Source: Neocallimastix lanati (nom. inval.) (taxonomy: Eukaryota; Neocallimastigomycota; Neocallimastigomycetes; Neocallimastigales; Neocallimastigaceae). From it: DNA of 64,000 bases. The stretch lies in the NCBI GenBank assembly GCA_016946835.1, contig JACVTC010000060.1, forward strand, positions 441,001 through 505,000, in the 5' to 3' direction. Position numbers and translations under genes: made by a program. Below the pieces are notes generated by a model. That model had not been told where the DNA came from, ran no database searches, and saw nothing but the letters and a program-made list of their open reading frames with translations. Of this stretch, positions 1 through 64,000 are shown piece by piece (within the stretch, counting starts at the first letter, position 1; every line of letters begins with the position of its first letter).

Positions 1-69
1 TAAATAAATAAATAAATAAATAAATATCATGATTTTAATTTATAATTTTTGAGACTTTGAAACATCATC
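1..69. repeat. AT-rich left edge with TAAA microsatellite
   Basis: The window opens with a TAAA repeat (1-26), then about 40 bp of AT-rich sequence up to a T-tract. No gene is visible. Confidence 0.6.
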
Positions 70-335
70 TTTTTTTTTTTTTTTTTTTTTTTTAACGACT
101 GTAGCAGGATTTCTCCCCAGCTGCACATCCGTAGACACACAATGGTTTATTACTAGAGCTCTTATCTAACTTCCTACTTAGTAGGTTGGACTGCCTTACA
201 GTTTCTCTTTGGCGCTCCTTACCCAAGTATTATTACTGCTTGTCATTGTACGATAATCTTACAATTGGATCTCGCAGCCACAATCTCAATGATCACGTGA
301 GAACCTCACCATGATATTCTATAAGTAAGAATAAT
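70..335 (-). mobile_element. SINE-like retroposon, copy 1
   Basis: A T-tract (70-93, a poly-A tail if read on the minus strand) is followed by about 240 bp of far more balanced composition than its surroundings. Read on the minus strand it carries a tRNA-like stretch with an A-box-like TGGTGAGGTTCTCACG and a B-box-like GAGATCCAATTG. Next comes the block GGAGCGCC and then GGCAGT, both shared with the copy at 9921-10261; GGAGCGCC is also in the copy at about 3640-4085. The 5' boundary (near 335) is approximate and I found no target duplication. Family membership rests on eye alignment. Confidence 0.55.
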
Positions 336-371
336 TAAATTTTTCATATGTCACCATATGTTTCGTATCTG

Positions 372-925
372 TGATATGAAATGAAAATAAAAACCTTAAT
401 TATTAATAAATTATTTCATTAATAATTACATAAAAATAAATCAATTAATCACTTGATTAATTATCATATGATTTATTAAATGATCCAGAAATAACGTGAT
501 ATAAGATAAATTTATGTAAAATCATAAATTCTCTAAAAATACATAAAATTAATGTAAACATAAAATTTTTAACATAAATTTTATGTTATGTAAATATGTA
601 AATAATTTATAAATTAATTAAGTTTTATTTTATTTCATTTTAATTATTTTTATTATATTTTTATTATATTTTTATATGTTCTAATTATTATAAATATTTT
701 ATTATTTATATTATACTTTTTAATTCTTATTATTTTAAAATATTTTATAATTAAAGAGTATTCTATAAAGAATACTTTATATTTATTCTTTGTAATTTTG
801 CAGTTTTGCAAATTGCCATTCATGCAATTCAAATAGTTAAAATTATAATAATAAATTGCCAAAATAAAAATATTTTATTAGTAAAATTAATTTAGTAATA
901 TTTAATATGAAGTTATAAAAATTAT
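372..925 (+). repeat. Left arm of large inverted repeat (outer part)
   Basis: From TGATATGAAATGAAAATAAA onward this stretch is repeated in inverse orientation at 8687-9222, over several hundred bp with few mismatches in the outer 110 bp. The arm is interrupted at 925 by one MULE-type element (926-2007) and continues at 2017-2149. It probably is the arm of a foldback-type DNA element. No protein-coding signal is visible. Confidence 0.75.
917..925. other. 9-bp target duplication, left side of MULE-B
   Basis: AAAAATTAT lies directly left of the element end and is repeated exactly at 2008-2016. It occurs once, in inverse orientation and uninterrupted, in the opposite arm at 8687-8695. Confidence 0.85.
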
Positions 926-2007
926 GAGTGTGTGTCATTTCGCAAAAATTCATTTCAGAAAAGTTTCATTTCACAAAATTTTTTGTGTCTTTTCGCAAAA
1001 GTTCATTTCGCAAAAATTTCATTTCGGAAAAGTTTCATTTCGCAAAATTTTAATAAATAGATAAATAAATAATAAAATAAATAAATAAATAAATAATAAA
1101 AAAATAAAAAAAAAGAATTATAAAATATAAAATAAAAAATAAAAAATATAAATTAAAAAATAAAAAATATAAAATATAAAATATAAAATATAAAATATAA
1201 AATATAAGTATAAAATATAAAAAAAATATAAAATATAAAATATAAAATATAAAATAAAAAAAACTATAAAATATAAAATAAAAATATAAAATATAAAATA
1301 TAAAATATAAAATATAAAATAAAAAAAACTATAAAATATAAAATAAAAATATAAAATATAAAATATAAAATAAAAAAATAGATACCACCTAAAATCATCC
1401 TAATTTTGTGCTACTTTTAACTCCCTTTTTTATGATGTCCTCATCTTTTTTTTTTTTTTTACTGAATTATTTATAAATATTTCTTTTATTAAAAAAATTT
1501 ATTAGCAATTTAAGATTTTTAAAATACTGCGCAAGGACTTAAAAAGTGTAAAATGATCAATTAATTATTTAAATATTATTTTTTAATATTTTTTTTAATA
1601 ATTATATTTTAAATTTAACAATTATATTTTAAATTATTATCCTTTACATCTTTTAAATTAGTAATACTTAATTTTTTTTTATATATAAAATTCTTATATA
1701 TATTTTAAAAAATTATAAAACGTTTAAAACATATGATAAAATATTTTATTTTTTTAAAGCGTTAATTCTAATGAATATTTATTATTATATAATGTATATG
1801 TATATTTTTTTTTTAAAAATTTAATTATAAAATTTATTTATTTATTATAGTTTTATATATTTATTTTTATTTATTTAGTTTTTTATTTAAATTTTATATA
1901 TTATTTATTTATTTTATTATTAATTTATTTATTTATTAAAAATTTTGCGAAATGAAACTTTTTATGTAAATTTTCCGAAATGAAATTTTGCGAAATGCTC
2001 CTCCCCC
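926..2007. mobile_element. Non-autonomous Mutator-like element (MULE-B), 1082 bp
   Basis: The ends are inverted copies built from CATTTCGC blocks. The left begins GAGTGTGTGTCATTTCGC and repeats the block over about 120 bp. The right reads, on the minus strand, GGGGGAGGAGCATTTCGC with further blocks. A perfect 9-bp duplication flanks it (917-925 and 2008-2016), the size typical of Mutator insertions. The interior has no gene: 1040-1377 is a TATAAAA-type repeat and the rest is AT-rich filler. Mobilisation by a transposase such as that at 4501 is inferred from shared ends. Confidence 0.8.
1040..1377. repeat. AT tandem repeat (TATAAAA-type) inside MULE-B
   Basis: Irregular tandem TATAAAA and TAAATAAA units with no open frame of interest. 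Confidence 0.7.
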
Positions 2008-2016
2008 AAAAATTAT
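2008..2016. other. 9-bp target duplication, right side of MULE-B
   Basis: Exact copy of AAAAATTAT at 917-925. Confidence 0.85.
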
Positions 2017-2149
2017 TAGTTAATTAAATAAATTTAAATTATAAAATAAATAAATAACTATTTAATAAATAAGTAAATAAAATTATATTATATTAATAAA
2101 TTTCATAAATAAATTCATATAACTTCTCCCAGTAAGAGAGTGAACCAAG
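2017..2149 (+). repeat. Left arm of large inverted repeat (inner part)
   Basis: Continues the left arm after MULE-B. Its inner end, containing ACTTCTCCCAGTAAGAGA, matches inverse sequence at 8594-8625. It ends in TGAACCAAG (2141-2149), the target duplicated by MULE-A. Confidence 0.75.
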
Positions 2150-2529
2150 GAATGTGGTCCATTTCGCCAATTTTTTTTTTTTTGAAATTTTAATAAGCCA
2201 TCTATTTATTTGTGGCTTTTAAAATTTATATTATTACGCCATAAAATTTAATATAATTTTAAGTAAAAAAGAAATAAATGTATAAATAAATAAGTAAATA
2301 AATAAATAAAAATTAAAAAAGTCAATAAAAAATAAAATATTTTTATATAATTTTTTTTTTTTGACAATCATGTTATAAGGAAAATGATGAATAATTATTT
2401 TCCTTATAACCTTATTTTTATATATTTTATTATTAATATTTATATTATATTTTTATATTTTATATTTTATTATTGATATTATATTTTTATATTTTTCTAT
2501 TAATATTATATTTTTATATTTTTAAATTT

Positions 2530-3338
2530 TTATATTTTATTATTAATATCAATATAATATTTTTATATTTTATTATTAATATCAATATAATATTTTTATA
2601 TTTTATTATTAATATCAATATAATATTTTTATATTTTATTATTAATATCAATATAATATTTTTATATTTTATTATTAATATCAATATAATATTTTTATAT
2701 TTTATTATTAATATCAATATAATATTTTTATATTTTATTATTAATATCAATATAATATTTTTATATTTTATTATTAATATCAATATAATATTTTTATATT
2801 TTATTATTAATATCAATATAATATTTTTATATTTTATTATTAATATCAATATAATATTTTTATATTATATTATTAATATCAATATAATATTTTTATATTT
2901 TATTATTAATATCAATATAATATTTTTATATTTTATTATTAATATCAATATAATATTTTTATATTTTATTATTAATATCAATATAATATTTTTATATTTT
3001 ATTATTAATATCAATATAATATTTTTATATTTTATTATTAATATCAATATAATATTTTTATATTTTATTATTAATATCAATATAATATTTTTATATTATA
3101 TTATTAATATCAATATAATATTTTTATATTTTATTATTAATATCAATATAATATTTTTATATTTTATTATTAATATCAATATAATATTTTTATATTTTAT
3201 TATTAATATCAATATAATATTTTTATATTTTATTATTAATATCAATATAATATTTTTATATTTTATTATTAATATCAATATAATATTTTTATATTTTATT
3301 ATTAATATCAATATAATATTTTTATATTTTATTATTAA
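2530..3338. repeat. 33-bp minisatellite, about 24 copies
   Basis: The unit contains ATCAATATAATATTTTTATA and is 33 bp long, repeated with one or two single-base variants. Because 33 is divisible by three and the unit lacks stops in some frames, it creates long artificial open frames on both strands. These have no protein character beyond an 11-residue hydrophobic repeat and I do not call them genes. Confidence 0.9.
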
Positions 3339-3600
3339 AAAATTTTATTTTATAAATTTATATTTAAATTAATATTATTTAAAATATTAATTTTTTATAT
3401 TATAACTAAAACTTTAGTTGTTATTATAACATCTTAATAATAGGATTAAACCTTTTATTTTATATATAATTTATAAATAAAATATTAAATAATAATAAAA
3501 ATTACAAAATAATATTTTTATAAGACTTAAATTATAGCTGTAAATTGAAATTTCAAAAATTAAAATTTGTTGTTCACATTTCAATTACTATTTATATATT
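3339..3600. other. AT-rich filler inside MULE-A
   Basis: No gene, repeat array or RNA seen. Confidence 0.5.
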
Positions 3601-3639
3601 ACCGCAACCGTTTTGTAGAGATATATAAATAGGTTTTTT

Positions 3640-4085
3640 ATACATATGAATTCACATGTCTATCCCATATTATATATATGGGCTTGTAAAGAACATATAT
3701 ACTTTGGTATATATATCTTATACTATATTAGTACGACGTCGGCGCTCCAAATTCCTAAGCAGAGGTAGCTCCAGTAGACATGTCTTGCCAAATAACATCC
3801 GTGTTATCCTATAGAAATTGAACTCGTAACCCTCTCAGTATAGGCTATACAACTACACAAGGATGCCATGGGTGATCAAATATAGAAATTAAATACGTGG
3901 CAATCCAATAATGGTAGGAGCGGAATTAATACTTACCTGAAATTGTGCCATTATAACCCCTTTACCCTTTCTCCAAACCCTATCGGGAAAAACAGATCAA
4001 GAATAGATACCAGCAGGGGTTGGCTGGACACCAGATGATTATTAAGTCGCCACATAACAACCAGTAGAAAACTCAGTTCTACTTT
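3640..4085 (-). mobile_element. SINE-like retroposon, copy 2 (inside MULE-A)
   Basis: An island of balanced composition that aligns over most of its length with 9960-10261. Shared blocks on the plus strand include GTCGGCGCTC, TAAGCA, CTTGCCA, CTCTCAG, ATATAGAAA and the AACCCC/GGGAAAAA region. On the minus strand it has a tRNA-like segment (about 3810-3870): an A-box-like TGTGTAGTTGTATAGC, a B-box-like GAGTTCAATTTC, and possible acceptor pairing ATCCT/AGGAT. No clear poly-A tail or target duplication was found, so both ends are approximate and it is presumably an old copy. Confidence 0.6.
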
Positions 4086-4500
4086 ATATGCTAAAAAATG
4101 CTATATATATTTGTTGTTTTAAAAAGACTTAAAAGTTAATAATTTAATTAGATTATAATATAAATAAAATAATTAATTAATTCATAAATTCTTTATTAGT
4201 ATATATTAAAAAAAAATAATTAATATTAATTTAGAATAAATAAATAATTAAATTTTTTTAATATACATTAAATAAATAATTTATTTTTAAATAATAAAAA
4301 TTAAAATATTTTCATATATACTTTATGTATCTATTTTTTTTTAAAAAAATTAAAAGAAAAAGAAATAATTAAAATACTTTTTATCTTTTAAAAAAAATTG
4401 AATATTTAATTGTTCAGAATTAATATTAAAAAATAATATTTAGATAATTAATATAATAATTTAAAAGATATAATTAAAAACTATATATTAAAATTTATAA
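4086..4500. other. AT-rich 5' flank of MULE transposase
   Basis: More than 85 percent A/T by eye. It presumably holds the transposase promoter, but no element is distinct enough to name. Confidence 0.4.
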
Positions 4501-5796
4501 ATGGAAGAAAACATAACTATTTATATAAGTGAGTCTAATAAAGGAGAAGAACAAATCATTATTAATAAACAATATAAATTTTATTTTTCACATTCAAGAA
4601 AAGATAATTCAAGAGTTTATAAATGTACCGAATATATAAAAAATAATAAATGTAAATCTTTTATTATTTTAAATAATGAGAAAGAAATCTTAAAATATGA
4701 GAGTTTACATAATCATCCTGGAAACGAATATAGTGTATCCCTATCTGTAATGAAACATAAAATTAAAGATGAAATTAAAAAACATTCAAATCCTTTTGAT
4801 ATAAAACGAAAAAGACTATATAATGAAATTTCTAAAGAAATGGGATTTATATATCCGTGTCCAGAATATATTTCAGTTAAAACTCTAATATTAAGAAGTA
4901 TTAATAAAAAACTACCATCCAATGTAACAACTTTTAATGAAATTCCTAATGAATCTGAATATTATAAAACTGAACGAAATGAAGATTTTATGATATTCAA
5001 AAATTCTGATTTAGTAATTTTTCAATCCCCTTTTCAAGCAAAATTATTTAAGAAATATAATAATGATATATTTGTGGATGGTACTTTTTATATCGCACCT
5101 AAATTTAGTCAACAAGTGTTTATTACTAGAACTTACGTTAAAGAATTGAATAGTTTTTATACTACTTCTTATGCAATATTAAGAAATAAAAAGCAAAAAA
5201 CATATAAAATGTTATTCAATAAATTAAAACAAAATTCTAATAATAATATTATAACTGAACCAAAAAATGTACATTGCGATTTTGAAAAAGGCATATCCAA
5301 AGCAGTTAAAAAAATATTTCCTAATATAAATATTAAATACTGTATTTGGCATTATAAAAATTTATTAGAAATTAAAAAAAATGAATTGTGCCGTAATGAA
5401 GTGAACGATGATAAAAAAATATTTAATTATTACAAAGGAATTTCAAACTTACCATTTATCAACCCTGAATACATTATGGATATTTTTTCATTAATTAAAA
5501 CTAAATCCATTGAAAAAAATTCTTGTCAATTTTTAAAATTTTTAGAATATTTTTATGAAACATATTTAATTGGTTACAATATGAAAAGTTGGAATTATTA
5601 TAATAATATTGAACATATAACCAATAATGCTTCAGAATCACTCAATAATTCTTTAAATAAACTATTTCCAATGAAACCAAATTTTTATGAATTAATAAAT
5701 AAATTAAAAGAACAGGAACATTTATCATATTATGATTACCAAATGAAAATAAAAGGAATTTGGAGAATGAAAAAAAAAAATAAAAACAAAAACTGA
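4501..5796 (+). CDS. MULE transposase with FLYWCH-type zinc finger
   Basis: Catalyses cut-and-paste movement of Mutator-like elements by binding their terminal repeats and joining 3' ends to target DNA in the nucleus. What is seen: an N-terminal zinc-finger-like module (C42, C51, H70 and H72 in LHNH), then a MULE catalytic core with D193 in VDGTF, D260 in HCDFE, a C-x-x-H pair (C281, H284 in YCIWHY) and E379 in NASES. The 431-residue frame ends at TGA just after an A11 run (5770-5780). In the +1 frame a coherent C-terminal extension runs to a TAA at 5921-5923 (residues such as LWFECL). The same layout occurs in the decayed copy at 33061-34497. The start is the first ATG, with the zinc finger close behind. 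It lies centrally in the 5.5-kb element 2150-7672. The family call is firm; activity is unknown. Confidence 0.85.
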   Translation: MEENITIYISESNKGEEQIIINKQYKFYFSHSRKDNSRVYKCTEYIKNNKCKSFIILNNEKEILKYESLHNHPGNEYSVSLSVMKHKIKDEIKKHSNPFDIKRKRLYNEISKEMGFIYPCPEYISVKTLILRSINKKLPSNVTTFNEIPNESEYYKTERNEDFMIFKNSDLVIFQSPFQAKLFKKYNNDIFVDGTFYIAPKFSQQVFITRTYVKELNSFYTTSYAILRNKKQKTYKMLFNKLKQNSNNNIITEPKNVHCDFEKGISKAVKKIFPNINIKYCIWHYKNLLEIKKNELCRNEVNDDKKIFNYYKGISNLPFINPEYIMDIFSLIKTKSIEKNSCQFLKFLEYFYETYLIGYNMKSWNYYNNIEHITNNASESLNNSLNKLFPMKPNFYELINKLKEQEHLSYYDYQMKIKGIWRMKKKNKNKN

Positions 5797-5923
5797 TGAA
5801 ATTAATATCTTAATTGAAAAATACAAAAATAAAGAAGCCAAGTTAATTGACATTAAATATAATAGAAGTGATCTTACTAAATTGTGGTTTGAATGTTTAA
5901 CTAATTTAAATAATATTTTATAA
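5797..5923 (+). CDS. C-terminal extension of MULE transposase, +1 frame
   Basis: An open stretch without its own start, reading from the A-tract (5770-5780) in the +1 frame to TAA at 5921-5923. It has normal residue mix and a tail (DLTKLWFECL) conserved in the second copy (33061-34497, minus strand) and in a relic at 46724-46775. It belongs to the preceding gene, either through programmed frameshifting or transcriptional slippage on the A-run, or because one base has been lost or gained. Confidence 0.6.
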
Positions 5924-6179
5924 ATATTATTTAATAATAAATAATTATGAAATTACAGAGGAATTTCCAAAAGAAAAAATCATTAAAATTCTTTCATACA
6001 AAAACTTATAATTAAATTTATTAATTAAAATTTTATAATTATTAAAAAGTTAAAATGTTTATATACTTGATAAAATTTATGTAGTTTAAATAAATATTCT
6101 ATAATTTTATTATTATAATTAATTTTATTAATAATTGTTTAAATATTTTATTAATATTTTTTTTAAAATAAATAAACCT
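5924..6179. other. AT-rich 3' flank of transposase gene
   Basis: No gene or repeat recognised. Confidence 0.4.
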
Positions 6180-7447
6180 ATATTTTTATACTTTATTATT
6201 AATATCAATAATATATTTTTATATTTTTATATTTTATTATTAATGTTTATAATTAATTTTATTAATAATTGTTTAAATATTTTATTAATATTTTTTTTAA
6301 ATAAATAAATCTATATAATTGCTAAAGTATTTTATTAATAGTTGTTTAAATATTTTATTAATATTTTTTTTAAATAAATAAATCTATATAATTGTTAAAG
6401 TATTTTATTAATATTTTTTTTAAATAAATAAATCTATATAATTGCTAAAGTATTTTATTAATAGTTGTTTAAATAAATAAATCTATATAATTGTTAAAGT
6501 ATTTTATTAATATTTTTTTTTAAATAAATAAATCTATATAATTGCTAAAGTATTTTATTAATATTTTTTTTTAAATAAATAAATCTATATAATTGTTAAA
6601 GTATTTTATTAATATTTTTTTATTAAATAAATAAATCTATATAATTGTTAAAGTATTTTATTAATATTTTTTTAAATAAATAAATCTATATAATTGTTAA
6701 AGTATTTTATTAATATTTTTTTTTAAATAAATAAATCTATATAATTGCTAAAGTATTTTATTAATAGTTGTTAAAGTATTTTATTAATATTTTTTTTTAA
6801 ATAAATAAATCTATATAATTGTTAAAGTATTTTATTAATATTTTTTTAAATAAATAAATCTATATAATTGCTAAAGTATTTTATTAATAGTTGTTAAAGT
6901 ATTTTATTAATATTTTTTTTTAAATAAATAAATATATATAATTGTTAAAGTATTTTATTAATAGTTGTTAAAGTATTTTATTAATATTTTTTTATTAAAT
7001 AAATAAATCTATATAATTGTTAAAGTATTTTATTAATATTTTTTTAAATAAATAAATCTATATAATTGCTAAAGTATTTTATTAATAGTTGTTAAAGTAT
7101 TTTATTAATATTTTTTTTTAAATAAATAAATATATATAATTGTTAAAGTATTTTATTAATAGTTGTTAAAGTATTTTATTAATATTTTTTTTTAAATAAA
7201 TAAATCTATATAATTGTTAAAGTATTTTATTAATAGTTGTTAAAGTATTTTATTAATATTTTTTTATTAAATAAATAAATCTATATAATTGTTAAAGTAT
7301 TTTATTAATATTTTTTTTTAAATAAATAAATCTATATAATTGCTAAAGTATTTTATTAATAGTTGTTAAAGTATTTTATTAATATTTTTTTAAATAAATA
7401 AATCTATATAATTGTTAAAGTATTTTATTAATATTTTTTTTTTAAAA
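6180..7447. repeat. Compound tandem repeat with about 50-bp unit
   Basis: More than twenty imperfect units containing AAATAAATAAATCTATATAA and AAAGTATTTTATTAATA, some with an optional 20-bp TTAATAGTTG insert. The array fills the 3' half of MULE-A and is non-coding. Confidence 0.85.
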
Positions 7448-7681
7448 TAAACCTTTTAATTGTTTGAATATTTTGTTTTTTTTTTTTTTTTTTGTAAAAA
7501 AATATTTATTTTTATCTAACCATTATAATTTATTTAATTATTCACTTAATAAATTTTAAGAAAAAAATTACAAATTAATAATACAACAAAATAGTATCAT
7601 ATAACTATTAATTTAAAAAGCCTCAAATTTTGGTATATCACGTGAAAAAAATTGGCGTTTTGGACCTCTCCCTGAACCAAG

Positions 7682-8570
7682 GTGTACTTTATCATCTGCC
7701 ATGACATCGTCTTTTATTTATTTATTTATTTTAATATTTTTTAAAACTTTAATAAATAATAAAAACTTTAATTAATTAATTTTTTATTAAATTATTTTAT
7801 TATTTATTAAAGTTATATAGAACATCAATAAATGATAAAAAATTTTACTTTTTATGGAATTAATTAAAATATTTTTTATTATTATAAAATTAAATAATTT
7901 ATTAAAATTAAAATATAGAAAAATAATTATTTTATATATCATAGAATATAATGTAATAAATGTAGTTTTTATAGTATAAAAAAAACGAATATTCTTAAGA
8001 ATACAGTAACAATAATAATAAATAAATAATAAATAATAAATAATAAATAATAATTAACTAAATAAATAAATAATAAATAATGGAATAATAAATAATAAAT
8101 AATAAATAATAAATAATAATTAACTAAATAAATAAATAATAAATAATGGAATAATAAATAATAAATAAATAATAAATAAATAATAAATAATAAATAATAA
8201 ATAATAAATAATAATTAACTAAATAAATAAATAATAAATAATGGAATAATAAATAATAAATAATAATAAATAATAAATAATAAATAATAAATAATAAATA
8301 ATTGAATAGTAAATAATAAATAATAAATAATAAATAATAAATAATAAATAATAAATAATAAATAATAATAAATAAATAATAAATAATAAATAATAATAAA
8401 TAATGGAATAATTAAATAATAAATAATTGAATAATAAATAATAAATAATAATAAATAATGGAATAATTAAATAATAAATAATAAATAATAAATAATAATA
8501 AAGAGTATTTATTAATAAATAATAAATAATAAATAATAAATAATAAATAATAAATAATATATAATAAATA
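7682..8570. repeat. Centre of the foldback: AT-rich filler and (AATAAT)n
   Basis: 7682-7990 is AT-rich filler. 8010-8570 is an AATAAT/AAATAAT microsatellite with interspersed TGGAATAAT. No gene. Confidence 0.7.
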
Positions 8571-9222
8571 ATGATAAAGTACGCCTTGGTTCAGTCTCTT
8601 ACTGGGAGAAGTTATATAATATAATTTTATTTATTTATTTATTAAATATTTATTAATTTATTTTATAATTTAAATTTATTTAACTAATAATTTTTATAAA
8701 TTCATATTAAATATTACTAAACTAATTTTATTAATAAAATATATTTATTTTGGCTATTTTTATTATTGTAATTTTAACTATTTGAATTGCAAAGAATTAA
8801 CATAAAGAAAAAGTATTCTTTATATAATTTTCTTTAATTATAAACTATTTAAAAATAATAAGAAATAAATATTTAGTTAAATATTATAAAAGTATAATTA
8901 TAAAATATAAAAATATAAAAATATTATAAAATATAATAAAAATATAATAAAATAAAATAATTAAAATAAAATAAACTTTAATTTATAAATTATTTACATA
9001 TTTACATAACATAAAATTTATGTTATAAATTTTATGTTTACATTAATTTTATGTATTTTAGAGAATTTATGTTGTTACATAAATTTATACTTTATCACGT
9101 TATTTTTAGATAGTTATATAAATCATATGATAATTAATCAAATGACTAATTGATTTATTTTTATGTAATTATTAATAAAATAATTTATTAATAATTAAAG
9201 TTTTTATTTTCATTTTATATCA
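8571..9222 (-). repeat. Right arm of large inverted repeat, with both empty targets
   Basis: Inverse copy of 372-925 plus 2017-2149. It includes the undisrupted targets of both MULEs, CTTGGTTCA at 8585-8593 and ATAATTTTT at 8687-8695. It is therefore the pre-insertion form of the left arm. Confidence 0.8.
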
Positions 9223-9620
9223 ATAATAAATAATAAAAAGAGTATTTATTAATAAATAATAAATAATAAATAATAAATAATTGAATAGTAAATAATAAAT
9301 AATAAATAATAAAATAAATAATAATTGAATAATAATAAATAGATTGTATTTATAATAATAAATAATAATAATAATAAATAGATTGTATTTATAATAATAA
9401 ATAATAATAATAATAATAAATAGATTGTATTTATAATAATAAATAATAAAAATAATAATAGAGTTATTATGATATAATATAAAAAAAAAGAATCTTCTTA
9501 TGAATACAATAATTGAATAATTGAATTAATAAATAATTAAATAATTAAAAAGAGAATATTTATTAATAAATAATTGAATAATAGAGTAACAATTAAATAA
9601 TAAATAATGAAGTGATATAA
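9223..9620. repeat. AATAAT microsatellite and derivatives
   Basis: AATAAT runs, with three copies of an AATAGATTGTATTTATAATA unit at 9330-9440. No gene. Confidence 0.7.
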
Positions 9621-9907
9621 ACTCAGTTCATTGAAGCTCTTTTTTTTTAGAATTATAAATTTATTGATTATATAAAATAATCTTTTATTTTAATATTTTA
9701 AAAATAAAAGAAAAAAAAAATAGTTATTAATGTCATTATTATTATTATTTATTATTTATTATTATTATTATAAATATTCATATTTAAAAATGACTTTTTA
9801 TTTATTTATTTATAATAATGAAATATAATAACTAAAAAAAAAAAGAAAATAAAATATCATATAATAAATAGTATAATATTATCAAAATAAAATAATTCAT
9901 ATATAAT
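9621..9907. other. AT-rich spacer
   Basis: No feature seen beyond short TTA repeats at 9735-9775. Confidence 0.4.
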
Positions 9908-9917
9908 AATAAATCTT

Positions 9918-9920
<3 letters not shown>
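9908..9920. other. 13-bp target duplication, left side of SINE copy 3
   Basis: AATAAATCTTCAT, repeated exactly at 10262-10274. Confidence 0.9.
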
Positions 9921-9961
<41 letters not shown>

Positions 9962-10261
9962 GACTGAAGACTTTGGTCTTCCCCTTATAGTAATATGGGT
10001 GTCTGATTAACTGCCATACCAGTGACGGCGTCGGCGCTCTCAACTCCCCATAAGCAAAGAAACTCCATATAGAAGCACCCTTGCCATCCCAGAGGAGCTG
10101 GACACTGTAATTCCTCTCAGACAAGGCTTACCCAATGGGATTCTTATAGTGTTGGAAATATAGAAAACATATCTACCTGAGTATCGTTTAACCCCTAACC
10201 TTTCACGCAAAACCCAGAGGGAAAAATCGTGAAGATTTGATACTTGTGGGGGTCGATCCAG
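9921..10261 (-). mobile_element. SINE-like retroposon, copy 3 (best preserved)
   Basis: On the minus strand this is about 300 bp of balanced-composition sequence ending in a poly-A tail (plus-strand T-tract 9921-9958). A perfect 13-bp duplication flanks it, the signature of target-primed reverse transcription by LINE machinery. It has no open frame, so it depends on another element's enzymes. It aligns with the copies at about 70-335 and 3640-4085. Shared minus-strand blocks include GAGCGCC near the tail side and a degenerate tRNA-like core near 10110-10150. No host gene is disrupted. Confidence 0.8.
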
Positions 10262-10274
10262 AATAAATCTTCAT
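10262..10274. other. 13-bp target duplication, right side of SINE copy 3
   Basis: Exact copy of 9908-9920. Confidence 0.9.
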
Positions 10275-10294
10275 AAACCTTCATCTATTTTATC

Positions 10295-10400
10295 TATTTG
10301 CATACCATAAAATTTATGTTTTCTCATTTATTTCAACATAAATTTCATGTGTTTTTATAGAATTTATGAAATTACATAAATCTATTCTTTCATATGATTA
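10295..10400. repeat. Third partial copy of the foldback-arm sequence
   Basis: Resembles 9000-9110 (shared ACATAAATTT, GAATTTATG, TTACATAAAT). It suggests a dispersed family rather than a unique inverted pair. Confidence 0.45.
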
Positions 10401-12300
10401 TATCATAGGATCAATTCATCCAATGTTCAAATTGTGTTAATATGAGTAAGAATAAAAAAAATGATGTAAAAAAAAGTTTAAAAAATAAAAAAAATAAATA
10501 TAAAAAAATATAATACAAAAGAATATAATTAATAATAATTAAAGTTTTGAATTGTTTTCCTTTTTTTATTTTTTTTTTTTTTTTTAAAAGCAAAATCATT
10601 CATTCATTCCTTCATTCATTCATTGAATCATTCATTCTTATTATTTAATTATTATAAATACAATCTATTTTATTATTTTTATTATTATTATAAATACAAT
10701 CTATTTATTATTATTATTATTATTTAATTATTATAAATACAATTTATTTATTATTATTCAATTATTTATTTTATTATTTATTATTTAATTATTCATTTAT
10801 TTATTTATTCATTTATTTATTCATTCATTCATTCCCAAATATTTAAAATAAAAGAAATTTTAATAAAAAATAAAATAATGTTCAATAACTTTTTTTTATA
10901 ATATTTTTATTAATTATTATTTATTATTTATTATTTATTATTTATTATTTATTATTTATTTATTTATTATTAATTATTCAATTATTTATTATTTATTATT
11001 TATTATTTATTATTTATTATTTATTATTTATTATTTATTATTTATTATTTATTATTTATTATTTATTATTTATTATTTATTATTTATTATTTATTATTCA
11101 ATTATTTATTATTTATTATTCAATTATTTATTATTTATTATTTATTATTTATTATTTATTATTTATTATTTATTATTTATTATTTATTATTTATTATTTA
11201 ATTATTTATTATTTATTATTCATTATTTATTATTTATTATTCATTATTTATTAATAAATACTCTTTTTATTTATTTATTATTTATTTATTTATTTAATTA
11301 TTTTGTATTTTTAATTTAAAAATTTGATTTTTAATTTAGAGTTTTTTTAGAATATTCTAAAATTCAAATGTATCAAATAGATTGTGGCTTATATTTTAAA
11401 AAATTATATATCATTCATTATTAATACGCCTTTTTCTATTAAAAAGAAATTATTTATTTATTTATATATTTAATAAATTGAAATGAAAAGAAATGAAAAG
11501 AATTTAAATAATGAAATAAATCCATTTATTTATTTATTCAATTAATTATTTATTCATTCATTCATTTAATTAATTATTTATTTATTAAGTAGATTAATAT
11601 ATTCTAACATTAAAATCTATAATAAATTATTTATTTATTCATTTAATTTTTATTACATTTTTTATTACATTTTTTGTTTTTTATTACATTTTTTGTTTTT
11701 TATTACATTTTTTGTTATTTATTTTATTAAATTTTTTTCTTTTTTCTTTTTAATTTTTAATTTAAAATTTTTTTATTTTTTTTTTTTTTTTTTTTAGAAA
11801 ATTAAAAAAATATAAAAGAAAAAAAAATTTTTTTATTTTTTTATTTTTTTTTAAAAAAACTAAAAACTACAAAAAAAAACTACAAAAAAAAAAAATTTTT
11901 ATTATAAAAAATTATTAAATATAAAATTATTAAATATAAAAAAAATTTCTATCAAAATTATTTTTGCTTCTTAAAAAAAAAAAGTAAAAGTAAATAATTT
12001 ATAATTTATAATAATTAATACTAATAATAATAAAATAATAATAATAATAATAATTTATAATAAATTATAATAATTATTATTATTATTTAGAATTGTAAAA
12101 ATCAATTTTAAATAAAAATAACTTACACATATATTTAATATTTATATGTATTTAATATTTATATATATTTAATATTTATATATATTTAATATTTATATAT
12201 ATTTAATATTTGAATATATTTTATTTTATTTTATTTTTTTTTTATTATTCATTTTAACTTCTTAACACCTCAATTGAAATTTCTACTAGTTTAATTACAA
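10401..12300. repeat. Simple-repeat desert (TTCA, AATAAT, ATTT, poly-T)
   Basis: Long AATAAT runs (about 10910-11270), TTCATTCA tracts (10590-10635), repeated TTTTTATTACATTTTTTG units (about 11645-11720), homopolymers (11771-11795) and TTTAATATTTATATATA units (12130-12210). No gene-like open frame. Confidence 0.7.
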
Positions 12301-12439
12301 TTGAATATAAAATAAAATAAAATAAAATAAAATAAAGAGCAAAACAAATATATATTTAGAATTGTAATGTTCAACATTTAAAATAAATAAAATTTTTTTA
12401 TATCTTATAAATGAATTTAAAAAATACTATAATTATAAT

Positions 12440-12522
12440 TAAAAAAAAATAAAAATTCAATACTAAAAAACCAACAAACTAACCAACCAACCAAACAAAC
12501 AAACAAACAAATATAAAATAAC
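12440..12522 (+). promoter_or_regulatory. A/C-rich leader directly upstream of the ABC gene
   Basis: An ACC/CAAA-rich tract (CCAACCAACCAAACAAAC within 12470-12510) runs up to the start codon. Such A/C-rich leaders are common before highly used starts in AT-rich lower eukaryotes. It supports the ATG at 12523; no TATA box is distinct enough to assign. Confidence 0.45.
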
Positions 12523-12907
12523 ATGGAGAGTATACCTCCGAAGAAAAGTCTCAATAATGAAAAACAGAAAAGTGTTTCTTATTTTGAACTTTTTAAATAT
12601 GGGAATACAAAGGAAAAAGTTATGACAGTAATTGGTGTCATAGCATCATGTATTAAAGGTACCGCTATACCTTTAATGTAGGTTGCTTTATTTATAATGA
12701 AGTTTTTATATATCTATCAATATTTTTCTTTTTTTTTTTTTTTTTAAATTTATAAAAATTTAAACATTTTTATTGCTATAAAATTATAAAGTAGTCTATT
12801 GGCTTTAAATATTCCTATTTTTATATTATTTTATTGTTTTACTCGTAGGTCTTTTTTTTTTTTTTTTTTCTCTCATATTTACCCTCTTAGTGTTATTACT
12901 ATTAACT

Positions 12908-12938
<31 letters not shown>

Positions 12939-13229
12939 TTTTTTTTTTTTTAAAAAAAATTTTTTTTTAAAAATATTTATTCTTCTTCAATCTATTTTAT
13001 TATCATTTTTTATTATATTATTTTATAATAATAATATATATATTTTTTTTATTGCACTTCTATTTTTTTTTTTTTTTTATTTTCTTATGTAAAAATTTTA
13101 TTATTATTCTTTATTAATATAATTACTATCACCCTTATTATTATTTTTTATTATTACTATTACTATTACTACTACTACTATTACTACTATTACTACTATT
13201 CTTATTATTATTACTACTACTACTACTAC

Positions 13230-13278
<49 letters not shown>

Positions 13279-16200
13279 TATTCATTCTCTATTCGTTTTT
13301 TATTCATTCTTTATTCATTATTTATAATTTTTATATTAATTATTTTATTCATTATTTAAAATATCTAATAACATTATTTATTATTATATACTTTGACTAT
13401 TTAAAAATAGGTTAAGTGTGATGAGTAGTATGATGAATTTGTATACTTCACTTATTGTCAGTGTGACGTTAAAACGTATCACTGGGATAGAAGAGGAGGA
13501 GGAACTATTTGATTTTATGACGGCTTTAAATTCAAATCAAAAGGATAAAATTACCGAATTTAAAACCACCCATACCAATATAAATGTGGATCAAGTCATT
13601 TCAAACTTTAATTCATCCAATTATGCCAGCTATGACTTCGGAACGGGCATGAACAGTTTTCAGTTGAGACCAACCAACGAAATTTTCCATGAATTGGTCA
13701 GTCGCTATTTCCTTCTCTATATACTCATCAGTCTGGGATCGTTTCTGTCGTCCTTTCTTTCCAGTGCATTGTTGAATATCTCGGCTTCGCGTCAATCGCT
13801 AAAAATTCGTCAATTAGTTTTTCGTTCCTTAATGAACCAAGAGATTGCTTGGCATGAAAAAACAAGTCCCGGGGAATTAACCTCCAGAATCGTGAGTGAT
13901 TCACTTCTGATTGAGGATGGTATTGGCTATAAGCTGGCATCGCTTGTCAGTACGATTTCTATGCTCGTATCAAGTTTTGTGCTGGCCTGTGTTCGGGGAT
14001 GGAAGCTGGCGATACGTATCTCTCTCGTACTCCCCATTATTATCATCGTGATGGCTGCAATGACCTATCTGGTTCAGACGAACACCATCAAATCACAAAA
14101 CGCCTATGCCAAGGTCGGCGGTATTGCCCAGGAAGCCTTCTCCCAAATTCGTACCATTGTGTCCTTCGGGAATGAAGCGAAGGAAATTCAGAGGTACTTT
14201 GACGGCTTAAAACCAACCAAAAAATACGGAATGAGGAGAGCTCAAGCCCTCGGTGGGGGTATCGGCCTTCTGAACTTGTGTCTCTTCGGTGCCTACGGCC
14301 TGGCCTTCTACCTTTCCTCTCAATTGGTTTTCAACGGGGTCATGAAGGGAACCGACTGTGTGAACGCCATTTTTTGTATTCTGATGGGGGTGTCCGGTTT
14401 CGCCTTCACTGGTAATATTTTGAATTCGTTTGGGGAAGCCGCGGGGGCTGCTTCCGTGCTTTTCGCCTGGATTGATCGTACCCCGGCCATAGATCATAAG
14501 AGAGGGGAAGTGCCTTCTCAACCGCTTCAAGGCTTCATCGAATTTCGTAATGTGCATTTTACCTATCCATCACGACCTGGCGTTGAGGTATTGAAGGGTA
14601 TCTCCTTCACTTGTCAACCTGGTCAAACCGTTGCTCTGGTGGGGGCCTCCGGTTCCGGTAAGTCTACCGTCGTTCAACTCCTGGAACGATTCTACGACCA
14701 CGATGCCGGCGATATCTTCATTGATGGAAAGAAGATCGACGACTACAACATCGATTGGCTTCACACCCAAATGGGTTTGGTGTCTCAGGAACCCACCCTG
14801 TTTGATGTCTCCATTGCTAAAAATATTACCATTGCTTGTCCTACCGCCGCCGACGACAACGATAACAACAATAACAACAATAACAACAATAACAACGATG
14901 ACAACGACAACAACAACAATGATGATGACGACCACCATGCCATGACTCCTGCTATTACTCAAGATCAAATTGAAGCTGCTGCCAAGAAAGCAAATGCCCA
15001 TGACTTTATTATGAAATTACCAAAGGGCTACCAGACCAGTGCCGGAGAAAGAGGATTGAAGTTGAGTGGAGGTCAGAAGCAACGAATATGTATTGCCCGT
15101 GCCTTGGTTATGAATCCGAAGATTCTGTTATTAGATGAGGCGACCTCCGCCCTCGATAATTCCTCCGAAAAGGTGGTCCAACACGCCCTTGACTCGGCCT
15201 CTTCCGGTAGAACGACCATTGTGATTGCTCACCGCCTCTCCACCATTCGAAATGCGGATAAAATAATTGTCCTGGAGAAGGGAACGGTCGTGGAATCAGG
15301 CACTCATGAGGACCTGATGGCTAAAGGTTCGGTATACTATAATTTAGTAAAAAATCAAAGTATGACGGTTCATCATCAAGATGAAACGGATGTTACAAAT
15401 TCTAATTCTGATTTCGATTCTAATATTGACTCCAACTCCAGTTCTAATTCCAATTCTGATTCAAATTCATCGGCCAACGAAATTGATCCCGATGCTATTG
15501 ATTATGAAGTAGTAGAGGATGAGGATGAGGATGAGGATGAGAATGAGGAAAGAGAAGAGGAAAAGGTAGAGGAGAAGAAGAAAAAGGAAAAGAAGAAGAA
15601 GGAAAATATTGAGAAGGAAGAAAAAGAATCTAATATGAATTTAAATCAAAAAAAGAAAAAAAAGAGTAAGAAATTCCAAAAAAATAATAAAAAATCGAAA
15701 AAATCTGAAACCAAAACAATAAATCCTCTCTTAACCTTTAATTGGAAAAGATACCTCAAGTATAATCGACCCTTCTGGGCTTTAAATTTGGTAGGAATCC
15801 TATGTTCCTTTTTTAATGGATTTCAAAATCCCCTTCAGGCCTATATTATCGGTTCTTCCATCAATATGTTTAATAAACAGGGTCAAGAGTTACTGGAGGA
15901 TGGTAAGAAGTGGTTAATTCTCTATAGTGTCATCGGTCTCATTACCTGCCTATCGTTTTATGCCACCTTTGCTGGCTTTGGAACGGTCGGTGAATATTTA
16001 ACCTATATCTTCCGTCGTCAGATGTATCAATCGATGATTCAACAAGAGGTTGGCTTCTTCGATACCAATGATATTGGTGCCGATAATGGTGTCAGTAACG
16101 GTAATGGTGTCAGTAACGATAATGGTGTCAGTAACAGTAAAGGTAAAGGTAAAGGTAAGGGTAAAGGTAAGGGTAAGGAAGATCATTCTCAATCATCCAC

Positions 16201-17686
16201 GGGAATGGACCAACACCAACAGCAACAGACTAGTTCCGATACGGGAACGTTAACTTCAAAGTTAGCAACGGAGGCAGGTTTAGTTCAAAATTTAAATGTT
16301 TGTGCCGGAACCATCATTGAAGTCATCGTGAATATCCTTGGTGGATTTTGTGTGGCTTTCTTTAACGGTTGGAAGATGACCTTAATTTTATTAGCCGTTG
16401 CTCCTTTAGTCTTTTCGGGTGCCCTTCTGGTCATTAAGGCCTCCGACGTGAATGGAGCAAAACGTCTTGCCCAAGAAAATAGTTCCAAGGTGGCGGTGGA
16501 AGCCATCGCTAACATTAAGACGGTGAAGGCCCTCAACCTCACCGATCACTTCATTCGACGCTATCACACGAAGCTCTTGGCCCCTCAGGCTCGTCTCGAA
16601 AAAAAATACTTTGTGAGCTCCCTTGGCGTCGGCTACAGTGACGGGGTCATCTATTTCATCTACCTCATCGGCTTCTACCTCGGTTACCTCTTCATCAAGA
16701 AGGGCGAGATCGAATTCCAAAATATGTTCCGCGTGCTCCTCGCCATTATCTTTACTACAGCAGGCGCCGGTCGTATCAGCACCATTGCTCCTGATCTCAA
16801 CAAGGCCACGGAAGCGTTCGCTCAGGTCCTCAAGATCATCGATCGTCAACCCAAAATCGATGCCTCCTCTCCAGAAGGTTATATTGGAAAAGAAGAAGAA
16901 GAAGAAGAAGATAAAGAAGGAAAGATGGAGGAAGCTAAGGATTATATTGAGTTCCGTCAGCTTCAATTTAGTTATCCTTCTCGTCCTTCAGTAATGGTTT
17001 TACGTATGGCAAATGGATCGACCATTTCTATTCCAAAGGGAAAACAGCTGGCCCTGGTGGGCGGTTCTGGTTGTGGTAAGAGTACCCTGATCGGATTACT
17101 GCCACGATGGTATGATCCCTCTCGAGGAGACATCCTCGTGGCCGGTCGAAGGAACGTCGACTACAACCTTCGATGGTTACGTCGTCAAATGGGCATGGTG
17201 AACCAGGAGCCAAGTCTCTTCCACATTTCCATCCGGGAAAATATTCGGTATGGAAAGGAGGAAGCCAGTGATGAAGAAGTGGTGGAGGCCGCGAAAAAAG
17301 CCAACATCCATACGTTTATTCAGTCACTGCCCGAAGGGTATGATACGATCGTCGGAGGCATGGGGACCTCGACGATGAGCGGGGGACAGAAACAAAGAAT
17401 TGCCATCGCAAGAGCGCTCATTCGTCAACCGAAGCTGTTGCTGTTGGATGAGGCCACCTCGGCCCTCGATGCCGAATCCGAATTTTTGGTGCAACAGGCG
17501 TTGGAGGCCGCCAGCCACAGTCAGGGACGAACGACGATTACCATTGCGCATCGTCTCTCCACCGTTCGAACGGCCGATAAAATTGTGGTGATGAAGGAAG
17601 GAAGCGTGGCAGAGATGGGCACACACGACGAATTAATGGCTAAAAAGGGAGAATACTATCAGATGGTGATGGCCGGTAATAGTTAA
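12523..17686 (+). CDS. Full-size ABCB-type (P-glycoprotein-like) ABC transporter, two exons
   Basis: ATP-driven exporter of lipids, peptides or hydrophobic compounds; membrane unknown. Exons 12523-12677 and 13411-17686 join in phase 2 at Met52 to give 1476 residues, longer than the usual 1250-1350. Exon 1 supplies the start motif SYFELFKYGNTKEKVM, which fits ABCB proteins and supports this ATG. The order is TMD1-NBD1-linker-TMD2-NBD2. NBD1: Walker A at 463, Q511, LSGGQ at 603, Walker B D627/E628, H659. NBD2: Walker A at 1269, MSGGQ at 1374, D1398/E1399, H1432. All catalytic residues look intact. The extra length lies in an Asn/Asp tract inside NBD1 (about 533-561), a Ser- then Glu/Lys-rich linker (about 703-823) and a GVSN/GK/Gln tract in TMD2 (about 943-993). 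Codons are far less AT-biased than the flanks. Substrate unknown. Confidence 0.92.
12678..13410 (+). other. Intron 1 of the ABC transporter gene (733 bp)
   Basis: Donor GTAGGT at 12678, acceptor TTAAAAATAG ending at 13410. Removing it joins AT|G into Met52 and fuses IPL to LSVMSSMMNLY, the expected first membrane segment. The intron has stops in every useful frame, several T-runs, an AT dinucleotide run and a long ACT/ATT microsatellite (about 13130-13280). A small open frame at 12799-13092 lies wholly inside and is not a gene. Confidence 0.88.
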
Positions 17687-17689
17687 GAC

Positions 17690-18720
17690 TTAGAGTTAAG
17701 ATTAAGTCCGTGTCAGTGTCCGTATTAGGATAGTATAATAATGTATCGTATCGTATATTATAATATCATATAGTATAATATAATATAATATCATATAATA
17801 TCATATCATATAATATATCATATAATATAATATAATATAATTATAATATAGTATAGATACTCTATTTTTATTTTAATTTTTATTTTATATTAAAAAAATT
17901 TTTGATTGTTTTTTAAAAAGGAAAAAAAAGGAGGAAAATGGAAAAGAGAAAAGGGAAAATATATATATATATACACTTTCACGACCCACTCACCTAAAAT
18001 AAAATATAATAATAATGATACAATAATAATATAAAAAAAAAAAAAAAAGTTAAAATAGAACATAAAAAATAATAATATAAAATAGAACATATAATAATAA
18101 TAATAAAAAAAAATAATTATAAAACAAAATTAAAAAGAAATTGAAAAGTAAAAAAAATATATATATATATTTATATTTAAATATATATATATATAGAAAG
18201 AAAATAAAATAAAAGAAACAAAAAAAAAAAATTACATTCCTACATAAATAAATAAATATAAATAAATAAATAAATATAAATAAATAATTATAAAATAAAT
18301 AAATAAAAATTTATTAATTAAAAAATTAAATAATTAAATAATTATCAAATAAATAATTAAATAATTAAATAATTAAATAATTAATTAAAATTTATTAAAT
18401 AAAATAAAATAAAATTTCTTTTAACTAATTAAAAAAAAAAATTTTTTTTTTTTTCCACATTTCTTTTTTTCAATAAAAATTAAAAAAAATTTAAAGAAGA
18501 TTGAATTTAAAAAAAAAAATTTTTTTTTTTAAGATAAAATTAAATTAAACTAAATTAAAAATTAAAAATTTAAACTTTATTTTTTTTTTTTTTACTTTTT
18601 TTTTTTGTCACAGAAAAAGAATGAAAACTCTTCATCCAAATGAAATTATGGAATAATGGAATAATAATTGAAGAATAATGGAATAAAAGATAAAATGATT
18701 AAAGTTAAAATAATTTAATC
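17690..18720. other. AT-rich spacer downstream of the ABC gene
   Basis: 17740-17860 is a TATAATATCATA-type repeat; the remainder is A/T homopolymers, TAAATAAA units and dinucleotide runs. It presumably holds the ABC polyadenylation site near 17690-17740; no other gene. Confidence 0.6.
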
Positions 18721-19320
18721 TCTATCCATTTCCAAATTATAAATAACTCTTTTTAAAATAAATAATTTAAAAAATATAAATATTATTAATTTTAAAATTT
18801 AATTAACTAAGTTTTTATTAGAAACTGAATAGTCCTTTAGATTGCATATGTGTATCTTTTTATTTTTTTTTTGATGAAGAAAAAAAAAATTATATATAGA
18901 AGAAATAAATAAAAATAAATATTTTTTCGAAAATAAACTTTTACTTATCATCTTCTTCTATTTCAATCTTCTTTCTATTTTAAATTTATGATTTAATAAA
19001 AAAAATTTGAAATTAAAAAAAAAAAAAACAAGAAAAAAAACAAAAAAAAACACACACACTTTTATTTTGTTTATTGAAACTAAAGGTATCGATGTACCGC
19101 TGTTTCTCTTGGAAAAAATTATATATATATAACAAAAAAAAATTAATAAAAGAAATAAATAAGAATAAATATATATATAATTTAGAAAATAAGAAAAAAA
19201 AAGTAAAGACGAAATTTAGTTATAAAAAGTAATAATCTTTAAATATATTTATATGTAATATAACTATATATTTTTTATATATATAAAAAGCAAATTAAAA
19301 TATTGATTTAAAATCAAAAA

Positions 19321-19393
19321 TGCGAAGTGTGAGGTTCGAACTCACGACCTTAAGATTATGAGACTTACGCGCTGCCGACTGCGCCAACTTCGC
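19321..19393 (-). tRNA. tRNA-Met(CAT), elongator type, copy 1
   Basis: 73 nt with discriminator A. Acceptor GCGAAGT/ACTTCGC, loop CTCATAA (anticodon CAT), T arm GTGAG-TTCGAAC-CTCAC. The sequence closely follows eukaryotic elongator tRNA-Met, not initiator. An A5 run just left (19316-19320) gives the T5 Pol III terminator on the minus strand. No intron. Confidence 0.95.
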
Positions 19394-20024
19394 TTCCTTA
19401 AATATCGAAAAATAATTAGGAAAATCTGAACAGAAATTGTTATGTAAATTTACCTAAAAAAAACTTAACCCTTTAAAAATTATTCTAAAATTGCTTTTCT
19501 ATATACTCATTGAACTCGTCTATAGTTTAAAAAAATCATTATTACCACAGAATTATTAATAATTATTAATGTCTTTTAAAATAATTTTATACATTATGAT
19601 TCAAGAATAATATAACTATTTAATTATTAATTATATTAATAATATTTATTTATATTTATTATTAATATCTTAGTCTCTTTATCAATATTCAATATATTAT
19701 TACTTATAATAATTCTTTTATTACTATCTATATCAAAATTTTAAATTACTATTTTTAAAATAAATAATTTAAACAATATGAATATCATTAGTTTTTAAAT
19801 TTAATTAACTAAATTTTTATTAGAAACTGAATAGTCTTTTAAATTGCATATGTATATCTTTCTTTTTATTTTTTTTTTTTTTTGATGAAGAAAAAAAAAT
19901 TATATATAAAAAAAAAAGAAATAAAATAAATATTTTTTCTAAAATTGAATATTCCTTATCATCTTCTTCTTCTATTTCAATCTTCTTTCTATTTTAAATT
20001 TATGATTTAATAAAAAAAAATTTG

Positions 20025-20058
<34 letters not shown>

Positions 20059-20182
20059 ACTTTTATTTTGTTTATTGAAACTATAGGTATCGATGTACAG
20101 CTGTTTCTCTTGGAAAAAATTATAACTATATATTTTTTATATATAGAAAAAACAAATTAAAATAATGATTTAAAATCAAAAA

Positions 20183-20255
20183 TGCGAAGTGTGAGGTTCG
20201 AACTCACGACCTTAAGATTATGAGACTTACGCGCTGCCGACTGCGCCAACTTCGC
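20183..20255 (-). tRNA. tRNA-Met(CAT), copy 2
   Basis: Body identical to copy 1, with the same T5 terminator. The unit to its left (before the tRNA) lacks about 145 bp present in other units, so the tRNA-to-tRNA distance is only 862 bp. Confidence 0.95.
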
Positions 20256-21188
20256 TTCCTTAGATTTCGAAAAATAATTAGTAAAATCTGAACAGAAATT
20301 ATTATGTAAATTTACCTAAAAAAAACTTAACCCTTTAAAAATTATTTTAAAATTTCTTTTCTTTATACTCATTGAACTCGTCTATAGTTTAAAAAAATCA
20401 TTATTTCCACAGAATTATTAATAATTATTAATGTCTTTTAAAATAATTTTATACATTATGATTCAAGAATAATATAACTATTTAATTATTAATTATATTA
20501 ATAATATTTATTTATATTTATTATTAATATCTTAGTCTCTTTATCAATATTCAATATATTACTACTTATAATAATTCTTTTATTACTATCTATATCAAAA
20601 TTTTAAATAACTATTTTTAAAATAAATAATTTAAACAATATGAATATCATTAGTTTTTAAATTTAATTAACTAAATTTTATTAGAAACTGAATAGTCTTT
20701 TAAATTACATATGTATATCTTTCTTTTTATTTTTTTTTTTTTTTTTTTTTGATGAAGAAAAAAAAAATTATATATAAAAAAAAAAGAAATAAAATAAATA
20801 TTTTTTCTAAAATTGAATATTCCTTATCATCTTCTTCTTCTATTTCAATCTTCTTTCTATTTTAAATTTATGATTTAATAAATAAAAATTTGAAATTAAA
20901 AAAAATAAAAAAAAAAAAAAAAACACACTTTTTATTTTGTTTATTGAAACTAAAGGTATCGATGTACAGCTGTTTCTCTTGGAAAAAATTATATATATAT
21001 AACAAAAAAAAATTAATAAAAACAATAAATAAGAATAAATATATATATAATTTAGAAAATAAGAAAAAAAAAGTAAAGACGAAATTTAGTTATAAAAAGT
21101 AATAATCTTTAAATATATTTATATGTAATATAACTATATATTTTTTATACAGAAAAAACAAATTAAAATAATGATTTAAAATCAAAAA

Positions 21189-21261
21189 TGCGAAGTGTGA
21201 GGTTCGAACTCACGACCTTAAGATTATGAGACTTACGCGCTGCCGACTGCGCCAACTTCGC
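21189..21261 (-). tRNA. tRNA-Met(CAT), copy 3
   Basis: Body identical to copies 1 and 2, with a T5 terminator. Confidence 0.95.
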
Positions 21262-21894
21262 TTCCTTTGATTTTGATAAATAATTAGGAAAATCTGAACA
21301 GAAATTGTTATGTAAATTTACCTAAAAAAAACTTAACTCTTTAAAAAATTATTTTAAAATTGCTTTTCTTTATACTCATTGAACTCGTCTATAGTTTAAA
21401 AAAATCATTATTACCACAGAATTATTAATAATTATTAATGTCTTTTAAAATAATTTTATACATTATGATTCAAGAATAATATAACTATTTAATTATTAAT
21501 TATATTAACAATATTTATTTATATTTATTATTAATATCTTAGTCTCTTTATCAATATTCAATATATTACTACTTATAATAATTCTTTTATTATTATCTAT
21601 ATCAAAATTTTAAATAACTATTTTTAAAATAAATAATTTAAACAATATGAATATCATTAGTTTTTAAATTTAATTAACTAAATTTTTATTAGAAACTGAA
21701 TAGTCTTTTAAATTGCATATGTATATCTTTCTTTTTATTTTTTTTTTTTTTTGATGAAGAAAAAAAAAATTATATACAAAAAAAAAAGAAATAAAATAAA
21801 TATTTTTTCTAAAATTGAATATTCCTTATCATCTTCTTCTTCTATTTCAATCTTCTTTCTATTTTAAATTTATGATTTAATAAAAAAAAATTTG

Positions 21895-21928
<34 letters not shown>

Positions 21929-22194
21929 CACAATTTTTATTTTGTTTATTGAAACTAAAGGTATCGATGTTACAGCTGTTTCTCTTGGAAAAAATTATAT
22001 ATATATAACAAAAAAAAATTAATAAAAGAAATAAATAAGAATAAATATATATATAATTTAGAAAATAAGAAAAAAAAAGTAAAGACGAAATTTAGTTATA
22101 AAAAGTAATAATCTTTAAATATATTTATATGTAATATAACTATATATTTTTTATACAGAAAAAACAAATTAAAATTATGATTTAAAATCAAAAA

Positions 22195-22267
22195 TGCGAA
22201 GTGTGAGGTTCGAACTCACGACCTTAAGATTATGAGACTTACGCGCTGCCGACTGCGCCAACTTTGC
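22195..22267 (-). tRNA. tRNA-Met(CAT), copy 4, acceptor-stem variant
   Basis: Identical to copy 1 except that the third base of the acceptor is A instead of G (plus-strand T at 22265), giving an A-C mismatch at pair 3:70. Promoter boxes and terminator are intact, so it may still be transcribed, but folding, processing or charging could suffer. Confidence 0.88.
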
Positions 22268-23211
22268 TTTCTTAGATTTCAAAAAATAACTAGTAAAATC
22301 TGAACAGAAATTGTTATGTTAATTTACCTAAAAAAAACTTAACCCTTTAAAAATTATTTTAAAATTGCTTTTCTTTATATACTCATTGAACTCGTCTATA
22401 GTTTAAAAAAATCATTATTTCCACAGAATTATTAATAATTATTAATGTCTTTTAAAATAATTTTATACATTATGATTCAAGAATAATATAACTATTTAAT
22501 TATTAAATATATTAATAATATTTATTTATATTTATTATTAATATCTTAATCTCTTTATCAATATTCAATATATTACTACTTATAATAATTCTTTTATTAT
22601 TATCTATATCAAAATTTTAAATAACTATTTTTAAACTAAATAATTTAAACAATATAAATATCATTAGTTTTTAAATTTAATTAACTAAATTTTTATTAGA
22701 AACTGAATAGTCTTTTAAATTACATATGTATATCTTTCTTTTTATTTTTTTTTTTTTTTTTTTTTTTGATGAAGAAAAAAAAAATTATATATAAAAAAAA
22801 AGAAATAAAATAAATATTTTTTCTAAAATTGAATATTCCTTATCATCTTCTTTTTCTATTTCAATCTTCTTTCTATTTTAAATTTATGATTTAATAAAAA
22901 AAAATTTGAAATTAAAAAAAAAACAAGAAAAAAAAAAAAAAAAAAAACACTTTTATTTTTTTTATTGAAACTAAAGGTATCGATGTACAGCTGTTTCTCT
23001 TGGAAAAAATTATATATATATAACAAAAAAAAATTAATAAAAGAAATAAATAAGAATAAATATATATATAATTTAGAAAATAAGAAAAAAAATGTAAAGA
23101 CGAAATTTAGTTATAAAAAGTAATAATCTTTAAATATATTTATATGTAATATAACTATATATTTTTTATATATAGAAAAAACAAGTTAAAATTATGATTT
23201 AAAATCAAAAA

Positions 23212-23284
23212 TGCGAAGTGTGAGGTTCGAACTCACGACCTTAAGATTATGAGACTTACGCGCTGCCGACTGCGCCAACTTCGC
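23212..23284 (-). tRNA. tRNA-Met(CAT), copy 5
   Basis: Body identical to copies 1-3. Confidence 0.95.
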
Positions 23285-24225
23285 TTCCTTATATTTCGAA
23301 GAATAATTAGGAAAATCTGAACAGAAATTGTTATGTAAATTTACCTAAAAAAAACATAACCCTTTAAAATTTTTTTTAAAATTGCTTTTCTTTATATACT
23401 CATTGAACTCGTCTATAGTTTAAAAAAATCATTATTTCCACAGAATTATTAATAATTATTAATGTCTTTTAAAATAATTTTATACATTATGATTCAAGAA
23501 TAATATAACTATTTAATTATTAAATATATTAATAATATTTATTTATATTTATTATTAATATCTTAATCTCTTTATCAATATTCAATATATTACTACTTAT
23601 AATAATTCTTTTATTATTATCTATATCAAAATTTTAAATAACTATTTTTAAACTAAATAATTTAAACAATATAAATATCATTAGTTTTTAAATTTAATTA
23701 ACTAAATTTTATTAGAAACTGAATAGTCTTTTAAATTACATATGTATATCTTTCTTTTTATTTTTTTTTTTTTTTTTTTTTGATGAAGAAAAAAAAAATT
23801 ATATATAAAAAAAAAGAAATAAAATAAATATTTTTTCTAAAATTGAATATTCCTTATCATCTTCTTTTTCTATTTCAATCTTCTTTCTATTTTAAATTTA
23901 TGATTTAATAAAAAAAAATTTGAAATTAAAAAAAAAACAAGAAAAAAAAAAAAAAAAAAAACACTTTTATTTTGTTTATTGAAACTAAAGGTATCGATGT
24001 ACAGCTGTTTCTCTTGGAAAAAATTATATATATATAACAAAAAAAAATTAATAAAAGAAATAAATAAGAATAAATATATATATAATTTAGAAAATAAGAA
24101 AAAAAATGTAAAGACGAAATTTAGTTATAAAAAGTAATAATCTTTAAATATATTTATATGTAATATAACTATATATTTTTTATATATAGAAAAAACAAGT
24201 TAAAATTATGATTTAAAATCAAAAA

Positions 24226-24298
24226 TGCGAAGTATGAGGTTCGAACTCACGACCTTAAGATTATGAGACTTACGCGCTGCCGACTGCGCCAACTTCGC
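24226..24298 (-). tRNA. tRNA-Met(CAT), copy 6, T-stem variant
   Basis: One change: C to T at the 3' end of the T stem, turning the 49:65 pair into G-U, which still pairs. A solo LTR begins 66 bp upstream of its 5' end. Confidence 0.93.
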
Positions 24299-24359
24299 TT
24301 CCTTTGATTTCGAAAAATAATTAGTAAAATCTGAACAGAAATTGTTATGTAAATTTACC

Positions 24360-24364
24360 TAAAA
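24360..24364. other. 5-bp target duplication, left side of solo LTR
   Basis: TAAAA, repeated at 25104-25108. Other units have the single uninterrupted site, CCTAAAAAAAACTT. Confidence 0.8.
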
Positions 24365-25103
24365 TGTTAAAATTAAGATATAAAATAGTTTTATGATTAA
24401 TAACGTTACTAGGTTAATATGTTGAATTATATATTAATAATCCAACAATAATTAATTAATAATAATATAATTAAAACAATATAAGATAAATAGTTAAGTT
24501 ATTTAAACACTTAATATCTAAGAATATTTTAAATAATAATTTCTTTGAAGGATTTATGAAAATATTTATTTATTGAATTATTAGTATATAATTATTGTAA
24601 ATACAATAACCTTACAAAGAACATAAAAGGTAGATTTTTACATCTTTCTTTTATACTTTGTAAGTTACATAATAATAGTATTTAATTATAAGATACTAAT
24701 AATATTGTAATATGAATATTAATAAAATATTAAGATAATAACAATATCGATATGTTTAAAATATTTAATATAACTAAATAAATTTAATTTATAATTATAT
24801 AATTAATTTGAATAATTAAAAATAGTAGTTAATATATATGATGTAAACATATATATAAACATAATATAAATAAATAAATGTGACGTCATATGTAGATAAT
24901 TGAAATTATTAATATAAATCTTATTTACTAATATTCTCAGAATTATTAGGCCTAAGATAATTCTTTAAATATTAAATAAGAATTTATATTAATTATTAAT
25001 TATTTAAATATATATATTATTTATAATTAAATAAATAATATTTTTTAACTATTGAAATGTAAATAACTGAAATTGAGATTTCAATTCAGTTATAATTTCA
25101 ACA
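24365..25103. mobile_element. Solo LTR (739 bp) in the tRNA array
   Basis: Starts TGTTAAAATTA and ends TAATTTCAACA, that is TG...CA with short inverted ends. TAAAA flanks it on both sides and it interrupts an otherwise conserved tRNA unit. Inside are a palindromic TGACGTCA (24881-24888) just after TATATATAAAC, and an exact inverted pair CTTACAAAG/CTTTGTAAG near 24611-24664. No coding sequence. Best read as what remains after LTR-LTR recombination. Strand cannot be fixed. Confidence 0.82.
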
Positions 25104-25961
25104 TAAAAAAAACTTAACCCTTTAAAAATTATTCTAAAATTGCTTTTCTTTATACTCATTGAACTCGTCTATAGTTTAAAAAAATCATTATTACCACAGA
25201 ATTATTAATAATTATTAATGTCTTTTAAAATAATTTTATACATTATGATTCAAGAATAATATAACTATTTAATTATTAATTATATTAATAATATTTATTT
25301 ATATTTATTATTAATATTTTAGTCTCTTTATCAATATTCAATATATTACTACTTATAATAATTCTTTTATTACTATCTATATCAAAATTTTAAATAACTA
25401 TTTTTAAAATAAATAATTTAAACAATATAAACATCATTAGTTTTTAAATTTAATTAACTAAATTTTTATTAGAAACTGAATAGTCTTTTAAATTGCATAT
25501 GTATATCTTTCTTTTTATTTTTTTTTTTTTGATGAAGAAAAAAAAATTATATATAAAAAAAAATAAATAAAATAAATATTTTTTCTAAAATTGAATATTC
25601 CTTATCATCATCTTCTTCTATTTCAATCTTCTTTCTATTTTAAATTTATGATTTAATAAAAAAAAATTTGAAATTAAAAAAAAAAAAAAAAAAAAAACTC
25701 TTTTATTTTGTTTATTGAAACTAAAGGTATCGATGTACAGCTGTTTCTCTTGGAAAAAAATATATATATATAACAAAAAAAAATTAATAAAAGAAATAAA
25801 TAAGAATAAATATATATATAATTTAGAAAATAAGAAAAAAAAAGTAAAGACGAAATTTAGTTATAAAAAGTAATAATCTTTAAATATATTTATATGTAAT
25901 ATAACTATATATTTTTTATATATAGAAAAAACAAATTAAAATAATGATTTAAAATCAAAAA

Positions 25962-26034
25962 TGCGAAGTATGAGGTTCGAACTCACGACCTTAAGATTAT
26001 GAGACTTACGCGCTGCCGACTGCGCCAACTTCGC
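25962..26034 (-). tRNA. tRNA-Met(CAT), copy 7, T-stem variant
   Basis: Carries the same G-U T-stem variant as copy 6, so units 6 and 7 share a recent ancestor. A further partial unit follows to the right without a tRNA. Confidence 0.93.
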
Positions 26035-26752
26035 TTCCTTTGATTTCGAAAAATAATTAGTAAAATCTGAACAGAAATTGTTATGTAAATTTACCTAAAA
26101 AAAAACTTAAACCTTTAAAAAATTATTTTAAAATTGCTTTTCTTTATACTCATTGAACTCGTCTATAGTTTAAAAAAATCATTATTACCACAGAATTATT
26201 AATAATTATTAATGTCTTTTAAAATAATTTTATACATTATGATTCAAGAATAATATAACTATTTAATTATTAATTATATTAATAATATTTATTTATATTT
26301 ATTATTAATATCTTAGTCTCTTTATCAATATTCAATATATTACTATTTATAATAATTCTTTTATTATTATCTATATCAAAATTTTAAATAACTATTTTTA
26401 AAATAAATAATTTAAACAATATGAATATCATTAGTTTTTAAATTTAATTAACTAAATTTTATTAGAAACTGAATAGTATTTTAAATTACATATGTATATC
26501 TTTCTTTTTATTTTTTTCTTTTTTGATGAAGAAAAAAAAATTATATATAAAAAAAAAAGAAATAAAATAAATATTTTTTCTAAAATTGAATATTCCTTAT
26601 CATCATCTTCTTCTATTTCAATCTTCTTTCTATTTTAAATTTATGATTTAATAAAAAAAAATTTGAAATTAAAAAAAAACAAAAAAAAAAACAAAAAAAA
26701 AAACACACTTTTATTTTGTTTATTGAAACTAAAGGTATCGATGGACTGCTTG

Positions 26753-27315
26753 TTTCTCATGATTACTGTAAAAAGTTAGATCGATGGAGTTGAATTGGAT
26801 GTTATGGAATAAATCCTATTACTTTTTTTTTTTTTTATGAATTTAAAAAAATTTTTTTTTATTTATTATATATATATTTCATACTTAAAAATTTAAAATA
26901 ATTTAAAATATTTAATTATATAAACTATGGATAATAATTGGATTTTTTTTTATATATTAATAATTGAATACATTATATTATTTATTTCTTTTATTCGTAA
27001 AATAGAAATATAAATAATTAATATTATTCATATATCTATTTGTATGAAATTCTAACCAGAATATTTCTCTTTTTTTGATTCTTTTATTCTTCTTCTTCTT
27101 ACTTAAAGAGTCATCTTTTTCTTTCTTTTTCTTTCTTCTTTCTTTTTTTTTTTTTTTTTTTTTTTTTAGCTATTTATATTATCCTAAAATTAAAAAATAA
27201 AACAAGAAAACAAGAATTAAATTTATAATCTTTTTTTAAAAGAGAGAATTTAATTAATTCTTAAATTTTTGAAAAAAAAAGTTATTTTTAAGTATGACCT
27301 ATGACCGAAAAACAA

Positions 27316-27350
<35 letters not shown>

Positions 27351-27640
27351 GAGTAAAATAAAATATTTCATTTTAAAAAAAAACAATAAAATAATAAAAA
27401 AAAATATGGAATGAAAGTAATAAAGATAAATAAAAAAAATTAAAAAAAAAAAAATTAAAATAATAGTACAGGTAATAAAATAAAATAAAATAAAATAAAA
27501 ATAAAAAAAAAAAAATAAAATAAAATTTGTATTAAAGTAAATTTTTAAAGAAATAAATAAAACTTTTTTTAATTTCCATGTAAAAAAAAAAATAAAATAA
27601 AATAAAATAGCAAAAAAAAAAAATAAATTCTAATAGAATT
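26753..27640. other. AT-rich spacer right of the tRNA array
   Basis: The array ends where GGTATCGATG runs into unique sequence at about 26740-26755. Beyond are homopolymers and TAAAA runs. A short ATG-led frame at about 26784 is too brief to call. Confidence 0.5.
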
Positions 27641-29060
27641 TTACCTAAAATATTTCAATTTTTTAGATAATTATTCAATCCACAGATCAAAAGGAAAAAA
27701 TACAAACAAGTAGCACTAACTCAGTCAATAAATCAACAAAAAGAGTCTAATTAAACTGAAGACACAGCAAGTAATACTAACTTAGAACAAAAAAAAATAA
27801 CCAACAAAATAATGATATAATCAAATTTAAAATATTAAACTCCATTTAAATTTTGAAAGCAAATAGTTCTTTTATTCAAAAAAAAAATAAACGAATAACA
27901 ATAATAACGTTAACAACAATCTCTCCAACATAGAAGATATTAAATTCATCGACGAAACTAAACATCAATAATGAAAAGTCAGGACTTTGAACTAATTTCA
28001 AATTATTTCCACAGAAAAAAAATAATGAATAGAATAAAAATAAAATAAAATAAAATAACAATCAAACAGAAAATATATTTTGACGAATTTAGAAACAATT
28101 TTTAATGAATCTTTTTTCTACTTAACTTCTGAATTCTGAAGCTATAAATGATGATAGCATAGAAACATCCAGCAGTGATTTCAACTTAAAACACCGACAT
28201 CAATTAGGACATAGTACTTCCGCACAACACCCGTAAGCAAAATTTAGCTTCAAACTTTTGAGGCAATTATAATGTTTCACTGATAACGAATCATTAATAC
28301 TATCATATATAACAACAAAATAATAAATGAAATACCTATTTAATTAAACTTGAACGTCTACAATCAAATAATTCTATCAATAAAAAGAAAGATTCATAGC
28401 TCGGATTTTAATAATTAAAAAAAAAATATAATCTAAAGTATAGTATAATGGAATATCTTTAACTATTAAAAAGGTCAGGAAGTCCCTCTTACTAAACGGA
28501 AGATCTCAAAAAGAATTCAACTCAAAACGTAAATAATATAGAAAAATAATTAAAATAACAAAAGTGATGACTAATGATGTTCCATTAGATTTATTAAACA
28601 AAGCAATCTCATGGTAAGGTTAAGAATCGTTGGATTGAAGCCATGAAATTCAAAAACTACAAATTTTAAATGACAATAAAAATAATGGCCTTCAAAAAAG
28701 AAAATAATCCAAAAAAAAAGGGGGGTCAGTCCAACTTCAACAAAGTGAAGTTTATGCTTTTAAATGAGAGAGACAACAACGGAAATGAAATATTATTAAA
28801 TATATGTATATAAAGGAAGAATCATAGCCAGAAGATTTCAAATCAAACTTAAAAAGGGACTGACTACAACCTTACAACTTGACTTATTTCACCAACTCTT
28901 TAGTATGGATAGTCTAAAAAAAAAAAAAAATTATTTACTGTTGATGGAAATCTAAATTTAATTGGACTGTTTTGTTATGCCACTCAACACTAATAGATGA
29001 TTATCTTAATGTCCTCCACTCGATAAACAACTCTTTGTTACTATCCCTTCCTCGTGTGAT
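27640..29060. other. Unassigned stretch of higher G+C without open frames
   Basis: Clearly less AT-biased than both neighbours, with CAAC/CAAA-rich wording and stops in all frames. Similar phrases recur (GATTCATAGC at about 28395, GAATCATAGC at about 28820; GGACTGAC and its inverse GTCAGTCC). It may be a decayed gene or retroelement or a non-coding transcript. I cannot choose. Confidence 0.4.
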
Positions 29061-29481
29061 ATAAAAAAAAAACTTTCGGAAGAATAATTAATTTAAACGT
29101 ATTATGACTAACAACAAGTTGAATTGAAAAAAAAAAAAAAAGGAATTAACTTTTAATAAGCAAAATTTTTTTTCAAAAATTTTTAGAAATAAATAGAGCT
29201 GAGCCTAAATTTTTTTTTTATTTTATAGAATATATTGTAGAATAATCTATATATAATTTTAACATAAAAATGAATAACAATGATAGTAAATGAGGAATAG
29301 GAATAATAAAAAGTAGAGACATTAATGTTAAGATATGAATAAAAAAAAATAACAGATAAGAAGATAGAAAGGAATACTAAATATTAATTATAAGATAATT
29401 GATATGAATAATTTTTTGAGAAAGTGATATCTAATAATATCCTTTTTAATATGAAATAATTTTTTTTGTAACTATAAGAAA

Positions 29482-29517
<36 letters not shown>

Positions 29518-29723
29518 GAAAATAGAGAAAAGTTTTATGAGAACAGGGTAGAGTAAAATCATTTATTTAGAGGTTATATTATATTTTTTTTTATTATTTT
29601 TTTTACAAAAATTAGCTTTTTTTTTCATTCATTCCTTATCACAAGTTGGGACTGATTTTACAAAAAATATCACTATTAAAATTATTTTTAAATAATAAAT
29701 CCTATTCGAATTAATCTAACCAC

Positions 29724-29790
<67 letters not shown>

Positions 29791-30112
29791 TCAGTTATAA
29801 CTGTTTTCAATTATATAATATATAATATATAATAAAAAATAAGGGATAGTATATTTTGCAATGCAATGTGACATATTTTTTTAATAATTAAATAAATAAT
29901 AATAAATAATTATTAAATAAATAATAAATAATTTTTTTTTTATATATATAATTTATTAATTTTCAATTGTAAAAATAATTTTCAATAATTCTTTTTTAAT
30001 TAGAATATATTATTATTTCTTTTGAAATAGTTATTTAATAATATTAAATTGTAAAAAATATATTATTATTTCTTTTGAAATAATTATTTAGTAATATTTA
30101 ATTGTAAAAAAT
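29061..30112. other. AT-rich spacer with (TTA)n microsatellite
   Basis: A poly-A run at 29480-29510, an uninterrupted TTA microsatellite at about 29727-29788, and a duplicated TATTATTATTTCTTTTGAAAT phrase at about 30009 and 30061. No gene. Confidence 0.6.
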
Positions 30113-30260
30113 GAATGTGGTTCATTTCGCCAATTTTTAAAATACAAAATTTCAATACGCCACTTATTTTTAATGGCTTGTAAAATTTTTTGTTAACGCC
30201 ATAAAAAATTATAATGCAATTAATTTTAAAATAAATAAATGTATAAATTAATAAATAAAT
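30113..30260 (+). mobile_element. Left end of a Mutator-like element
   Basis: Begins GAATGTGGTTCATTTCGCCA and then follows the left end of MULE-A (2150-2300), sharing the ACGCCA and GGCTT blocks and the AAATAAATGTATAAAT tail. It could be the left terminus of the element carrying the decayed transposase at 33061-34497. No matching 9-bp duplication was found, so the partner end is uncertain. Confidence 0.65.
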
Positions 30261-30316
30261 AGATAAATAAATAAAGAATATAATGATAAAAGTATATAAA
30301 ATAAAATAAAATAAAA

Positions 30317-30325
30317 TAAATAGTA
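30317..30325. other. 9-bp target duplication, left side of MITE-E
   Basis: TAAATAGTA, repeated exactly at 30703-30711. Confidence 0.85.
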
Positions 30326-30702
30326 GGGAGAGTTGCATTTCCCCAAATTGCATTTCGCCAGATTGCATTTCGCCAAGTGGCGTAGTATTAAAATGTTGCA
30401 TTTCCCCAAGTTGCATTTCCCCAAGTTGCTATTCGCCAGGTTGCATTTCGACAAGTAGAGTATTGATATAAATAAATAAATAAATAAATAAATATTAATT
30501 CAAAATATTTTTTTAAAATTGTTTTTAAGCGATATTAATAATATTTAATTTTATTTATTGATTTATTTATTTATTTAATAATTCTCAATTTGGCGAAATG
30601 CAACTTGGCGAAATGCCACATTTTTTTAATACGCCACATGCTTTCAAAAAAATTGGCGAAACGCAACCTGGCGAAATGCAATTTGGTGAAATGCCCACAC
30701 CC
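30326..30702. mobile_element. MULE-type MITE (MITE-E), 377 bp
   Basis: Begins GGGAGAGTTGCATTTC and, read inversely, begins GGGTGTGGGCATTTC. Both ends continue in repeated TTGCATTTCGCCAA blocks, so the termini are themselves tandem arrays. Flanked by a perfect 9-bp duplication. It has no gene and must rely on an outside transposase. It landed in a minisatellite whose intact units give many uninterrupted copies of the target. Confidence 0.85.
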
Positions 30703-32207
30703 TAAATAGTAGAATATGAATATAAAGTACAAATTTAATAAAATAAAATAAAATAAATAGTAGAATATGAATATAAAGTACAGATTGAATAAAATAAAAT
30801 AAAATAAAATAAAATAAAATAAATAGTAGAATATGAATATAAAGTACAGATTGAATAAAATAAAATAAAATAAAATAAAATAAAATAAATAGTAGAATAT
30901 GAATATAAAGTACAGATTGAATAAAATAAAATAAAATAAATAGTAGAATATGAATATAAAGTACAGATTGAATAAAATAAAATAAAATAAATAGTAGAAT
31001 ATGAATATAAAGTACAGATTGAATAAAATAAAATAAAATAAATAGTAGAATATGAATATAAAGTACAGATTGAATAGAATAAAATAAAATAAAATAAAAT
31101 AAAATAAAATAAAATAAAATAAAATAAAATAAAATAAAATAAAATAAAATAAAATAAAATAAAATAAATAGTAGAATATGAATATAAAGTACAGATTGAA
31201 TAAAATAAAATAAAATAAATAGTAGAATATGAATATAAAGTACAGATTGAATAAAATAAAATAAAATAAATAGTAGAATATGAATATAAAGTACAGATTG
31301 AATAGAATAGAATAAAATAAAATAAAATAAAATAAAATAAAATAAAATAATAAAATAAAATAAAATAAAATAAAATAAAATAAAATAAAATAAAATAAAA
31401 TAAAATAAAATAAAATAAAATAAAATAAAATAAAATAAAATAAAATAAAATAAAATAAAATAAAATAAAATAAAATAAAATAAAATAAAATAAAATAAAA
31501 TAAATAGTAGAATATGAATATAAAGTACAGATTGAATAAAATAAAATAAAATAAAATAAAATAAAATAAAATAAAATAAAATAAAATAAAATAAATAGTA
31601 GAATATGAATATAAAGTACAGATTGAATAAAATAAAATAAAATAAAATAAAATAAAATAAAATAAAATAAAATAAAATAAAATAAATAGTAGAAACATAA
31701 ATATAAGTACAGATTGAATAAAATAAAATAAAATAAAATAAAATAAAATAAAATAAATAGTAGAAACATAAATATAAGTACAGATTGAATAAAATAAAAT
31801 AAAATAAATAGTAGAATATGAATATAAAGTACAGATTGAATAAAATAAAATAAAATAAAATAAAATAAAATAAAATAAAATAAAATAAAATAAAATAAAA
31901 TAAAATAAAATAAAATAAAATAAAATAAAATAAAATAAAATAAAATAAAATAAAATAAAATAAAATAAAATAAAATAAAATAAAATAAAATAAAATAAAT
32001 AGTAGAATATGAATATAAAGTACAGATTGAATAAAATAAAATAAAATAAATAGTAGAATATGAATATAAAGTACAGATTGAATAAAATAAAATAAAATAA
32101 AATAAAATAAAATAAAATAAAATAAAATAAAATAAAATAAAATAAAATAAAATAAAATAAAATAAAATAAAATAAAATAAAATAAAATAAAATAAAATAA
32201 AATAAAA
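30703..32207. repeat. Composite minisatellite: (TAAAA)n with a 35-bp spacer unit
   Basis: About 17 copies of a segment containing TAGTAGAATATGAATATAAA and GTACAGATTGAA, separated by (AAATA)n runs of 10 to over 150 bp. Two copies (about 31686 and 31758) carry the variant AGTAGAAACATAAATATAAG. Minus-strand open frames of 344-375 codons across it are repeat artefacts. Confidence 0.9.
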
Positions 32208-33060
32208 TATAATAATTATTTTATATATATAGGAATCTTATATATTTTAATTTTTTTTCCATTTATTTTTCTAAAAAAAAAAATTTAGTTATAATAACGT
32301 TTGTCTTTTAATTATTATATTTTATTAAAGTAAATAAAAAAATTTAAATGAAAAGTAATTAATTTTAATTATTTATAATTCATATTTTCATAAACGATAT
32401 ATATATTAATTTAAATGATATAAGAATTAAAAATTAAAACAATAAGAGTTGAATAATTGATCCTTTTAAAATAATTAATTATTTGCATAGTAATATTTAT
32501 AATGTTTGATCAATATGAATCAATTATTATTAAAATATAATAATAACAATTAGAATTTTAATAAAATAATAAAAATCTTTTATTGAATTTAATATTTTTA
32601 ATAACATAATTAATTTTGAAAAGTATATTGATATTAATAAAATTTATAATAATATAATATTGATATTGATATTAATAAAATTTATAATTATATAATATTG
32701 ATATTGATATTAATAGAATTTATAATTATATAATATTGATATTGATATTAATAAAATTTATAATTATATAATATTGATATTGATATTAATAAAATTTATA
32801 ATTATATAATATTGATATTGATATTAATAAAATTTTAACTAGTATCAAATAAATCGGTTTTAGTTATAAATTACTTAATAAAAATAACTAAAAGATAATT
32901 TCTATTAAGATTATTAAATAAATACAATAGGTAAATAAATTTGTATTTTTCTAGCATTTTTTTAAATTAAGATTATTTAATTATTATTTAAACGATTATA
33001 AATATAAATTTAAAATAAATAAATTTTTATTTTTCTAGCATTTTTTTAAATTAAGATTAT
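32208..33060. repeat. AT-rich spacer with 38-bp tandem repeat
   Basis: 32640-32835 holds about five units containing ATATTGATATTGATATTAAT. A segment with TTTTTCTAGCATTTTTTTAA appears twice (about 32945 and 33032). No gene. Confidence 0.65.
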
Positions 33061-34497
33061 TTATTTTAAATTAATATTTATATCGTTTAAATCAATTAAA
33101 CATTCTTTCCATAATTTAATTCATTTCTGTTGCATCCATTATAAAATAAATTTATTTCCTTACTTTTGTAATTTTCAATTAAAATTTTAATTTCACCAGT
33201 TGCACTAAATATTTTTTGCTTTTTTTTTCCAATTTCCTTTAGTTCTCCTTTGATAATCATTATAAGATAAGTTTTCTTCTTCTTTTAATATATATATTAA
33301 TTTATAAAATAAAGGTTTGTTTGGAAATATATTATTTAAGTAGCTATTATAAGATTCTGATGCATTGTTTGTAAAATGCTCTATATTTTCATAATAATTC
33401 CAATTATTAACATTATACTTAAGTAAATAATTTTTATTAAAATATTCTAAAAATTGCAGAAAATTATTATACTTTTTTTTTGACAAATTCTTTTTATTAT
33501 AATATAAATATCAAATATATAGTTAGGGTTTATAAACGGTAAGTTCGAAATAGCTTTATAATAAATATATACATCATTATTATTCTTCACTTCATGATAA
33601 CATAATATATTTTTTTGTTTTTCTAATAATCTTTTGTAATGCCAAACACAATATTTAATATTTATATTGGGAAAAACTTTTTTTGCGGCATAAGATATAC
33701 CTTGTTCAAAATCACAATGAAAATTAATTGTAGTAATTAATGTATTACTCCTAAATTTATTTGCATTTTTTTTTATTTCTTTAAATAATGTTTCATATGT
33801 AGATTGTTTTTTATTTTTTAATATAGAAATGGAAGTAGTGTAAAACATATTAAATTCCCCAACATAAGTTCTTGTTATAAATAACTGATAACTAAATTTT
33901 GGTGCTGCATAAAATGTAACCGTCCGCAAATATATTTTTATGATAATTCGAAAATAAATATGCTTGGAATGGTGATTGAAAGATTATTAGATCAGTATTT
34001 TTAAATATCATAAAATTTTCATTTCTTTTCGTTTTATAATATTCTGATTCAAAGGGAATATCATCAAAACTTTTTATGTTTGGAGGAAATTGTTTATTTA
34101 TATTTCTTATTATTTGGGATCTAATTGTACCATATTCGGAACATATAAGTCCTATTTCTTGAGAAACGGCATTAAATATATGTTTAGGTTTTATATCCAT
34201 AGGAATTGAATTTTTCTTAATTTCTTCCTTAATTTTATGCTTTGCTACTGATATAGACACATCAATTTCTTTTTCAAGATGGTTATGTAAACTTTCATAT
34301 TTTAAAACCTCCTTTTTATCATTTAAAATAATTAAAGATTTACATTTATTTAAAGTCTTATATTCAGTGCATCTATAAATTTTTGATTTATCTTTTCTTT
34401 GAAATGAAAAATTAAATTTGTATTTTTTATTAATAATAATTTGTTCATTTCCTCGATTTGTTTCACTTATTATTTCAATTTCTATATTGTCTTCCAT
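33061..34497 (-). pseudogene. Decayed MULE transposase (second copy)
   Basis: Homologous along its whole length to the transposase at 4501-5923. The zinc-finger part and pre-core lie in frame 1 (34497 down to about 33922), the catalytic core with HCDFE and the C-x-x-H motif in frame 2 (to about 33480), and the NASES glutamate region in frame 3 (to 33205). The C-terminal tail is in a further frame, with one more shift before the stop at about 33061. The breaks at about 33922 and 33480 are absent in the other copy and disable it. The change after the TGG-A9 run near 33220 is shared with the other copy. MULE-type ends lie at 30113 and 35211, on either side. Confidence 0.85.
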
Positions 34498-34856
34498 TGA
34501 TAATTAAAATTTTTCAATAAAATATTTTAATAAATATATTTTTAAATGCTTTGAAACTTTTTTTTTTTAATATTTAAAATAATAATTTTTTTTTTTAATT
34601 AATTATATAATTATTTAAATAATTATTTAATTATTAATTATTTATTATTTTTTTTTTTACTATTTTATTTATTTGTTTTTATTTTTATTTTTTTTTTTTT
34701 AATTTTATTTTATTTTTTTTATTTTTTAATGCTTAAAAAATAAATTTTTATTTATTTTTTTTTTTATTTTTTAAGCATTAAAAAATAAAATGTTTATTTA
34801 TTTTTATTTTATTTTTCAATGTTAAATAGAAATACCTAACCTAATTATTATTTATT
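34498..34856. other. AT-rich spacer
   Basis: T-runs plus two near-identical stretches around TTTTTAATGCTTAAAAAATA and its inverse (about 34722-34795). No gene. Confidence 0.5.
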
Positions 34857-35211
34857 GAAGTGTTGTATTTCGCCAAAAGTTGAATTTCGTCCAGTTGAAT
34901 TTCGCCAAATTCTTGGTGGCTTATAAATTTTCGTCATAAAATATCACCACATTATTATTCACGCCATATTGTGAATATATGACTTTTTAAATATTGTAGA
35001 AAAAAGCCACAAAATTATGATACAATTAGATATACGCCCCATGTAAGATTACGTGTTTGAAAATTTTTGAGAATTGTAATTTTATTTATTTAATTAATTA
35101 ATTATTATTCATTAAATTTTTAATAGAATTAAGTGGCTTAAAATTAAAATATTAAGCCATACAACAAAATACAAATTTTTGTAATAAAAATTTTCGAAAT
35201 GCACACTCCCC
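34857..35211. mobile_element. MULE-type MITE or element end pair (MITE-D)
   Basis: The left begins GAAGTGTTGTATTTCGCC with two more ATTTCG blocks. The right, read inversely, begins GGGGAGTGTGCATTTCG and continues with a GGCTTAA block as in MULE-A ends. No 9-bp duplication is visible, so it is either old or the right end belongs to the larger element with the decayed transposase. Confidence 0.6.
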
Positions 35212-35274
35212 AATAATATAACGTTTAACCCTATCAAATTAACTTTAATTTTAATATTTTTTAGAATTAGAAAC

Positions 35275-35406
35275 CACTTAATGTTGAATTTTTATAAAAA
35301 AGATTTTTTTTTATTTAAAGAAACTCTCTTCCTTACTTTCTTAATGTTGAATTTTTATAAAAAAGATTTTTTTTTATTTAAAGAAACTCTCTTCCTTACT
35401 TTCTTC
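35275..35406. repeat. Direct duplication of about 65 bp
   Basis: Two exact tandem copies starting TTAATGTTGAATTTTTATAA and ending TTCCTTACTTTC. The rest of 35407-36280 is AT-rich with TA dinucleotide runs and no gene. Confidence 0.8.
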
Positions 35407-36291
35407 CTTTTTTTTTTTTTTAATATAAATATTTAACTATTTAACAAAAAAAAAAAAAAAAGAAGGCTTTTTTTTTTTTTGATTTATTTTAATTAATATA
35501 AATTACAATTAAGACATTTACATTAAAAAACATTTTCACCATTTTAGAGGTTCTCTAAATAATCATCTAAAATATTTACATACACCATAGATAAAAATAG
35601 AATATAAGCCACTTTTCAAATACATAATGATATATTTTAATATTTTCTCAATAAATATAATTATAAAAATTATATATTTTATATATATATAATTATATAT
35701 ATATATATATAGTGTTAGTAGATATATTATTTATTTATTTTTATATATATTAGAGTATTTGAATATATATTTTTATTATTATTATTAACATAATCTAGAA
35801 CTACTTGAAAAAGTTTTATAAAAAATATTTAATAAATATTTAATGAAACAATTTTTAAATTATTTATTGAATGAATGATTTTATTATTTTAATTTTCATT
35901 TTTAATATTTAAAAAATATATATATATATATAAATTTAAATAAATTATTTAAACTACATATAGTAAATTAAATTAAATTAAATTAAATTTATTTATAATA
36001 GATCAGACCCTTTTTTTTTTATTTATTTATTTTTTTTTTTTTTTATTTATAAATATAAATATAAATATAAATATTAATAAATATTGAAATGATAATAGTT
36101 TGACTGATATTATTATTATTATATTATTTGTTATGGATTATTTTTGTATGATGAATATTTTAATAATAAGATAAATCAACATCAACTTGATATTTACTAC
36201 TAATGTATTTATTATAAAATAAATAAATAAATAGATAGATATTAAAAATAATTATAATTAAAAAAAAATATTAATTCAAAAGGCAAAAAAA

Positions 36292-36974
36292 TATAAACAA
36301 ATTATAATTATATACTATTGCATAATATTTTACTTTCAAATAGTCTGTGCTTATTATCAGAATAAAACAATTTTAACTAAAGATGAAGTATTAAAACTTA
36401 CAGAATATAACTCTTTTAAGTATTATTGTAAAGATAATTTATAGATGATTATCAATATTTTCCTTTTGCTATTTTTTTAGATGAGAATGGAAATACAACA
36501 AGTTATATTATTGATACTTGTACATATGATGATGCTATATTAGGTAATTGTCGTACTATTAATGAAACTTTAGAAGGGAAAGATTATTCCACTTGATGTA
36601 CCAAAAACTCTGATTGTCTTTCAGATAGATTTGTTAATGGTTGTTGTGTATTTAATGATTTAAATCCAGTCAACTGTTGTGTTACTGTCTATACTCCTAC
36701 TTTTTTAAATGGTAGACCAGACTCTCATATACACTGTGGTAAAGCTTTACATGAACCATGTCAAACTAGTGCTGAATGTGCCTTCGAATTATGTAGTATT
36801 ACAGAAAGGTTTTGTTTATTTAGTGATGATGGTCCTTCAGATAGTGATGGTTCAATTATTGCAATGTTGATGTCGGTATTATTATATATAATATTAGGTA
36901 TATTACTCATGATATGCTGTTGTATAAGAAGTCGTCTCCAACTTATCAAAGCTAATACTTACTATAATAACTAA
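36292..36974 (+). pseudogene. Decayed Cys-rich single-pass membrane protein gene
   Basis: A coding-like stretch ending at TAA 36974. Upstream part: a frame including ILTKDEVLKLTEYNSFKYY, broken by a frameshift at about 36442. Then a frame with many cysteines, an in-frame TGA at 36594-36596 (probably a former Trp), more cysteines (NGCC, NCCV, CQTSAEC), one strongly hydrophobic segment (IIAMLMSVLLYIILGILLMI) and a short basic tail (RSRLQ). Layout: extracellular Cys-rich domain, transmembrane helix, cytoplasmic tail. No start codon or signal peptide can be fixed. Function unknown; the family resembles the many Cys-rich surface proteins of anaerobic fungi, from memory only. Confidence 0.6.
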
Positions 36975-37029
36975 AAAAGCTTCATTGTATGTTCATTATA
37001 TATTACCTACGTAATATGTAATATTAGTA

Positions 37030-37687
37030 TTTTAAAATAATGCAATAATATATAATTATATATAATGATAAATGATATATAATGATATATAATTATATAT
37101 AATGATAAATGATATATAATGATATAATTATATATAATGATAAATGATATATAATGATATATAATTATATATAATGATAAATGATATATAATGATATATA
37201 ATGATATATAATGATATATAATGATATATTATGATATATAATAATATTATAAATATTTAACTTATAAAGATACGATTTTTTTGAAAATCTAACAATTATA
37301 ATATTATATAATATTTTAATAAATTATAAGTAATTAGGTTAATATTTAATTATGTATAATATATTTTAATATTTATATATATCTAATATTAGAAAAGTAT
37401 CGGTATAATTATATATAATATTCATAATATTATATAATATTATAATTGTTAGATTTTCAAAAAAATCGTATCTTTATAAGTTAAATATTTATAATATAAT
37501 TATATATCATAATATATCATTATATATCATTATATATCATTTATCATTATATATAATATTATATATAATTATACCGAAAACTTTTCTAATATTAGATATA
37601 TATAAATATTAAAATATATTATACATAATTAAATATTAACCTAATTACTTATAATTTATTAAAAGTTTTAATAAATTACATAATGTA

Positions 37688-37690
<3 letters not shown>
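37030..37690. repeat. Interleaved inverted repeats (order R-A-B-A'-R'-B')
   Basis: R (37035-37240) is a TATAATGATA-type repeat. A (about 37247-37310) contains TTATAAAGATACGATTTTTT. B (about 37310-37412) contains AGTAATTAGGTTAATATTTA. A' (about 37425-37490) is the inverse of A, R' (about 37495-37550) the inverse of R, and B' (about 37565-37665) the inverse of B. A plain palindrome would give B' before A', so the order is rearranged. A poly-T tract follows. Confidence 0.75.

Positions 37691-37728
<38 letters not shown>
37690..37728. repeat. Poly-T tract
   Basis: Close to 40 T directly right of the interleaved repeats; it could be the tail of a minus-strand retroposon, but no body can be recognised. 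Confidence 0.7.
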
Positions 37729-37733
<5 letters not shown>

Positions 37734-37865
37734 TCTTTTATATCTTTTAAAACGTTATATATAAAATTAAAAATATAAAAAGAAAAGATAAAAATATATC
37801 CCGAAATTATAAATAGTATTTTGGAATGTTTTGAAAATTTTAATAGTGGAACTATTACGTTCACT

Positions 37866-37926
37866 ATTATGAGGGATAGGAATATGAGGATTACTTAGTA
37901 ATCCTCATATTCCTATCCCTCATAAT
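37866..37926. repeat. Perfect 61-bp palindrome (30-bp arms, 1-nt centre)
   Basis: The left arm starts ATTATGAGGGATAGGAATAT and the right arm is its exact inverse, with a single T between. It has clearly higher G+C than its flanks. Confidence 0.95.
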
Positions 37927-38936
37927 CAACTATTATTTCTAATATAGTAATTGGCCAAAGTTTCATATTATTTGCTTCAAATTAGAATTAAACAAAGAAA
38001 GAACAAAAAAATACACAAACACTAGTTAAATTAATACAGGATTTATACTAAATTGAAGGATTTTTCTTTGAGAATGTTACTCGGATGATTCTTGAACCAA
38101 TTAATAAAAAATCAATTTTCTCTTTATCTCAAGAGTCTTTTTTTTTTTTTTTTTTTTTTTTTATTTTTATTTTTATTTTTATTTTTTTTTTGGTAGAGAT
38201 TTAATTAAAATGCTTCCTAATGAACATCTTAACTCCCTAAGAAAAAAATTATATTTAATTAGAGTATATATTTATAAATTTCGATATCCATATAGTATCT
38301 TTTTACTATTGTTTAAAAGCAATGAAAGTTTGTAAATTCTAAAACGTTTTAATAAAGAAATATAAATATATATATGTATGATAAAACTAAAGGAAAATAT
38401 TCTTAAAGAAAAAAGTTTCTTTATATGAAAATAAAATATATAAGATTAAAACTAATTTATGTTTTTTTTTTTTTTTTTTATTATATTTTATTCACTTTAT
38501 TTTTTTTTATATTATATAATATTAAAATTATTTAAATTCTATAACATTTTTTTATTACTATTCATTTTTTTTTTTTATTATATTTTATTCACTATATTTT
38601 TTTTTATTTTTTTTTTTTTATATTATAATGTTAAAATTATTTAAATTCTATTTTTTTTTATTTTTTTTTTTTTATATTATAATGTTAAAATTATTTAAAT
38701 TCTATAACATTTTTTTTATTACTATCATTTTTATTTTCTTTTTTAAAGAAAAATAGTAATATTATTTAATTTTTATATCATTTTTTTTTCATTATATTTT
38801 ATATCTTTTTTTAAAAATAAAAAATAATAGTAAAATAAATTTACTCTCTTTTTAATTTTTCTATTTTTTTAAAACTTAATTTAATTTTTTTTATTAATTT
38901 AAAAAGAAAGTCTATTTAATTTTTGTTAATTTATAT
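37927..38936. other. AT-rich spacer left of the transporter array
   Basis: Poly-T tracts (38136-38165) and two to three T-rich repeats sharing TATTATAATGTTAAAATTAT (38470-38720). 38850-38930 is the 3' flank of the first transporter and resembles the flanks of the third and fifth. Confidence 0.6.
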
Positions 38937-40367
38937 TTAAGCACTGTCCTTAGTTGCATTTCTTTCTTCGATTTCTTTGTTGATCTTTTCAATCTTTTCA
39001 TCTGTTAAACTGTATCTGGAAATAATAATCATACAAATAATAGCAAGAATAGCTGGAATGACACAGACTGTCCAACGAATGGCTTCTTGAGCAGAGGACT
39101 TTTGTTTGTAAAGATCATTCATTAAGTAGTTATTGGAAGTGTTACTAATGTTTTGCATAACGAAAGAAACAATGAAGAAGAGAGAGACAACAACAAGTGG
39201 TGGGTTACGAGTGAATTCAGTCCAGAAATCACTAACCTTGACTGAATTGGTTTGTCCTTCTTCCATAACAACACGTTCCTTAGTTTGAGTGAAACAGAAG
39301 ACAAGAATGATGAAACCAATGACAAAGTAAATAGATAAAGTAGTGAACCATGCCATTGGATCTTTTGGTAAAGTACTTTCTCCAGCTGGTGGTGAAACAT
39401 ATCCAGAAGCTTGAATAATCCAACCTGGAATAGCTCCACCTAAAGCAAAACCGGCTTTGAAGAATAAACCAGTAATAGCATTAACAATAGCTGAAATTCT
39501 ACGACCTGTCTTCCATTCACCATATGAAATAACTTCTGGAACAAGAGCCCATTGATAACCAGTAGCAACACAAACACCAGTAGACTTAATTAAGTTACCA
39601 ATACGGTACCACCAGTCATTGGCATTCATTCTACTAGCAACATATAAGATAGCATTACCAGCGACGGCAACAGTTAAGAAAACGTAGAACATATTCTTCT
39701 TACCAATTAAATTCTTAATAGCTGGCATGAATGGAACAATACAAAGATTTGGAATATTACCGAATAAGTTGAAAAGAATCATATCCCATGGAATTGGAGT
39801 ACCACCAACAATAGCAATGAAAAGGAAAAGTAAAGTGTATACGAAGAAACAACCAATGTTAGCACACCACATACGAAGTGAAGTAAGCATGGTAATTTCA
39901 TCATTATCTCTTGTTAAAGAAGAGTTAATAGCACCATATGGAACATTAACTAAAGTGTAAGATAAAGATAATAAGATGTAAGTAATGTAGATATATGGAA
40001 CGGATGGAGCAAATTTATTCCAGAAAGTAAGAGCTGAGAAAACAGTTAATGGAATACCACCAATAATTAAATATGAACGATATTTACCCCAACGTGGATG
40101 ATTCTTATCAATGAAAGCACCAACAATTGGATCCCAAACCATATCTACAAAACGAACGATTAACATCAAAGTGGAAGCAATACCAGCAGCTTTACTTCTA
40201 TCACCACCTAAAATGTAGACATCGGTACAGAAGAACATAAGTTGAGAAGCAACCGTTTGATAAATTAAATTTTGGGCTAAATCACCAGAAGCGAAACCGA
40301 ATCTTTGAACCCAAGAAAGTTTGTAGAAACCCTTGGCTTCTAAATCTCTTTTATCAACTTCGGACAT
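38937..40367 (-). CDS. GPH-family sugar:cation symporter, copy 1
   Basis: Predicted plasma-membrane importer of a glycoside, pentose or hexuronide coupled to H+ or Na+; substrate unknown. 476 residues, about 12 membrane segments, no signal peptide. GPH hallmarks: R72, D75, D79-P80, G83, D87 and RWGKYR (92-97) in the first cytoplasmic-loop motif; EVISYGEWKTGRR (278-290) in the central one. That is the wording of bacterial xyloside/isoprimeverose-type members, unlike ordinary fungal sugar porters. The ATG is preceded by AATAAATAAATAGCACA (inverse of 40368-40384), conserved at the other copies. The gene is intronless and of balanced composition, which suggests acquisition from bacteria. It diverges from copy 2 across 3.18 kb. 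Regulation: TATA at 40571-40584 and a leader hairpin. Confidence 0.93.
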   Translation of the reverse strand: MSEVDKRDLEAKGFYKLSWVQRFGFASGDLAQNLIYQTVASQLMFFCTDVYILGGDRSKAAGIASTLMLIVRFVDMVWDPIVGAFIDKNHPRWGKYRSYLIIGGIPLTVFSALTFWNKFAPSVPYIYITYILLSLSYTLVNVPYGAINSSLTRDNDEITMLTSLRMWCANIGCFFVYTLLFLFIAIVGGTPIPWDMILFNLFGNIPNLCIVPFMPAIKNLIGKKNMFYVFLTVAVAGNAILYVASRMNANDWWYRIGNLIKSTGVCVATGYQWALVPEVISYGEWKTGRRISAIVNAITGLFFKAGFALGGAIPGWIIQASGYVSPPAGESTLPKDPMAWFTTLSIYFVIGFIILVFCFTQTKERVVMEEGQTNSVKVSDFWTEFTRNPPLVVVSLFFIVSFVMQNISNTSNNYLMNDLYKQKSSAQEAIRWTVCVIPAILAIICMIIISRYSLTDEKIEKINKEIEERNATKDSA

Positions 40368-40485
40368 TGTGCTATTTATTTATTTATTGCTTTTTTTTTA
40401 TTAACTTAAATTACTATTTATTTAAAATATATATCTATATATATTTAGTTTTTTTATATTTTTAATATTAATTTTTTAAAATTTG

Positions 40486-40517
40486 TATATATATTTATTT
40501 TATTCAAAATAAATATA
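40486..40517 (-). promoter_or_regulatory. Leader hairpin, transporter copy 1
   Basis: Arms TATATATATTTATT and its inverse around an 8-nt loop (plus strand TTATTCAA), between the TATA box and the start codon. Confidence 0.65.
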
Positions 40518-40570
40518 TATATAAGTAAATCAATTACTTTTATTTAAAGTTACAAAATACTTTTTTCTTT

Positions 40571-40584
40571 TTTCTCTTTTTATA
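40571..40584 (-). promoter_or_regulatory. TATA-type promoter, copy 1
   Basis: TATAAAAAGAGAAA on the minus strand, about 205-220 bp upstream of the ATG; the same 14-mer precedes copies 2, 3, 4 and 6. Further upstream, TGAAATGTGTCACGTTC (inverse of 40636-40655) is shared with copies 3 and 6. Confidence 0.7.
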
Positions 40585-42149
40585 CTAACTTCTTATAATA
40601 TATAATATATTAATAAAATTTAAAGTTTAATATATTGAACGTGACACATTTCAAAAAATTAAACATAGTTATATTCTATTCAATTTTAATAATAATACGT
40701 TACACAAATAATATTTTATGATTAAATTAGTTTAAAAACAATATAAAAAAGTACACATAATAAAATTAAAAAAAAAAAAAAAAAAAGAAACATAATTTAT
40801 TCTAGCCATATATTTCTTTAATTGATATTTTAGATTTAAAAATAGTACCTATATCCTGTAAAAACAATATAAAAAAGAATAAAATAAAATTAAAAAAAAA
40901 ATAAATAATATGTTCTAGCCATTAATTTCTCTTATTGATATATTAGATTTTAAAAATAGTACTTTTATCTCATTAAATTAATAATAAAATAAAAACAATA
41001 ATAATACTTGTAATGATAATATTAATAATAATAATAATATCATTTAAAAATTTAATATTAATTCTATATTTAACTATAAAATTAAATTTAATATAAATTT
41101 ATTAATACATTTAATTTTTAATATAAAATTTTAATTTATATTTAATTAATATTTTAATTTATTTTAAATTTATTTTTTAATATAATTGTTTACTTTTTAA
41201 TTGTATATATAATAGTTACAAAAATAAATACAAAATAAATAATATTATGGTACAAATTAATATAATGAACGTGATGCATTTCCCATTATAACATTATAAT
41301 AAGTAATGTTTTAATTAAATAATAATAAATAAATAATTAAATAATATGTAAAAAAAATACATAAATAATTTTAAATAATATATTAATAAGCATTTAATAA
41401 TAATTAATAATAATTTTTGTTTAAAATTATAATATTAAATACTTCATGTTAATTAGTATTTATATTAAAAAAATATTAATAATTTAAAAAATATTTCATC
41501 TTGTTTTTCTTTTTTTTAATTATGATTTATTTTAATATAAATATTTTTTTTTTAATTATTTATTATAATATAAATATTTTTAAACAATTAAACAGTCTAA
41601 TAAAAGCATTGCTAAAATAAATAATTAAATAATAAGTAATAATTTAATGAAAAAATAATTAAATATTAAGTAATAAAATGAATAAGTAATTTAAAATAAT
41701 TTATTAATAAATATTTAATAGTAATTAGGTAATTATAATATTTTTGTTTAAAGATATTATATTAAGAATATTAAAGACTATTTAATCTGGTTATTTTTAA
41801 TTATTTATTATAAATTAGTATTTATATTAAAAAATATTAATAATTGTAAAGATTACTTCATCTGGTTATATTTAATTAATTATTATTATATTATAAATAT
41901 AATCTTAATATTTTTAAGCAATTAAGCAGTTTAAAAAATATTGTTAAAAAAATACTTCTTAATCCAGTTATTTTTAAATATTTATTATAATATTAATATT
42001 TAAAAACAATTAAACAAGTTAAAAAGACATTGTTAAAATTGATAAGTAAATAATAAGTAATAAAATACATATATAATTTTAAATAATATATAAATAAATA
42101 ATATATTAATAAATAATATATTAATAAATAATATATTAATAAATAATAC

Positions 42150-42305
42150 ATTATGCCATTACGACAATGATTACTCCTACTGGAGGGGTGATGGGTTTCT
42201 ATTTCGATGCTCGTGGTCAAGGGAGATATATATAGGAATATTAGTGAATATAATCTCAGGCAGATGTGTAACCACGAGTGGAGGGGCGATACTGTACTAA
42301 TATGC
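42150..42305. other. Higher-G+C patch with stem CTCGTGGT/ACCACGAG
   Basis: An isolated island in a very AT-rich spacer. It contains TGGAGGGGTGATGG and, about 100 bp on, TGGAGGGGCGATAC, plus an exact 8-bp inverted pair at 42210-42217 and 42271-42278. No open frame, no tRNA fold. Could be a fragment of a mobile element or a structured RNA; I cannot identify it. Confidence 0.4.
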
Positions 42306-43273
42306 TAGTATATAACATAATGGAAAATGTGTACTAAATTATTTTATTAAAAATTAGTATTTATATTATATATATTAGATTAGTTAATTATTTAAGCCAT
42401 AATTAATGTCGAATAATATTGGTAGAAAATAATAATTACATAATTGTTTAAATATTTTAAGAATTTTAATTAACCTTCATAATTGTTTAAATATTTTAAG
42501 AAATTTAATGATTTTTTCATTTAGTTATTATTTTTTTTATAATTACTTATTATAAATTAGTATTTGCACTATTATTATTTATCATTTATTTAATTATTTT
42601 TTTTTTTTTGAATTAATTAGTATTTATATTATTTAAATATTAATGTCGAATAATATATTGGAAGAAAATAATAATTACATAATTGTTTAAATATTTTAAG
42701 AATTTTAACCTTCATAATTGTTTAAATATTTTAAGAAATTTAATGATTTTTTCATTCAGTTAGTTTTTTATTTAATTTTTTTTTTAATAAAATATTTTAT
42801 TTATTTTTTTTTTTTAATAAAATAATATTAATTATTCATTTTTTTTTAACATAATATAATATATTAAGTGTTTAAAAATAATTTTAAAGTTAATTCTGAT
42901 AATTTTAATTATTTCTTTACTTCCATCTTTTCAATTATATAAATTATTCGAATAATTCTATAAAATATTTAATATATGAGGATATATTTTTTAATGTAAC
43001 ATAATATAAGATAATAAAACTTATTGAAAAATATAATATAATATAATAATATAATAACATAAATTATTTAAAATGATACAATAAAATATTTAATATATGA
43101 GGATATATTTCTCGTGTAACTTATATTAAAATTTACATATCAAAAGTGCTAAATATTTTAAATTTGGCACATTTTGAGATATACAATATTTTTATTATTT
43201 TACAATATATTAAGTACATTCAATATATTGAACTTTAAATATTACTAATATATTATATATAATAAGAAATTAG

Positions 43274-43287
43274 TATAAAAAGAGAAA
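43274..43287 (+). promoter_or_regulatory. TATA-type promoter, copy 2
   Basis: TATAAAAAGAGAAA about 260-270 bp upstream of the ATG. Confidence 0.7.
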
Positions 43288-43366
43288 TAGCTAACTTTCT
43301 TTTATTTTTTATATTTAGTAATTCTAATTTTTTAGTAATACTAAAGATAAGTAATTGAATTACTGA

Positions 43367-43404
43367 TATATATATTTATTTTATTCAGAATAAATATATA
43401 TATA
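43367..43404 (+). promoter_or_regulatory. Leader hairpin, transporter copy 2
   Basis: 14-bp arms TATATATATTTATT and inverse; loop TTATTCAG in gene orientation. Confidence 0.65.
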
Positions 43405-43546
43405 CAAATATAAATAATTAAATAATATTAAAAAATAAAAAAAAATATATAAAAAAAATATATATATATATATATATACGTATATTTTTAGATATATAAT
43501 TTAATTTAAGTTTATAAAAAAAATAACAAATTAAATAAATAGCACT

Positions 43547-44977
43547 ATGTCCGAAGTTGATAAAAGAGATTTAGAAGCCAAGGGTTTCTACAAACTTTCT
43601 TGGGTTCAAAGATTCGGTTTCGCTTCTGGTGATTTAGCCCAAAATTTAATTTATCAAACGGTTGCTTCTCAACTTATGTTCTTCTGTACCGATGTCTACA
43701 TTTTAGGTGGTGATAGAAGTAAAGCTGCTGGTATTGCTTCCACTTTGATGTTAATCGTTCGTTTTGTAGATATGGTTTGGGATCCAATTGTTGGTGCTTT
43801 CATTGATAAGAATCATCCACGTTGGGGTAAATATCGTTCATATTTAATTATTGGTGGTATTCCATTAACTGTTTTCTCAGCTCTTACTTTCTGGAATAAA
43901 TTTGCTCCATCTGTTCCATATATCTACATTACCTATATCTTATTATCTTTATCTTACACTTTAGTTAATGTTCCATATGGTGCTATTAACTCTTCTTTAA
44001 CTAGAGATAATGATGAAATTACCATGCTTACTTCACTTCGTATGTGGTGTGCAAACATTGGTTGTTTCTTCGTATACACTTTACTTTTCCTTTTCATTGC
44101 CATTGTTGGTGGTACTCCAATTCCATGGGATATGATTCTTTTCAATTTATTCGGTAATATTCCAAATCTTTGTATTGTTCCATTCATGCCAGCTATTAAG
44201 AATTTAATTGGTAAGAAGAATATGTTCTACGTTTTCTTAACTGTTGCTGTTGCTGGTAATGCTATTTTATACGTTGCTAGTAGAATGAATGCCAATGACT
44301 GGTGGTACCGTATTGGTAACTTAATTAAGTCTACTGGTGTTTGTGTTGCTACTGGTTATCAATGGGCTCTTGTTCCAGAAGTTATTTCATATGGTGAATG
44401 GAAGACAGGTCGTAGAATTTCAGCTATTGTTAATGCTATTACTGGTTTATTCTTCAAAGCCGGTTTTGCTTTAGGAGGAGCTATTCCAGGTTGGATTATT
44501 CAAGCTTCTGGATATGTTTCACCACCAGCTGGAGAAAGTACTTTACCAAAAGATCCAATGGCATGGTTCACTACTTTATCTATTTACTTTGTCATTGGTT
44601 TCATCATTCTTGTCTTCTGTTTCACTCAAACTAAGGAACGTGTTGTTATGGAAGAAGGACAAACCAATTCAGTCAAGGTTAGTGATTTCTGGACTGAATT
44701 CACTCGTAACCCACCACTTGTTGTTGTCTCTCTCTTCTTCATTGTTTCTTTCGTTATGCAAAACATTAGTAACACTTCTAACAACTACTTAATGAATGAT
44801 CTTTACAAACAAAAGTCCTCTGCTCAAGAAGCCATTCGTTGGACAGTCTGTGTCATTCCAGCTATTCTTGCTATTATTTGTATGATTATTATTTCCAGAT
44901 ACAGTTTAACAGATGAAAAGATTGAAAAGATCAACAAAGAAATCGAAGAAAGAAATGCAACTAAGGACAGTGCTTAA
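43547..44977 (+). CDS. GPH-family sugar:cation symporter, copy 2
   Basis: 476 residues, protein sequence the same as copies 1, 3 and 4, with differences at nucleotide level largely synonymous. The GPH motifs (R72 to R97; E278 to R290) are intact. It is transcribed away from copy 1 and towards copy 3 (2.6 kb tail-to-tail). The 3' flank starts ATATAATTTGCAAAAA and holds a short hairpin, both shared with copy 4 but not with copy 6. Expected to act as an interchangeable dosage copy in the plasma membrane. Confidence 0.93.
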   Translation: MSEVDKRDLEAKGFYKLSWVQRFGFASGDLAQNLIYQTVASQLMFFCTDVYILGGDRSKAAGIASTLMLIVRFVDMVWDPIVGAFIDKNHPRWGKYRSYLIIGGIPLTVFSALTFWNKFAPSVPYIYITYILLSLSYTLVNVPYGAINSSLTRDNDEITMLTSLRMWCANIGCFFVYTLLFLFIAIVGGTPIPWDMILFNLFGNIPNLCIVPFMPAIKNLIGKKNMFYVFLTVAVAGNAILYVASRMNANDWWYRIGNLIKSTGVCVATGYQWALVPEVISYGEWKTGRRISAIVNAITGLFFKAGFALGGAIPGWIIQASGYVSPPAGESTLPKDPMAWFTTLSIYFVIGFIILVFCFTQTKERVVMEEGQTNSVKVSDFWTEFTRNPPLVVVSLFFIVSFVMQNISNTSNNYLMNDLYKQKSSAQEAIRWTVCVIPAILAIICMIIISRYSLTDEKIEKINKEIEERNATKDSA

Positions 44978-45016
44978 ATATAATTTGCAAAAATAATAAT
45001 ATAAAATAAAAATTAT

Positions 45017-45040
45017 CTTCTTAAATTATTTATTAGGAAG
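45017..45040 (+). terminator. 3' hairpin after copy 2
   Basis: CTTCTTAA paired with TTAGGAAG (one G-U) 39 bp beyond the stop; its counterpart after copy 4 is a perfect stem. Could mark the mRNA 3' end; inference only. Confidence 0.4.
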
Positions 45041-46039
45041 TAAGTTGAAATTAATAATAGAAAATATTAAAAAATAATAAATTTTATAAACATTTATTTT
45101 TAATAAAAAAATTAATGTAATTAAATAGTAGTTTAGAAAAATAAAAAATAATAATATTAAATAAAAAAAAAATAAAATAAATATAAAATATAGGTAATGT
45201 AATAAAATAATTATATATTAATATATAATTATATGTAATTATATTGATATTTAATTTTATAATTAAATAAATGAATAGTTTAAAATAAATAAAAATATAA
45301 ATAAAAATAAATAAAAAGTAAATTAAAATAAATAATAAAAATTTTTAAAAAATATATAAAAATATAAATAAAAATAAATAAGAAGTAAATTAAGATAAAT
45401 AATAAAAATTTTTAAAAAAGTATTTATGTTTAAAAAATTGAATTTTATTTAAAAATAAATTAATATAATTGTTTGTAATAAAATATTTTGAAAGAAATAT
45501 AAAAAAAATGAAATAAATGATATAATATATAAAAAGACTATAAACTATACTGAAATAAAATGTAAAAAGACTTTAAAATAAAAAAATATAAAATAAAAAT
45601 ATAAAAAAATTATAAAGTGAAATAAAATATAGAAAAATTAAAAAAAATGAAATAAAAAATAAAAAGACTATAAAATTAAAAAACATGAAATAAAATATAT
45701 ATTAAAAAAAATGAAATAAAAATACAAAAAGATAAAATAAAAAAAAAATGAAATAAAAATATAAAAAGATTATAAAGTGAACTTTATAATCTTTTTATAT
45801 TTTTATAAATCACAAAATAAGTAATTTTAATAAATAATGTCAAATTAACATTAAAGATTTTTTTTTTTTATTTTTTCTATATTTATTTTAAAAAAAATAA
45901 AAAATAACATATTCTTAAAATATTCATTTTATATATGTCTAAAAAAAAAATATTTTTGAAATCTATAAAAAATATTTAAAATAATATAAATATATATATA
46001 TTTAAGATTTAAAAAAGCTTATATATTTTAAAAATATAA

Positions 46040-46395
46040 AAAAAATATTCTTTGAATATCCATTAAAATAAAAAAAATATTCTTTGAATATCCATTAAAA
46101 TAAAAAAAATATTCTTTGAATATCCATTAAAATAAAAAAAATATTCTTTGAATATCCATTAAAATAAAAAAAAATATTCTTTGAATATCCATTAAAATAA
46201 AAAAAAATATTCTTTGAATATCCATTAAAATAAAAAAAATATTCTTTGAATATCCATTAAAATAAAAAAAATATTCTTTGAATATCCATTAAAATAAAAA
46301 AAATATTCTTTGAATATCCATTAAAATAAAAAAAATATTCTTTGAATATCCATTAAAATAAAAAAAAATATTCTTTGAATATCCACTAAAATAAA
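46040..46395. repeat. 32-bp minisatellite, 11 copies
   Basis: The unit contains TATTCTTTGAATATCCATTA, and the A-run in it varies by one or two bases. TTCTTTGAA is itself close to a palindrome. Confidence 0.9.
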
Positions 46396-46723
46396 AAAAA
46401 GTATTTTTTAAAAAAAATAATCTTTTTATTAATATAAAAAGTAAAAGTTTTATAAAATTTTAAATTAAATATATAAATAAAATATTCCAAAAAAAAATAA
46501 AATATTTTTAAAAAATAATTGTTTAAATAAAATGTTTAGAAAAAAAAAATTTTTTTTCAACCTTTATGTTTATTAATTTTATAATATTCATAAAATTAAT
46601 GATATAAAATTAAATATGTATTTAATGATTACGATATTTTTAATATTTCTTATAAATTAAATAAAAACTATAATTTTTTAAAATTTAGTATATTTTTAAA
46701 ATTTAGGAAAAATTTTAACTAAT

Positions 46724-46775
46724 AATTGTAATAGAATTGATATTATTGAATTATGGTTTAAATGTTTAATTTAAA
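46724..46775 (+). pseudogene. Relic of a MULE transposase C terminus
   Basis: Reads NCNRIDIIELWFKCLI then stop, matching the C-terminal tails of the transposases at 4501-5923 (LTKLWFECL) and 33061-34497 (LWKECL), with similar nucleotide wording. Only the last 17 codons or so survive. Confidence 0.6.
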
Positions 46776-47589
46776 TATTATAAAAACTAATAATATTTAT
46801 AGGTCTTCCATTATCAATTAATTAATTTTAATTCCATACTTCCTATTTTTCATTTAAAATATTGATTTCATTAGTATTTTTTATAATAAATAATAAATAG
46901 TAATAATAATAATTATAAAAAAACAAAATAATAATATATATATATAACTAATAAAAATATATAGATTATAAATATATATAGATATACTATTTTTCATTTA
47001 AAATATTATTAACTTTTGTATTTAAATTAATAATAAATAGTCATAATATATTATATTAATGATAAAATAATTAAAAACTACTATAGTAAAATTTTACTTT
47101 TAAAATAAACGAACATATTCATTTATTTATAATTCAATAAGATTAAAATAATAAAAAAATTCAATATTTTATTTATATATTATTTTTGTTTTTTATTTTA
47201 TTTAATTTTTTTTTATTAAATATTTATTATACATATTTTTTAGAGATTACTTTAATTATTATTTAGTAATATATATATTATGTTATTCTATATTATTCTT
47301 TTATTTTTTTTTAAAAAAATAATAATAATTTAATATTTTTTATTATTTTTTTTTTGAATTTCTTAAATTATTCTAAATATTCTTTTATTTTTTTTTAAAA
47401 AAATAATAATAATTTAATAATTTTTTATTATTTTTTTTTGAATTTCTTAAATTATTCTAAATTATTTTGTTTTAATTTTTTAAATTAGTCTATATTACTT
47501 AACTTTTAAATTAATTTTTAACGACTAATTTAAAAGAAAGTTGTTTTATCCTTATTGTATTTTATTTTATTATTTTTTTCAAATTATAT

Positions 47590-49020
47590 TTAAGCACTGT
47601 CCTTAGTTGCATTTCTTTCTTCGATTTCTTTGTTGATCTTTTCAATCTTTTCATCTGTTAAACTGTATCTGGAAATAATAATCATACAAATAATAGCAAG
47701 AATAGCTGGAATGACACAGACTGTCCAACGAATGGCTTCTTGAGCAGAGGACTTTTGTTTGTAAAGATCATTCATTAAGTAGTTATTGGAAGTGTTACTA
47801 ATGTTTTGCATAACGAAAGAAACAATGAAGAAGAGAGAGACAACAACAAGTGGTGGGTTACGAGTGAATTCAGTCCAGAAATCACTAACCTTGACTGAAT
47901 TGGTTTGTCCTTCTTCCATAACAACACGTTCCTTAGTTTGAGTGAAACAGAAGACAAGAATGATGAAACCAATGACAAAGTAAATAGATAAAGTAGTGAA
48001 CCATGCCATTGGATCTTTTGGTAAAGTACTTTCTCCAGCTGGTGGTGAAACATATCCGGAAGCTTGAATAATCCAACCTGGAATAGCTCCACCTAAAGCA
48101 AAACCGGCTTTGAAGAATAAACCAGTAATAGCATTAACAATAGCTGAAATTCTACGACCTGTCTTCCATTCACCATATGAAATAACTTCTGGAACAAGAG
48201 CCCATTGATAACCAGTAGCAACACAAACACCTGTAGACTTAATTAAGTTACCAATACGGTACCACCAGTCATTGGCATTCATTCTACTAGCAACATATAA
48301 GATAGCATTACCAGCAACAGCAACAGTTAAGAAAACGTAGAACATGTTCTTCTTACCAATTAAATTCTTAATAGCTGGCATGAATGGAACAATACAAAGA
48401 TTTGGAATATTACCGAATAAATTGAAAAGAATCATATCCCATGGAATTGGAGTACCACCAACAATGGCAATGAAAAGGAAAAGTAAAGTGTATACGAAGA
48501 AACAACCAATGTTTGCACACCACATACGAAGTGAAGTAAGCATGGTAATTTCATCATTATCTCTAGTTAAAGAAGAGTTAATAGCACCATATGGAACATT
48601 TACTAAAGTGTAAGATAAAGATAATAAGATATAGGTAATGTAGATATATGGAACAGATGGAGCAAATTTATTCCAGAAAGTAAGAGCTGAGAAAACAGTT
48701 AAAGGAATACCACCAATAATTAAATATGAACGATATTTACCCCAACGTGGATGATTCTTATCAATGAAAGCACCAACAATTGGATCCCAAACCATATCTA
48801 CAAAACGAACGATTAACATCAAAGTGGAAGCAATACCAGCAGCTTTACTTCTATCACCACCTAAAATATAGACATCAGTACAGAAGAACATAAGTTGAGA
48901 AGCAACCGTTTGATAAATTAAATTTTGGGCTAAATCACCAGAAGCGAAACCGAATCTTTGAACCCAAGAAAGTTTGTAGAAACCCTTGGCTTCTAAATCT
49001 CTTTTATCAACTTCGGACAT
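47590..49020 (-). CDS. GPH-family sugar:cation symporter, copy 3
   Basis: 476 residues, identical to copies 1, 2 and 4; both GPH motifs complete. Silent third-base changes from copy 1 include those in codons near 48241 and 48315. The 3' flank (47520-47589) resembles those of copies 1 and 5, showing that minus-strand copies share one type of downstream flank. Head-to-head with copy 4 over 2.7 kb. No intron or premature stop. Confidence 0.93.
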   Translation of the reverse strand: MSEVDKRDLEAKGFYKLSWVQRFGFASGDLAQNLIYQTVASQLMFFCTDVYILGGDRSKAAGIASTLMLIVRFVDMVWDPIVGAFIDKNHPRWGKYRSYLIIGGIPLTVFSALTFWNKFAPSVPYIYITYILLSLSYTLVNVPYGAINSSLTRDNDEITMLTSLRMWCANIGCFFVYTLLFLFIAIVGGTPIPWDMILFNLFGNIPNLCIVPFMPAIKNLIGKKNMFYVFLTVAVAGNAILYVASRMNANDWWYRIGNLIKSTGVCVATGYQWALVPEVISYGEWKTGRRISAIVNAITGLFFKAGFALGGAIPGWIIQASGYVSPPAGESTLPKDPMAWFTTLSIYFVIGFIILVFCFTQTKERVVMEEGQTNSVKVSDFWTEFTRNPPLVVVSLFFIVSFVMQNISNTSNNYLMNDLYKQKSSAQEAIRWTVCVIPAILAIICMIIISRYSLTDEKIEKINKEIEERNATKDSA

Positions 49021-49162
49021 AGTGCTATTTATTTAATTTGTTATTTTTTTTATAAACTTAAATTAAATTATATATCTAAAAATATATGTATATATATATA
49101 TATATATTTTTTTTTTATATATTTTTTTTTATTTTTTAATATTATTTAATTATTTATATTTG

Positions 49163-49200
49163 TATATATATATTTATTCTGAATAAAATAAATATATATA
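49163..49200 (-). promoter_or_regulatory. Leader hairpin, transporter copy 3
   Basis: The same 14-bp arms; plus-strand loop CTGAATAA, so TTATTCAG in gene orientation as in copy 2. Confidence 0.65.
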
Positions 49201-49260
49201 AGTAAATCAATTACTAAATATTTAGAATTTCTAAATACAAAAAAAAATAAGAATTATTTT

Positions 49261-49274
49261 TTTCTCTTTTTATA
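49261..49274 (-). promoter_or_regulatory. TATA-type promoter, copy 3
   Basis: TATAAAAAGAGAAA (minus strand), about 240-255 bp from the ATG. Upstream lies the palindrome-like CATTTCAAGAAATG (about 49336-49349). Confidence 0.7.
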
Positions 49275-50959
49275 CTATTTTCTTATAATATATAATATAT
49301 TAATAATAATTAAAGTTTAATATTTTGAATGTGATACATTTCAAGAAATGAAACACTTATAATATTTAGATAGTATTTAATTTTAATATAATAGGTTATG
49401 TATTTAATTTTAATATAATAGGTTACACGAATAATGTATTATAATATATTAATTTAAAACAATGTAAAAAAGGGCTACAAAATTAAATTAAAAAAAAAAA
49501 AAAAAAAATTTATTTCTTTTATTACTATTTTTTATATAAAAATAGTAATTATATCTTTATCTGTATTTATATTAAAAAAAGTATTAATAATTTTAAAGAC
49601 TGGTTATTTTTAATTATTTATTATTATTTTATAAAGATAATCTTAATGTTTTGAAGCAATATTTCTAATTAATTATTAAAAATTAATATTTATATTAAAA
49701 AATATATTAATAATTTAAAAAAATATTTAATTGTGTTATTATTAATTATTTATTATAATATTAATATTTTTACTTTTAATTATTTATTATTTTATTAATA
49801 TTTTTAAACAATTAAACAGTTTGGTTATTTTTAATAATTTAATATTTTTAAATAATTAAAGACTAACTGTTAAAAATATTAAATTATTAAAAATAACCAA
49901 ATGAAATAGTCTTTAATATTCTTAGTATTTTTAAACAAAAATATTACCTAATTACTATTAAATATTTATTAGTATATTATTAAAAATTATTTATATATTT
50001 TATTACTTATTATTTAATTATTTATTTTAACATTATTTAATTATTTATTTTAACAATATTTATTTTAAAGATAATCTTAATATTTTTAAACAATTAATAA
50101 ATTTAAAAAAAATTATTAAGAAATATAAGGACTATTTTATCTGGTTTTTTCTAATTACATATTAACAATTAGTATTCATATTATTTATTAAAAATTAGTA
50201 TTTATATTATTTAAATTTATTAATAATTTAAACCATAATTCAACAATATTATTTCTTAAATAAATAATATCAAATAATACATTAGTAGTAAGAATAATAA
50301 TAAAAATTATAATAATAAAATAATTAATCATATTTAGTTATTAATATATCTTAAACCATTAAAACAATTACATAGGTTTAAAAAGAATAATAAAATATTT
50401 AGATAATTATGAAGGATAATTAAAAATTTAAAATATATATACAATTATAAAGGTTAATAAAATTTTAAAGTTTCTTAATGATTTTTTCATTCAGTTATAA
50501 AATTTTTTTTATAATTATTTATTACAAATTAGTATTTGTATTATTAATGAAAATATTTTTATTTTTAATGCATAATAAAATATTTATTATGTATTAATTA
50601 TTATTTATTATTCAATTATTTATTATTTATTATTCAATTATTTTTTATTTATCATTTATTTAATTTTTATTATTATTTTTTTTTTTTGAATAAAATAATA
50701 TTAATTATTCATTATAATTATTTATTACAAATTAGTATTTGTATTATATATGAAAATATTTTTATTTTTAATGCATAATAAAATATTTATTATATATTAA
50801 TTATTATTTATTATTCAATTATTTATTATTTATTATTTATTATTTATTATTTATTTAATTATTATATTTATTATCTTTTTTTTTGAATAAAATAATATTA
50901 ATTATTCAAACTTTTTATTGTGAAATATTATATAAAATGTTTATAGACAATTTTAAAGT

Positions 50960-51140
50960 TAATTCTGGTGATTTTTTTTTTTTACTTCCATCTTTTCAAT
51001 TATACAAATTATTATAATAATTCTGGTGATTTTTTTTTTTACTTCCATCTTTTCAATTATACAAATTATTATAATAATTCTGGTGATTTTTTTTTTTACT
51101 TCCATCTTTTCAATTATACAAATTATTATAATAATTCGAT
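50960..51140. repeat. Three tandem 56-bp units
   Basis: Each contains TTCTGGTGATTTTTTTTT and ACTTCCATCTTTTCAATTAT. A related single copy sits at 42895-42960 in the other divergent spacer. The open frame over the array (50968-51183) is a repeat artefact. Confidence 0.85.
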
Positions 51141-51456
51141 AAAATATTTAATATATGAGGATATATTTTTCTATGTAACGTAATATAAAATAATAAAATT
51201 AAATAAATAATTTACAATACAATACTATAATATTAAAGTATTAAAATAATATAATAAAATATTTAATATATAAGGATATTACTTGTTTAATGTAATGTAT
51301 TATATTAAAAATAATTAAATATTTGAATTAATTAATATTTTGAATATGGCACATTTTGAGAAATGCGATACTTTTAATATTTTATGATAAATTTGTCAAA
51401 TTTAATATACTAAATTTTAAATATTTTAAAATATTATATATTAATGAAAATTATAA

Positions 51457-51470
51457 TATAAAAAGAGAAA
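51457..51470 (+). promoter_or_regulatory. TATA-type promoter, copy 4
   Basis: TATAAAAAGAGAAA about 225-240 bp upstream. This copy lacks the leader hairpin seen in the others. Confidence 0.65.
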
Positions 51471-51695
51471 AAAAGTATCTTTCTTTGATTTTTTAAATAT
51501 AGTAATTCAGAATATTTAGCTATATTATAAGTAATTAATATACTTATATAAATAATTAAATTAATATTTAAAATTTAAAAAGAAAATATATATATAAAGA
51601 ATTTTAAATAAAAAAATATAGATAATATATATATATATTTAAATATATAATAATTTAAGTTAATAAAAAAAACAAATAAATAAATATATAGTACT

Positions 51696-53126
51696 ATGTC
51701 CGAAGTTGATAAAAGAGATTTAGAAGCCAAGGGTTTCTACAAACTTTCTTGGGTTCAAAGATTCGGTTTCGCTTCTGGTGATTTAGCCCAAAATTTAATT
51801 TATCAAACGGTTGCTTCTCAACTTATGTTCTTCTGTACCGATGTCTATATTTTAGGTGGTGATAGAAGTAAAGCTGCTGGTATTGCATCTACTTTGATGT
51901 TAATCGTTCGTTTTGTAGATATGGTTTGGGATCCAATTGTTGGTGCTTTCATTGATAAGAATCATCCACGCTGGGGTAAATACCGTTCATATTTAATTAT
52001 TGGTGGTATTCCTTTAACTGTTTTCTCAGCTCTTACTTTCTGGAATAAATTTGCTCCATCTGTTCCATACATCTACATTACTTACATCTTATTATCTTTA
52101 TCTTACACTTTAGTTAATGTTCCATATGGTGCTATTAACTCTTCTTTAACAAGAGATAATGATGAAATTACCATGCTTACTTCACTTCGTATGTGGTGTG
52201 CTAACATTGGTTGTTTCTTCGTATACACTTTACTTTTCCTTTTCATTGCCATTGTTGGTGGTACTCCAATTCCATGGGATATGATTCTTTTCAACTTATT
52301 CGGTAATATTCCAAATCTTTGTATTGTTCCATTCATGCCAGCTATTAAGAATTTAATTGGTAAGAAGAACATGTTCTACGTTTTCTTAACTGTTGCTGTT
52401 GCTGGTAATGCTATTTTATATGTTGCTAGTAGAATGAATGCCAATGACTGGTGGTACCGTATTGGTAACTTAATTAAGTCTACAGGTGTTTGTGTTGCTA
52501 CTGGTTATCAATGGGCTCTTGTTCCAGAAGTTATTTCATATGGTGAATGGAAGACAGGTCGTAGAATTTCAGCTATTGTTAATGCTATTACTGGTTTATT
52601 CTTCAAAGCCGGTTTTGCTTTAGGAGGAGCTATTCCAGGTTGGATTATTCAAGCATCCGGATATGTTTCACCACCAGCTGGAGAAAGTACTTTACCAAAG
52701 GACCCAATGGCTTGGTTCACTACTTTATCTATTTACTTTGTCATTGGTTTCATCATTCTTGTCTTCTGTTTCACTCAAACTAAGGAACGTGTTGTTATGG
52801 AAGAAGGACAAACCAATTCAGTCAAGGTTAGTGATTTCTGGACTGAATTCACTCGTAACCCACCACTTGTTGTTGTCTCTCTCTTCTTCATTGTTTCTTT
52901 CGTTATGCAAAACATTAGTAACACTTCCAATAACTACTTAATGAATGATCTTTACAAACAAAAGTCCTCTGCTCAAGAAGCCATTCGTTGGACAGTCTGT
53001 GTCATTCCAGCTATTCTTGCTATTATTTGTATGATTATTATTTCCAGATACAGTTTAACAGATGAAAAGATTGAAAAGATCAACAAAGAAATCGAAGAAA
53101 GAAATGCAACTAAGGACAGTGCTTAA
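51696..53126 (+). CDS. GPH-family sugar:cation symporter, copy 4
   Basis: 476 residues, identical in protein to copies 1-3. Silent differences from copy 2 include GACCCAATGGCTTGG for GATCCAATGGCATGG near 52700. Downstream it shares ATATAATTTGCAAAAA and a perfect hairpin (53167-53190) with copy 2, which links copies 2 and 4 as equivalent members of successive pairs. Faces copy 5 tail-to-tail across 2.0 kb. Confidence 0.93.
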   Translation: MSEVDKRDLEAKGFYKLSWVQRFGFASGDLAQNLIYQTVASQLMFFCTDVYILGGDRSKAAGIASTLMLIVRFVDMVWDPIVGAFIDKNHPRWGKYRSYLIIGGIPLTVFSALTFWNKFAPSVPYIYITYILLSLSYTLVNVPYGAINSSLTRDNDEITMLTSLRMWCANIGCFFVYTLLFLFIAIVGGTPIPWDMILFNLFGNIPNLCIVPFMPAIKNLIGKKNMFYVFLTVAVAGNAILYVASRMNANDWWYRIGNLIKSTGVCVATGYQWALVPEVISYGEWKTGRRISAIVNAITGLFFKAGFALGGAIPGWIIQASGYVSPPAGESTLPKDPMAWFTTLSIYFVIGFIILVFCFTQTKERVVMEEGQTNSVKVSDFWTEFTRNPPLVVVSLFFIVSFVMQNISNTSNNYLMNDLYKQKSSAQEAIRWTVCVIPAILAIICMIIISRYSLTDEKIEKINKEIEERNATKDSA

Positions 53127-55113
53127 ATATAATTTGCAAAAAATAATAATATAAAATAAAAATTATCTTCTTAAATTATTCATTAAGAAGTAAATTGAAA
53201 ATAATAATAGAAAATATAAATAATAATAAATTTTATAAACATTTATTATTATTTAAAACAAATAATGTTATTAAATATAATATAATAAATAAATTAAAAA
53301 ATTAAAAAAATTATAAAAATTAAAAAAAAAAAAGCATTAAAATATTTATAAATATTAATTCATAATAATAAATAAATGTAATAAGTTAAGATAAAACATA
53401 AAAAATATAAAAAAATACTTGTATATTAATATATAATTATATAATTAAATAAATAAACGATTGAAAATTAAAAAAATAATTAAAGAATAAAAAATAAAAT
53501 AAATTTTTTACAAAATAAAAAAAAAAAAAAAAAAATTAGTTTTAATATGTATTTATATAAAAATAATAATAAATGATGTTCTAATAATTTTTATAAGCTA
53601 GAAATTTAGAGTTTAAAATTTTATAAACTTAATATAGTATATAAAATGTTGCATCTTTACATTTATTGTGGCGCATTTTATTTCTCATTGTAATGTGGCG
53701 TAAATTCATATATAAATAAATTAGTTAAAACATAAGAAAAAAAAATTGAAATAGAATGTTAAAATATATAAAAAAAATTTTTTTTTCTTAAATTTTATTT
53801 AATTTTAAATAATATTTTATTTATATATTTATTATAAAGATATAAAAAACTTTTTTTTTTATATAATAATAAAGAATATTCTTTTTAGATAATAATTTAT
53901 TTTTTTTATAGTTTAATATTTTTTATATATTTTTAAAAGAATATTTATTGAATATTTTTTTTAAAGATATATTAAACTTTTAGTTTCTATATTAATATAA
54001 ATAATTTTAAAAAAAAATTGTTTAAAAAATCATTTATATTAATACAAAAACTAATACTTTTTTTTATATTTTTAAAATATAAAAAAAAATTATTTATTTA
54101 TAGATCTTTTTTAATTTATATTTATAAATTTATTTATTTTTTTGTTTTTAATAATATTTAATAAATATTATTATTAGTATTATCTAATATAACAACTATA
54201 TATAGAATTATAAAATAATATTTTTCTATTTATTTATATTTGTTTATAAAAGAAATAATTTTTTTTTGAAGTTAAAATTTACATTTAGAAATAAAAAATA
54301 ACCACTATTTTATGATGAAGAGTTACTAGAAATTAATTTTTCTAAATTACATGTTTTCATATTATCATATACTGTCTTATATATTTTATTAAAATATGTT
54401 TTAATACATTTTAATAACATTAATTATGTTATTTATAATAATATTACATTTAAATACAATTATTTATTATTATAATAATTAACATAATTAATAATGCATT
54501 TATAACATAATTATGGACTACAATAAGAGAATTATATTTAAAAAACAATTATAAAAATAATTATATAAAATAACTGATAATAATAATAAAAAAAGATTTT
54601 ATTAAAGTCAATTAATAAATGTAATAATAAATAAATAAATAAATAATATATATATATATATAATCATATAATAAAGTAATAAAAATATAAAAACCGTTAT
54701 GCTAATGGTTTAGTTTATTTTAATTCATGATATATATAATAAAAAATATAAATTTAAAAAAAGAAAAAAAAAATATTTTAATTATATATATTTTATTTTT
54801 ATTTTTCTATATTTTATTAAAATTGTTTTTTTTTTTTTTATATTTTTATTATACATCATTTATTACATATTATTTTAATTACTCTAATTATAATTTAGTA
54901 ATATATTATTTTATTATATTTTATTATATTTTATTATATTTTATTCTATTATATTTTCGTTTTATTTTTTAAAAAAATTAATAATTTAATACTTTTAATT
55001 ATTATTTTTTTTAAATTTCTTTATATTATTTAATTTGTTTTATTAATGTTTAATTATTAACTTAAAAAGAAATTTGGTTTATTTTTTTATATTTTATTTA
55101 GATTAAATTATAT
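53127..55113. other. Convergent spacer between copies 4 and 5
   Basis: A 3' hairpin at 53167-53190. A patch with GTGGCGCATTTTATTTC and GTGGCGTAAA at 53670-53705 recalls MULE interiors. The rest is AT-rich, with T-runs; 54727-54972 is a chance frame. Confidence 0.65.
53167..53190 (+). terminator. 3' hairpin after copy 4
   Basis: CTTCTTAA and TTAAGAAG, a perfect stem, 41 bp beyond the stop codon. Confidence 0.4.
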
Positions 55114-56544
55114 TTAAGCACTGTCCTTAGTTGCATTTCTTTCTTCGATTTCTTTGTTGATCTTTTCAATCTTTTCATCTGTTAAACTGTATCTGGAAAT
55201 AATAATCATACAAATAATAGCAAGAATAGCTGGAATGACACAGACTGTCCAACGAATGGCTTCTTGAGCAGAGGACTTTTGTTTGTAAAGATCATTCATT
55301 AAGTAGTTGTTAGAAGTGTTACTAATGTTTTGCATAACGAAAGAAACAATGAAGAAGAGAGAGACAACAACAAGTGGTGGGTTACGAGTGAATTCAGTCC
55401 AGAAATCACTAACCTTGACTGAATTAGTTTGTCCTTCTTCCATAACAACACGTTCCTTAGTTTGAGTGAAACAGAAGACAAGAATGATGAAACCAATGAC
55501 AAAGTAAATAGATAAAGTAGTGAACCAAGCCATTGGATCTTTTGGTAAAGTACTTTCTCCAGCTGGTGGTGAAACATATCCGGAAGCTTGAATAATCCAA
55601 CCTGGAATAGCTCCACCTAAAGCAAAACCGGCTTTGAAGAATAAACCAGTAATAGCATTAACGATAGCTGAAATTCTACGACCTGTCTTCCATTCACCAT
55701 ATGAAATAACTTCTGGAACAAGAGCCCATTGATAACCAGTAGCAACACAAACACCAGTAGATTTAATTAAATTACCAATACGGTACCACCAGTCATTGGC
55801 ATTCATTCTACTAGCAACATATAAAATAGCATTACCAGCAACAGCAACAGTTAAGAAAACGTAGAACATATTCTTCTTACCAATTAAATTCTTAATAGCT
55901 GGCATGAATGGAACAATACAAAGATTTGGAATATTACCGAATAAATTGAAAAGAATCATATCCCATGGAATTGGAGTACCACCAACAATGGCAATGAAAA
56001 GGAAAAGTAAAGTGTATACGAAGAAACAACCAATGTTAGCACACCACATACGAAGTGAAGTAAGCATGGTAATTTCATCATTATCTCTAGTTAAAGAAGA
56101 GTTAATAGCACCATATGGAACATTAACTAAAGTGTAAGATAAAGATAATAAGATGTAAGTAATGTAGATATATGGAACAGATGGAGCAAATTTATTCCAG
56201 AAAGTAAGAGCTGAGAAAACAGTTAAAGGAATACCACCAATAATTAAATATGAACGATATTTACCCCAGCGTGGATGATTCTTATCAATGAAAGCACCAA
56301 CAATTGGATCCCAAACCATATCTACAAAACGAACGATTAACATCAAAGTGGAAGCAATACCAGCAGCTTTACTTCTATCACCACCTAAAATGTAGACATC
56401 GGTACAGAAGAACATAAGTTGAGAAGCAACCGTTTGATAAATTAAATTTTGGGCTAAATCACCAGAAGCGAAACCGAATCTTTGAACCCAAGAAAGTTTG
56501 TAGAAACCCTTGGATTCTAAATCTCTTTTATCAACTTCAGACAT
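55114..56544 (-). CDS. GPH-family sugar:cation symporter, copy 5
   Basis: 476 residues with one substitution, A11S in the N-terminal cytoplasmic tail (ESK for EAK), not expected to alter transport. Its flanks are the most diverged: the TATA stretch is TATAAAAAGAAA-like and the leader hairpin has shorter arms. The 3' flank still carries the TTAACTTAAAAAGAAA block of copies 1 and 3. Head-to-head with copy 6 over 3.3 kb. Confidence 0.93.
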   Translation of the reverse strand: MSEVDKRDLESKGFYKLSWVQRFGFASGDLAQNLIYQTVASQLMFFCTDVYILGGDRSKAAGIASTLMLIVRFVDMVWDPIVGAFIDKNHPRWGKYRSYLIIGGIPLTVFSALTFWNKFAPSVPYIYITYILLSLSYTLVNVPYGAINSSLTRDNDEITMLTSLRMWCANIGCFFVYTLLFLFIAIVGGTPIPWDMILFNLFGNIPNLCIVPFMPAIKNLIGKKNMFYVFLTVAVAGNAILYVASRMNANDWWYRIGNLIKSTGVCVATGYQWALVPEVISYGEWKTGRRISAIVNAITGLFFKAGFALGGAIPGWIIQASGYVSPPAGESTLPKDPMAWFTTLSIYFVIGFIILVFCFTQTKERVVMEEGQTNSVKVSDFWTEFTRNPPLVVVSLFFIVSFVMQNISNTSNNYLMNDLYKQKSSAQEAIRWTVCVIPAILAIICMIIISRYSLTDEKIEKINKEIEERNATKDSA

Positions 56545-56677
56545 TGTGCTATTTATTTATTTGTTTTTTTTTTTTAATTAACTTAAATTATAATATATCT
56601 ATTTATATTTCTATATATAAAATTTATTTTATTTTTTTTTATAAGTATTAATTTAATTATTTTTATTTGGATATATA

Positions 56678-56705
56678 CATATATTTATTTTGAAATAAAT
56701 ATATG
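56678..56705 (-). promoter_or_regulatory. Leader hairpin, transporter copy 5
   Basis: CATATATTTATTT paired with AAATAAATATATG around a very short loop. Confidence 0.6.
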
Positions 56706-56761
56706 AAAGTAAATCTATTATTTATCTTTAGATTTATTAAAAAAAAAAGGTTCCTTTTTTT

Positions 56762-56772
56762 TTCTTTTTATA
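56762..56772 (-). promoter_or_regulatory. TATA-type promoter, copy 5
   Basis: TATAAAAAGAA on the minus strand, about 220-230 bp upstream of the ATG; a shortened form of the shared 14-mer. Confidence 0.6.
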
Positions 56773-56869
56773 CTAATTTAATAATTTATATTAAATTATT
56801 TATTTTATTAAAATATATTATATTTTATTATGATTCTAATAATTTGTATTATTAAAACAATGGAAATAG

Positions 56870-59180
56870 AAAAAATAATTAAATTTATCAAATTAACTTT
56901 AAAATTATATAAAAAATTATTAAATAATTTAATATAAATAAAAAAATAATTAAACATATATAATAACTAATAAATAATAAATAAAAAAATAATTTTTTAA
57001 ATACTTTTATTTATTTAATTTTTTAATATAACATATTTAACCTTTTAAATAATTTTAAATATAAAAAATATTTTTTTTCTCAGGACACAAAAAATAAAAA
57101 TATCTTCATAATACAAATATTAATTTAATATAAACAATTAAAAAAAATATCTTATCTAAATGAAAAGTCATTAAAATTCTTTTTGAATTTTAATTAATCT
57201 GCATAATTTTTTAGCAATATTAATATTTTATAAAAATTATCATTAACCTTTATAATTTTTTAAAAATATTAATACCATTTATTTTCGTATTATTTTTAAA
57301 ACTCTACTTATAGAAATATGTCATAATGGGAAATACATCACATTCATTATATTAATTTGTATCCTAGTATTATAAATTGTTTATTATTTATTATTAAAAT
57401 TATTGTTATTAAAATATAAAAATACTATTTAATTGTTTTATATTTTATAATTACTATCATTAATAACTTATTCGACATTTTTTATTTATTATTGTTGATA
57501 CAAGGTTTAAATGATTAATTATTTTTAATAATTTAAATACTAATTTATAATAAATTACGATTTAAAAGTACTATTTAATTTTTTATTATTAAAATTACAA
57601 TTTAAAAATACTATTTAGTTGTTTTATTATTATAATTATTATCATTAATATCTTATTCAACATTACTTATTTAAGAAATAATATTGTTGAATATAGTTTA
57701 AATTGTTAATAAATTTTAATAATGTAAATATTAATTTATAATAAATAATTAAAGATAATCAGATGAAATTGTCTTATACTAATAAAAATTTAATAGTAAT
57801 TAGATAAATATAATATTTAAATATATGATATTTAATGTTTTTAGTTAAAAGGAAAAACTGATTAAAAATATTAATATTTTATTTAATATTATTTATGTGT
57901 TTATTTACTTATTATTTAATTAAAACACTACTTATTGTAAATACGTCATAATGGGAAATGCATCATGTTCATTATATTAATTTGTACCCTATTATTATTT
58001 ATTGTATTATTTACTATTATAACTATTATAATTACAATTGAAAAGTAAACAATTATATTAAGAAAAACATATATAATAACTAATAACTAATAAATAATAA
58101 AATAATTAAATTATTTATTTTGATATTATTGTATAAAAAAAAGTAATTAAATAAATAAAAAATAATAAAAAAAAAATAATTTTTTAAATACTTATTATTT
58201 ACTTAATTTTTTAATATTTTATATTAAACTTTTTAAATAATTTTAGATATTAAAAATATTTTTTTTTCTCAAGACACAAAAAATGAAAATATTTTCATAA
58301 TACAAATATTAATTTAATATAAATAAAAAAAGATATCTAAATAAAAAGTCATTAAAATTCTTTAAATATTTTAAGAATTTTAATTAACCTGAATAATTTT
58401 TTAAAAATATTAATATCTTGTTTATCATTATTTTTATATATATTTACTAATTATTTAATTATTTATTTTCATATAATTTTAAAAACTACATTTATTGTAA
58501 TATGTCATAATGGGAAATTCATCACATTCATTATATTTATTTTTATTCTAATATTATAAATTGTATATTATTTATTATTAAAATTATTGTTTTTACAATT
58601 TAAAAATACTATTTAATTGTTTTATTATTATAATTACAATTTAAAAATACTATTTAATTGTTTTATTATTATAATTACAATTTAAAAATACTATCTAATT
58701 GTTTTATTATTATAATTACAATTTAAAAATACTATTTAATTGTTTTATTATTATAATTACAATTTAAAAATACTATTTAATTGTTTAATTATTTTAATTA
58801 TTAATATCTTATTCGAAATTATTTATTTAAGAAATAATATCGTTTAAATAAATTTTAATTAAATAAATACTAATATATAATAAATAATTAAAGATAACCA
58901 GATGAAATTGCCTTTTATTAGTAAAAATTTAGTAGTAATAAGGTAAATATAGTATTTAAAATATGATATTTAATTTTTTATCGTTAAAAGGAAAAACTGA
59001 TTAAGAATATTAATATTTTAATATTTTATTTAATATTATTTACATGTTTATTATTATTTAATTAAAACGCTACTTATTATAAATACATCATAATGGGAAA
59101 TGGATTATATTCATTATATTAATTTGTACCCTATTATTATTTATTGTGTATTATTTATTATTATTACTACAATTGAAAAG
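56870..59180. repeat. Tandem duplication of a 1.15-1.2 kb spacer segment
   Basis: 57070-57365 matches 58260-58550 (TTTTTTCTCA[GA]GACACAAAAA ... CATAATGGGAAAT) and 57750-57990 matches 58885-59130 (AAAGGAAAAACTGATTAA ... TAATTTGTACCCTATTATTA). The copies have diverged by point changes. Confidence 0.75.
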
Positions 59181-59592
59181 TAAGCAATTATATTAAGAAA
59201 ATAAATTTAAAATAAATTAAAATATTAATTAAATATAAATTAAAATAAAAATTAAAACTAAATAAAAAATTTATATGATAAATAAAATGTATTAATAAAT
59301 TTATATTAAATATAATATTTATTGTTAAATATAGAATTAATATCAAATTTTTAAATATTATTATTATTATTATTATTAATTATAATAAAAAAAACAAAAC
59401 ATAATTTTGTTTTTTAGACTTTTTTATATTGTTTTGAATTATTATATAATTTAATATATCTTGATATATTAAATTCGTGTAACGTATGATATTAAAATTA
59501 AATATTTGAATTGTTTCATTTCATGAAATGTGTCACTATAAATATATTGAATTTTAAATATTATTAACATATTATATACTATTGAAAATTAG

Positions 59593-59606
59593 TATAAAAA
59601 GAGAAA
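59593..59606 (+). promoter_or_regulatory. TATA-type promoter, copy 6
   Basis: TATAAAAAGAGAAA about 280-290 bp upstream of the ATG. CATTTCATGAAATG, a perfect palindrome, lies at about 59510-59523. Confidence 0.7.
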
Positions 59607-59684
59607 AAAGTAATTCTGGCTTATTTTTTTTGTATTTATAAATTCTAAATATTTAGTAATTTTAAAAATAAGTAATTGATTACA

Positions 59685-59725
59685 TATATATATATATTTA
59701 TTATGAATAAAATAAATATATATAT
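59685..59725 (+). promoter_or_regulatory. Leader hairpin, transporter copy 6
   Basis: TATATATATTTATT and inverse, loop ATGAATAA in gene orientation, that is the opposite loop sense to copies 2 and 3. Confidence 0.65.
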
Positions 59726-59885
59726 ATAAATATAAATAATTAAATTAATATTTAAAATATATAAAAAAATATATATATAAATAAAAAAAATTAATTAAAA
59801 AAATATAGAGAATAGATATATATATTTAAATATATAATAATTTAAGTTAATAAAATAAATAACAAATAAATAAATAAATAGCACA

Positions 59886-61316
59886 ATGTCTGAAGTTGAT
59901 AAAAGAGATTTAGAAGCCAAGGGTTTCTACAAACTTTCTTGGGTTCAAAGATTCGGTTTCGCTTCTGGTGATTTAGCCCAAAATTTAATTTATCAAACGG
60001 TTGCTTCTCAACTTATGTTCTTCTGTACCGATGTCTACATTTTAGGTGGTGATAGAAGTAAAGCTGCTGGTATTGCATCTACTTTGATGTTAATCGTTCG
60101 TTTTGTAGATATGGTTTGGGATCCAATTGTTGGTGCTTTCATTGATAAGAATCATCCACGTTGGGGTAAATATCGTTCATATTTAATTATTGGTGGTATT
60201 CCTTTAACTGTTTTCTCAGCTCTTACTTTCTGGAATAAATTTGCTCCATCTGTTCCATATATCTACATTACTTACATCTTATTATCTTTATCTTACACTT
60301 TAGTTAATGTTCCATATGGTGCTATTAACTCTTCTTTAACAAGAGATAATGATGAAATTACCATGCTTACTTCACTTCGTATGTGGTGTGCTAACATTGG
60401 TTGTTTCTTCGTATACACTTTACTTTTCCTTTTCATTGCCATTGTTGGTGGTACTCCAATTCCATGGGATATGATTCTTTTCAACTTATTCGGTAATATT
60501 CCAAATCTTTGTATTGTTCCATTCATGCCAGCTATTAAGAATTTAATTGGTAAGAAGAATATGTTCTACGTTTTCTTAACTGTTGCCGTCGCTGGTAATG
60601 CTATCTTATATGTTGCTAGTAGAATGAATGCCAATGACTGGTGGTACCGTATTGGTAACTTAATTAAGTCTACAGGTGTTTGTGTTGCTACTGGTTATCA
60701 ATGGGCTCTTGTTCCAGAAGTTATTTCATATGGTGAATGGAAGACAGGTCGTAGAATTTCAGCTATTGTTAATGCTATTACTGGTTTATTCTTCAAAGCC
60801 GGTTTTGCTTTAGGTGGAGCTATTCCAGGTTGGATTATTCAAGCTTCCGGATATATTTCACCACCAGCTGGAGAAAGTACTTTACCAAAAGATCCAATGG
60901 CATGGTTCACTACTTTATCTATTTACTTTGTCATTGGTTTCATCATTCTTGTCTTCTGTTTCACTCAAACTAAGGAACGTGTTGTTATGGAAGAAGGACA
61001 AACCAATTCAGTCAAGGTTAGTGATTTCTGGACTGAATTCACTCGTAACCCACCACTTGTTGTTGTCTCTCTCTTCTTCATTGTTTCTTTCGTTATGCAA
61101 AACATTAGTAACACTTCCAATAACTACTTAATGAATGATCTTTACAAACAAAAGTCCTCTGCTCAAGAAGCCATTCGTTGGACAGTCTGTGTCATTCCAG
61201 CTATTCTTGCTATTATTTGTATGATTATTATTTCCAGATACAGTTTAACAGATGAAAAGATTGAAAAGATCAACAAAGAAATCGAAGAAAGAAATGCAAC
61301 TAAGGACAGTGCTTAA
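59886..61316 (+). CDS. GPH-family sugar:cation symporter, copy 6
   Basis: 476 residues with one substitution, V324I (GYISPP for GYVSPP), a conservative change in a loop or membrane edge. Upstream it keeps the TATA and hairpin module. Downstream it departs from copies 2 and 4 right after ATATAATTT, where a 10-bp stem replaces the shared flank. It is the last copy in the window; whether the array goes on to the right is not visible, although spacer motifs of the array recur at 62400-62500. Confidence 0.93.
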   Translation: MSEVDKRDLEAKGFYKLSWVQRFGFASGDLAQNLIYQTVASQLMFFCTDVYILGGDRSKAAGIASTLMLIVRFVDMVWDPIVGAFIDKNHPRWGKYRSYLIIGGIPLTVFSALTFWNKFAPSVPYIYITYILLSLSYTLVNVPYGAINSSLTRDNDEITMLTSLRMWCANIGCFFVYTLLFLFIAIVGGTPIPWDMILFNLFGNIPNLCIVPFMPAIKNLIGKKNMFYVFLTVAVAGNAILYVASRMNANDWWYRIGNLIKSTGVCVATGYQWALVPEVISYGEWKTGRRISAIVNAITGLFFKAGFALGGAIPGWIIQASGYISPPAGESTLPKDPMAWFTTLSIYFVIGFIILVFCFTQTKERVVMEEGQTNSVKVSDFWTEFTRNPPLVVVSLFFIVSFVMQNISNTSNNYLMNDLYKQKSSAQEAIRWTVCVIPAILAIICMIIISRYSLTDEKIEKINKEIEERNATKDSA

Positions 61317-61322
61317 ATATAA

Positions 61323-61352
61323 TTTATCCTAAAAAAATAAAGTTAGGATAAA
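61323..61352 (+). terminator. 3' hairpin after copy 6
   Basis: TTTATCCTAA and TTAGGATAAA, a perfect 10-bp stem with a 10-nt loop, 6 bp beyond the stop. Possibly an mRNA 3' end structure. Confidence 0.45.
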
Positions 61353-62336
61353 CAAGCTTTCTTTTGAATTAATAATAAAAAATTAATTTAAAATTAAATC
61401 ATATAGAACAATTTAAAAAAAATAATAATTAAAAATATTAAATTATTAATTTTTTTAAAAAATAAAATGAAAATAAAATAAAATAAAATAATAATTATTT
61501 TACTAAATTATAATTAAATGTAATTGTAAAAAAAAAATGTATAATAAATTTAAAAAAAATATAAAATAAAAAAAATATTATATACATAAAATATTAATTT
61601 TTTTTTTTTTGTTTTTAAATTTAAATTTTATATCATTAATTAAATATAAACAAATATATTGATTAAAATACTATGATCATTTTAATTCAATATTTTTTTA
61701 TTATTATATATAAATATATGTTATATTTATTTGTTTATTGCTTTTATTTATTAATTATAATATTGGCTCTGATTATTATTATCAGTAATTTTATTATTAT
61801 ATTTATAATTATTTTTTAAATAAAATTTTCTTATTGTAATATATAATTATATTATCAAAAATATGATTAATTATAATTATTTATTATAATATAAAAAATT
61901 ATTTAATAAAAAAAAAATAATAATAATAAAATTGAAAATTAATCAAAAAAAGTAATAATATATGATTTTAATTATATTAAAAATATAAAATTAAAGTTTT
62001 TAATATTTCTTTTGAAAGATATGTTACTAATTAAATTAACAAACCACATGTTAAAAAAATTAATAATTTATTATAAATACCTAATGTGTAATATTAATTA
62101 CATAATGCTATTTTTTTAAACTAAAAATAATTTATTAATAATATCATAATATAATATTATAACAAACATAATAATATAATTTTATTTAATATTATAAAAA
62201 TAATATATATTATATTATTTTAAAATTTTTCCAATTATAATATTTTTTTTTAAAAAAATACTACTGTATGGTGAATTATATTATTATAACTTCATAAAAT
62301 TATTTAATTTTTTTTTTAAATATAATTTATTTATTT

Positions 62337-62382
<46 letters not shown>

Positions 62383-63897
62383 CTTTTATAAATTTTTTAA
62401 AAAATATTTATCTGGTTATTTATTATTTACACATTTTTATTTTATAAATTGTTTAAAAAATATTTATCTGGTTATTTATTATTTACACATTTTTATTTAA
62501 TAACTTATTCTAATTAATATGTGTTTTTTAAGTAAAAAATATATATATTATTATTTTTATAAATATATTTATTTTTTTTATTATTATTTTTATATATTTA
62601 ATTAATATATATATATATATTTTAATTACATATTTAAATATATTTATTTCATTTTTTCTTTATTATTTAATTATTCAATTATTTGTATATTTATGATGGT
62701 ATAGAATATCTTAAAAATGCATATCTTTATTTTAAATTATTTATAACCCACGTTGCGAAATGCACTACATTCTTTTTTATTATATAAAACTATAAGATTT
62801 GAAATAAAAAATCTTTTAATAATCATGATTGTAAAATTTTGTTAAAAAAAATTACTTATTTTTATGAATGTAAATAATAAATATTGTTATAATTTTAAAA
62901 AATTTTTATATTAATACAACTATTAAAAGTTTTAAATAAAGAATTCTTTATATTAATACAAAAATTAAAATTTTAATATATTTTTTTAAAAATAAATTAT
63001 TCTTGAAACCTATAAAAAGTATATAAAATAATAAACAAAAAAATACTTTTATACTAAAAAGATTTATATTTCCATAAAATATATTCTTTAAATATTTTTA
63101 AAAATATAAAATAAATATAATTTAAATAATTATTTATATTAATAGAAAAATTAAAAGTTTTGTATATCTTTAAAATAATACTCATTAAACATTCTTGAAG
63201 ATATATAAAAAATATTTTTAAAATCTCTTAAAAATAAATTATTTATTAAAAGTTTTTTATATTTTTATTATAAAAAAATAAATAAAATATTCTTAAAAAT
63301 TAAATAATTTAATGAAATATAATAAAAAAAAATTTTTTTTTTAACCTTTTATTTCAATATTGTATTAATTTATTATATTATACGCCACATTTAATAATAA
63401 ATAAAGAACGCCACAATATATGTAAAGAGGTATTGAGTAATGAAACACCCGCTTATTAAGTTTACATAATTATAAAAGCTAAATTCCTAACTCATAATAA
63501 TTATTGCAACTCTATTTTAAAATAAATTGAAATGTGATAGATTTTAATTATAGATTTTCTTTTTATTTTATTAATAACTTCACTTTTTATTATACATGAT
63601 CATACAATTATAATAAAACATACATTACATGATTTGTTACATTAGTCTGTATTATATGAAAATATAAATAATGCAATTTCACAAAATTATTGATAAAATA
63701 ACATTAATTTAGACTTCATTTTTTAACACTTTAGCAATTTTTTTAACCTTCTATTTCAACATTTTTTATTTTAATATTTTCATTAATATATATGATGTTA
63801 TACACCTCATTATAAAACACAAAGAAACAAAGAATGCCATAATACATGTAAATATGCATTGGAAAATACAACACAATAATCATTACAACTTTCTCAA
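61353..63897. other. AT-rich right spacer with MULE remnants
   Basis: A poly-T tract of about 39 (62339-62377). A duplicated 60-bp unit with ATTTATCTGGTTATTTATTA (62400-62510), also found in the transporter spacers. A MULE-end-like GCGAAATGCACTACATTC at 62755-62772. Paired phrases ACGCCACAATATATGTAAA (63409) and ATGCCATAATACATGTAAA (63834). No gene. Confidence 0.6.

Positions 63898-64000
<103 letters not shown>

Follow-up and report, generated by a model that had tools for sequence, protein, structure and literature searches.

A permuted GPH-family symporter, probably bacterial in origin, and its near-identical copies in the gut fungus Neocallimastix lanati

Within any one MFS family, a common helix order is normally taken for granted. 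A rearrangement of helix triplets has been described for FucP and LacY (Madej et al., 2013, as described in excerpts of PMC3962082). In Prevotella bryantii, the xylan cluster xynABCDER places XynD, an inner-membrane transporter, beside the xylanase XynA and the xylosidase XynB (PMC8002723, in excerpt), and massive transfer of bacterial genes into the Neocallimastigomycota has been reported (PMC8778642, in excerpt).

The window examined here, 64,000 nucleotides of Neocallimastix lanati DNA (contig JACVTC010000060.1, positions 441,001 to 505,000), had been described in a first-pass annotation as holding six 1431-bp genes for GPH sugar symporters in the order −,+,−,+,−,+. Both the layout and the family assignment are borne out: six uninterrupted 476-aa open reading frames lie base for base where they had been placed, and profile scores exceed the curated cut-offs (for the fungal protein P0001, 252.2 against 27 bits for PF13347 and 267.2 against 231.35 bits for TIGR00792). 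The six copies differ by 9–22 nt and 0–2 aa, a resemblance far beyond chance. A search beyond 64 kb, as the annotation had proposed, follows the array past the window edge to a total of nine strictly alternating copies:

38937..40367, minus strand: copy 1 (g1), 476-aa GPH-family symporter with permuted helix order, single open frame
41016..41359, no strand: block in the g1–g2 spacer, inverted match to 59383-59022; the block lies upstream of g1, its match upstream of g6
43547..44977, plus strand: copy 2 (g2), protein identical to copy 1 (0 aa differences)
47590..49020, minus strand: copy 3 (g3), 150-nt 5' flank with 99% identity to the corresponding flank of g2
51696..53126, plus strand: copy 4 (g4), 3' flank 95% (0–60 nt) and 84% (60–200 nt) identical to that of g2
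55114..56544, minus strand: copy 5 (g5), one aa changed relative to copy 1
59886..61316, plus strand: copy 6 (g6), one aa changed relative to copy 1; 3' flank 98%/90% identical to that of copy 7 (outside the window, opposite strand)
Contig C555 507795-509222, minus strand: copy 7, continuation of the array outside the window
Contig C555 511247-512674, plus strand: copy 8, continuation of the array outside the window
Contig C555 514570-515997, minus strand: copy 9, continuation of the array outside the window

By coin toss, strict alternation over nine copies has odds of 1 in 256. It is no rule for the gene family, since another cluster of C555 (634–651 kb) is oriented −,+,+,− and the copies within each of two C14 clusters are co-oriented. 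The fungal data cover one genome, in which full-length copies number 25, all of them open frames without stops, at 98–100% amino acid identity.

The 12 helices of the 476-aa protein follow the order 1–5, 8–11, 6–7, 12, with two blocks of the C-terminal half swapped, and the same order is present in every fungal paralogue examined. P0001 matches the family profile in four separate stretches, and the fungal copies scored have the permuted order; no colinear match to P0001 was found with five NCBIfam GPH-type profiles or PF13347. The ordinary-order relatives L113, L115, and L125 match PF13347 in a single stretch. In g2, the segments are as follows:

43547..44110, plus strand: segment A (aa 1–188), helices 1–5, MFS_2 profile positions 1–163; boundaries are the analyst's choice
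44114..44554, plus strand: segment B (aa 190–336), homologous to canonical helices 8–11, directly after helix 5
44555..44806, plus strand: segment C (aa 337–420), homologous to canonical helices 6–7 and central loop, after helix 11
44819..44974, plus strand: segment D (aa 425–476), homologous to canonical helix 12 with the C-terminal tail

In both L113 and L115, every P0001 segment has a single matching place, far above shuffles; against the distant L125, segment C is weak (50 vs. 46). Residues D75 and D79 align in helix 2 to MelB D55 and D59, which we take to be the cation-site aspartate pair (partly from PDB titles), and are conserved without exception (70 of 70 rows). The AlphaFold model of the fungal protein is a MelB-like MFS bundle with MelB as its top structural match. 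An order-bound structural aligner covered 355 of its 476 residues, and the full-length Foldseek fit was poor (TM 0.44–0.54, about 14 Å for MelB), a result that a permuted chain should give, though so should an incorrect model. The modeled fold is similar to the MelB type despite the permuted order, the placement of helices 6–7 being predicted only.

Permuted relatives that are 54–59% identical to the fungal protein occur in rumen Prevotella/Bacteroidales and in Succinivibrio, permuted at the same points; their loci include those of Segatella copri, Prevotella aff. ruminicola, and Succinivibrio dextrinosolvens. Because the permuted order is common to these bacteria and the fungal paralogues, the fungal genes are probably bacterial in origin. 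The fungal clade has moderate support in the tree, and we infer that transfer ran from a gut bacterium to the fungus. Over the first segment, bacterial homologues of both permuted and ordinary order show 54–65% identity to the fungal protein, and both occur in xylan operons of one type, which contain GH10 and GH43 genes. Among the loci of bacterial relatives, GH43 is found in 66 of 73 and GH10 in 37 of 73; some (e.g., L074) have neighbors other than xylan enzymes.

The spread of the permuted form was gauged from single continuous matches to P0001, with sampling confined to groups around genomes G001, G002, G368, and G494. At the level of phylum, the sole continuous match was G001 itself (1 of 148 genomes) or G002 itself (1 of 200), as it was again G002 itself in the order of G002 (1 of 197; E ≤ 1e-40). 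The order of G001 (198 genomes) yielded four continuous matches and three ordinary-order close copies (E ≤ 1e-40). Within the family of G001, 72 of 201 genomes had matches (E ≤ 1e-40): in 36 the match was continuous, and in the other 36 it broke off after helix 5. One genome with a continuous match also carries a broken second copy, and one broken match ends at a contig end. Continuous matches were found in 12 of 20 genomes from the family of G368, and broken matches in 2 of 3 from that of G494. All 20 of the broken-match stretches inspected have the ordinary order, one duplicating an earlier locus.

The best trees place ordinary-order close homologues inside the permuted clade, alongside one permuted row, L150; support for this grouping is 98/98 for 23 ordinary-order rows plus L150 (LG+G4) and 100/97 for 12 rows plus L150 (LG+C20). 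In the LG+G4 tree, rows L121 and L124 belong to the outgroup. AU tests of a single clade for all permuted rows gave p = 0.0124 with L150, 0.263 without it, and 0.184 without both L150 and the distant permuted group, and, for a smaller set with L150, 0.157 (A), 0.335 (B), and 0.247 (A+C+D). The outgroup and distant permuted branches are long; given these branches and p values, a single permutation is still compatible with the data, and no reversal is claimed. The tree of operon GH43 genes ignores helix order (its 10 ordinary-order rows need nine changes, and 215 of 500 shuffles needed no more), a pattern that speaks for operons having exchanged their transporters. Its outgroup does not form one side of a branch, row L212 falling inside, and the transporter tree stays unrooted by it. 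One tentative and rather doubtful reading is that helix order switched more than once, permuted in gut bacteria and then reverted (or re-permuted), with the two forms interchanging in the same xylan operon and functionally interchangeable. If this were true, MFS helix order would be an evolvable trait, and gut fungi would have inherited the permuted form.

It is hardly credible that the permuted order is an artifact of assembly, or of internal MFS repeats fooling the profile. The halves of MFS proteins are indeed distant repeats of one another, and phmmer also finds a second, in-order match to MelB, though a weak one at 8.5 bits. However, the open frame is free of stops in all 25 fungal copies and in bacteria from many assemblies, named isolates included; each segment has its one place in L113 and L115; and ordinary-order homologues 64–65% identical in segment A allow a direct comparison. 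The function of the permuted protein invites a more serious alternative. By analogy with the bacterial operon context, which is the basis for the proposed substrate, cation-coupled uptake (Na+ or H+) of xylose or xylo-oligosaccharides is the most likely role; a less probable but substantial competitor holds that the fungal copies carry a different sugar or serve as sensors, with the connection to xylan confined to the bacteria. The fungal genes form three divergent subfamilies, 51–57% identical, which could differ in substrate, and no GH43 gene was found beside the fungal copies: the genome has 59 GH43 matches, all of them off C555, and on the other copy-bearing contigs the closest lies about 100 kb from a copy. 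Yet dozens of GH43 matches are what would be expected of a xylan user, and 98–100% identity over 25 copies together with the invariant aspartate pair argues for a transporter under selection.

The growth of the array can also be read in more than one way. The first-pass annotation proposed tandem amplification of a roughly 7.5–8.7 kb head-to-head pair, with one 3' flank shared by copies 1, 3, and 5 and another by copies 2 and 4. Flank identity was scored in fixed windows with a reversed-sequence control, gapped blastn extension being uninformative because AT-rich spacers align nearly anywhere. For g2 and g4 the shared flank stands, at the values listed above. For g1, g3, and g5 it does not: their 3' flanks (62–73% over 0–60 nt, 66–72% over 60–200 nt) are at the control maximum or within one point of it (in the control, the means are 64 and 68 and the maxima are 72 and 74). 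The annotation had named a failure to group as 1/3/5 and 2/4 as grounds against its model, and of these two groups the flanks show just 2/4. The further suggestion that the promoters share a design has no more than loose support: over 150 nt upstream, the copies are 73–99% alike, where the control averages 70 and peaks at 75. Strict alternation of nine copies, same-strand spacing inside the window (8653, 8149, 7524, and 8190), and both flanks common to g2 and g4 (2.5 kb at 89%) would all suit the pair model, but we consider it quite improbable. Best flank partners often sit on opposite strands (5' flanks of g2/g3; 3' flanks of g6/g7, 98% and 90%, and of g5/g8, 90% and 79%), same-strand spacing of the later copies is 11678, 10361, and 6775, and the block common to two head-to-head spacers is inverted and tracks the upstream side of single genes. 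From the sequence, the mobile unit looks like a single gene with part of its 5' region, its coding part homogenized. Coding differences among the nine copies amount to 8–22 nt, mostly silent. The coding sequence of h4, in array h, is 3–5 nt from those of h1–h3, whereas its 5' flank is just 71–74% and its 3' flank 62–67% like theirs; among h1–h3, 5' flanks are 95–99% and 3' flanks 77–97% alike. This near-identity of coding sequence beside quite different flanks points to gene conversion between copies, and the recombination that the annotation had anticipated has left signs. An account without conversion is unlikely, in which the copies are recent, silent sites are held by strong codon preference, and AT-rich flanks change fast. 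It would explain why 39 of 41 variable sites in the nine copies are at third positions, and codon selection fits the GC content in 2-kb windows (near 0.27 over genes, near 0.10 over spacers). A phi-like test for clustered recombination tracts found none (permutation p = 0.40); four-gamete failures are present, but without clustering along the gene, and repeated silent C/T changes could also yield them. Against such an account stand h4 itself and the mean coding distance between arrays g and h, 46.5 nt as against 15.7 within.

We assign a probability of roughly 0.73 to the whole account, which comprises a permuted GPH symporter, a bacterial source, single-gene spread, gene conversion, and import of xylose or xylo-oligosaccharides. 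A gut bacterium would have permuted its XynD-type xylan-operon symporter, most simply through tandem duplication of the helix 6–11 part and then loss of the first 6–7 and the last 8–11. Judging from standard MFS topology, the swap would exchange a two-helix and a four-helix block at junctions in outer-face loops, so that every helix keeps its usual direction. The permuted gene may then have passed to an ancestor of N. lanati and split into three subfamilies, the type found in the window multiplying to at least 25 copies that would have spread singly, in either orientation, each with part of its 5' region. Gene conversion would hold the coding parts alike, and the products would import xylose or short xylo-oligosaccharides, the accompanying Na+ or H+ being bound at the helix 2 aspartate pair.

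Close homologues (54–65% identical in the first segment) from operons of one type differ in that a block of four helices and a block of two have traded places. They provide a natural paired test, in named organisms, of the influence of chain order on membrane insertion, folding, and transport. Further cases may lie concealed where family profiles match a protein piecewise. In the fungus, an importer, probably bacterial, has expanded to at least 25 near-identical copies whose uniformity has been maintained. No prior description of this permuted transporter was found among the matches listed, which cover open-licence PubMed Central papers; in the available part of PMC9952236, "permut" is present in the reference list only.

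Compared with GPH:cation symporters of the MelB type (TIGR00792; Pfam MFS_2, PF13347), the fungal protein is homologous in all four segments, carries the aspartate pair, and has MelB as its top structural match, but its 8–11 block precedes its 6–7 block, and neither PF13347 nor any of the five NCBIfam GPH-type profiles matches it colinearly. Many of the bacterial relatives lie in loci with GH10 and GH43 genes, and their identity with XynD of P. bryantii is suggested by operon layout; the excerpted text of PMC8002723 is silent on helix order. With FucP/LacY, as presented in the excerpts of PMC3962082, the common idea is that the MFS fold can exist with other helix orders; that case, however, concerns triplets across distant families, whereas here a natural four-helix/two-helix swap separates close homologues whose operons are of one type. 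Finally, like bacterial genes acquired by the Neocallimastigomycota, whose transfer PMC8778642 (in excerpt) calls massive, the gene for the fungal transporter is a single open frame with bacterial relatives.

The six 1431-bp transporter genes reported in the first-pass annotation were confirmed as open frames in strict alternation of strand, differing pairwise by 9–22 nt and 0–2 amino acids. Further copies, for which a search beyond 64 kb had been suggested, do exist there: three more genes, still alternating, extend the array to nine (g1–g9). A search of the whole genome (199 Mb, 762 contigs; the window is C555 441001–505000) with the protein recovered 25 full-length copies at 98–100% identity and placed a second cluster of four (h1–h4) at 634–651 kb on C555. 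Two more fungal subfamilies, on C135 (57% identical) and C14 (51%), were found, along with transporter fragments, some containing stops. The assignment to an anaerobic gut fungus, made in the first-pass annotation, agrees with the base composition, the size of the genome and the relatives in rumen bacteria. Contig C14 holds several near-identical copies of the second fungal subfamily in each of two clusters (199–264 kb, minus strand; 596–637 kb, plus strand). Split fragments that match one another accompany both clusters, an arrangement resembling an inverted duplicate within the contig.

It had been proposed that the array arose by tandem amplification of a head-to-head pair, the minus-strand copies sharing one 3′ flank and plus-strand copies 2 and 4 another. 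Flanks of all nine copies were compared in fixed windows (3′: 0–60 and 60–200 nt) against a reversed-sequence control (on average 64 and 68% identity, at most 72 and 74%). The plus-strand grouping held, g2 and g4 being 95% and 84% alike; g1, g3 and g5 are about at control level with one another (62–73% and 66–72%). The strong partners instead cross strands: g2/g3 (5′ flank, 99%), g6/g7 (3′ flank, 98% and 90%) and g5/g8 (90% and 79%). Further, a block shared by two head-to-head spacers (41016–41359 and 59383–59022) is inverted, tracking the upstream side of single genes. These comparisons speak against the pair as the amplified unit. The cross-strand partners and the inverted block suggest that single genes moved, each carrying some of its 5′ region, and that the array is a mosaic. 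Long AT-rich tandem arrays lie within its spacers at 46036–46409 (32-nt unit) and 58593–58800 (41-nt unit). Other features of the window are as follows.

2417–3338: long AT-rich tandem array, 33-nt unit
4501–5796, plus strand: MULE transposase domain and FLYWCH zinc finger
6229–7464: long AT-rich tandem array, units of 23–272 nt
13418–17686, plus strand: probable ABC transporter with both halves in one chain (1422-aa open frame; three ABC_membrane and two ABC_tran Pfam stretches)
30737–32215: long AT-rich tandem array, 5-nt unit
33447–34497, minus strand: MULE transposase domain and FLYWCH zinc finger, in two overlapping frames

The 13418–17686 stretch has a GC fraction of 0.38–0.44, the surrounding region mostly 0.08–0.2.

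Coding sequences differ by 8–22 nt (mean 15.7) within the nine-copy array, by a mean of 4.5 nt within the second cluster, and by a mean of 46.5 nt between the two. Because the h4 coding sequence lies 3–5 nt from h1–h3 while its flanks are only 73–74% (5′, 150 nt) and 62–67% (3′) identical to theirs (h1–h3 among themselves: 98–99% over the 5′ 150 nt, 77–97% over the 3′ 60 nt), gene conversion, homogenising copies up to near the gene ends, best accounts for the pattern. Four-gamete failures at 191 of 325 pairs of informative sites also favour exchange, although recurrent silent C/T changes may add to this count; 39 of 41 variable sites are third positions. No clustering along the gene was found at the four-gamete sites (p 0.40).

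The encoded protein has a permuted helix order (1–5, 8–11, 6–7, 12). In all 13 fungal frames scored with Pfam MFS_2, from 185 candidates, profile positions run 1–163, 262–391, 165–259. Models of segments A (helices 1–5), B (8–11), C (6–7 and central loop) and D (12), run against the open frames of all loci, gave the order A-B-C-D in 160 frames and A-C-B-D in 43, with no other; among 162 distinct proteins the counts were 125 and 37, including one without a C match in the first pass, later assigned A-C-B-D. Segments A–D of P0001, the 476-aa fungal query, fall at 6–184, 295–421, 199–281 and 425–475 of the ordinary-order homologue L113, scoring 573, 342, 221 and 146, where shuffled sequences reached at most 50, 56, 50 and 37; on the more distant L125, segment C matches weakly (50 vs 46) and the others clearly. 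Breakpoints are identical in the eight permuted proteins compared and, given standard MFS topology, in/out helix direction should be kept at every junction.

The best 80 of 540 confirmed loci in a scan of genome contigs all match as one alignment of >400 residues (54–59% identity), mainly in rumen Prevotella and other Bacteroidales, also in Succinivibrio dextrinosolvens and a Succinatimonas; ordinary GPHs of the same bacterial genomes match the profile in a single stretch. Since continuous matches in phylum samples occurred in 1/148 and 1/200 genomes, the centre genomes only, the permuted form seems restricted to certain families. Within the family of one centre (G001), 72 of 201 genomes gave strong matches, 36 continuous (5 at 52–59%, 31 at 41–44%) and 36 broken after helix 5; all 20 broken matches that were retrieved (two of them second copies, one from a different family) have the ordinary order. 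In trees, the fungal sequences form one clade adjoining close permuted bacteria with moderate support. From the presence of the genes in bacterial operons, their spread among bacteria and their lack of introns, we infer transfer from bacteria to the fungus.

In the best trees the close homologues of ordinary order fall within the permuted clade, which may point to a return to ordinary order. A single permutation was not rejected, however, in five of six AU tests: p was 0.012 with L150, 0.263 without it, and 0.184 without both it and a distant permuted group; a smaller set with L150 gave 0.157, 0.335 and 0.247 for segments A, B and A+C+D. Rejection in the large data set (p 0.0124) thus depends on L150; L150/L210 (genome G843) is a permuted copy placed among ordinary-order homologues.

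Of the 73 bacterial loci with the permuted form that span 5.5 kb or more, 66 contain a GH43 gene and 37 a GH10 gene, directly downstream in 36. Ordinary-order close homologues (GH43 in 10/11 loci; GH10 in 9/11, 8 of them next to the transporter gene) and the distant permuted group (5/6 and 3/6) share this layout. Some loci depart from it, for example L074, where the scanned neighbours are an esterase-like protein and a histidine kinase. Operons with permuted and with ordinary transporters are intermixed in the GH43 tree, one 100/100 group joining three operons of ordinary order with three from the distant permuted group and one other permuted operon. We read this as one form having probably replaced the other in place, which would be natural evidence that both helix orders work. 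At L125 (Prevotella aff. ruminicola, 366000–372000 of G001:C7), divergent permuted and ordinary-order GPH genes lie ~2.2 kb apart, with a GH43 gene beyond the latter. GH43 has no match on C555, though the fungal genome has 59, so the fungal substrate, xylose or xylo-oligosaccharides, is suggested by analogy with the bacteria.

Among the papers listed by literature searches of open-licence PubMed Central, none described a permuted GPH symporter, and no such protein is mentioned in the passages of PMC5168858 listing gut-fungal sugar transporters. The bacterial GH10/GH43 transporter loci resemble the xyn cluster of P. bryantii, whose inner-membrane transporter is named XynD in a passage of PMC8002723. 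For the helix order itself, the nearest idea is the mixing of helix triplets between FucP and LacY, described in a section of PMC3962082.
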